Below are positions 1 to 32,715 of a stretch of 32,715 nucleotides of DNA, one piece after another; within the stretch, counting starts at the first letter, position 1; each line of letters begins with the position of its first letter. Below the pieces are notes generated by a model. That model was not told where the DNA came from, did not search any database, and was given only the letters and a program-made list of their open reading frames with translations. Origin of the DNA: Deltaproteobacteria bacterium (GTDB taxonomy: Bacteria > Desulfobacterota > Desulfobulbia > Desulfobulbales > Desulfobulbaceae); contig JAJRQC010000119.1 in the NCBI GenBank assembly GCA_024280455.1, positions 1 through 32,715 of the forward strand. Reading direction: 5' to 3'. Made by a program: the position numbers and the translations under genes.

Positions 1-20
1 CTGAGAAAAGGAGAGGAAAC

Positions 21-137
21 ATGACAGACATACTACTCGCCCGCGATGCGGTCGAGTATCCATTATTGGCTGCTGCCGCAGCCAATAATGGATACCTGCG
101 CCAACTTTGCCAAATAACTACCCATATTTTCGGATAA
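21..137 (+). CDS. Possible 38-residue leader or remnant peptide
   Basis: An ATG at 21 follows a strong purine-rich ribosome binding site (GGAGAGG, about 5 bases upstream) and opens a 38-codon frame ending in TAA at 135-137. Codons 12-25 lie inside a perfect 18-bp hairpin (56-95) and encode an alanine run. I recognise no family. It could be a leader peptide for the downstream oxidoreductase, or the first codons of a gene destroyed by a hairpin-bearing insertion. The good ribosome binding site is the only positive evidence, because the next gene itself has none. Confidence 0.3.
   Translation: MTDILLARDAVEYPLLAAAAANNGYLRQLCQITTHIFG
56..95. repeat. Perfect 18-bp inverted repeat (hairpin, 4-nt loop)
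   Basis: The arms 56-73 and 78-95 are exact reverse complements around the loop TGCC, so the RNA would fold into a very stable hairpin. No T-run follows, so it is not a standard terminator. It lies inside the short frame 21-137 and about 60 bases ahead of the first large gene. It could be an attenuator, an mRNA-processing site or a palindromic repeat element. Confidence 0.85.
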
Positions 138-156
138 ATATCTCGCAGTGAATTAT

Positions 157-1647
157 ATGAACCCTTTATTCCCAGCTTTACAAAAAATTCTGATCATCGG
201 TTCGGGGATCGGCGGCCTGAGTACGGCGATTATCCTAGCCGGACTTGGTCTTGAGGTCCCCGTACTGGAAAAAAACAGGCGGGCGGGCGGGCTCCTGTGT
301 AGCTACACCAGAGACGGCATCGAATGTGAAGTCGGGGTACATTACCTGGGTTCCCTGGACAGGGGCCAGATTCTGCGCCGGTTTTTTGATTACCTGGGCG
401 TGACCGACAGAATCCCGGTCACCCGCATGGGAGAAGACGGGATCATTGACCGCTATCTTTTCGAACCCGGTACTCATCAACCGGCCATATTTGATCTGCC
501 TCCGGGAATGAACCGGTTTGAAGAACAGCTCAGGGTAACCTTTCCCGGCGAACAGAAACAGATAGATGAAATAATCAAACCCATCCGCAAGGCAGCCGAT
601 CAACTGCACGGGCTTGATTTTCTTGATACCGACGGCAATGATTTTTCACTCCTTGACCAATGCCGCTCCCTTGGCAAAATCCTGGATGACCTCCAGGTTT
701 CACCGCGTCTGCGCAGCGTGCTGGCCATTGCCTCTTCCTGGATCGGGGTTCCCCTGGGCGACTGCCCGGCATTTTACCACAACATGGCCCTGGCCTCGTA
801 CATCTCCTCTTCGTGGCGCCTGAACTGCAGTGGTTCCACGATGGCGGATGTTCTGGCCGAACGGTTGCGGGAGCTGGGAGGAAAAATTATCACCATGGCC
901 CAGGTCAGGCGGATTCATGTCCAAAAAAAGATCGTTACCGGGGTGCAGCTCAATTCCGGCGAAGAGCTGGCCGGAGGTACCGTTATCGGCGCGGTCCACC
1001 CCAAGGTCGTTCTGGATATGCTGCCGCGTAAGGGAGCGGTCAGACCGTCGTACCGGCAGCGGATTAGCGGAATCAAAGACACCCATGGCATCTTTTCCGT
1101 CCATGCCCGGATTGATGCTGACGTCCACCCGGAAATCCCCTACAACATTTTTAAAATCGATACCGACCGCAGGGGGAACGTCCCGGATCTCAGGTATTAC
1201 CAGATCAGAAAATGTGAACGCAAAGGCACAAACCTCCTGTCGATTCTAACCTCGGGCAGGGATGAACTCTGGGCGCCTTGGGCGGAAACCAGAACCGGTC
1301 GCCGCGGACAGAAATACGTTAAAGCCAAGATGGACCTTGCCGGGCAGTTGATTCGTGAGGCGGAAGAACTGCTGAGCCCGTTCAAGGATCTGAAAATCCT
1401 TGATGCCTACACGCCCCTGACCCTGCGCGACTGGGTCAATACTCCAGGCGGCAGTGCCTACGGCGTACAGCGTTCCGCCTCCCAGATGCTGGCCACGGCT
1501 CTTTTGAACCGAACCTCGGTCAAGGGGTTATACCTTGCCGGTCAGAGCGTTATGGCCCCGGGAATCATCGGCACGATTATGGGTTCGTTCAGCACGGTCC
1601 AACTACTGCTGGGTCCGGAGGAGTTCAAGGTCAACATACGGCTATAG
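157..1647 (+). CDS. CrtI/RetSat-like FAD-dependent oxidoreductase (phytoene desaturase family)
   Basis: This is a roughly 496-residue flavoprotein of the phytoene desaturase/carotenoid isomerase/retinol saturase group, which oxidises, reduces or isomerises long polyene or acyl chains at the membrane. The N-terminus has the Rossmann FAD motif GSGIGG (about residues 15-20), followed by the acidic residue and RxGG of a dinucleotide fold (VLEKNRRAGG). A GVHYLG motif typical of RetSat/CrtISO relatives lies near residue 60. The C-terminus has the FAD-closing segment GLYLAGQSVMAPG. The ATG at 157 is preferred; an in-frame GTG lies at 148, and neither has a clear ribosome binding site. Length fits the family. 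No phytoene synthase or other carotenoid gene is present. The neighbours are ACP, ketosynthases and radical SAM enzymes, so I infer an acyl or polyene chain substrate. Family is confident; substrate is not. Confidence 0.88.
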   Translation: MNPLFPALQKILIIGSGIGGLSTAIILAGLGLEVPVLEKNRRAGGLLCSYTRDGIECEVGVHYLGSLDRGQILRRFFDYLGVTDRIPVTRMGEDGIIDRYLFEPGTHQPAIFDLPPGMNRFEEQLRVTFPGEQKQIDEIIKPIRKAADQLHGLDFLDTDGNDFSLLDQCRSLGKILDDLQVSPRLRSVLAIASSWIGVPLGDCPAFYHNMALASYISSSWRLNCSGSTMADVLAERLRELGGKIITMAQVRRIHVQKKIVTGVQLNSGEELAGGTVIGAVHPKVVLDMLPRKGAVRPSYRQRISGIKDTHGIFSVHARIDADVHPEIPYNIFKIDTDRRGNVPDLRYYQIRKCERKGTNLLSILTSGRDELWAPWAETRTGRRGQKYVKAKMDLAGQLIREAEELLSPFKDLKILDAYTPLTLRDWVNTPGGSAYGVQRSASQMLATALLNRTSVKGLYLAGQSVMAPGIIGTIMGSFSTVQLLLGPEEFKVNIRL

Positions 1648-1671
1648 CATTTTTTAAAGGAAAAAAACTTC

Positions 1672-2220
1672 ATGCTGCGAATTGCGCTGTTTATCATCTG
1701 CACCCTGTTTTTTCTCTATTTTTCCAGGCGATCCCTGACAAATCCGGGATCGCATGGATTTTACCGTTTTTTTGTCTTTGAGACCATTCTGCTCCTGGTC
1801 CTGCTGAACCATCCCTATTGGTTCAAAAATCCTTTTTCTCCTCTGCAGCTTCTGTCCTGGTTGCTTCTGTTTACCTCAATTGTTTTTGTTCTCCAGGCCC
1901 TGATACTGCTCAAACGATGCGGCGGCCGCGGCAGGCGCGAGGAGATGCCGGAAAACCATCCCTTTGAAAACACCCTCCATATTGTCGACCAGGGATTATA
2001 CCGCTACATTCGACATCCCATGTACAGCTCGCTGCTCCTGCTTGCCTGGGGTGCATTTTTCAAACACATCACCCTGCTCAACATCACTCTGATCGCCCTG
2101 GCCACGGGATTTCTGGTTGCGGCAGCCACCGTAGAGGAGCGTGAGAATATTCGTTTTTTCGGCACAGCGTACAAAGAGTATATACGACGGACAAAGATGT
2201 TTGTCCCCTGGCTGTTTTAA
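1672..2220 (+). CDS. Isoprenylcysteine carboxyl methyltransferase / PEMT-like membrane methyltransferase
   Basis: This 182-residue integral membrane protein has hydrophobic segments near residues 1-17, 27-45, 55-80 and 118-152. The C-terminal half carries the ICMT/PEMT signature: a YRYIRHPMY motif near residue 111, then VEERENIRFFG and AYKEYIRRT near the end. This pattern marks the SAM-dependent methyltransferase fold shared by isoprenylcysteine methyltransferases and phospholipid N-methyltransferases, although bacterial members are often of unknown specificity. The ATG at 1672 follows AAAGGA at a workable spacing. It starts 24 bases after the oxidoreductase, so the two are probably co-transcribed. 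It may methylate a lipid head group or chain end made by this cluster. The alternative is a related NnrU-like reductase fold without methyltransferase activity. Confidence 0.75.
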   Translation: MLRIALFIICTLFFLYFSRRSLTNPGSHGFYRFFVFETILLLVLLNHPYWFKNPFSPLQLLSWLLLFTSIVFVLQALILLKRCGGRGRREEMPENHPFENTLHIVDQGLYRYIRHPMYSSLLLLAWGAFFKHITLLNITLIALATGFLVAAATVEERENIRFFGTAYKEYIRRTKMFVPWLF

Positions 2221-2563
2221 CCCCCATATTTCACAAGCGATCTGCTACAAAGCCTGAAAACATCATGCCTGCTTTGTCACAGCTCCAAAAAGCATCCTCG
2301 AAATATTTCAATATATCTGCGGTCTTTTTGGAGCTGTTCCTCGCATTCACGGCGTTTTCCGACTTTTCGCAACGATCTTTGTGAAAGATGCGGGTTAACG
2401 ATTCCCCAGAAGAAAAAACAAGCCGATACAACTTTTGGTGGCGAGGTTGTTGTGTATTTCCGGTCCTGGTGGTATAAACAGGCGTATTTTTATGCTCCGC
2501 AGGGCTTTGACGAGTGTTCAAGTCCTCACGACTGTCGGTACTCTTTTTCTGTAAGACGATATT
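2221..2563. other. Intergenic region with a 13-bp inverted repeat (2280-2292 / 2324-2336)
   Basis: The 343 bases between the methyltransferase-like gene and the FabZ-ACP gene hold no convincing gene. There is a perfect 13-bp inverted repeat, CAGCTCCAAAAAG at 2280-2292 and its complement at 2324-2336, enclosing 31 bases. A second short dyad, ATCTTTgtgAAAGAT, lies near 2375-2390. There is no T-run after either. These could be regulatory hairpins within a long operon leader or part of an interspersed repeat. A minus-strand frame at 2231-2521 has no family resemblance and no ribosome binding site. Confidence 0.6.
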
Positions 2564-3202
2564 TTGTGGTACTCACTTGTTGAAGTAACAAAAACAGGAT
2601 CAGACGAGATGAACGCCCGGGTGACAACGGACAGGGACTCGCCCTGGTTTTCCGGGCACTTTCCCGAAGATCCGATCCTGCCCGGTATCGGCCTGCTGAA
2701 CATGGTTGCCGATTGTATTGCCGCCGCAAAAGAAGAGACCATCGTCATGGCGGGACTCGGCAGGGTTAAGTTCAGAAAAATCGTCAGACCCGGAGAACAG
2801 CTTGACATTCTCGCTACATCCGACAATAAAAGAGACCAATATACATTCCGGATAACAAGCGGCGGCCAGGATGTCTGCTCCGGAATCATGCGTTTTACAC
2901 CCCAAGAAAACCCTCAGGTTAACAACAGTGAAGTTATGAGCAACGAAATATCCCAGACCATCACCCGAATCGCTGCAATCATCATCGATGAACTCAAGCT
3001 TGAAGACGTAACCCCGGAGACCTTTGATGCCGACCTTGATCTGGTCGATGAAGTGGGCATTGACTCCATGGATCTGGCAACCATCGCCCTGGTCCTCCGG
3101 GACGAGTACGGCATCCGGATAGACGAGGATGATTATCCCAAGCTGACCACCGTTCGGATCATTGCCGAGTACATCGACAACAAGCTCAAAAGCAGCGAAT
3201 AA
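2564..3202 (+). CDS. FabZ-like hotdog domain fused to acyl carrier protein
   Basis: This 212-residue protein has two parts. Residues 1-112 are a FabZ/FabA-like hotdog domain with the signature GHFPEDPILPG (His32 is the usual catalytic histidine). Residues 126-212 are an acyl carrier protein with the attachment motif GIDSMDL (Ser168). A short linker of about 15 residues joins them. The glutamate that normally completes the FabZ active site, five residues after the PG, is Asn46 here, so dehydration may be weak or lost and the domain may only bind or modify acyl-ACP. The TTG start at 2564 is chosen because it gives the MWY... beginning usual for this subfamily; ATG at 2609 would cut into the fold. 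The next gene starts 5 bases after the stop, implying one operon. Hotdog-ACP fusion is unusual because these are normally separate proteins. Confidence 0.85.
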   Translation: MWYSLVEVTKTGSDEMNARVTTDRDSPWFSGHFPEDPILPGIGLLNMVADCIAAAKEETIVMAGLGRVKFRKIVRPGEQLDILATSDNKRDQYTFRITSGGQDVCSGIMRFTPQENPQVNNSEVMSNEISQTITRIAAIIIDELKLEDVTPETFDADLDLVDEVGIDSMDLATIALVLRDEYGIRIDEDDYPKLTTVRIIAEYIDNKLKSSE

Positions 3203-3207
3203 GTCCC

Positions 3208-4266
3208 GTGCAGACCGAAAAACAGCCGGGATATAAATTCTCCGAGATTATAGCCGATCCCGTCATCAGAAAGCGGTGGGAAAAGGTACAAAAATACTTT
3301 TTTCTCCGTGAATCCACCTATGACATGAGCAACCGGTGCAATATCCGCTGTGAAGGCTGCTATTATTTTGCCGGTGAGAGTAAAAAACAATTTGCCGACG
3401 AGAATCGGGACCCGGCCGCCTGGAAGCAGCTCTTTGAGGCGGAAAAAGAACGGGGCATAACCTTTGTCGTCCTGGCCGGGGCCGAACCTGCCCTGGCTCC
3501 GGAACTGTGCCGGGTCTGCTTTGACGTAATTCCGCTGGGGGCCATTGCCACCAACGGGTTGAAACCGATCCCGCAGGACATCGACTACCGGATCCACATC
3601 TCGACCTGGGGCAACGATACAACCAGTCTTGCGGTCAGAAAAGCACCGGACATGCTCGTTCGGCAGATGGAAAATTATAAGGATGATCCCAGGGCTGTTT
3701 TTGTCTACACCTTCTCGCCGGTCAACATTGACGAGGCCCGGGAGGTCACCGAGCTGCTGGCGAAAGGCGGGCAGCAGATCACCTTTAACATGTTTTCCGC
3801 CCCGGTCGGCTACAACGGCCACCTCCGACATACGCCGGAGACGCTGGCCCAAACCCGCCGGGTCATGACCGAGCTGCTGGCGGAATTTCCGACAACCGTG
3901 CTCTTTTCACCCTATAATATCCTTGCCCATACTGAAGAAAAAGGACTGCACGAGCTGTTTTCCTGTTCCTACCCGCGGATGAACCCATCCACGGATATCG
4001 GACTGGGCCGCTCATTCCGGCAATACCGTACCGACCTGGCCTGGGACCGTGAGGCGGCCTGCTGCGTACCGGATACCGATTGTGATGACTGCCGCCATTA
4101 CGCCGCCGGCAGCGCCGTGGTGACGGCGCGGATGTACCGCCATGCCACCGACCCGGCAACCTTTTCCGCCTGGCTCGACTACGTGGACACCTATCTTGCA
4201 GTCTGGGTTCGTGGGTACGACAAGGGAAAAAACCTCTGTGAACACCCGGTGATCCCGATTGGTTAA
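3208..4266 (+). CDS. Radical SAM protein, first of a tandem paralogous pair
   Basis: This 352-residue radical SAM enzyme would cleave SAM at a [4Fe-4S] cluster to make a 5'-deoxyadenosyl radical. The cluster motif is CNIRCEGC (Cys44, Cys48, Cys51), preceded by YDMSNR. A second cysteine group near the C-terminus (Cys285, Cys286, Cys292, Cys295, pattern CC-x5-C-x2-C) could hold an auxiliary cluster or metal. The GGEP-like SAM-binding segment is present as AGAEP near residue 93. The start is a GTG at 3208, 5 bases past the FabZ-ACP stop, with no obvious ribosome binding site, so translational coupling is likely. The following gene is a clear paralogue with the same N-terminal and C-terminal cysteine arrangement. 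No PqqA or peptide substrate gene is visible, and the lipid context suggests an acyl-ACP or lipid substrate. The reaction is unknown. Confidence 0.88.
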   Translation: MQTEKQPGYKFSEIIADPVIRKRWEKVQKYFFLRESTYDMSNRCNIRCEGCYYFAGESKKQFADENRDPAAWKQLFEAEKERGITFVVLAGAEPALAPELCRVCFDVIPLGAIATNGLKPIPQDIDYRIHISTWGNDTTSLAVRKAPDMLVRQMENYKDDPRAVFVYTFSPVNIDEAREVTELLAKGGQQITFNMFSAPVGYNGHLRHTPETLAQTRRVMTELLAEFPTTVLFSPYNILAHTEEKGLHELFSCSYPRMNPSTDIGLGRSFRQYRTDLAWDREAACCVPDTDCDDCRHYAAGSAVVTARMYRHATDPATFSAWLDYVDTYLAVWVRGYDKGKNLCEHPVIPIG

Positions 4267-4295
4267 CAGATATTCCAACGCCGAGCACAAAAACA

Positions 4296-4324
4296 CAAAA
4301 CTCAAAACCCAGAACTCAAAACCC
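4296..4324 (+). repeat. Short A/C-rich direct repeat ahead of the second radical SAM gene
   Basis: ACTCAAAACCC occurs at 4300-4310 and again at 4314-4324, a 14-bp period in an A/C-rich tract that ends directly before the ATG at 4325. If the upstream TTG at 4259 were used, this tract would be translated into a low-complexity lysine/asparagine-rich stretch that the paralogous upstream protein lacks. I therefore read it as a non-coding spacer repeat. Confidence 0.6.
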
Positions 4325-5323
4325 ATGATAACCGTCAGTTCACTGCTCGATAACCACTGGTATGAGCGCTATAAAAAAATATCCCGGCTCAATATCCGCA
4401 GTTCCATTTACGATGTAACCGACCGCTGTAACCTGCGCTGCAAGGGATGTTTTTTCTTTTCCTCAGGTGAGCATGAACGGGCATCGGAAGAAAAGGACGT
4501 CGGCAAGTGGCATGTCTTTGTTGAAAAAGAGATGGCACGCGGGGTGAACCTGGCCATCCTCATCGGCGGAGAACCGACGCTTTGCCTGGACCGGATCGAA
4601 GCGTTTTACAAACGGCTGCCCACCTTCTGCGCCACCAACGGGTTGATCAAAGTCCCCCGGGACCGCTTTCCCGACATGATGGTCGGTCTCTCCCTGTGGG
4701 GTGATATCGAGGACGAGACCATTCTGCGCGGCAAGGATACCTTCAAGATTTCCAGTGCCAACTACGAGGGGGATCCTCACGCCTACTACCTGTACACCAT
4801 TACCCCCAAGCAACTCGGCAAGACCGAAAAGATCATCCGTAAAATTAAAGACGTCGGGCTCAAGGTCCACATGCAGCTGCTGTCCAATGACGAGGGTGTG
4901 GACGGATTTTCATGGCAGCCGGATGAACTGATCGCCATTCGGGCAGAAATGGATGACATGCTGGACAAGTATCCGCAAACGGTGATCTCCTCAAAGTATT
5001 ATCACGAGATCATCACCACCGGTAAGATGCTGGATCGGGAATTCGGCTGGATGGAATGCCCCTCGGTGACTGAACCGATCGACAAGAGAGAGCCCCGACC
5101 AAAACGGCTGACCAACTTCATCCGCTGGGCCTCGGATCTTGAGACCATGCACCGCTGCTGTACCTCGGAAACCCGTGACTGCTCGACCTGCAAAGACGGT
5201 GCGGCCCATATGAGCTGGGTCATGGTCAACAAACGGGCTCATATCAAGACCAGCAAAGACCTGCAGAACTGGATTGAGGTGTACGAGATGTTTGCCAAAC
5301 TTTATCAGTTCATCCCCTGGTAA
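4325..5323 (+). CDS. Radical SAM protein, second of the tandem pair
   Basis: This 332-residue radical SAM protein is paralogous to the gene before it. The cluster motif is CNLRCKGC (Cys35, Cys39, Cys42) after YDVTDR. IGGEPTL near residue 81 is the canonical SAM-binding GGE motif. A C-terminal group, Cys278, Cys279, Cys286 and Cys289 (CC-x6-C-x2-C), matches that of its neighbour. The ATG at 4325 is preferred over a TTG at 4259, because the TTG would add about 22 residues encoded by a direct-repeat tract. The shared architecture suggests gene duplication with both copies retained, either as a heteromer or for two successive radical steps. The neighbouring ketosynthases and ACPs point to chemistry on an acyl chain; the substrate is not known. 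Confidence 0.88.
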   Translation: MITVSSLLDNHWYERYKKISRLNIRSSIYDVTDRCNLRCKGCFFFSSGEHERASEEKDVGKWHVFVEKEMARGVNLAILIGGEPTLCLDRIEAFYKRLPTFCATNGLIKVPRDRFPDMMVGLSLWGDIEDETILRGKDTFKISSANYEGDPHAYYLYTITPKQLGKTEKIIRKIKDVGLKVHMQLLSNDEGVDGFSWQPDELIAIRAEMDDMLDKYPQTVISSKYYHEIITTGKMLDREFGWMECPSVTEPIDKREPRPKRLTNFIRWASDLETMHRCCTSETRDCSTCKDGAAHMSWVMVNKRAHIKTSKDLQNWIEVYEMFAKLYQFIPW

Positions 5324-5351
5324 CAGGATAAATGGCCACAGGCACCACATC

Positions 5352-5412
5352 TTTGCACAATCGAGCCTACCCGCATAGGGAGAGCTATAGCGACCCGGCA
5401 CGATTGTGCAAA
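5352..5412. repeat. 12-bp perfect inverted repeat upstream of the first ketosynthase
   Basis: TTTGCACAATCG at 5352-5363 and its exact complement at 5401-5412 enclose 37 bases, with three further base pairs possible just inside. It lies in the 173-base gap between the second radical SAM gene and the first ketosynthase gene. There is no following T-run. It could be an operator, an internal mRNA-processing hairpin or a palindromic repeat. No confident promoter was found in the gap. Confidence 0.7.
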
Positions 5413-5496
5413 TCTGCAGCACCTGAGACCATTTACACAAATAAGTATTTAAGATCACAGAGTCGAACACCCTGTGGTAGCTTACGGTAACAATAT

Positions 5497-6753
5497 ATGG
5501 GGGAAAAAGACGCGGTCATTGTTGGCTTTGATGCCATCTCCCCGCTGGGAAGCGATCTGGATACCCAGTGGCAGCGCGCCCTTGAAGGCAAAAGCGGTAT
5601 CGGCCCGCTCACCCGTTTTCCACTTGCCCCTGATTTTCCCGTTTCCATTGCCGGCCAGGTCCCGGATATTGACCAGAAAAATAAAAAATACCCGTTCCTG
5701 ACCCCCCGCCACCAGGCGGCCTGGAGTTCGCCGGTCTTCAAGTATTCCATGCTTTCGGTGGCCCGGGCACTTGACCGCAGCCGAATTGAAATCACCCCTG
5801 ATATCGCCCCAAGAGTTGCGGTGACCTACAGTTCAGCCATCGGCGGCCTGAATGCGGTCCTGACCGCCGACAGACGACTGCAGGCTGAAAACAAGCTGCC
5901 CCTGCCCTATACCAATCCCAACGCCTGTATCAACATGGTCGGCGGAAAAATCGCCATTCAAACCGGGGCCCAGGGACCGATTACCACCACCATTACCGCC
6001 TGCGCCACCGGTCTGACTTCAATCATCATCGGCGCCATGTTTCTGGCTCAGGGCCGGGCCGATGTCGTCATCTGCGGGGCGGTTGACTTTGCCCTGGTTG
6101 AGCCGATCGTGGCCGGATTCTACACCATGAACGGGGTGTATAACCCAAAAGAGGGCCGGGAGAACGACCCGCCGCAGACCGCCAGCCGCCCCTTTTCCCC
6201 GGATCGTCGGGGTTTTGTTATTTCCGAAGGCGCAGGAGCGCTGATTCTGACCACCAGAGCATTTGCCCGCAGCCATGGCCTGCAGGCCGAAGCTGAACTT
6301 GCCGGATGGGGTATGACCTCGGATGCCCATCACTTTGTTGCCCCGCATCTTCCGACGGTGACCCGGTGCATGGAGGATGCAATCATTGATGCCGGACTGG
6401 CGCCGAATGATATTGATGCGGTCAACGCTCATGCCGCCTCGACCAGAGTCGGCGACAAGGTAGAATACGACGCCCTGCAGGCAGTATTCGGCAACAACCT
6501 GCCACCGGTCAGTGCCAATAAATCACTCATCGGTCACGCCATGGGCGCCTCCAGCGTCATCGAGACCATTTTCGCACTCCATGGCATGCAGGACGGTATA
6601 CTGCCGCCAACCATCAACTATTCCCCGGATCCTGAAATCGAGATTGATTGCGTGGCCGAGGGGAAACGGGCGGTCGACCAGGAATTTATTTTAAAAAACT
6701 CCTTTGGCTTCGGCGGCTGTAACGCCTGTGCGGTTTTTCGAAAGATCGGTTGA
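5497..6753 (+). CDS. Beta-ketoacyl-ACP synthase, FabF type (first of two)
   Basis: This 418-residue condensing enzyme of the KAS I/II (FabF) family elongates acyl-ACP with malonyl-ACP by decarboxylative Claisen condensation. The complete active site is visible: nucleophile Cys169 in TACATG, His312 in NAHAAST, Lys342 and His347 in NKSLIGHAMGAS. The C-terminal glycine-rich loop NSFGFGGCN is present. The usual NAHGTST is NAHAAST here, a mild change. Length is normal. The ATG at 5497 is used, with a weak ribosome binding site. The second ketosynthase starts 13 bases after this stop. Pairs of FabF-like proteins are typical of aryl-polyene and type II PKS loci, where one may be a chain-length factor. 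Here both have a cysteine, so both could be catalytic. It is probably specialised and not the housekeeping FabF. Confidence 0.93.
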   Translation: MGEKDAVIVGFDAISPLGSDLDTQWQRALEGKSGIGPLTRFPLAPDFPVSIAGQVPDIDQKNKKYPFLTPRHQAAWSSPVFKYSMLSVARALDRSRIEITPDIAPRVAVTYSSAIGGLNAVLTADRRLQAENKLPLPYTNPNACINMVGGKIAIQTGAQGPITTTITACATGLTSIIIGAMFLAQGRADVVICGAVDFALVEPIVAGFYTMNGVYNPKEGRENDPPQTASRPFSPDRRGFVISEGAGALILTTRAFARSHGLQAEAELAGWGMTSDAHHFVAPHLPTVTRCMEDAIIDAGLAPNDIDAVNAHAASTRVGDKVEYDALQAVFGNNLPPVSANKSLIGHAMGASSVIETIFALHGMQDGILPPTINYSPDPEIEIDCVAEGKRAVDQEFILKNSFGFGGCNACAVFRKIG

Positions 6754-6765
6754 AAAAAAGAACAT

Positions 6766-8031
6766 ATGAAGGCGCCAAAAAACAGAAAGGTCTTTGTGGT
6801 TGGCTACGAGACAGCCACCGCCCTCGGCAACACCTTTGCCGAAACCTGGCAGGGGGCAGTTGACGGCCTGGCCGGTTTTCGCAGACTCACCCGATGCGAG
6901 ACCACGAGCCGCTCCAATGTGGTCGGTGAGATTCCCGACTGGGAACCGAATACCTTTTCCTATGTTACCCGAAAAGAGGCCTCACTCTGGAACGCGGCCT
7001 ATGTCTTCCTCACCATGGAGGTCTGTCGAAAGGCACTTGTCCACGCGGATCTTGAGATAAACGCGGACACCGGGCCGCGAACCGGCTGCCTGATCGGCTC
7101 AGCCTTAAACGGAACAGATGCCTACCGCATTGCCATGGACAGCTATGTCAACCAGGGGCCGTTTAAGGTCAGCCCCTATCTCCTGCCTAACGTCTGTGCC
7201 AACCTGCCGGCCGGCAAGGCCGGGATGCTGCTTGGCTTCACCGGCCCGATCTTCTCGCCCCAGGGGGCCTGCGCCTCGGGTAATCACGCCATTGCGATCG
7301 GGGCAAGGATGATCCGGGACGGAGACTGTGATTTTGTGCTGGCCGGAGGGGTTGAAACCTGCCTGGTGCCTGAAATCATCCAGGGTTTTGCCAACATGCT
7401 GGCCACCATCAAGGTCGGCCCCAAGGACCGGGCCGCAAATGATCCCACCCAGGCCTCGCGGCCCTTCAGCCTTGACCGCAAAGGCTTTGTGCTGGCGGAA
7501 GGTGCGGGGGTTGTGGTTCTTGCTGCAGAAGAGATGATACTGGCCCATGGCCTGAAAAAACGAGCTGAGATTGCCGGCATCGGCTGGAACTCGGACGCCC
7601 ATCATTTTACCCGGCCGAATTCAGAAACGGTTACCAGGGCCATGCTGGATGCCATTGACGACGCTGAGATTTCTCCAGCCGCCATCGGCGCGGTCAATGC
7701 CCACGGCACCTCAACTCCCAGGGGCGACAGTACCGAGGTTGAATGCCTACGTTCCATCTTCGGCAGCGGCCTTGAAAAAATTCCGATCTCGGCCAACAAG
7801 TCCCAGGTCGGCCACAGCCTGGGGGCATCGGCGGCCATTGAGGCGGCGCTTGCTATCGAGGCCATGCAACAGGGGATTGTTCTGCCCACGGTCAATCATA
7901 TCCCGGATCCCGCCTTCAGCGATCTGGATGTGGTGCCCAATATGGCCCGCACCCATGCCCATGAGTTTGTGCTCTCCAACTCATTTGGCTTTGGCGGCAC
8001 CAACTGCTGTATAGTCTTCCGAGGAGTGTAA
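6766..8031 (+). CDS. Beta-ketoacyl-ACP synthase, FabF type (second of two)
   Basis: This 421-residue paralogue of the preceding ketosynthase has a full catalytic set: Cys169 in QGACASGN, His313 in NAHGTSTPRGD, Lys345 and His350 in NKSQVGHSLGAS, and the C-terminal NSFGFGGTN loop. The nucleophile motif differs from its neighbour (ACASG against ACATG), and N-terminal identity by eye is modest, so this is an old divergence and not a recent duplication. The start is ATG at 6766, 13 bases after the first ketosynthase; the thioesterase gene follows 12 bases after its stop. The tight spacing argues for one transcript. The pair may form a heterodimer, as reported for aryl-polyene ketosynthases, but both could act independently on different chain lengths. 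Confidence 0.93.
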   Translation: MKAPKNRKVFVVGYETATALGNTFAETWQGAVDGLAGFRRLTRCETTSRSNVVGEIPDWEPNTFSYVTRKEASLWNAAYVFLTMEVCRKALVHADLEINADTGPRTGCLIGSALNGTDAYRIAMDSYVNQGPFKVSPYLLPNVCANLPAGKAGMLLGFTGPIFSPQGACASGNHAIAIGARMIRDGDCDFVLAGGVETCLVPEIIQGFANMLATIKVGPKDRAANDPTQASRPFSLDRKGFVLAEGAGVVVLAAEEMILAHGLKKRAEIAGIGWNSDAHHFTRPNSETVTRAMLDAIDDAEISPAAIGAVNAHGTSTPRGDSTEVECLRSIFGSGLEKIPISANKSQVGHSLGASAAIEAALAIEAMQQGIVLPTVNHIPDPAFSDLDVVPNMARTHAHEFVLSNSFGFGGTNCCIVFRGV

Positions 8032-8042
8032 AAAATAAAAAG

Positions 8043-8522
8043 ATGCGACCCAAACCCTTTATTCCCGAACTTCTGGATATCCCCTCCCATGTCAGGGACA
8101 AGAACAGCGATCTGGTCTGGCATCGTTGCGAGCTGCGGACCCTGTACGTGGACACCGACCGGTCCCAGGTGGTCTACCATGCCAACTATCTGAAATATTT
8201 TGAGTTCGGCCGGGCATCGCTGATGCGGGAGGCCTCCTACCCTTACAAAAAAATCGAGGAAAGCGGATTCATCTACCCCATCATCAAGACCGAGCTCAAC
8301 TATTACACCCCGCTCTTCTACGATGACCTGATGTACATCCATACCCGGCCCGCCAAGATTGAAATGGTCAAGCTGCAATTTGACTATTTGATCACCCGGG
8401 CCGACAACGGTGAGATTGTCTGCACCGGCTTTACCCGGCATTGCGCGGTCAACACAAAAGGCATCCCGGTGGAAATTGATAAAAAAACCATCCGGCTCTG
8501 GCAGGAATTTCCCCATTCATGA
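8043..8522 (+). CDS. Acyl-CoA/acyl-ACP thioesterase, YbgC / 4-hydroxybenzoyl-CoA type
   Basis: This 159-residue single hotdog-fold thioesterase would release or edit acyl chains from ACP or CoA in the cytoplasm. The signature YVDTDRSQVVYHANYLKYFE is at residues 35-54, with Asp39 as the probable catalytic acid by analogy with the YbgC/4HBT group. Length is slightly above the usual 130-145 because of an N-terminal extension of about 25 residues. It lies between the second ketosynthase and a PKS-type dehydratase, with gaps of 12 and 22 bases, so it is probably co-transcribed. A thioesterase of this family also sits in aryl-polyene clusters. Here it probably acts on the cluster's own acyl-ACP intermediates. 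Confidence 0.88.
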   Translation: MRPKPFIPELLDIPSHVRDKNSDLVWHRCELRTLYVDTDRSQVVYHANYLKYFEFGRASLMREASYPYKKIEESGFIYPIIKTELNYYTPLFYDDLMYIHTRPAKIEMVKLQFDYLITRADNGEIVCTGFTRHCAVNTKGIPVEIDKKTIRLWQEFPHS

Positions 8523-8544
8523 CCACTGTTCCTGTTCCCATTAA

Positions 8545-9330
8545 ATGACCCAAATAGATATTCCCATCCAACCCTGGTTCAAGGATCACCGCTTTAACGG
8601 CAGAATTGTCCTGCCGGCGGTGGAGACCCTGCTTCTGCTCGCAGCCGAGGTCCATAAAAAGTACCCGGAAATTGATGTCCAGGTTATGGAAGATGCCCGA
8701 TTTCTCCGCTTCCTTGAGATCCCCCAGGACAGTACATCACTTGAGGTCCTGGTTAACTGCAGCCGGATGAAGGATGGCTCGATACAGGCCAGGCTCCTCA
8801 GCCGGGTCCAATTCAAGGCCATGGCCAGAATCCTTGAACACGGTGAAGTTCGCTTCCCCGCCATACAAAAAAATTGCTCGGATTCCGTTATTCATCTTGA
8901 ACCTCTTGAAGAACCGGTGACAAAAATCGACGCGAACAGGATTTATCGGGAATTGGTGCCCTTTGGCCCGGCCTATCACACCCTGCAGGAGATCCTGTTC
9001 CTCTCTGCCCAAGGTGCATCCGGCACGTTGAAGGCCCCCGCCCTGCCTGAAACCGGCATCATGGAGCAACTCGGCTCTCCTTTCCCCTTGGATGGAGTTC
9101 TGCACGCGGCCTGTGTTCATGGTCAGCAATTTGTAGACTTTATTCCTTTTCCGGTGGGCTTTAAACGCCGGGTTATCAGGAACCCCACCCGGCCGGGGAG
9201 AGAGTATCTCGCCAGAGTCGTGCCGGTTTCCACGGCAGATGACCATCTGGTCTATGACTTGGGGATTCTTGACAAAGACAAAAAGGTGTGTGAAACCGTT
9301 ACCGGAGTACGGATGCGAAAGGTGGAGTAA
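8545..9330 (+). CDS. PKS-type dehydratase (double-hotdog, PS-DH family)
   Basis: This 261-residue protein resembles the stand-alone polyketide synthase dehydratase domain, which removes water from a 3-hydroxyacyl-ACP to give a trans-2-enoyl chain. The first hotdog begins with WFKDHRFNGRIVLPAVETL, where His14 and the G-x-x-V-x-P sequence match the catalytic-histidine motif. The second hotdog contains PLDGVLHAACVHGQ near residue 180, where the aspartate and the HxxxQ-like segment match the usual second catalytic region. The ATG at 8545 follows the thioesterase stop by 22 bases. It is the last gene of the uninterrupted run from the FabZ-ACP. Given the altered FabZ-like domain upstream, this may be the main dehydratase of the pathway. 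Family assignment is good and substrate unknown. Confidence 0.85.
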   Translation: MTQIDIPIQPWFKDHRFNGRIVLPAVETLLLLAAEVHKKYPEIDVQVMEDARFLRFLEIPQDSTSLEVLVNCSRMKDGSIQARLLSRVQFKAMARILEHGEVRFPAIQKNCSDSVIHLEPLEEPVTKIDANRIYRELVPFGPAYHTLQEILFLSAQGASGTLKAPALPETGIMEQLGSPFPLDGVLHAACVHGQQFVDFIPFPVGFKRRVIRNPTRPGREYLARVVPVSTADDHLVYDLGILDKDKKVCETVTGVRMRKVE

Positions 9331-9377
9331 AAAATTAAGAATTAGAAAGGTTATAACTCCTTGTAATTCCGTGCAGT

Positions 9378-9400
9378 GCAAATGGCGTTTTTGCCTTTTT
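9378..9400 (+). terminator. Weak candidate intrinsic terminator after the dehydratase gene
   Basis: A short stem GCAAA/TTTGC (9378-9382 and 9390-9394) is followed by CTTTTT. It lies 48 bases past the dehydratase stop, where + strand coding pauses for a minus-strand gene. The stem is only five base pairs, so it may not terminate efficiently. Confidence 0.3.
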
Positions 9401-9409
9401 ACGAGTCCA

Positions 9410-9772
9410 TCAATTGTTGGATTTTGCCCAAATGAGCAGTTTTTCCATAGAAACCCTGGTCAGCCAGCGCAGAAAAACCATGGAATAAATCGCACCGGAA
9501 AGATACATTCCGAGCATGAAGATCAGATGCGAAAGCCCATAGATCAAGGGCCCGCCAACGCCTGCAATCCAGGGATTATGCAGTCTGACCGACAGGACAC
9601 CAAGAGCTCCGACAGCCGGCCAACCGATAACAAAGCTGAAGCCTATACAAAAAATACCGGCAAGGACAAGAACTGTGGGTTTGTCTTTAAATGCAGACAG
9701 ATCGGCCTGTTCGTCAATAGCTGAACGAACGAAACAGGTATCAGCAATTTTTAAAATACTCTGCCTGATCAT
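9410..9772 (-). CDS. Small integral membrane protein of unknown function
   Basis: This roughly 120-residue protein is on the strand opposite the rest of the cluster. From the ATG at 9772 it has a polar N-terminus and then two to three hydrophobic segments: about residues 31-56, 68-85 and 84-105, ending in a basic tail. An upstream ATG at 9829 would add 19 residues that look less natural. I do not recognise a family. The hydrophobic pattern and balanced composition make it more credible than a chance frame, and the + strand here has nothing competing. Its position between the dehydratase and glycosyltransferase suggests a membrane role linked to the cluster, or an inserted gene that splits it. 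Confidence 0.55.
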   Translation of the reverse strand: MIRQSILKIADTCFVRSAIDEQADLSAFKDKPTVLVLAGIFCIGFSFVIGWPAVGALGVLSVRLHNPWIAGVGGPLIYGLSHLIFMLGMYLSGAIYSMVFLRWLTRVSMEKLLIWAKSNN

Positions 9773-9862
9773 CTGAACTGTACTGCAGTATAAAAAAGAA
9801 TGGGAACCATACGGATAGAATAACCACATCAGGATTTTGAATCAACACCTAACAAAAGCAGC

Positions 9863-10591
9863 GTGAACAGACCCGACCAACAACTGTGCAGGGCCTGGTC
9901 CTTTTTCGACAGGATATACTGCATATCAATTGACCAGCGCCGTGACCGGCGGGAAAAGGTACGAATTCAATTCACCGATGTCGGCCTGCTCGACCGGGTC
10001 GAGTTTGTTATTGTTGCCAAACACCCTGAAAACAGGGCACAGGGAATCTTTGAGTCGCATCTGCATTGCCTGCGCAAGGGACTGGAGGCGGGAGCAGACC
10101 ACATTCTCATATTTGAAGATGATGTTTTTTTTCAAAAATTTTCTCCAACCCGGCTGCATGAGGCCTGCGCAGCACTTGAAAATTCAACCAACTGGGGTGC
10201 ACTGTTCCTGGGCTGTATCACAGGGGGCAGTAAAAAAACAGAACACAAATCCCTGGTTCAGGTAGAATACCGCTGTCTGGCCCATGGATATGCCTTGAAC
10301 CGGTCCTTTGCACAGCATATTGTCCGGGAAAAATGGAGCGGAATCCCCTTTGATGAACTGCTGCGCCGCAGACAGAAAAGCTTCTATGCCCTTTACCCCA
10401 TGTGCGCCTTTCAGGGACGGGGCGGGACCGACAACCAGACCGTAGCCATTGACCGAATGCGGCGTTTTTTCGGAGGCCTGCCGTTTATCCAGAGAGCAAA
10501 CGAGTTCTATCAGAACCACAAAAAGGTACTGCTCAGCATCAACCTGATCCTCCTCCTTGGCCTTGCCTGCCTGGTTTTCAGTTTATGGTAG
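9863..10591 (+). CDS. Glycosyltransferase family 25 (LPS-biosynthesis type)
   Basis: This 242-residue protein has the family 25 pattern: an N-terminal strand FDRIYCISIDQRRDRREKV (about residues 15-33), then ESHLHCLRKGL and the acidic metal/nucleotide-sugar motif ILIFEDDV (Glu85-Asp86-Asp87). Family members transfer galactose or other sugars to lipo-oligosaccharide or related acceptors. A C-terminal hydrophobic helix (about residues 222-241) probably anchors it to the inner membrane, which is not universal in the family. The start is a GTG at 9863. The exporter gene follows 9 bases after its stop, so the two are probably coupled. It may glycosylate the lipid product of the cluster, though ordinary LPS decoration cannot be excluded. 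Confidence 0.82.
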   Translation: MNRPDQQLCRAWSFFDRIYCISIDQRRDRREKVRIQFTDVGLLDRVEFVIVAKHPENRAQGIFESHLHCLRKGLEAGADHILIFEDDVFFQKFSPTRLHEACAALENSTNWGALFLGCITGGSKKTEHKSLVQVEYRCLAHGYALNRSFAQHIVREKWSGIPFDELLRRRQKSFYALYPMCAFQGRGGTDNQTVAIDRMRRFFGGLPFIQRANEFYQNHKKVLLSINLILLLGLACLVFSLW

Positions 10592-10600
10592 TATGAAAAA

Positions 10601-13600
10601 ATGATTAACTATCGCCTCCTCTCCATAGTCGCATTGCTAGTCTGCGTCAGCACGGCCCTGGGTCTGTACCGGCTTGACATTGATACCGACCTGGTTCGCT
10701 CCCTGCCGTCCGGGGAAAAGGTCATCCAGGACGGCCTTGATATCTTTGAGCACCACCCCATTCACGATCAGATTGCCGTCGATATCATGATAGATGCCGA
10801 TGATCCGGACATTCTGGTGGAATGCGGTGCATTGCTTGAGGAAAAAATGGAACAAAGCGGGCTGTTCGCCCAGGTCGGAATCGACGGGATCGGCGACCTG
10901 ATCCCGGAACTGGCCCTGTATGCAGCTGAAAACCTACCCGTTCTGCTTTCCCAGCAAGACCTGAAAACCATTATCCCGCGACTTGAAAAAGGTGAGATTC
11001 AAAAACGGCTCCGGAGCATGTACACCCAGCTAGGTGGTATGGAGGGAATCGGTCAGGCACGGTTTATAGGCCTGGATCCCCTGGGCTTAAAGGATCTGGT
11101 TCTTGCCAAAATGGCCCAGCTGGCCCCGACCCTGAACTCCAGATTCTACAAGGGCAGCCTGCTCTCCGGAGACGGCCGTCATCTCCTGGTTACGGCTCGG
11201 CCGCTGAAAAGCGGCACGGATACAGCCTCCGCCCGAGAAATTGCACAACTGATTACAGCAGCCGGAGACCAACTTGCAAAAAAATTCAAAGCCCGGGGCC
11301 TGCGGATAACCCTGACCCCGGTGGGGGCCTATCGGGCAGCACTGGATAATGAACAGATCATCCGTCATGATGTGCAGCTTGCCCTGGTACTGGCAACGGT
11401 CGGTATCGGCCTGCTGCTCCTCTTTTCCTTTTCCAGGCCCCTGATCGGTCTCTTGTCGCTGGTACCGGCCCTGGCCGGAACCTCTGCCGCACTTTTCGTC
11501 TACTCCCTGTTTCACTCCTCCATTTCAATCATGGTACTCGGCTTTGGCGGGGCGATTATATCGATTACCGTAGATCACGGCATTGCCTACCTCCTGTTTC
11601 TTGACCGACCCCATGAAACCAAAGGGAAAGAAGCCTCAATTGAAGTTCGTGCTATCGGCATCATGGCCGTGATTACCACGATCGGCGCCTTTCTGATCCT
11701 CGGTTTCAGCGGATTCCCCATCTTCACCGAGCTCGGCCGGTTCACCGCCCTGGGTATTCTGTTTTCCTTTCTCTTTGTCCATTCGGTTTTCCCGCATATT
11801 TTCCCCACCATGCCGCCGGGCAGCAAGCGGGCCCTGCCGCTGCGTCGCCTTGTCGACAGACTCTACAGCACCGGAACACCCGGAGCCCTGGCAGCTGCCC
11901 TGCTGGCGCTGGGTCTGCTCTTTTTTGCCACCCCGGTCTTTCATGTCAGCTTAAGCAGCATGAACACGGTGAGTGAAGCAACCCGGAACGCGGACACATT
12001 GTTTACCAATGTCTGGGGAAATATCGGCAATCGAATATTTATTATGAATTCCGGCAGCTCTATTGCCGAACTCCAGCAAAAAAACGACCGGATTCTTGAA
12101 AAAGTTGAACAGGATATAAGCAAGAAAGTCCTGCAGGCAGGTTTTGTCCCGTCGATGCTCTTCCCGGGACCTGCACGAAAAACGGAAAACCTGGCTGCAT
12201 GGCAGGCCTTCTGGAACCAGCAGAGAAAAAAAGAAGTACAGGAGACCTTGAGTACAGCCGGAATGGAACTTGGTTTTACTCCGGATGCCTTTGCCGATTT
12301 CTTCTCGCTGCTTGCATCAAAACCCGACTCCTGGAACACAAAAATCCCTTACAAAGATTACCAGTTACTGGGCATCTCCAAGAACGAAACAAAACCAGGG
12401 CTGATCCAGTTCATCACCCTGATGCCGGGGAAGAACTATCAGGCCGACGTTTTCTTTGATCGCTACAGCAAGGACGGAAAAATCTTTGATGGTAGTTATT
12501 TCTCGGAACAGCTGGCCAACATCTTGTTTTCAACCTTTACCAACATGCTGCTGATCATCGGTGGCGGACTGGCCCTGCTGCTTTTTTTCTTTTATCTCAA
12601 CCTGCCGCTCACGCTTCTGACCCTGACCCCGGTGATCTTTGCCTATATCTGCACCCTGGGCACCCTGAAGCTGATGGGTCATCCGCTCGACATTCCCGCC
12701 CTCATGCTCTCTATTATCATCCTCGGCATGGGAATCGACTATTCCATATTTTGTGTAAGAGCTCATCAGCGATACCGGGATATTGCACACCCCTCTTATA
12801 CTCTGGTGCGCAGCAGCGTATTTCTGGCCGGGTCTTCCACCCTGATCGGCTTCGGCGTGCTCTGTTTTGCCGACCACTCCCTGCTGCGCAGCATTGGAGT
12901 GACCTCATTTCTCGGGATCGGCTATTCCCTGCTCGGTACCTTTCTGCTGCTGCCGCCCCTGCTCAATCACTACTTTTCGGACCACAACCGAAAAAAGAAT
13001 GCTGAAAGGCCGCAGGATATACAGCAGCGTGTCCGGGACCGCTTTCGCCTGCTGGAAACCTATCCCCGGATGTTTGCCCGCTTCAAACTGCAGTTTGACC
13101 CCATGTTTGCCGATCTGCCAATGGTACTGGGTCACATACGGAAAGAGAAGGTACGCACCATTATTGATATCGGCTGCGGCTATGGCGTACCCGCCTGCTG
13201 GTGCCTTGAATATTTTGAAAATGCAAAACTATTCGGCATTGATCCCGACCCGGAGCGGGTCCGGGTGGCCTCGCTGGTCACCGGGGAGCGGGGCACCATT
13301 GTCCGGGGCCGGGCTCCTGAAATGCCCCCTGTTCCTCAACCGGCCGAGGTGGTCCTGCTGCTGGACATGCTGCACTATCTCGACGACACAACGGTTGCTG
13401 CCGTTTTTTCAGGCAGCCTTCAGGCCCTTGCTCCGGGAGGCATTCTGGTGCTGCGAGTTGTACTTAATCCTGCGGGAAAACCGTCATGGTCCTGGCGGCT
13501 TGAGGACACGCGAATACGACTCTCCGGACACAGGGCCGGGTATCGCAGCGCTGATGAAATGGCAGTTCTCATGCAGGAGGCAGGGTTTACAGTTCAGATT

Positions 13601-13684
13601 AATGAAGTGACCAAGGCCAATCCGGAACTCATCTGGATGGTCGGCCGAGCCGACAGCAGAGTGAAAGCCAGTGGAAAGAAATAA
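10601..13684 (+). CDS. MMPL/RND-family exporter fused to a C-terminal SAM methyltransferase
   Basis: This 1027-residue two-part protein begins with an RND/MMPL transporter of about 800 residues. It has TM1 at about 4-23, a periplasmic domain to 255, a helix bundle at about 258-400, TM7 near 430, a second periplasmic domain, and a second bundle at about 640-800. Charged residues expected in the bundles are visible: VDHG near 325 and GMGIDYSIF near 710. From about 845 a Rossmann methyltransferase follows, with motif I IDIGCGYG near 853, an acidic FGIDPDPERV strand and LLLDMLHYL. MMPL exporters and methyltransferases are neighbouring separate genes in aryl-polyene loci, so fusion is notable. The start is ATG at 10601. 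The stop overlaps the next gene by 14 bases. A role in flipping or exporting the finished lipid, with methylation at the cytoplasmic face, is inferred. Confidence 0.88.
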   Translation: MINYRLLSIVALLVCVSTALGLYRLDIDTDLVRSLPSGEKVIQDGLDIFEHHPIHDQIAVDIMIDADDPDILVECGALLEEKMEQSGLFAQVGIDGIGDLIPELALYAAENLPVLLSQQDLKTIIPRLEKGEIQKRLRSMYTQLGGMEGIGQARFIGLDPLGLKDLVLAKMAQLAPTLNSRFYKGSLLSGDGRHLLVTARPLKSGTDTASAREIAQLITAAGDQLAKKFKARGLRITLTPVGAYRAALDNEQIIRHDVQLALVLATVGIGLLLLFSFSRPLIGLLSLVPALAGTSAALFVYSLFHSSISIMVLGFGGAIISITVDHGIAYLLFLDRPHETKGKEASIEVRAIGIMAVITTIGAFLILGFSGFPIFTELGRFTALGILFSFLFVHSVFPHIFPTMPPGSKRALPLRRLVDRLYSTGTPGALAAALLALGLLFFATPVFHVSLSSMNTVSEATRNADTLFTNVWGNIGNRIFIMNSGSSIAELQQKNDRILEKVEQDISKKVLQAGFVPSMLFPGPARKTENLAAWQAFWNQQRKKEVQETLSTAGMELGFTPDAFADFFSLLASKPDSWNTKIPYKDYQLLGISKNETKPGLIQFITLMPGKNYQADVFFDRYSKDGKIFDGSYFSEQLANILFSTFTNMLLIIGGGLALLLFFFYLNLPLTLLTLTPVIFAYICTLGTLKLMGHPLDIPALMLSIIILGMGIDYSIFCVRAHQRYRDIAHPSYTLVRSSVFLAGSSTLIGFGVLCFADHSLLRSIGVTSFLGIGYSLLGTFLLLPPLLNHYFSDHNRKKNAERPQDIQQRVRDRFRLLETYPRMFARFKLQFDPMFADLPMVLGHIRKEKVRTIIDIGCGYGVPACWCLEYFENAKLFGIDPDPERVRVASLVTGERGTIVRGRAPEMPPVPQPAEVVLLLDMLHYLDDTTVAAVFSGSLQALAPGGILVLRVVLNPAGKPSWSWRLEDTRIRLSGHRAGYRSADEMAVLMQEAGFTVQINEVTKANPELIWMVGRADSRVKASGKK

Positions 13685-14486
13685 AAATAATAAAAATAAT
13701 AAAAAAACCTCTCCTGGAGAAAAAATCGGGGCGGCATCTTTGGTACTCGGCACGTTGTTGCTCTTGTTCCATCCGTCCCTGGCTATGCTTCCATTTGGTC
13801 TGTTCCTGCTCCTCTGCCTGATCATGCCCTTTCTGCCCTGTGCCGGCTTCTTTCTGCCGATCATCTGCCGGGGCAAGGCCGGAATACAAGATATTGCCCT
13901 CACCTTTGATGACGGTCCCTCGCCCGAATCCACGCCGATCCTGCTTGATCTTCTTGCCGGACACGGGCTGCAGGGCACCTTTTTTGTTATCGGAGAAAAG
14001 GCTTGTGCCCACCCGGAATTAATCAAAAACATTCTGCTACAGGGACACACTATCGGCAATCACTCCTTGCGGCACGACCCGCTGCTCATGCTCCGCCGTG
14101 CCGGGACCCTGCAGGCGGACATTCATAACACGCAAAAAATCCTGCAGGAATTCGGAATACAGCCGCTTATCTTCCGGCCACCTGCCGGAATAACCAATCC
14201 TCATCTTAAAAAAGTCCTTACCCGCGAAGGATTGACGGCGGTAAATTACAGCTGCAGAGCCTTTGACCGGGGCAACAGAAATATCAACAACCTGGCCGAA
14301 AAAATCCTTACCCGCCTGCAACCGGGCGATATCATCATGCTCCACGACCTGCCGCCCCACCAAAGGAATCTGATTGATGACTGGCAGCTGGAGCTGGATC
14401 ACCTTTTCGGCGAGTTGAAAAGGAACTATACTCTCTCGAAACTGGAAGATATTCTTCAACGGCCGGTCATGACCCCGACCCGATGA
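13671..14486 (+). CDS. Polysaccharide deacetylase (NodB homology domain), membrane anchored
   Basis: This 271-residue protein has two hydrophobic segments (about residues 18-36 and 41-66) and then a carbohydrate esterase 4 domain. Motif 1 is TFDDGPSP (Asp80, Asp81), motif 2 is HSLRHD (His131, His135, metal ligands), motif 3 is RPPAG near 169 and motif 5 is LHDLPPH near 231. Such enzymes remove acetyl groups from N-acetylated sugars. The GTG start at 13671 overlaps the exporter-methyltransferase by 14 bases, implying coupling. The first codons run through an A-rich AAT/AAA repeat giving an asparagine/lysine-rich tail. Paired with the glycosyltransferase upstream, it could deacetylate an amino-sugar head group of the cluster's lipid. 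Peptidoglycan or capsule substrates remain possible. Confidence 0.88.
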   Translation: MERNKNNKNNKKTSPGEKIGAASLVLGTLLLLFHPSLAMLPFGLFLLLCLIMPFLPCAGFFLPIICRGKAGIQDIALTFDDGPSPESTPILLDLLAGHGLQGTFFVIGEKACAHPELIKNILLQGHTIGNHSLRHDPLLMLRRAGTLQADIHNTQKILQEFGIQPLIFRPPAGITNPHLKKVLTREGLTAVNYSCRAFDRGNRNINNLAEKILTRLQPGDIIMLHDLPPHQRNLIDDWQLELDHLFGELKRNYTLSKLEDILQRPVMTPTR

Positions 14487-14569
14487 GCAAACATTGATAA
14501 TCCTTTAAAATTAGTGTAGATATTAAAAAAATATCTGATTACGTACAAAGCTCTGCCAAAAACTAATTT

Positions 14570-14692
14570 CTGGATCCCCGACAACAACACTCGAGGATGA
14601 CAAGATTTGCAACTCCGTGATATTCTTATCAACCGGAGAGCTGCCCATCACCGTCATTCCCGAATTCCCTTATCGGGAATTTTGTATTTTTT
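14570..14692 (+). terminator. Intrinsic terminator built from degenerate palindromic repeats
   Basis: After the deacetylase, a stem AATTCCC/GGGAATT (14663-14669 and 14675-14681, loop TTATC) is followed by TTGTATTTTTTAT, a good intrinsic terminator for the + strand. The flanking CATTCCCG and, earlier, CTGGATCCCC (14570-14579) with CGAGGATGAC (14592-14601) resemble decayed copies of a common bacterial CTGGATTCCCG...CGGGAATGAC palindromic repeat. The rest of the 265-base gap is AT-rich with no gene; a weak AGATATT/AATATCT hairpin lies at 14518-14536. Confidence 0.6.
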
Positions 14693-14751
14693 ATATTTAT
14701 ATCAGCAGAATACATGAATTGGCTGAACTTCATACGTAATCAGGGAAAAAC

Positions 14752-15168
14752 ATGGTCAAAATGCTCCTGAAAGCGACATGGATATGGCTCCTGATCGTTG
14801 TTGCAGCGATCTTAAATGGCCTCTTGCGGGAGAAAGTGCTTGTCTCATTGGTGGGTACAGAGGCGGCACTGCCGGCAAGCGGTGTGCTGCTGGCAATCCT
14901 GGTCTTTTTGATTGCGTTGATATCGATTCCGTTTTTGGGTCCTGCCGATACAAAGGCCTGTATCCGGATCGGGCTCTATTGGCTGGTGCTAACCCTGTCT
15001 TTTGAATTCCTGTTTGGCTATTGTATCGTGGGTAAACCATGGCGCGAAATAGTGCAGGTCTTCAATGTGCACAAAGGCGATCTTTTCATTGTCGTCCTTC
15101 TGGTAACAGGTTTTTCGCCCTGGCTCGCCGCAAAAACCAGGGGCATGCTGGACAATGAAGGAATCTAA
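14752..15168 (+). CDS. Four-helix integral membrane protein, conserved hypothetical
   Basis: This 138-residue protein has four predicted membrane helices (about residues 5-25, 44-62, 71-90 and 110-127). The ATG at 14752 follows CAGGGA at a good distance. A recognisable conserved stretch is KPWREIVQVFNVHKGDLF between helices 3 and 4. I have the impression of a widespread uncharacterised bacterial family but cannot name it. It is the first gene after a terminator, so it may start a new transcript that runs toward the PagL-like gene. No catalytic motif is visible. No function is assigned. Confidence 0.7.
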   Translation: MVKMLLKATWIWLLIVVAAILNGLLREKVLVSLVGTEAALPASGVLLAILVFLIALISIPFLGPADTKACIRIGLYWLVLTLSFEFLFGYCIVGKPWREIVQVFNVHKGDLFIVVLLVTGFSPWLAAKTRGMLDNEGI

Positions 15169-15191
15169 TCAACTCGTAAAAATGAAAATTG

Positions 15192-15383
15192 ATGCAAGTT
15201 GTTTCTTTGGTAATCAAGCTGGTCGACGCCGCAACCAAAAAAGTCGTACGCAACGAAAAAATGTCAAGCTGGAATAATGCCTGGGCCGCATCCTGGTCCT
15301 TTGGTTCATCCGACCACTCCCTTTTGGAAGACATGGGAAAAATCATGGCCAAGTACGTTGTTGACTCCATGCCCAAAAAATAA
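15192..15383 (+). pseudogene. Truncated CsgG/FlgO-like lipoprotein C-terminal fragment
   Basis: This 63-residue frame begins abruptly in what looks like a beta strand (VVSLVIKLVDAATKKVV) and ends MGKIMAKYVVDSMPKK. The pattern of an LVDAATK turn followed by a serine-rich loop and an amphipathic helix resembles the C-terminal half of CsgG/FlgO/LpoB-like periplasmic lipoproteins. No signal peptide, lipobox or ribosome binding site is present, so the N-terminal half seems to be missing. It sits 20 bases before the PagL-like gene. The family call is tentative; it could instead be a genuine small protein of unknown type. Confidence 0.4.
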
Positions 15384-15403
15384 CTTCGTTCTCAAGAGGC
15401 ACA

Positions 15404-16036
15404 ATGGCTATGCATCATATGCAATCCACCGGCAAAGGCCGTCACAATACAAAAATGACGGCCGGCATGTACATTCTGTTGTCTCTGCTTATTGGCTGCA
15501 CCTTTTTCCGGGCTGATCCGGCCGGGGCAGGCATCATTGACACCTCAAAGGACAGCTTTGCCGTTATCGGCGGTTATGGCCAGAGTTTTCCGGGCTGGGG
15601 CCGGACCACCCAGCGGGTCGAGACCATAGACCTTGTGTTTCGCCACAACCATATGATCTTTGACAATATCGGTTCCGGCTGGTATCAGGGTTTTCACTCC
15701 ATTCTGATGGAACTGCCTCTCCATTTTGTCGTCAGCCCCGATGAGTCGATGATGATCGGCTTGAATTTCCTGGCGGCCTACACCTTTACCGCTGATCCGG
15801 ACTGGCAACCCTATATTTTCGGCGGCGGGGGTCCGGTCTACAGCTTTGCCGATATCCCCGGCATGGGTGCGGAGTGGAACGGAAATTATCAGTTCGGCAT
15901 CGGTCTTGAGCATCCTCTGAACAAAAAGCAGAACCTGCTCTTTGAAGTGCGCTACCATCATATTTCCAACGCCGGCACCAAGGAGCCCAATGACCCGCTG
16001 AATTCGTGTAAATTTCTTATCGGCATTACGTTTTAG
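15404..16036 (+). CDS. PagL-like lipid A 3-O-deacylase / acyloxyacyl hydrolase family
   Basis: This 210-residue protein starts with a basic N-terminus and hydrophobic signal (about residues 19-38), is cut probably near AGAG at 41-43, and continues as an outer-membrane beta-barrel-like chain ending in phenylalanine. RYHHISNAG near residues 183-191 matches the PagL His-x-Ser active site (His186, Ser188). PagL normally has a glutamate about 12 residues further on; here position 200 is asparagine (PNDPLN), so the triad may be altered. The ATG at 15404 follows AAGAGG at good spacing. PagL removes the 3-linked acyl chain from lipid A in the outer membrane. In this context it might remodel lipid A or the cluster's own lipid. 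A minus-strand repeat unit begins 8 bases after its stop. Confidence 0.78.
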   Translation: MAMHHMQSTGKGRHNTKMTAGMYILLSLLIGCTFFRADPAGAGIIDTSKDSFAVIGGYGQSFPGWGRTTQRVETIDLVFRHNHMIFDNIGSGWYQGFHSILMELPLHFVVSPDESMMIGLNFLAAYTFTADPDWQPYIFGGGGPVYSFADIPGMGAEWNGNYQFGIGLEHPLNKKQNLLFEVRYHHISNAGTKEPNDPLNSCKFLIGITF

Positions 16037-16044
16037 GTTTTCTT

Positions 16045-16193
16045 TAACCAGCATGGCTGGACCAGGAAGCGGAGCGAAGCGCAGACTCCGGGTTTTTAAC
16101 GTCACAGCCACAACCAGATAAGCGTAGACTTCGAGGATGAAAATAGCCTGATACGACATCACTTCGTGGGTTATTTTCGGATAAACCGCCATG
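16045..16193 (-). repeat. Isolated long-form copy of the 95/139-bp repeat family
   Basis: Read on the minus strand, this stretch reproduces the long repeat unit at 30531-30669: it begins CATGGCGGTTTATCCGAAAA, continues through GTGATGTCGTATCAGG, and ends near CCTGGTCCAGCCATG. Differences by eye are few. It sits between the PagL-like gene and the next + strand gene. The following stretch to 16276 holds an imperfect dyad (GAAAATC at 16216-16222 with GATTTTC at 16254-16260). Confidence 0.85.
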
Positions 16194-16276
16194 CTTTTCC
16201 GGCACAACAAACCTTGAAAATCAATTAGTTACGTTCATAACATCGCGTAATTCGATTTTCAGATAAACACGTCTGT

Positions 16277-16723
16277 ATGGAGCAACAAACACCGCCAACA
16301 AGAGAAAACGGAATAACCGATGGTGTGGATATTGTCGGGTATCTAGTCAACGACGAAGGAAATTATGAACTGATTTCCGGCCCTGGCTGGCAGCCGGTCA
16401 ACATCGTCAACCGCCAGGCCTGGCAGGAAATCGAAAAACAAATTGAAGTGTCAAAAGATCACGTCGACTCCGGCCGGGTCAGCTGTCTGCACTATTACAT
16501 GACTATCAACCAGATGAATATCGGTCTTCTGGCCGGGTACACCAACCAGTCACGGCTGCGGGTCCGGCTGCACCTTATTCCCTTTTTCTTCAAACGGCTG
16601 GGTCCAAACACCCTGAAAAAATATGGCGACCTGTTTCAGGTCTCAACGGATGACCTCAAAAACGGCAGAATCAAGGCCCCGATTTACGATGCCGGACAAC
16701 AGGCAGGGCAGCGGCGTGATTGA
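16277..16723 (+). CDS. Protein of unknown function overlapping the BtrH-like gene
   Basis: This 148-residue soluble protein has no signal peptide or membrane helix. It has an acidic N-terminal part (DIVGYLVNDEGNYELISGPG) and a basic, hydrophobic middle (RLRVRLHLIPFFFKRLG). No family is recognised. Codon use and composition match the cluster genes. Its end overlaps the BtrH-like gene by 35 bases, an arrangement that implies translational coupling and a shared function, for example as a partner subunit of the acyltransferase. The ATG at 16277 has no clear ribosome binding site. Confidence 0.65.
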   Translation: MEQQTPPTRENGITDGVDIVGYLVNDEGNYELISGPGWQPVNIVNRQAWQEIEKQIEVSKDHVDSGRVSCLHYYMTINQMNIGLLAGYTNQSRLRVRLHLIPFFFKRLGPNTLKKYGDLFQVSTDDLKNGRIKAPIYDAGQQAGQRRD

Positions 16724-17747
16724 TTTTCCACACCGACAGTCCGCCCATTGCGAAAGCGGCGTTGCCGCCAACCTGCTGACCTGGAAAGGTCTGGAAATCA
16801 CGGAGGCCATGGCCTTCGGCATCGGCAGCGGTCTGTTTTTCGGCTACCTACCCTTTATCCGCCTAAACGGACTGCCGCTGGTTACCTACCGGGCGGCTCC
16901 CGGAAATATATTAAAGCAGCTTGAAAAAATTTCCGGAATCACCATGGATCAGAAAAAATTCCGGGATACAAACCAGGCAATGGCGGAGCTTGATGCAGCC
17001 CTTGAGCAGGGGATTCCGGTGGGCCTGCAGACCGGGGTTTTCTGGCTGCCCTATTTCCCCCGGGCCCTGCGTTTTCATTTCAACGCCCATAATCTGGTGG
17101 TGTACGGTAAAGAGGGCGACGAATACCTGATCAGCGATCCGGTGTTCCCTGCCCCGGTTCGCTGTCCGGCAAAAGATCTGGCCAGGGCCAGGTTTGCCTC
17201 GGGTGCGCTTGCGCCAAAGGGCAAGATGTACTCTCTGAGGAGTGTACCGGAACAACTCGACTACAACCGCCATATCCCGGAGGCCATCGGATCGGCCTGC
17301 CGAATGATGCGTTCCAGCCCTTTTCCCCTGATCGGCGTCAAAGGCATCCGGTTTCTTGCCGGACGGCTGGAAAAGTGGCCCGGGCGGCTGGGCCGGGAAC
17401 GGGCAGATCTGCATCTGGGTCATGTTGTCCGCATGCAGGAGGAAATCGGCACCGGCGGCGGCGGATTTCGCTACATGTACGTGGCGTTTCTCCAGGAAAG
17501 CGGCGAGAGGCTGCAGGATCCGGTTGTACACGACTGCGCCGCCCTGCTCACTGAAGCTGGAGATACATGGCGGCAGTTCGGGGTCATGGCGGCCCGCATC
17601 TGTAAAAATCGAGCTCAGCCGGACGACACCTACCCGGCCATGGCCGAAACGATTCGAAACTGCGCCCAACTGGAGGAAAAGGTCTTCCAGGAGCTGAATC
17701 ATTGGGTCAAGCAGCAGGGCCAAAGCAAAGCACAGGTCACAAGGTGA
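16689..17747 (+). CDS. BtrH-type acyltransferase (BtrH N-terminal and DUF4872-like)
   Basis: This 352-residue protein starts at the ATG at 16689; an upstream ATG at 16623 would read through the neighbouring gene's frame. The N-terminus matches the BtrH N-terminal domain: HCESGVAANLLTWKG with candidate nucleophile Cys21, then NAHNLVVYG (His134) and LISDPVF (Asp150), a papain-like Cys-His-Asp set. The C-terminal half resembles the DUF4872-like partner domain. BtrH in butirosin synthesis moves an acyl group from an ACP onto an amino sugar. By analogy this enzyme could transfer a chain from the ACP encoded downstream to an amine or sugar acceptor. Its stop overlaps the ABC ATPase start by 4 bases (GTGA). 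The family call is fairly firm and the acceptor unknown. Confidence 0.82.
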   Translation: MPDNRQGSGVIDFPHRQSAHCESGVAANLLTWKGLEITEAMAFGIGSGLFFGYLPFIRLNGLPLVTYRAAPGNILKQLEKISGITMDQKKFRDTNQAMAELDAALEQGIPVGLQTGVFWLPYFPRALRFHFNAHNLVVYGKEGDEYLISDPVFPAPVRCPAKDLARARFASGALAPKGKMYSLRSVPEQLDYNRHIPEAIGSACRMMRSSPFPLIGVKGIRFLAGRLEKWPGRLGRERADLHLGHVVRMQEEIGTGGGGFRYMYVAFLQESGERLQDPVVHDCAALLTEAGDTWRQFGVMAARICKNRAQPDDTYPAMAETIRNCAQLEEKVFQELNHWVKQQGQSKAQVTR

Positions 17748-18499
17748 ACAGCCATGAACATGCCATCAGAGCTGAAACACTGGTGCACCGGTATGCAAAA
17801 GCCGGCGAACCGGCCTTGAATGACTGCAGTCTGACTGTACGCAGGGGTGAATTTTACGGCCTGCTCGGCCCCAACGGGGCCGGAAAGACAACGATCATAG
17901 CCCTGTTCAGCGGCCTGTTTATGCCCGACAGCGGTAGAATTTCGATCATGGGGATGAACTTTTGTGACCATGCCCGGAAAATCAAGCGGATCATCGGGTT
18001 GGTTCCCCAGGAAACCGCCCTGTATGACAAACTGACCGCCCGGGAAAATCTTGTTTTTTTGGGAAAGCTGTACGGTTTGAACGGCAGACGCCTCCGGAAC
18101 CGGGTATCCGAATGCATTCAGATTGCCGCCCTCAGTGAGCATGCAGACCACCGGGTTTCCACCTTTTCCGGAGGGATGAAACGAAGACTGAATCTGGCGG
18201 CAGGCCTGCTCAATGATCCGGATCTTCTCTTTCTTGATGAACCGACAGTCGGCATTGATGCCCAGTCCAGGAATCTGATCCATCAACAGCTGCTTCAGCT
18301 CAACCGGAACGGAACCACGATCCTCTACACAACCCACTACATGGAAGAAGCCCGGAAATTATGCAGCCGGATTGGTATCATCGACCGAGGCCAGCTGCTC
18401 ACCGAGGGTACTCCCGACCAATTACTTGAACAGGAAGGACAAACTGATCTGGAAGCTCTTTTTCTCAACCTGACCGGGCAACAACTTCGTGACACCTGA
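17744..18499 (+). CDS. ABC transporter ATP-binding protein
   Basis: This 251-residue ATPase of an ABC-2 type exporter has Walker A GPNGAGKT (residues 42-49), a Q-loop VPQE, signature FSGGMKRR near 140, Walker B LLFLDEPT near 161 and an H-loop TTH. The GTG at 17744 is chosen because it overlaps the upstream stop in a GTGA junction; a TTG at 17702 would extend into the preceding coding sequence. It energises export by the permease encoded next. Sequence type (DrrA/CcmA-like) fits lipid, polysaccharide or drug export. Genomic linkage to an acyltransferase and ACP suggests a lipid or acylated product as cargo. Confidence 0.93.
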   Translation: MNSHEHAIRAETLVHRYAKAGEPALNDCSLTVRRGEFYGLLGPNGAGKTTIIALFSGLFMPDSGRISIMGMNFCDHARKIKRIIGLVPQETALYDKLTARENLVFLGKLYGLNGRRLRNRVSECIQIAALSEHADHRVSTFSGGMKRRLNLAAGLLNDPDLLFLDEPTVGIDAQSRNLIHQQLLQLNRNGTTILYTTHYMEEARKLCSRIGIIDRGQLLTEGTPDQLLEQEGQTDLEALFLNLTGQQLRDT

Positions 18500-18526
18500 A
18501 CGCCCCTCACCACCGATTCTGAGCGT

Positions 18527-19807
18527 ATGATTACATTTATTGCCGCTGTCAGCAAAGAAGTCCTGCTCCTGGGCCGGGACCGGGCTGGCCTGCTGGTCCT
18601 CTTTCTCATGCCGGCAATCCTAGTTGTGATCATTACTCTGGTCCAGGAAAATGTTATGGAACTCACCGGCCAGAGCAAAACCAGGATGGTCTTTCTTGAT
18701 CTGGACGATGGCGATCTCGGCCCCACCCTGTACAGACAGCTGGCAACCGGCAACCTTGAAGGCATTGTCTGGGACAAGAAAAAACACAATGCTGCAGAGC
18801 TGAAGGCAGCAGTTACCGCAGGCAAATACCAGGTTGGGATAGTTTTGACGCCTGGTGCTTCCGCTCGATTTCACGCACGGCTGACAGAGGAGTTCAGGAA
18901 CGTCCCGGGGGAACCTGGGAGTTCTCAGGCAGTGCCCTCAGTACGGGTCTTTTTTGATCCCGGTATCATGGCCGGGCTGCGGTCAGGGATAACGGCCCGG
19001 CTGCAGATGGCTGCACAGGCGGTTTCAGTGGAGGCAAAGATGAAAAACCTGGAAAGGATACTCAAGACTACGATGGCCGAATTCAATATTCCCAAAGGAT
19101 TCTCGCCCCTGCCGGAAGCCGGGCTGACAGACCTCCTTACCAGCCCCCTGCTGACCATCAAAAACGCCGGGACAATTGACAACGAAAAAGAGTATAATCC
19201 GGTCCAGCAGAATGTCCCGGCCTGGGCACTGTTCGGCCTGTTTTTTACCGCAATCCCCATTGCCGGCTCGATCCTGCAGGAACGCAAATCAGGAATTCGG
19301 ATCCGCCTGAACTCCCTGCCGGTCTCTCCTCTGCTCCTTATGGGCGGGAAGATAGGGGCATATATAGGGGTCTGCCTGTGCCAGTTCCTGCTAATCGGCC
19401 TAATCGGTATATGCCTGTTCCCGTGGATAGGACTGCCGTCATTTACCATTGGCGCCCATCCGCTGGGAGTGGGACTGATTGTCCTCTTTGCAAGTCTTGC
19501 CGCCTGCGGATACGGGATATTTCTGGGCATGGCCTGTAATACCTATGAACAAGCCTCTACCCTGGGCGCAACTTCAATTGTGGCCGCGGCCGCCATCGGC
19601 GGGATTATGGTTCCTGTCTATGCCATGCCCGGAATCATGCAGCATCTCAGCATTCTCTCCCCCCTCAACTGGGGACTGACGGCCTTCCATGACCTGCTGA
19701 TGCGGGACGCACCTCTTTCCGAAATATTTGATGATCTTGCCCGCCTGAGCATCTTTTTTATGATCACCATGATTTTTTCCTGGAAACTGGCGAAAAGTCG
19801 GCTATAA
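18527..19807 (+). CDS. ABC-2 type transporter permease
   Basis: This 426-residue membrane permease has one N-terminal helix (about residues 19-40), a large extracytoplasmic domain (about 45-230) and five or six C-terminal helices (about 233-252, 279-305, 315-335, 348-370, 400-420). This is the standard ABC2 half-exporter layout with a conserved ERKSGIRIRLNSLPVSP loop coupling to the ATPase. It starts 27 bases after the ATPase gene. The large periplasmic domain is of the YhgE/DrrB-like type. With the ATPase it probably exports the lipid or acyl product of this locus; cargo cannot be read from sequence. Confidence 0.9.
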   Translation: MITFIAAVSKEVLLLGRDRAGLLVLFLMPAILVVIITLVQENVMELTGQSKTRMVFLDLDDGDLGPTLYRQLATGNLEGIVWDKKKHNAAELKAAVTAGKYQVGIVLTPGASARFHARLTEEFRNVPGEPGSSQAVPSVRVFFDPGIMAGLRSGITARLQMAAQAVSVEAKMKNLERILKTTMAEFNIPKGFSPLPEAGLTDLLTSPLLTIKNAGTIDNEKEYNPVQQNVPAWALFGLFFTAIPIAGSILQERKSGIRIRLNSLPVSPLLLMGGKIGAYIGVCLCQFLLIGLIGICLFPWIGLPSFTIGAHPLGVGLIVLFASLAACGYGIFLGMACNTYEQASTLGATSIVAAAAIGGIMVPVYAMPGIMQHLSILSPLNWGLTAFHDLLMRDAPLSEIFDDLARLSIFFMITMIFSWKLAKSRL

Positions 19808-19891
19808 CCCGCTGGATATCAACCCTGACGACTGCACAGCAGACCTACCGGACCTGCCGTTATAACCAAGCCAACACGTTAGCACTATACA

Positions 19892-20155
19892 ATGACCCCA
19901 TTGGAACAGGAACTCCTGCAACTCATCTGCACAACATGTAACCTGAGCGAGGTGGAACTTAACAAGGTTCATGCCGATGATCCCCTGATCGGCCCGGACT
20001 CTCCCCTTGGAACCGACTCCCTGGATGCCCTGGAAATCGCGGTCACGATCCAGCAGGAATACGGAGTGCGAATGGACTCGGAAAATACCAGCCGGGAAGT
20101 TTTGCAATCCCTGTCAACCCTTGCCGAGTATTTAAAAAGCAATCAGGCGGCATAA
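19892..20155 (+). CDS. Acyl carrier protein
   Basis: This 87-residue acidic protein has the 4'-phosphopantetheine attachment motif GTDSLDALEI (Ser43), four-helix ACP length and a typical DxxL...DSL spacing. It is a second carrier distinct from the ACP fused to the FabZ-like domain at 2564. It ends the + strand transporter block and faces the KAS III-like gene tail to tail across 73 bases. It would carry the chain used by the BtrH-type transferase or the convergent ketosynthase. The 73-base gap contains a perfect 12-bp palindrome CCTGGATCCAGG but no T-run. Confidence 0.9.
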   Translation: MTPLEQELLQLICTTCNLSEVELNKVHADDPLIGPDSPLGTDSLDALEIAVTIQQEYGVRMDSENTSREVLQSLSTLAEYLKSNQAA

Positions 20156-20228
20156 AGGTCGCACCCTGGATCCAGGAGTTGGAACAACGCTCCCGCATCA
20201 AGACGCTTGGACTGCGCCGGGGACTTGA

Positions 20229-21383
20229 TTACACAACCGTCAGCAGGACATAGGCAACGGAGAACCTGCCGCTTTCCGGGATAAAACCGAGAATCCGCTC
20301 CCCTTTTTTCAACCTGCCCGAAGAAAAAAGTTCCGCCAGCATGATATAGAATGAGGCGGATCCGGTATTCCCCCTGGTTGCCAGATTGGTAAACCAGCGT
20401 TCCTGCGGAATAGCAAAATTAATTTCCTGTAATTGCCCGGCAAGGGCATTTCTGAAATATTCCGAAGAGTAATGGGGTAAAAACCAGCCTATCTCCTCCC
20501 CTTTGAGGCCATGTTTGCTGATAATCGACGGCAGGCTCCGGCCGACCAGCGCCCTGGTCACCTCCCGATTCAACAGGCGGGCATCCTGTTTTATGGTGAA
20601 CACGCCCTCTTTCGCCGCCGTCCCCTTCCGCGCACACTCGCGCCAGCCCGTAAGGCTTCCATCCGCCTGTTTTACCGCCCCGGCATACATGCAGGCATCC
20701 AGGCGGTGGGCGTGGGAGAGAATTTCAATCCAGTCGATTCTCAGGCTGAGTCGATCTGCGGCAGGTTCTCTTTTTATGAGCACGGCCCCGGCCCCGTCGG
20801 AGAGCATCCAGCGCAGAAATTGTTCTTCAAAAGAAAAGGCAGGATGTTTTTCCCCCTGTTCCATCCCCTTTGCCCCGCCGCCCATGGCTTCAAAAAAATC
20901 CGTGCGGATAAAGGTTGAGGCCAGTTCGGATCCGGTGGCAACGGCATTAGTCGTCTGGCCGAGAGCCACCGACATGGCCCCGTATTTCAACGCCGTTATA
21001 CCGGTGACACAGACCCCGGCCGTGCTGACAATCTCGCACGGGCCGATGCCCAGTTCCCCCTGTACCATAGCGGCATGCCCGGGCATCAGCTGATCCGGAG
21101 AAGAAGTACCGCAGCAGAGGCACTGAATTTTTTCCGCGATCCGTTCGTTCTTTTCCGTAAGTCTGCCCACAGCCCCGGCCGCAAGCTGGGCATTGGTATG
21201 GGTCAGACCGCCGGTAGCCGGATCAATGGCATAATGCCTGCTCTCTATCCCGTTACCCGCAAGAATTATCTGCCGGGTTCTGGCCGAGACCCGGTCCACG
21301 GATCCGAGATACAGATCCAGCTCGTTATTGGCAACCGGTTTGCCCGGCAAAAAATCGGATACATCTGTAATATATGCTTGCAT
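20229..21383 (-). CDS. Beta-ketoacyl-ACP synthase III-like protein (DarB/StlD-like)
   Basis: This 384-residue thiolase-fold condensing enzyme has the KAS III triad: Cys125 in TAGVCVTG, His304 in FLPHYSSE and Asn339 in RGNTGSAS. The beginning, QAYITDVSDFLPGKPVANNELD, resembles the DarB/StlD branch that condenses two long acyl units (dialkylresorcinol or cyclohexanedione formation) more than housekeeping FabH. No DarA-like aromatase is in the window, so a resorcinol product is not supported. It follows the B12 radical SAM gene with only 3 bases between stop and start, so the two form an operon. Length is slightly longer than FabH (about 320) and fits the branch. It could initiate or join chains in this pathway. 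Confidence 0.88.
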   Translation of the reverse strand: MQAYITDVSDFLPGKPVANNELDLYLGSVDRVSARTRQIILAGNGIESRHYAIDPATGGLTHTNAQLAAGAVGRLTEKNERIAEKIQCLCCGTSSPDQLMPGHAAMVQGELGIGPCEIVSTAGVCVTGITALKYGAMSVALGQTTNAVATGSELASTFIRTDFFEAMGGGAKGMEQGEKHPAFSFEEQFLRWMLSDGAGAVLIKREPAADRLSLRIDWIEILSHAHRLDACMYAGAVKQADGSLTGWRECARKGTAAKEGVFTIKQDARLLNREVTRALVGRSLPSIISKHGLKGEEIGWFLPHYSSEYFRNALAGQLQEINFAIPQERWFTNLATRGNTGSASFYIMLAELFSSGRLKKGERILGFIPESGRFSVAYVLLTVV

Positions 21384-21386
21384 TGA

Positions 21387-22685
21387 CTATAGTTGTGCGT
21401 TGTCATGGCTGTCTGCCAGGACTTCAGCGTAGAGTGTATAAAATTTCTTCTCGTCGAGCCGGGTTGGCACTACGGCATTGGTCAGGGTATAATAATCAAG
21501 ATTATGATTGGTAATCCGGTGCTGCTGCTCGTGATAGAGCGCTGTTCCGGGCAGCGGAGTCATCACTGTAACCATGGGCAGATCAATCCGTGTTTCCGAC
21601 AGATATCCGCTCAACCGATCAAAATCCGGCTCATCATAATCAGGAGAAAGAATAAAGTCTCCCACAATGGTGATGCCGATATCATGCAATATTCGTATGG
21701 CCTCGGTATTCATTGCCACCTGATTGGCTTTATTCATGGCCGCCAGACTGCTGTCGCTCACCTCTTCAAAACCGATGATAACGGCCCGCAATCCGATCTC
21801 TTTCCAGGCCTGCAGCATTTCCGGATGGCGAACCACGGTATCGGAACGGATATCAGCCAGATACTGTTTTCTAATTCCGGCCTCCCCGATAGCCCGGCAA
21901 AGCTGCATTGCCCGCTGCGGATTACCGAAGGTGTTGGCATCAACAAGCCGGATCACCGGCACATTCGGCAGCAGTTGAATGTCCCGGAGAACGGCATCAA
22001 TGGATTTCGTCAGGTAACTGCCGCCGGTCTGTCCCTTGATAGAGCAAAAAGAACAGCGATGGGGACACCCGTAGGCCGAGGCAACAAAACCCATGTTTAT
22101 GCCCAGTTTTTCAAGAATATAATGTGAGCGATAGCGGCTGACCAGCTGATAGGCAGGCGGATTATCCATGACCAGATCATGAATATCGGCACGGATGGCC
22201 GGGCGGTCAAGCTGACTGCCGGGCCGGGTTCGAAGCACGCCGGGCGGAATTTCCTTTTGTTCCGTTCCCTCCTCCAGGGCTGTCACCAGCCCGGCAAAAC
22301 TCTTCTTGCCGATACCCACAACAATATAATCGACGACAGCCCGGTTGAAGAATTCAGGATCACTGCTGGCGTGGATGCCGCCAACCACAACGGTTGCCCG
22401 GCAGCTCTCTTTGACCTGGGCGGCAATGTTCAGCATGGTGTTGGCCTCACAGGTCACGCCGGTGATCCCAACCACATCCGGACGTAAGTCAGACAGTTCC
22501 ACCTCAAGGCCTTCCGGGTCTGCCTTCAAGTCGACAATACGGACGGAGTGATGAAGAAGATTCCCGGCCAGTTCCTCCAAGGCCAAAGGTTCCCCCCGAA
22601 AAATCTGTTTAAGTGAGGTTATACCGTAGCGTTCTTCTGGAATACTGCGCCCGCAATTTGGTGGATTAACAAGAAGAATATTCAT
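21387..22685 (-). CDS. B12-binding-domain radical SAM protein
   Basis: This 432-residue enzyme starts at ATG 22685 (MNILLVNPPN, the usual beginning), with AGGG about 9 bases upstream on the minus strand; a longer frame to 22823 is less likely. Residues 1-140 form a cobalamin-binding Rossmann-like domain with VVGGIHAS. The radical SAM domain has the cluster motif CPHRCSFC (Cys207, Cys211, Cys214). The C-terminal part includes GFEEVSD and DFILSPD segments common to BchE/HpnJ-like enzymes. The family performs methylations or ring and chain rearrangements on lipids, tetrapyrroles and hopanoids. The histidine of a classic DxHxxG cobalamin motif is not evident. Co-transcription with a KAS III-like ketosynthase points to acyl-chain chemistry. 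Confidence 0.88.
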   Translation of the reverse strand: MNILLVNPPNCGRSIPEERYGITSLKQIFRGEPLALEELAGNLLHHSVRIVDLKADPEGLEVELSDLRPDVVGITGVTCEANTMLNIAAQVKESCRATVVVGGIHASSDPEFFNRAVVDYIVVGIGKKSFAGLVTALEEGTEQKEIPPGVLRTRPGSQLDRPAIRADIHDLVMDNPPAYQLVSRYRSHYILEKLGINMGFVASAYGCPHRCSFCSIKGQTGGSYLTKSIDAVLRDIQLLPNVPVIRLVDANTFGNPQRAMQLCRAIGEAGIRKQYLADIRSDTVVRHPEMLQAWKEIGLRAVIIGFEEVSDSSLAAMNKANQVAMNTEAIRILHDIGITIVGDFILSPDYDEPDFDRLSGYLSETRIDLPMVTVMTPLPGTALYHEQQHRITNHNLDYYTLTNAVVPTRLDEKKFYTLYAEVLADSHDNAQL

Positions 22686-23127
22686 AAGCACGCCCTGGAA
22701 ACAGCCCTCAACACGGTGTTCCGACTTTTTTTCAGCAAGGCCTTTCCGATGGCGTTGGCTGCACAACCGGAAAAAACCAAAAACGGCCAACTCAACACTA
22801 TCTACGTCACGAATGATTGTCACAATTCCAGAATCATTCTTTCCTTCCTGCCATTCAAAAAATCGCCTCTCGAAATTTTTATCTACAGAATAGGTTCCGC
22901 GTCGGATTGGAGGGGATTCATTCTAACGATTTTTCTCAGCTTATCTCAAATTATAAATATTTTACCAGCAGAATAATTGTTTTATCAAGTTAGCGGTAAA
23001 TCATGGCACCACCTGAGAACCGTGTAACGGTTTTACCCGGCAGCCACTATATAATAATTGTTTTGCTGGAATTCTTTTTGAAATAAACTATATTGCCAGA
23101 GTGTTAAATATTTTACAAGGACATCCA
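22686..23127. other. Divergent AT-rich intergenic region
   Basis: This 442-base spacer separates the minus-strand radical SAM gene from the + strand Fic gene. It is clearly more AT-rich than the cluster, marking the edge of the accessory zone. A small dyad AACCGT-gta-ACGGTT lies at 23018-23032. Promoters for both directions are expected here, but I cannot place a confident -35/-10 pair. No gene is seen. Confidence 0.5.
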
Positions 23128-24639
23128 ATGGAAATAAATTATTTAAAGCTTCGCCCGGCCGGTTACGCGTACCTGCTGAAGACTTTTGAGTTAACAGGTA
23201 TGCCCCACTGGCATACCTCATTTGTGTCGTCTGCCGGAACTCACAGGTCTAAAGTCCAGGATGGAACAATTGAAGATATCTATCCGGTAAGGTATTGGCC
23301 GGGGGATACAGTTGGCGACCACCTTGAATTTGCATTAAAGTATGATGGCGTAAATCTTGGGTTGTTAAAGATCATCTTCGACCATGCTCCACAAAGGGAC
23401 TTCACCACATACATTCAATCCAAGCCGACCGGAAAGTATGCTCGAAGAATCTGGTTTTTCTATGAATTCCTGACCAGTACAAGACTACCCATAGACGACA
23501 TTATTTCGGGAAACTATGTTGTTGCGCTGGAGGAGAAGGAATATTACACCATTGCAAATGGTGAAAAACTCCGGCGCTACCGCATTGTCAACAATCTCCT
23601 CGGACCAAAAGAGTTTTGTCCGATCATCAGGAAAACAGAGAGACTTTCCAGGATGGATTCTGTTGATCTGCGGAAAAAATGTGCGGATATTGTAACATCC
23701 TATCCACCGAAACTTCTTCGGCGGGCACTGAGCTATCTTTATAACAAAGAAACAAAGTCGTCCTTTGAAATTGAACACGTAAAACCTGATTCAACGCGTT
23801 TCGAGAAATTCATTGCTTCGCTGGAACTTGGCGAGAAAGAAGATTTTTGTGAAAAGGAACGTTTGATAGATCTCCAGAATCGGATAGTTGACCAAAGGTT
23901 TAGAGATAGTGATTACCGTGTCAGTCAGAATTATGTTGGGCAGGCAGCCTCCTATCAAAATGAGATTATACATTTTATTTCTCCTCAGCCTGGTGACATT
24001 TCCGCCTTGATGTATGGTTTGCTGGGTTCCCATAAATTGATGAAAGATGGAAATATCTCTCCGGTCATTCACGCAGCGGCAATCGCATACGGTTTTGTTT
24101 TCCTACATCCGTTTGAAGATGGAAACGGGCGGATTCACAGATTCCTGATTCACAATATCCTCTCGCTTCAAGGAATGGTTCCACGCGGGCTCATGTTCCC
24201 GGTGTCGGCAGTCATGCTCAAAAATCCGGTTGATTATGACGCTTCTTTAGAAGCCTTTTCCCGGCCTTTGCTCAAACTTATTAATTACCGCTTAGATGAG
24301 ACAGGGCAAATGACTGTCGAAAATGATACAGCGTGCTGGTATCAGTACATGGACATGACAGTGCAGTCAGAAGCACTGTATGATTTTGTGAATAAGACTG
24401 TCGAGGAGGAACTTGTAGAGGAACTCAGCTTTCTGATCAACTATGATAATACCAAGAAGGCGATTCAGGACATCATTGATATGCCGGATCGACTCATTGA
24501 TTTATTTATCCAGCTCTGCCTTCATAATAACGGGCGTTTATCTGCCAGGAAAAGGTCTGCTCACTTTGAGTTTCTGACTGATGAGGAACTGGCGGCAATG
24601 CAACAGGCTGTCAGAGATGGATACAATCGGTTTGATTAA
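23128..24639 (+). CDS. Fic/DOC family protein (probable AMP transferase)
   Basis: This 503-residue protein has the Fic core motif HPFEDGNGRIHR near residue 328, which positions ATP for transfer of AMP or another nucleotide phosphate to hydroxyl side chains of target proteins. A candidate inhibitory motif SSFEIE lies near residue 210, N-terminal to the core as in class II Fic proteins, although the usual glycine or asparagine after the glutamate is histidine. The C-terminal region is helical and could include a winged-helix segment. ATG at 23128 follows AAGGAC. Codon use is distinctly more AT-rich than the biosynthetic cluster, suggesting lateral transfer. No partner antitoxin gene is adjacent. 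Role could be regulation, stress or defence. Confidence 0.88.
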   Translation: MEINYLKLRPAGYAYLLKTFELTGMPHWHTSFVSSAGTHRSKVQDGTIEDIYPVRYWPGDTVGDHLEFALKYDGVNLGLLKIIFDHAPQRDFTTYIQSKPTGKYARRIWFFYEFLTSTRLPIDDIISGNYVVALEEKEYYTIANGEKLRRYRIVNNLLGPKEFCPIIRKTERLSRMDSVDLRKKCADIVTSYPPKLLRRALSYLYNKETKSSFEIEHVKPDSTRFEKFIASLELGEKEDFCEKERLIDLQNRIVDQRFRDSDYRVSQNYVGQAASYQNEIIHFISPQPGDISALMYGLLGSHKLMKDGNISPVIHAAAIAYGFVFLHPFEDGNGRIHRFLIHNILSLQGMVPRGLMFPVSAVMLKNPVDYDASLEAFSRPLLKLINYRLDETGQMTVENDTACWYQYMDMTVQSEALYDFVNKTVEEELVEELSFLINYDNTKKAIQDIIDMPDRLIDLFIQLCLHNNGRLSARKRSAHFEFLTDEELAAMQQAVRDGYNRFD

Positions 24640-24659
24640 CCAAGTGCGAGGCACGAGAC

Positions 24660-25080
24660 TCCAATGGCCTCCATGACAGATTTCCCACTGCCTAATGTAT
24701 ATTAACAGGCGCTGCTGGTCAAAACGTTCCGGAGTAGCAGTAACGCCCAAAAGTTGGGATGGAGTAAAGTGTTCAAGAATCTTGCTCAACCCCTGGGCGG
24801 GAGCATGATGAGCTTCGTCAACAACAATATAGTCAAAACGATCCGCAGGAATTTTATAGTAATGCCGATGGAGATAGGCTGCTGTCTGAACCCAAAACGA
24901 AGCATTGTCACCGGGAAAACACATCAGTAGTCACTGATCCCGATAATGAATCGGTAAACGGAGCTGTAGGCGGGCAATGGTCTGCTTTCTGAGTTTTCTG
25001 GTTGGAACGATGATCAGACGTGAAGAAGACAAGGACAGATCGATCAGGAGGCGATAAAATATTAAATATTTCTCGCGCAT
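24660..25080 (-). pseudogene. Decayed SF2 (DEAD/DEAH-type) helicase fragment
   Basis: On the minus strand a helicase-like reading frame runs from about 25080 down to 24660. The segment RLIIVPTRKLRKQTIARL looks like motif Ia. An in-frame TGA follows at about 24931, and then come the Walker B/DEAH motif YIVVDEAHH and motif III GVTATPER. The nucleotide-binding Walker A end and the whole C-terminal helicase domain are absent, and the frame loses similarity near the Fic stop. It looks like the leftover of an ATP-dependent helicase, perhaps from a restriction or DEAD-box system, truncated on both sides. Confidence 0.75.
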
Positions 25081-25183
25081 ATGCTCACCACAGTGCCGCT
25101 TTTCGTTTACATGTCACCTTTCATGACACTAAAGCACGATATTAATATGTCGTGCTTTAGTGTCGCGCGTCAAGAACAAAGAA

Positions 25184-25214
25184 TAAAAAAAGCCGTTCCC
25201 CAAAGGAGACGGCT
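25184..25214 (-). terminator. Intrinsic terminator for minus-strand transcript
   Basis: On the minus strand the stem AGCCGT/ACGGCT (25209-25214 and 25191-25196) is followed by a run of seven T residues (A run at 25184-25190 on +). It lies downstream of the transposase remnant and is probably the original terminator of that element. Confidence 0.7.
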
Positions 25215-25280
25215 GCAGGTATACATTTCATAAAGGGATTTAAGCTGGATAGCAGCTATTCTTTTGACTTTTCAAGGGTT

Positions 25281-25433
25281 TTATTTGAAGACGTTTTGTT
25301 TTTCTTGCCGGCTCTTACGGCCGACCATACGGGACAGGTCACTGTACCGGTTGATGCAGAGCCCGGCCAGGGCCAGTCCGGAATGACTTGTGTAAAGTTC
25401 GTCGTCAGATTGCTCAAGGATAAATCGTTTCAT
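25281..25433 (-). pseudogene. N-terminal remnant of an IS1380-like transposase
   Basis: This 50-residue frame has a good start: AAGGTGA precedes the ATG at 25433 on the minus strand. The first 34 residues, beginning MKRFILEQSDD and including TSHSGLALAGLC, look like the beginning of an IS1380-family DDE transposase. After RMVGRKS the sequence becomes lysine-rich and stops, so almost the whole catalytic domain is deleted. The downstream terminator remains. The family name rests on memory of the N-terminal pattern only. Confidence 0.55.
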
Positions 25434-25441
25434 TTTTCACC

Positions 25442-25492
25442 TTGATCCACACGAAAAAAGTGTATACTATAAAAGTGTAGGTAACCAGGAGG
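25442..25492 (+). promoter_or_regulatory. Promoter and ribosome binding site of the toxin-antitoxin pair
   Basis: A -10 hexamer TATACT at 25463-25468 is preceded by TTGATC at 25442-25447 (spacer 15, slightly short). A nearby pair of AGTGTA repeats (around 25459 and 25474) could serve as an autoregulatory operator for the antitoxin. A perfect AGGAGG at 25487-25492 sets the antitoxin start at ATG 25498, excluding the upstream in-frame GTG. Confidence 0.6.
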
Positions 25493-25497
25493 TGTGT

Positions 25498-25719
25498 ATG
25501 GCAAAAAATATTACATTAAGTGCTGATGACTTGCTGATCAAGCGGGCCAGGGAAAAAGCCCAGCGGGAAAATACGTCATTGAACCAGCTCTTTCGAGGCT
25601 GGGTAAAGAAATATGTCAATCGTGACAACATTGATAACGAGTATGACAGCCTGATGGAGAACATGGCGGATGTGAATGCCGGGCGAAAATTTTCCCGGGA
25701 TGAAATGAATGAGAGGTAA
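25498..25719 (+). CDS. Antitoxin, CopG/VapB-like ribbon-helix-helix protein
   Basis: This 73-residue protein begins MAKNITLSADD, a short strand followed by KRAREKAQRENTSLNQLFRGWV, the strand-helix-helix pattern of CopG/MetJ-type antitoxins. It would bind its own promoter and neutralise the PIN toxin through its acidic C-terminus. The start follows a perfect AGGAGG by 5 bases. It overlaps the toxin gene by 11 bases, the usual coupled arrangement. The pair lies between repeats typical of a mobile unit. Confidence 0.82.
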   Translation: MAKNITLSADDLLIKRAREKAQRENTSLNQLFRGWVKKYVNRDNIDNEYDSLMENMADVNAGRKFSRDEMNER

Positions 25720-26134
25720 ATTCTTTTTAGACACCAATATTTTTGTCTATTCCTTTGATGATACTGCAGAGCAGAAACAGCGACAGGCTCGGGAATTGAT
25801 AAAATCATCTCTGCGGTCCGGTAACGGTCACATTAGCTTTCAGGTCATTCAAGAATTCTTTAACGTTGCGACCAGAAAATTTGCAACACCCATGCCTCTG
25901 CTGGGCAGCAAGGAATATTTCGACAAGGTGTTCATGCAGCTTGAAGTGATACATCCGGATGGCGAGTATATAAAAACAACCTTGGACATCGCTGCAACCA
26001 CAGGGTATTCCCTGTATGACGCTTTGATTCTTTCTGCCGCGTTCAAAGCCGGATGTAATACTCTATACACTGAAGACCTGCAGGACGGGCAGAAGATCCG
26101 CAACCTTACTATTGTTAATCCGTTTACATTCTAA
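25709..26134 (+). CDS. Toxin, PIN-domain ribonuclease (VapC-like)
   Basis: This 141-residue PIN-domain protein has the acidic catalytic residues in order: Asp in FLDTNIFVY (residue 8), Glu in VIQEFFN near 49, Asp in LYDALIL near 99 and Asp in TEDLQDG near 117. VapC toxins cleave tRNA or rRNA and are blocked by their cognate antitoxin. Length is normal and the gene seems intact. It overlaps the antitoxin by 11 bases. The stop is followed within 40 bases by the right-hand repeat of the presumed mobile unit. Confidence 0.88.
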   Translation: MRGKFFLDTNIFVYSFDDTAEQKQRQARELIKSSLRSGNGHISFQVIQEFFNVATRKFATPMPLLGSKEYFDKVFMQLEVIHPDGEYIKTTLDIAATTGYSLYDALILSAAFKAGCNTLYTEDLQDGQKIRNLTIVNPFTF

Positions 26135-26210
26135 AATACAAAGACTTCTCTCCTGTGCATACCTTATGTGTCGTGCTTTAGTGTCGCGCGGAAAAAAGGA
26201 GCAATAAAAA

Positions 26211-26243
26211 GGCCGAAACCCCGATACTAGAAGGGTTTCGGCC
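26211..26243 (-). terminator. Intrinsic terminator downstream of tRNA-Arg
   Basis: A perfect 11-bp stem GGCCGAAACCC/GGGTTTCGGCC (26211-26221 and 26233-26243) with an 11-base loop is followed on the minus strand by TTTTTATT. It lies 10 bases past the tRNA 3' end, so it ends the tRNA transcript. Confidence 0.88.
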
Positions 26244-26252
26244 TATATCTTG

Positions 26253-26329
26253 TGGTGCTCCCGGGCAGATTCGAACTGCCGGCACCAGGATTAGGAATCC
26301 TGTGCTCTATCCTACTGAGCTACGGGAGC
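26253..26329 (-). tRNA. tRNA-Arg (anticodon CCT)
   Basis: Read on the minus strand this folds as a standard tRNA: acceptor GCTCCCG/CGGGAGC, D arm with AGCTCAGT-AGGATAGAGC, anticodon stem CAGGA/TCCTG with loop TTCCTAA (anticodon CCT, reading AGG), T arm with GTTCGAATC, and an encoded CCA (26253-26255). Length is 77 with CCA. A terminator and promoter frame it as a single-gene unit. tRNA genes are common insertion points, and the accessory zone lies on its 3' side, but I found no duplicated tRNA 3' end as an attachment site. Confidence 0.96.
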
Positions 26330-26361
26330 AACAATGAAATGCTTTTTAAATTGCGCCGGTG

Positions 26362-26389
26362 ATCATACCCTAATTCCGGGCAAGCGCAA
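26362..26389 (-). promoter_or_regulatory. Promoter of tRNA-Arg
   Basis: On the minus strand TTGCGC (26389-26384) and TATGAT (26367-26362) are separated by 16 bases, a good sigma-70-like pair about 33 bases before the tRNA 5' end. A GC-rich stretch (CACCGGCGC) just after the -10 could be a stringent-type discriminator region. Confidence 0.65.
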
Positions 26390-26409
26390 TATTTTTTTTT
26401 GCGTTTGCC

Positions 26410-27669
26410 TTACAGGCTCTGACCATCATCAAGTTTCAACACGTCCGAGCCTGAATAATCCGGCTGCACTATACAGTTGCGTCCTATGACCATTCCCGGA
26501 GTCAGTTGCGCTTTTTTGCCGACCAGGGTGATGCCGGTATAGAGATGTTTGGGAAAGGCCTGATTGGCCTGCTCCAGATTCTCTCCATGACCGACAACGG
26601 CGCCGGCGCCGACATGGACACTCTTATCAAAGATGCAGAGATCAACCACTGCGCCCTCATCAACAACACAGTCTTCAAAAAGGACCGAATCGCGGACCAC
26701 AGCCCCTTTTTTCACCTGGACTCCGGGTGAAAGAACAGAGTTGATCACAGTCCCTTCAATACACGAACCTGCCGACACCATGGAAGACTGCACCGAACAA
26801 CCGGAAAGAAAACGGGCCGGGGCGCGATCCATGGGCCGCCCGTCCGCTTCAGTATTGGGCCGTATTCCCCAGGCTTCCGGGGTTATGCCGGAACCGGGTA
26901 GAATAACATCCATGTTGGTCTGCCAGTAGGACTGAATAGTGCCGACATCCCGCCAGTAGCCGTAAAAAGGATAGGCAAACACCCTGTCCTCCTCAATGCC
27001 GCGGGGGATGATATGCATGCCGAAATCAATTTCCTGCTTATCCCTGGCCAGAACTCGGAGCAGGTATTCGCTATCAAAGACATAGATTCCCATGGAGGCA
27101 AGATTTGTCCGTGGCACCTCGGGCTTTTCTTCCCAGTCGATAATGCGGTTTTCCGAATCGACAATCCCGGCACCGAACTGGTGAATCTCGCTCTTGGGCA
27201 CCACCATCATACCGATGGTGACATCGGCTTTTTTATGGCAGTGATAGGCAATCATGGCATCAAAATCCATCTGGTAGATATGATCACCGGAGAGCAGAAC
27301 CACCTGCTCTGATGGATTGGCCTGGATGAAATCAATATTCTGACGGATGGCATCCGCAGTCCCCTGGTACCAATCCGAATCTTTTTCACCGGTCCGGGGC
27401 GGCAGAATTTTTACCCCCCGGGTCCGGCCGGTGAAATCCCAGGCTTCACCGGTCCCGATATGGCGCATCAGAGACAACGGTTTATATTGGGTCAGAACGC
27501 CCACCCGGGTCAGGTCGGAGTTCATGACATTGGACAGGGCAAAATCAATAATCCGGTACAGACCGCCGAATGGAACCGCCGGTTTGGCCCGATGACCTAC
27601 CAGAATGTTCAGACGGCTGCCGATACCACCGGCAAGCAGGAGGACCAGTGCATCCTTGGGATCTCTCAT
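26410..27669 (-). CDS. glgC: Glucose-1-phosphate adenylyltransferase (ADP-glucose pyrophosphorylase)
   Basis: This 419-residue enzyme makes ADP-glucose from ATP and glucose-1-phosphate for glycogen synthesis. The N-terminal nucleotide-binding signature reads LAGGIGSRL then RAKPAVPFGG (about residues 12-36), with GDHIYQMDF near 127 (catalytic aspartate) and WEEKP near 180 (sugar-phosphate lysine). The C-terminal third is a left-handed beta-helix with hexapeptide-like repeats (about 290-400). Length is as expected. Its start overlaps the upstream paralogue by 4 bases (ATGA), so the two are coupled. Its signature is nearly standard, so this copy is the probable catalytic subunit. Confidence 0.92.
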   Translation of the reverse strand: MRDPKDALVLLLAGGIGSRLNILVGHRAKPAVPFGGLYRIIDFALSNVMNSDLTRVGVLTQYKPLSLMRHIGTGEAWDFTGRTRGVKILPPRTGEKDSDWYQGTADAIRQNIDFIQANPSEQVVLLSGDHIYQMDFDAMIAYHCHKKADVTIGMMVVPKSEIHQFGAGIVDSENRIIDWEEKPEVPRTNLASMGIYVFDSEYLLRVLARDKQEIDFGMHIIPRGIEEDRVFAYPFYGYWRDVGTIQSYWQTNMDVILPGSGITPEAWGIRPNTEADGRPMDRAPARFLSGCSVQSSMVSAGSCIEGTVINSVLSPGVQVKKGAVVRDSVLFEDCVVDEGAVVDLCIFDKSVHVGAGAVVGHGENLEQANQAFPKHLYTGITLVGKKAQLTPGMVIGRNCIVQPDYSGSDVLKLDDGQSL

Positions 27670-28925
27670 CGCAGAACCTCCCTGTCGGCCAGCGGCCGTC
27701 CGGGCCAGGAATCCTTGGACAATCTCGGATAGACCGTACAGCCACTGCCGATGACCATTTTATCTGGCACATGGTTATTCCAGCCGATCACCGAAATGTT
27801 CCCCTCCGCCTCCGCCCCGGAAACACCGACCCTTGAATCGTTGCCGAAAGTCGTATTGACATCACTGACAACTTTGGAGAGTTTTGCCCCGGCCTTGACC
27901 GTTGTGTTAAAAAAAAGAATAGAGTCCTCAACCTCTGCCCCGGCCTCAACCCTGACCCCGGGAAAAAGGATGGAATTTTTCACCCGCCCCTCCACCGTGC
28001 AGCCGTTATAGGCCAGAGAGTTGTCAAGAACCCCCTGATCGCCGACTATGAGCGGCTGGCAGTCGCGGATATCCCGATGTTCCAGATTTGTCCGCAGACC
28101 CCAGGCCTCCATATCTATTTTTGGTGCAGCACCAAGCAGATCCATGGAGGTTCGCCAGTATTCATCGACGGTTCGTGTGTATCCCCAATACCCCTTGAAT
28201 TTATATCCATGCACCTTGTAATTTTCACGCATCATCATCGGAATAATATCCCGACCGAACTCATACGAACCCTGCGAATGCTCCTGGTTTGCCGACAGTA
28301 CATCATAGAGGACCTGCGGTTTAAAGCAGAGCACGGTCATTGAGGCCCAGCGCCCTTTGGGTGCGACCGGTTTTTCTTCATACGACAGTACCCGTCCGCC
28401 CTCCTCTCCCCCTTCTTCGATCTCAGCAATACCAAAACGAGAACCGTCTTCAGGGGAGATCGGGATAAAAACAGCGGTCAGGTCGGCATCCTGCTCGGTA
28501 TGATAGTGGATCATCTCCCGGTAATCCATCTGGTAAATGTGATCGCCGGAGAGGACAAGAATTTCACTGGGATCATGGTAACGGATGAAATCAACATTCT
28601 GAGAGACGGCGTCGGCTGAACCGCGATACCAGTGCGGGCTTTCATAGTCTTTAAAAGGAGGCAGAATGGATATGCCCCGGTGCCGACCAATCATATCCCA
28701 GGCACTGCCGGTGCCGATATGGTTGATCAACGAGTAGGAACGGTATTGGCTTAAGATGGCTATCCGTTCGATATGTGAGTGCATCAGGTTGGAAAGGGGA
28801 AAGTCTATTACCCGGCCAAAGCCGCCGAAGGGAACGGCTGACTTGGGGCGATAATGTGTAAGGACACCCAGTTCATCAACCCGGCCACCGGCCAGAATCA
28901 TTGCCAGCGTCGAAGGCTTGAGCAT
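27666..28925 (-). CDS. GlgC paralogue with degenerate pyrophosphorylase signature
   Basis: This 419-residue second member of the ADP-glucose pyrophosphorylase family is the first gene of the pair. The body is canonical: PKSAVPFGG near 27-35, GDHIYQMDY near 128, YEEKP near 184 and a C-terminal beta-helix. The usual GGRGTRL loop is instead GGRVDELGVLT (about residues 13-23): the second glycine and the arginine that contact the ATP phosphates are replaced by valine and glutamate. It may be a regulatory subunit for the downstream copy, as with paired GlgC/GlgD or plant large and small subunits, or have altered specificity. Coordinated translation by a 4-base overlap supports a heteromer. Confidence 0.85.
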   Translation of the reverse strand: MLKPSTLAMILAGGRVDELGVLTHYRPKSAVPFGGFGRVIDFPLSNLMHSHIERIAILSQYRSYSLINHIGTGSAWDMIGRHRGISILPPFKDYESPHWYRGSADAVSQNVDFIRYHDPSEILVLSGDHIYQMDYREMIHYHTEQDADLTAVFIPISPEDGSRFGIAEIEEGGEEGGRVLSYEEKPVAPKGRWASMTVLCFKPQVLYDVLSANQEHSQGSYEFGRDIIPMMMRENYKVHGYKFKGYWGYTRTVDEYWRTSMDLLGAAPKIDMEAWGLRTNLEHRDIRDCQPLIVGDQGVLDNSLAYNGCTVEGRVKNSILFPGVRVEAGAEVEDSILFFNTTVKAGAKLSKVVSDVNTTFGNDSRVGVSGAEAEGNISVIGWNNHVPDKMVIGSGCTVYPRLSKDSWPGRPLADREVLR

Positions 28926-29209
28926 AAGATACCTGTCTGATGAGATTGTGTTGTCGATTCCTCAGCAAAACAGTGCACCAGGACTTTTTGTCTCAAAGTA
29001 CCCTGCAGATGGAGCCGGAATCCTTGAGCGGTGTGTTCCGGAGGTAAAGAGTGTCCTGGCGGCATCCGCATGAGGGGAAAATGCGGGGAAACTTCTCTGA
29101 CCGGTCACAAAGCCTGTATCAGGTTCACTAAATATACTATTGTATAACCCACTGACGGCGCAAGTTATTTCTCGATTGAAAAGAGGCGGAAAGAAAAAGA
29201 CAAACCCGA

Positions 29210-30238
29210 TCAGCGCATGTGGCGGGTGGCAAGACGCATCAGGGTGCTGGTGGTGAATTCCTGATTTTCGCGCAAGGGGAGATTTTTCAGCGGAACTTCA
29301 GCCCGGGCCGCCTCCTTATGGCCACCGGCCGGACCAAATTCACCAAAAGTCTTCATGGCCAGTTTACCGGCATTTTTGCGGTACCCGTCACAGCGAAAGA
29401 TGACCACAAGCTTTTCACCGTGGATTCCGGAAACAAGCACCCAGTCAAACTTATCAACATGATTCAGGAAATCAGCTATAATTACCTGAACGTCAGGGGT
29501 GCCGACCCGGCCGAGATGGACATAGGCCCTCCCCTTGCTCGCCTTGACCTCGTTGAGGGCGATCTTAAAATACTTCAGTTCGGAACGGCGAAGCTCGGTC
29601 AGCTCAAATTTACGAACCAGATTCCGGTTGGCAATATCAAAAAGGTAACGAAATGATATGCCATCCGCCAACTGCATGTTTTTCTTCTCAAAATTCTGAG
29701 AATCCACTTTGATCCCGTAAAAAAGGGCTGTGGCCAGGGCCACCGACGGTTTTATCCCGGCCGCCCGCAGATACTCAACCATTATGGTCGAGACCGCCCC
29801 ATACTCAGGCCGGATATCGATACAGGTTGCGTCCCAGCCTTCAGTCACAGGATGATGGTCGATGATCACATCAAAATCCATTTTTCCAAAACAGCTGTGA
29901 TGGGGAGGCTGTGAATCCAACAGAATTCGTTTGGAAAAATCATTCACCGGCAGAGTGTGCAGCCGTTCAATGGGAATCTTCAACCGCTCAACCATGGTCA
30001 TGTTGTTCAGCCTTCTGATCTCGTTGGGATAACCGATGGTCACACTGCCCACCCTGTACGAGAGCAGCCGCTTAACCGCCATGGCACTGGCCAGCGCATC
30101 AGGGTCGGCATTAATCACGATCAGGACTTCATCGTTACGGTCGAACACCTCGTAAAACCCGTTCACCCGAGTTTGAGCTGAATTTTTCCTGGCACTCCTG
30201 GTGACGGAATCGGCTATTTTTTCCAGTCGTTTTTGCAT
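29210..30238 (-). CDS. DHH-family phosphoesterase
   Basis: This 342-residue protein has the DHH superfamily metal site: NADPDALASA (Asp45, Asp47), an ILLDSQ segment near 106, IIDHHP (Asp127-His128-His129), and a DHHA1-like C-terminal GGHKEAARAE near 310. Relatives act as nano-RNases, cyclic-di-AMP phosphodiesterases or RecJ-like exonucleases. The size fits NrnA/Bifunctional oligoribonuclease-like proteins, but the first motif is DPDA and not the usual PDGDA. ATG at 30238 is chosen; a GTG at 30262 would put the start inside the repeat array. GGA within the repeat edge is the only candidate ribosome binding site. It is not linked in function to the glgC genes; the 284-base gap to them holds no clear gene. 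Confidence 0.82.
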   Translation of the reverse strand: MQKRLEKIADSVTRSARKNSAQTRVNGFYEVFDRNDEVLIVINADPDALASAMAVKRLLSYRVGSVTIGYPNEIRRLNNMTMVERLKIPIERLHTLPVNDFSKRILLDSQPPHHSCFGKMDFDVIIDHHPVTEGWDATCIDIRPEYGAVSTIMVEYLRAAGIKPSVALATALFYGIKVDSQNFEKKNMQLADGISFRYLFDIANRNLVRKFELTELRRSELKYFKIALNEVKASKGRAYVHLGRVGTPDVQVIIADFLNHVDKFDWVLVSGIHGEKLVVIFRCDGYRKNAGKLAMKTFGEFGPAGGHKEAARAEVPLKNLPLRENQEFTTSTLMRLATRHMR

Positions 30239-30244
30239 TTTTTT

Positions 30245-30672
30245 TATCCGAAAATAGCCCACGAAGTGATGTCGTATCAGGCTATTTTCATCCTTGGTTG
30301 TGGCTGTGACCTGTATAATATGGTCCAGCCATGCTGGTTTATCCGAAAATCGCCCACGAAGTGATACCGCATCAGGCTATTTTCATCCTTGGTTGTGGCT
30401 GTGACGTTAAAAATCCTGGTCCAGCCATGCTGGTTTATCCGAAAATCGCCCACGAAGTACGCTGATTCAGGCTATTTTCATCCTTGGTTGTGGCTGTGAC
30501 GTTGAAAATCTTGGTCCAGCCATGGCGGTTTATCCGAAAATCGCCCACGAAGTGATGTCGTATCAGGCTATTTTCATCCTCGAAGTCTACGCTTATCTGG
30601 TTGCGGCTAAGACCTGAAAATCCCGGAGTCTGCACTTCGTTCCGTTTACCTGGTCCAGCCATGCTGTTTTAT
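30245..30672 (+). repeat. Tandem array of four 95- to 139-bp repeat units
   Basis: TATCCGAAAAT marks unit starts at 30245, 30340, 30436 and 30531, spaced 95, 96 and 95 bases. Each unit continues CGCCCACGAAGT, then CAGGCTATTTTCATCC, a GGTTGTGGCTGTGAC block, and GGTCCAGCCATG. The last unit is a longer form (about 139 bases to the next TATCT at 30670) with two extra blocks; the shorter units look like it minus about 17 and 27 bases. One near-copy of the long form lies inverted at 16045-16193. Unit 4 contains a 31-codon frame (ATG 30522 to TGA 30617), but units 1-3 do not keep it. The array reaches to within 7 bases of the DHH gene start. Confidence 0.92.
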
Positions 30673-30675
30673 CTC

Positions 30676-30717
30676 AAAAAAAAACCACTGCAACCGTTTT
30701 CAACGGCATTACAGTGG
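30676..30717 (-). terminator. Intrinsic terminator for minus-strand RACo-like gene
   Basis: On the minus strand CCACTG (30717-30712) pairs with CAGTGG (30690-30685), with an inner GCCGTT/AACGGT-type pairing, and is followed by nine T residues (A run 30676-30684 on +). It lies 200 bases past the stop at 30918 and would stop that transcript before the repeat array. The rest of the stretch 30718-30917 shows no gene. Confidence 0.85.
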
Positions 30718-30917
30718 TGCATTCCTGTTAACAGCAACAAACAGCTCTCTTCAGCAGATCCTTTTCTCTGTACAGGAAGCCGGCAGGCACCCGGTATATA
30801 TTCGTTTTTAATTCATTCATGACAGATCTTCAGCCGATATGAAATGGTTGCAGTCTACAACTACCCGGTCGGTCGACAGATTGGAAACTATAGCATAGAG
30901 GCCATAAAAAATGCAAG

Positions 30918-32549
30918 TCAGGCCTTCTCCGATGAAGAATCGACCCTAAACACTGGGACTGACGGGAAAAGTGCAGGATCAGTATGAGGAATAAAACGCG
31001 AGCCGGAAAAACGAATCATGAATTCCTGGTTCACATTGAGCTCAATATAGGTGATCTTTCCGCCGATATCCCGGCTGCGTTTCCTGGCCTCCTCGGAGAG
31101 CAGAACCAGTTCAGCCCCGTGCAGGGAACTGTTGCCGATGGATTTATAGGTTGTAAGGGGCAGGTCCGGGAGCATTCCCAGGGTAATGGCCTGAGCCGGG
31201 TCTATATGTTTACCAAAAGCCCCGGCCACATAAATTCGGGCAAGATCGGCAAACTCCACCCCGACCTGGCTGGTCAGGGTGGTAAGGATTGCGTACATGG
31301 CCGCCTTTGAACGCATCATCGCATCAAGATCCACCTGGGCCAGCACCACCGGACTGCCATGGCCGGAATTTTCAGCCGGGACAATGATAAAGACCAGGCC
31401 GTCCCCGGTATCAACCAGGTGTTTTCGGACAAATTTCTGCCGCTTTGCCGAGCCGAACCCGGTATCCCGGCACAACTTACCGCGCAGATCAACAATCCGG
31501 GCCAGATACAACTCCGCCACCAGGTCAATCAGACCGGATCCGCAGATGCCGACAGCCGGGGTGTCGTCAATGGTCCCGATATCAAGCCGCCAGTTGTCGC
31601 GGTCAAGACGGACCCGCTCAATGGCTCCGGGCCCCGCCCGCATGCCCATTCGGGCCACACCGCCCTCAAGTGCGGGTCCGGCGGCACCGGCACAGGCAAT
31701 GAGCCAGTCCCTGCTGCCCAGCACCACCTCGGCATTGGTGCCAACATCAATCAGCATCGAGGTTTCCTCCAGCTGATCCAGACCGCCGGCCAAGATACCG
31801 GAGATTAGATCGCCACCGAAATAACTGCCGATACTCGGCAGAATCCAGACCGGTGCAAGTGGGTTGATCTGCAGATCGATCTCAGCAGCAGGAAAGGGGT
31901 CCGGGCTGTTGACCAGAGGAGTATAGGGCTCCCGGCAAAGATGATAGGGGCTCAAGCCCAGAAGCAGGTGGACCATGGTGGTGTTGCCGGAAACACTCAT
32001 CGCCCGGATAGTTTCCGGTGCCATCCCTGCGCTCTCGGCCAATTCCATAATAAGCTGATTGATACTTTGAACAACCACTGCCTGAAGCTGCTGCAGGCCG
32101 TCCTGATCCATATTTTTTGCAGTGGCAAAATGAATCCGGCTGAGGATATCGGCCCCATACTCCATCTGCCGGTTCGGCCCATGGGTATGGGCCAGGATGT
32201 CTCCTGAGGAAAGATCAACCAGGGTGGCTTCAAGATGGGTGGTGCCGAGATCAAGGGCCACTCCGGCAACCGGCTCCGACTCTTCGATAAAATCTACAAT
32301 CTCCACCCGGTCCCGGAGCACGTTCAACACCGCATGACCGGTAAAAACGGCCTCCCGAAAGCGACGGCCAAGCCCGGCCATTGCCTGAAAAGGAATACAC
32401 AGAGCGCGCTCGCTTAAGGAGGGGGGCAGTGAACGGGCAATTGCCGTGCGCAGCCGGTCAAGGTCAGCGATATTGTCCTGCAGGCTCGGCGGCTCTGCTG
32501 TAACCGGGGCCCTTATAACCAGGGGCAGTGATGAGGTCTCAGGCTTCAC
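30918..32549 (-). CDS. RACo-like ASKHA-domain ATPase (DUF4445), ferredoxin domain absent
   Basis: This 543-residue protein resembles RACo, the ATP-dependent activator that returns Co(II) corrinoid proteins to active Co(I). The ASKHA fold is visible: phosphate loop ALDLGTTHLEATLVD (about 98-112), MSVSGNTTMVHLLLG near 185, second phosphate loop LIDVGTNAEVVLG near 266, CGSGLIDLV near 340 and VAGAFGKHID near 445. Typical RACo proteins begin with a 2Fe-2S ferredoxin domain of four cysteines; here residues 1-95 have only one cysteine and an in-frame TGA lies just upstream of the GTG start at 32549. The protein is therefore a ferredoxin-less variant, perhaps taking electrons from a separate donor. 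No corrinoid protein or methyltransferase gene is in the window. Confidence 0.85.
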   Translation of the reverse strand: MKPETSSLPLVIRAPVTAEPPSLQDNIADLDRLRTAIARSLPPSLSERALCIPFQAMAGLGRRFREAVFTGHAVLNVLRDRVEIVDFIEESEPVAGVALDLGTTHLEATLVDLSSGDILAHTHGPNRQMEYGADILSRIHFATAKNMDQDGLQQLQAVVVQSINQLIMELAESAGMAPETIRAMSVSGNTTMVHLLLGLSPYHLCREPYTPLVNSPDPFPAAEIDLQINPLAPVWILPSIGSYFGGDLISGILAGGLDQLEETSMLIDVGTNAEVVLGSRDWLIACAGAAGPALEGGVARMGMRAGPGAIERVRLDRDNWRLDIGTIDDTPAVGICGSGLIDLVAELYLARIVDLRGKLCRDTGFGSAKRQKFVRKHLVDTGDGLVFIIVPAENSGHGSPVVLAQVDLDAMMRSKAAMYAILTTLTSQVGVEFADLARIYVAGAFGKHIDPAQAITLGMLPDLPLTTYKSIGNSSLHGAELVLLSEEARKRSRDIGGKITYIELNVNQEFMIRFSGSRFIPHTDPALFPSVPVFRVDSSSEKA

Positions 32550-32567
32550 GACATTTATTCATTTTTG

Positions 32568-32626
32568 GTAACTGTTCAGATGGGTGCTGGAAATTCGCAT
32601 AACCACCGGCTGTAACTGTTCAGATG
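32568..32626 (+). repeat. Two direct copies of a 15-bp repeat upstream of the RACo-like gene
   Basis: GTAACTGTTCAGATG occurs at 32568-32582 and at 32612-32626, 44 bases apart. The inverse core CTGAACAG ends the window at 32708-32715. They could be transcription-factor sites for the minus-strand gene or ends of an insertion sequence. The remaining 32627-32715 has no gene. Confidence 0.75.
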
Positions 32627-32715
32627 TGCCTGAGATTCAGGTAATCAGGCCAACGAATCTATAGCCCGCCTATGTGAGGCGCCTGATCGCCTGAAGATTG
32701 GGTGCAGCTGAACAG

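Follow-up and report, generated by a model that had tools for sequence, protein, structure and literature searches.

The question raised by this locus is what product is made by the ketosynthase, acyl carrier protein, radical SAM and exporter genes that lie together on one contig of a member of the Desulfobulbaceae (JAJRQC010000119.1; the window, the whole stretch analysed, is 32,715 nucleotides long). Our analyses suggest, with a probability of about 0.64, that the window makes up the right half of a locus encoding a type II polyketide synthase (PKS) for an exported flexirubin- or arcuflavin-like lipid, in which a polyene chain would be joined through an ester to a ring made by DarB, with additions by radical SAM enzymes, in a probable anaerobe. 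This reading is based on gene content, conservation, ketosynthase (KS) phylogeny and the exchange of darA for a B12 radical SAM gene, and the route proposed for it on the functions of the enzyme families.

Gene content and conservation

Profile searches recovered all of the enzymes named in the original prediction between positions 148 and 22823. The ICMT/PEMT-like methyltransferase, the GT25 protein, the methyltransferase fused to the MMPL exporter, the polysaccharide deacetylase and PagL are further parts that it had not listed. The features are given below with the fraction of 20 fetched regions in which each is found; these regions were selected for rS1 from 21 and 29 positive genomes (overlapping sets) and end at 20 kb or at contig ends, hence the absence of a gene from them is weak evidence.

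148–1647, +, CrtI/amine-oxidase-like flavoenzyme (PF01593, 3.7e-22; likelier start ATG 157)
1672–2220, +, ICMT/PEMT-like membrane methyltransferase (PF04191, 5e-7; 1/20)
2564–2935, +, FabA/ApeI-like hotdog dehydratase, DH (PF07977, 1.1e-7; 19/20)
2936–3202, +, acyl carrier protein 1, ACP1 (PF00550, 7.7e-9; 19/20)
3208–4266, +, rS1, radical SAM (20/20, regions picked by rS1)
4259–5323, +, rS2, radical SAM, rS1 paralogue (20/20; likelier start ATG 4325)
5497–6753, +, KSa, FabF-like ketosynthase (Cys/His/His motifs present; own clade 100/100; 20/20)
6766–8031, +, KSb, FabF-like ketosynthase (Cys/His/His motifs present; own clade 99/100; 20/20)
8043–8522, +, YbgC/FadM-type thioesterase, TE (TIGR00051, 84.1 bits, cut-off 68.7; 20/20)
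8545–9330, +, PKS-type dehydratase, PS-DH (PF14765, 7.7e-9; 20/20)
9863–10591, +, GT25-like glycosyltransferase (PF01755, 4.6e-6; 7/20)
10601–13684, +, MMPL exporter fused to a SAM methyltransferase domain (PF03176, 2.7e-16; PF13489, 7.9e-13)
13671–14486, +, polysaccharide deacetylase-like protein (PF01522, 1.5e-27; 14/20)
15404–16036, +, PagL-like lipid A deacylase (PF09411, 4.8e-14; 4/20)
16277–16723, +, small conserved protein preceding darH (no Pfam match; 4/20)
16623–17747, +, DarH, BtrH-related acyltransferase by its NCBIfam name (NF053550, 468.9 bits, cut-off 300; 4/20)
17702–18499, +, ABC exporter ATPase (PF00005, 2.7e-32)
18527–19807, +, ABC-2 permease (PF12698, 8.7e-33)
19892–20155, +, acyl carrier protein 2, DarC-like position (PF00550, 5e-7)
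20229–21383, -, DarB/StlD-family KAS III (NF005293, 539.6 bits, cut-off 450)
21387–22685 or 22823, -, B12-binding radical SAM in darA's place (PF02310, PF04055)

The genes for rS1, rS2, KSa, KSb, TE and PS-DH form a core which is found together in all 20 regions, and the grouping of the genes is not due to chance. DH and ACP1 share one open frame (2564–3202), and the MMPL and methyltransferase parts of the fusion are each found in 12/20 regions and both in 11/20. The search for synteny that had been suggested for this locus found it widely within the Desulfobacterota; the region of one genome, G012, holds none of the cluster genes. Genes to the right of 22823 were rejected as cluster members, the two tested (Fic and GlgC1) being present in 0/20 regions. 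The ICMT/PEMT-like methyltransferase also adjoins the CrtI-like gene in loci L092, L094, L095 and L096.

The polyene genes on a second contig

Since the window is a whole contig, the cluster is truncated at its left end. By synteny, contig C113 of the same genome (G000) is the left half of a larger locus; C113 and the window have no exact overlap of their ends, and the join is by synteny only. C113 codes for a CoA-ligase-like protein, LolA, FabG, an ApeP-like dehydratase, a fused KS and chain-length factor (KS/CLF) and two more B12 radical SAM enzymes. The fusion (723 residues, with PF13723 in its second half) contains a polyene-type KS and a chain-length factor, and its KS is the sister of flexirubin-type KS in the KS tree (100/99). 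Several of the family assignments are to best matches that fall below the cut-offs, viz. LolA2_flexi (89.5, cut-off 125) and 4-coumarate-CoA ligase (106.5, cut-off 334.7), both scored with the orthologues from G017. The C113 dehydratase is likewise below the cut-off of the ApeP-like model (21.7, cut-off 27) and matches structure 6qsr, which we take to be that of ApeP, at E 0.0012, while the DH of the window matches the ApeI-like family PF22818 at 1.5e-4 (22.4, under the cut-off of 28.5). One of the B12 enzymes on C113 exceeds the cut-off of TIGR04072 (384.2 bits, cut-off 360), a family whose NCBIfam short name ("ladder") refers to ladderanes.

No aromatic ammonia-lyase (PF00221) was found in the whole genome, the control being positive in 5/14, and this part of the original prediction is upheld. 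The accompanying claim that a starter ligase is missing holds for the window and fails for the genome, where C113 carries an AMP-ligase-like gene; of the lyase and ligase expected for the supply of an aryl starter, only a ligase-like gene is therefore present. The conclusion drawn earlier from the missing ligase, that a classic aryl polyene is unlikely, is not retained, because C113 carries the ligase-like gene, LolA, a ketoreductase, the ApeP-like dehydratase and the KS/CLF, because its KS is the sister of flexirubin-type KS, and because homologues of the CrtI-like protein lie inside flexirubin-type clusters.

KSa, KSb, the CrtI-like protein and the tandem radical SAM enzymes

KSa and KSb together form one clade (100/100) in the KS tree, from which one long row, APEKS_L062, was left out and to which a long-branch warning is attached. 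The nearest neighbours of this clade are FabF rows (86/73), to which it is closer than to the polyene KS. The proposed check by KS phylogeny hence gave a divided answer: KSa and KSb stand apart from housekeeping FabF in a clade of their own, with FabF nevertheless nearest to them. An ordinary FabF operon is rejected, since KSb (357.4) and KSa (344.5) score below the FabF equivalog cut-off of 493.75, form their own clades, and the genome's FabF (645.8) is encoded on contig C126.

Among the matches listed, homologues of the CrtI-like protein show 44–72% identity in Desulfobacterota loci and 26–28% in three Chryseobacterium/Epilithonimonas loci, the latter inside flexirubin-type clusters. A carotenoid desaturase is rejected for this protein, as its best score (95.5 against 549.7) is far below all of the CrtI/CrtD cut-offs shown and its close relatives sit in acyl-chain clusters. 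The radical SAM proteins rS1 and rS2 are 28% identical; rS1 contains CxxxCxxC and invariant C285, C286, C292 and C295 (35 sequences), and its AlphaFold model (mean pLDDT 61.3, 4 sequences) is too weak for use. The two represent uncharacterised radical SAM families that are tied to acyl-carrier chemistry.

DarB and its B12 radical SAM neighbour

The KAS III of the window belongs to the DarB/StlD family (the stricter DarB model, NF053539, gives 440.5, below its cut-off of 550) and the BtrH-type protein is DarH (NF053550); these assignments point to a product of the dialkylresorcinol (DAR) type. The carrier protein, the BtrH-type protein and the ABC exporter that mark a DAR cluster are all present beside DarB. 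No DarA aromatase lies beside DarB in C113 or the window, and the best DarA match in the genome (26%) is unlinked, on contig C101. A B12 radical SAM gene instead occupies this place, its stop codon lying 3 bases before the darB start.

Among 100 places in the order, the gene directly upstream of darB is the B12 enzyme in 62, darA in 34 and both in none, and 4 are cut off and untestable; the two genes are thus mutually exclusive in 96/96 testable places. The places were derived, with side and strand counted, from 108 loci (67 B12, 37 darA, 4 neither) by dropping 8 (5 B12, 3 darA; L054, L092, L093, L095, L096, L097, L099 and L100) as repeats or as from outside the darB search. In a phylum sample, 19/19 orthologues of the B12 enzyme adjoin darB (7 of them from order genomes already within the 100 places), as against 0/11 of the paralogues examined. 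On the basis of this split and of the difference between orthologues and paralogues, the B12 radical SAM enzyme appears to replace DarA. Both forms occur inside one genus, and the label switches once on the DarB tree, so that the exclusion may be a single event seen many times; 4 of the 100 places, covering <90% of the query, were left out of this tree, and a Prevotella plasmid DarB without a DarA-like annotation alongside served as outgroup only.

The best family matches of the B12 enzyme are HpnR (177.4 bits) and BchE (111.7, cut-off 481.35). Its identity as the HpnR hopanoid C-3 methylase is rejected, the score being under the cut-off of 650. Its profile also matches the TokK methyltransferase 7kdx (2e-6) and the radical SAM chain 9ccb (5.7e-8); the AlphaFold model (mean pLDDT 57.8, 5 sequences) is too weak for use. 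We tentatively suggest, at somewhat less than even odds, that an undescribed B12 radical SAM enzyme took over from the flavodoxin-like aromatase DarA the role of dedicated DarB partner in the Desulfobacterota, with radical chemistry finishing the ring, that it and rS1/rS2 would mark out the radical-modified polyene-resorcinol lipids as a new family, and that the "ladderane-like" clusters of the Desulfobacterota would be branches of the aryl-polyene/flexirubin superfamily. It is less likely, though still a serious alternative, that the enzyme is a ring-tailoring C-methyltransferase and not an aromatase, the cyclohexanedione remaining as such or aromatising without an enzyme. The matches to HpnR, BchE, TokK and 9ccb agree with such a role, methylation being the usual reaction of B12 radical SAM enzymes; the complete exclusion with darA fits an exchange better than an addition, though common descent can give exclusion too.

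Proposed route and alternative products

In the polyene-DAR route that we favour, the C113 ligase would load a starter acid, and KS/CLF, FabG and the ApeI:ApeP-like dehydratases would build the polyene. KSa/KSb, with TE, PS-DH and rS1/rS2, would act on the starter or on a second acyl chain, either making or modifying it. DarB would condense two chains into a cyclohexanedione, on which the B12 radical SAM enzyme would act instead of DarA, by C-methylation or dehydrogenation; DarH would join the polyene and ring parts, and LolA, MMPL and the ABC exporter would move the product outwards. The host probably avoids oxygen. An exported, unusual acyl product of a dedicated type II system had already been predicted, and the separate KSa/KSb clade and wide synteny in the Desulfobacterota are in accord with this.

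A rather improbable explanation is that the locus combines two independent, neighbouring pathways, with the polyene-DAR genes making a pigment-like compound and the core a lipid of the membrane or outer membrane. Fetched regions of G085, G121 and G394 hold the core without polyene KS or DAR genes; darB lies on a different contig from the core in G310, G056 and G085 (in the last as a darB/B12 pair), and about 80 kb from it in G008. The L093 genome (completeness not given) has KS/CLF, TIGR04072, CrtI, darB and the B12 enzyme on a single contig and no rS2 orthologue; it and the genomes with darB on a separate contig count against one joint pathway. Against separate pathways, the polyene KS shares a fetched region with the core in 11/20 genomes, and core, polyene and DAR genes occur all together in G001 and G050, with KS/CLF, TIGR04072, darB and core on a single contig in G001. 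In 57 relatives (hand tally), rS1 and DarB were both found in 15, rS1 alone in 6 and DarB alone in 9, a tally that weighs against one joint pathway.

The products proposed for the Kuenenia/Desulfotalea FASII clusters, viz. ladderanes and lipids cyclised in a similar way, or polyunsaturated hydrocarbons, are very improbable here: the gene kinds equal those of kuste3335-3352 (glycosyltransferase, CrtI-like, ACP, FabZ, FabG, two radical SAM, ligase, FabF, methyltransferase; excerpt of PMC4790861, Table 2), with Kuste3351 deacetylase-like (excerpt of PMC2649909), but DarB, DarH and the flexirubin-type KS/CLF suit another product better, D. psychrophila, with a reported syntenic cluster, has C31 polyunsaturated hydrocarbons and no ladderanes in the excerpted account of PMC2649909, and annotations of ladderane-type clusters extend to many phyla outside the anammox bacteria, where their function is unknown (excerpt of PMC9902471). 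The candidate ladderane gene set is present in the genome (TIGR04072 over its cut-off, FAS genes, the tandem radical SAM genes and the CrtI-like gene); the likeness noticed in the original prediction is borne out by TIGR04072 on the contig that is placed beside the window by synteny, and ladderanes themselves are left unsupported. A scan for CrtI-like proteins with two peptide patterns gave no anammox locus among the matches listed.

The polyene-DAR reading gives a chemical expectation, a polyene plus a DarB ring, for Desulfobacterota loci of the kind that genome mining labels "ladderane", and it defines an exact enzyme exchange, B12 radical SAM for DarA, that is open to testing. Should the anammox clusters turn out to be related, the ladderane question would shift from fatty-acid desaturation to polyene-type PKS chemistry.

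Comparison with known systems

The flexirubin clusters (viz. Chitinophaga pinensis flx/dar and the Chryseobacterium and Aureispira loci) have in common with this locus KS, KS/CLF, FabG, dehydratases, thioesterase and ligase, as well as LolA, polysaccharide deacetylase, acyltransferase, glycosyltransferase, exporter and DarB; flxP-U (deacetylase, acyltransferase, LolA, glycosyltransferase, exporter) are matched here (excerpt of PMC3992019), and the CrtI-like gene is shared with the flexirubin-type loci L104-L106. Unlike these clusters, this locus carries a KS–CLF fusion and five radical SAM enzymes and has darA replaced, in a host that is related to the Desulfobulbales and has no ammonia-lyase in its genome. 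The arcuflavin arc/dar clusters of Azoarcus share a block of BtrH-like protein, ABC ATPase and permease, ACP and DarB, their dar genes matching the gene set found here (excerpt of PMC3949708, Table 1); they have darA beside darB, which is missing here, and a chorismatase for the starter. The candidate ladderane FASII clusters of Kuenenia stuttgartiensis and Desulfotalea psychrophila, compared by published gene lists, share two adjacent radical SAM genes, CrtI-like, FabZ, ACP, FabG, ligase, FabF paralogues, methyltransferase, a deacetylase-like protein and the TIGR04072 family name; the published list is without DarB or DarH, and the KS of the window keep their Cys/His/His motifs. Lastly, the HpnR/BchE-type enzymes, which give the best NCBIfam scores, share with the B12 enzyme the B12-binding and radical SAM domains; the B12 enzyme falls far under their cut-offs, and its orthologues examined all adjoin darB.

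Gene content of the locus

The window is the complete contig C133 (32,715 bases) of the source genome G000, which comprises 4.15 Mb and is 99.85% complete and 4.83% contaminated. All of the enzymes listed in the original prediction of an unusual lipid or polyketide-like cluster have been found in it, together with genes which that prediction did not name (viz. an ICMT-like methyltransferase and a GT25 glycosyltransferase, a methyltransferase domain carried on the same chain as the MMPL exporter, a polysaccharide deacetylase, and a PagL-like protein). NCBIfam models identify the BtrH-type protein as DarH (468.9 bits, cut-off 300) and place the KAS III-type ketosynthase, referred to here as DarB, in the StlD/DarB family (539.6, cut-off 450), although it scores below the stricter DarB model (440.5, cut-off 550). 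The best matches to the CrtI-like protein, among those listed in a named scan, are metagenome-assembled genomes of Desulfobulbaceae, Desulfocapsa, Desulfocapsaceae, and plain Deltaproteobacteria, and we infer that the host is a Desulfobulbales-like anaerobe. Individual features of the window and of contig C113 are as follows.

2564–3202: dehydratase and acyl carrier protein in one open frame, through either genuine fusion or an artefact of assembly (the carrier protein has a separate frame in relatives, e.g. G017)
10601–13684: MMPL exporter and SAM methyltransferase as one protein
21387 to 22685 or 22823, minus strand: B12-binding radical SAM enzyme, upstream of darB
23101–24639 and 25709–26134: Fic-domain and PIN-domain proteins, right of the cluster, in a G+C-poorer stretch (about 0.44–0.47 vs. 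about 0.54) that may be an inserted segment
26253–26329: tRNA-Arg, adjoining the Fic/PIN stretch
26410–28925: pair of neighbouring GlgC-like nucleotidyltransferase genes
C113 21258–22523 (6261–7523 of the fetched locus L090), minus strand: further B12 radical SAM protein

Four relatives (G001, G017, G050, and G035) have further genes of like kind to the left of the gene that opens the window, and the counterparts of these in the source genome are located on C113. The cluster on this contig encodes an LpxL-type acyltransferase, a DegV/Dak2 protein, an AMP-ligase, the B12 radical SAM protein (whose G017 orthologue falls below every NCBIfam cut-off), a lipoprotein-like protein, LolA, FabG, an ApeP-like dehydratase, and a 723-residue ketosynthase fused to a chain-length factor (KS/CLF). 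It also encodes a TIGR04072 "rSAM_ladder_B12" protein (384.2 bits, cut-off 360), which ends 245 bases from the contig end. In G017 and in the relative's locus L093, the next gene after TIGR04072 is the CrtI-like one, the first gene of the window; no exact overlap was found between the ends of C113 and the window. Judged from gene order, the window is half of a larger locus of which C113 carries the other part. Evidence independent of this junction is provided by two single contigs, namely that of G001, which holds KS/CLF, TIGR04072, darA, and darB together with the radical SAM core, and that of L093, which holds KS/CLF, TIGR04072, CrtI, and darB together with the B12 enzyme. To the left of the cluster part of C113 (about 1900–11200 of the fetched locus L089) is what we take to be a phosphonate transport and C-P lyase operon.

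A conserved core in Desulfobacterota

The distribution of these genes was determined in 20 genome regions, chosen for holding the first of the tandem radical SAM genes (rS1) and each ending at 20 kb or at a contig end. Both tandem radical SAM genes (rS1 and rS2), the two FabF-like ketosynthases (KSa and KSb), the thioesterase, and the PKS-type dehydratase are present in all 20 regions, and the hotdog dehydratase and first acyl carrier protein in 19 each. The remaining counts, which are lower bounds because of where the regions end, are 14 for the deacetylase, 13 each for TIGR04072 and the C113 B12 radical SAM, 12 each for MMPL, methyltransferase, and ketoreductase, 11 for KS/CLF, 10 each for ligase and LolA, 3 for CrtI, and 1–4 for the DAR (dialkylresorcinol) genes; Fic and GlgC1 are found in 0/20. 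Both parts of the MMPL–methyltransferase protein occur in 11/20 regions, that of G184 having the methyltransferase part only and that of G102 the MMPL part only. Across a sample of 395 genomes of the phylum, rS1 was detected in 29 (E ≤ 1e-15). A lack of synteny among relatives, which would have spoken against the original prediction, was not seen in the 20 rS1-chosen regions, nor did the ketosynthases group inside housekeeping FabF in our tree.

In this tree, which carries the tool's long-branch warning, KSa and KSb form clades (100/100 and 99/100) united in a joint clade (100/100), the nearest rows to which are E. coli FabF, the genome's own FabF, and one further ketosynthase (86/73). KSa and KSb thus seem to be a distinct lineage that split from FabF long ago, and not polyene ketosynthases. 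The C113 ketosynthase is sister to those of the Chryseobacterium and Aureispira flexirubin-type clusters (100/99). The proteins rS1 and rS2 are paralogues (28% identity) that share CxxxCxxC and additional invariant cysteines. Neither matches an NCBIfam family above cut-off, and profile comparisons with solved structures gave distant matches only (rS1: SkfB 1.6e-8, PqqE 0.0035, and tetraether synthase Tes 0.0086; rS2: SkfB 0.0029).

A B12 radical SAM enzyme in the place of DarA

A search of 257 genomes of the order identified relatives of DarB (E ≤ 1e-40) in 99 of them, at a total of 100 places, and the neighbourhoods of all of these places were read and counted by side and strand. The window's B12 enzyme lies upstream of darB on the same strand at 62 places (4–426 bases between aligned parts, 7 in 27/62) and a DarA-like gene at 34 (15–265 bases), both together occurring at none; the other 4, where the contig extends upstream by only 0, 2, 2, or 222 bases, could not be judged. 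The DarA-like gene, which no NCBIfam model names, was recognized by its position and by 35% homologues directly beside darB-like genes in 3/3 Streptomyces plasmids found. A single branch (99/97) separates the two kinds in the DarB tree, which fits one exchange followed by spread, and the window's genus holds both kinds (darA in G001 and G002; the B12 enzyme in G000, G003, and G006).

The B12 enzyme, whose best families (HpnR and BchE) are both far below their cut-offs, has matches (E ≤ 1e-60) in 46 of the 395 genomes of the phylum, 19 scoring at least 567 bits and the next at most 277. In each of these 19, darB follows directly downstream and darA is missing (7 of the genomes belong to the order and are included in the 100 places above), and no darB is near any of the 11 of the remaining 27 whose surroundings were examined; therefore, on this genomic association, the B12 enzyme is apparently a dedicated partner of DarB in what was examined. 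Among the matches listed in a search of mostly open-access literature, neither a B12 radical SAM enzyme in DarA's place nor a polyene-DAR locus containing this set of radical SAM enzymes was found described.

DarB joins two acyl chains into a cyclohexanedione, which DarA oxidizes to a resorcinol. The simplest reading of the enzyme families is that the B12 enzyme would take the DarB product as its substrate and methylate or dehydrogenate it. Avoidance of oxygen alone is insufficient to explain the exchange, because the window's genus also has members with darA. KS/CLF, ketoreductase, and dehydratase would build the polyene half, and LolA, MMPL, and ABC parts would export the product. These modules can part: in the genome of L093, whose completeness is not stated, the polyene-DAR genes occur but rS2 does not; some 80 kb separate darB from the core in G008, and the two lie on different contigs in G310, G056, and G085. 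In a hand tally of 57 relatives, 15 have rS1 and DarB, 6 rS1 only, 9 DarB only, and 27 neither (Fisher p 0.0009, ignoring kinship and assuming all 57 to be in the order search).

Comparison with known systems

The CrtI scan also led to three Bacteroidota loci (L104–L106) with a CrtI-like gene of 26–28% identity near genes for ketoreductase, ketosynthase, acyltransferase, LolA, deacetylase, and dehydratase; L105 and L106 have KS/CLF as well, and one open frame of L105 is presumably an ammonia-lyase. Because rS2 is found in 0/3 of their genomes, flexirubin clusters do not in general include the tandem pair. A comparable gene set, which includes an aromatic ammonia-lyase, thioesterase, chain-length factor, deacetylase, and LolA, is annotated on an Aureispira plasmid. 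The PF00221 lyase is absent from the source genome by profile search (control matches in 5/14 genomes), which counts against a plain aryl polyene. In the C. pinensis flexirubin work, a deacetylase, acyltransferase, LolA, glycosyltransferase, and exporter are suggested for export of the polyene-DAR ester (PMC3992019), and the Azoarcus account gives darC, darI, darF, darE (BtrH-like), and darB together (PMC3949708).

Compared by published gene names, Kuenenia kuste3335–3352 encodes largely the same protein kinds (PMC4790861, Table 2); no anammox genome was among the matches listed in the CrtI scan. Rattray et al. describe synteny with D. psychrophila, which gave polyunsaturated hydrocarbons and no ladderanes (PMC2649909), and a Cariaco study reports ladderane-type clusters, of unknown function there, in Desulfobacterota and other non-anammox groups (PMC9902471). 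Our results, which bear on Desulfobacterota and do not extend to anammox bacteria, suggest that the ladderane-type loci of this phylum may be polyene/DAR-type systems.
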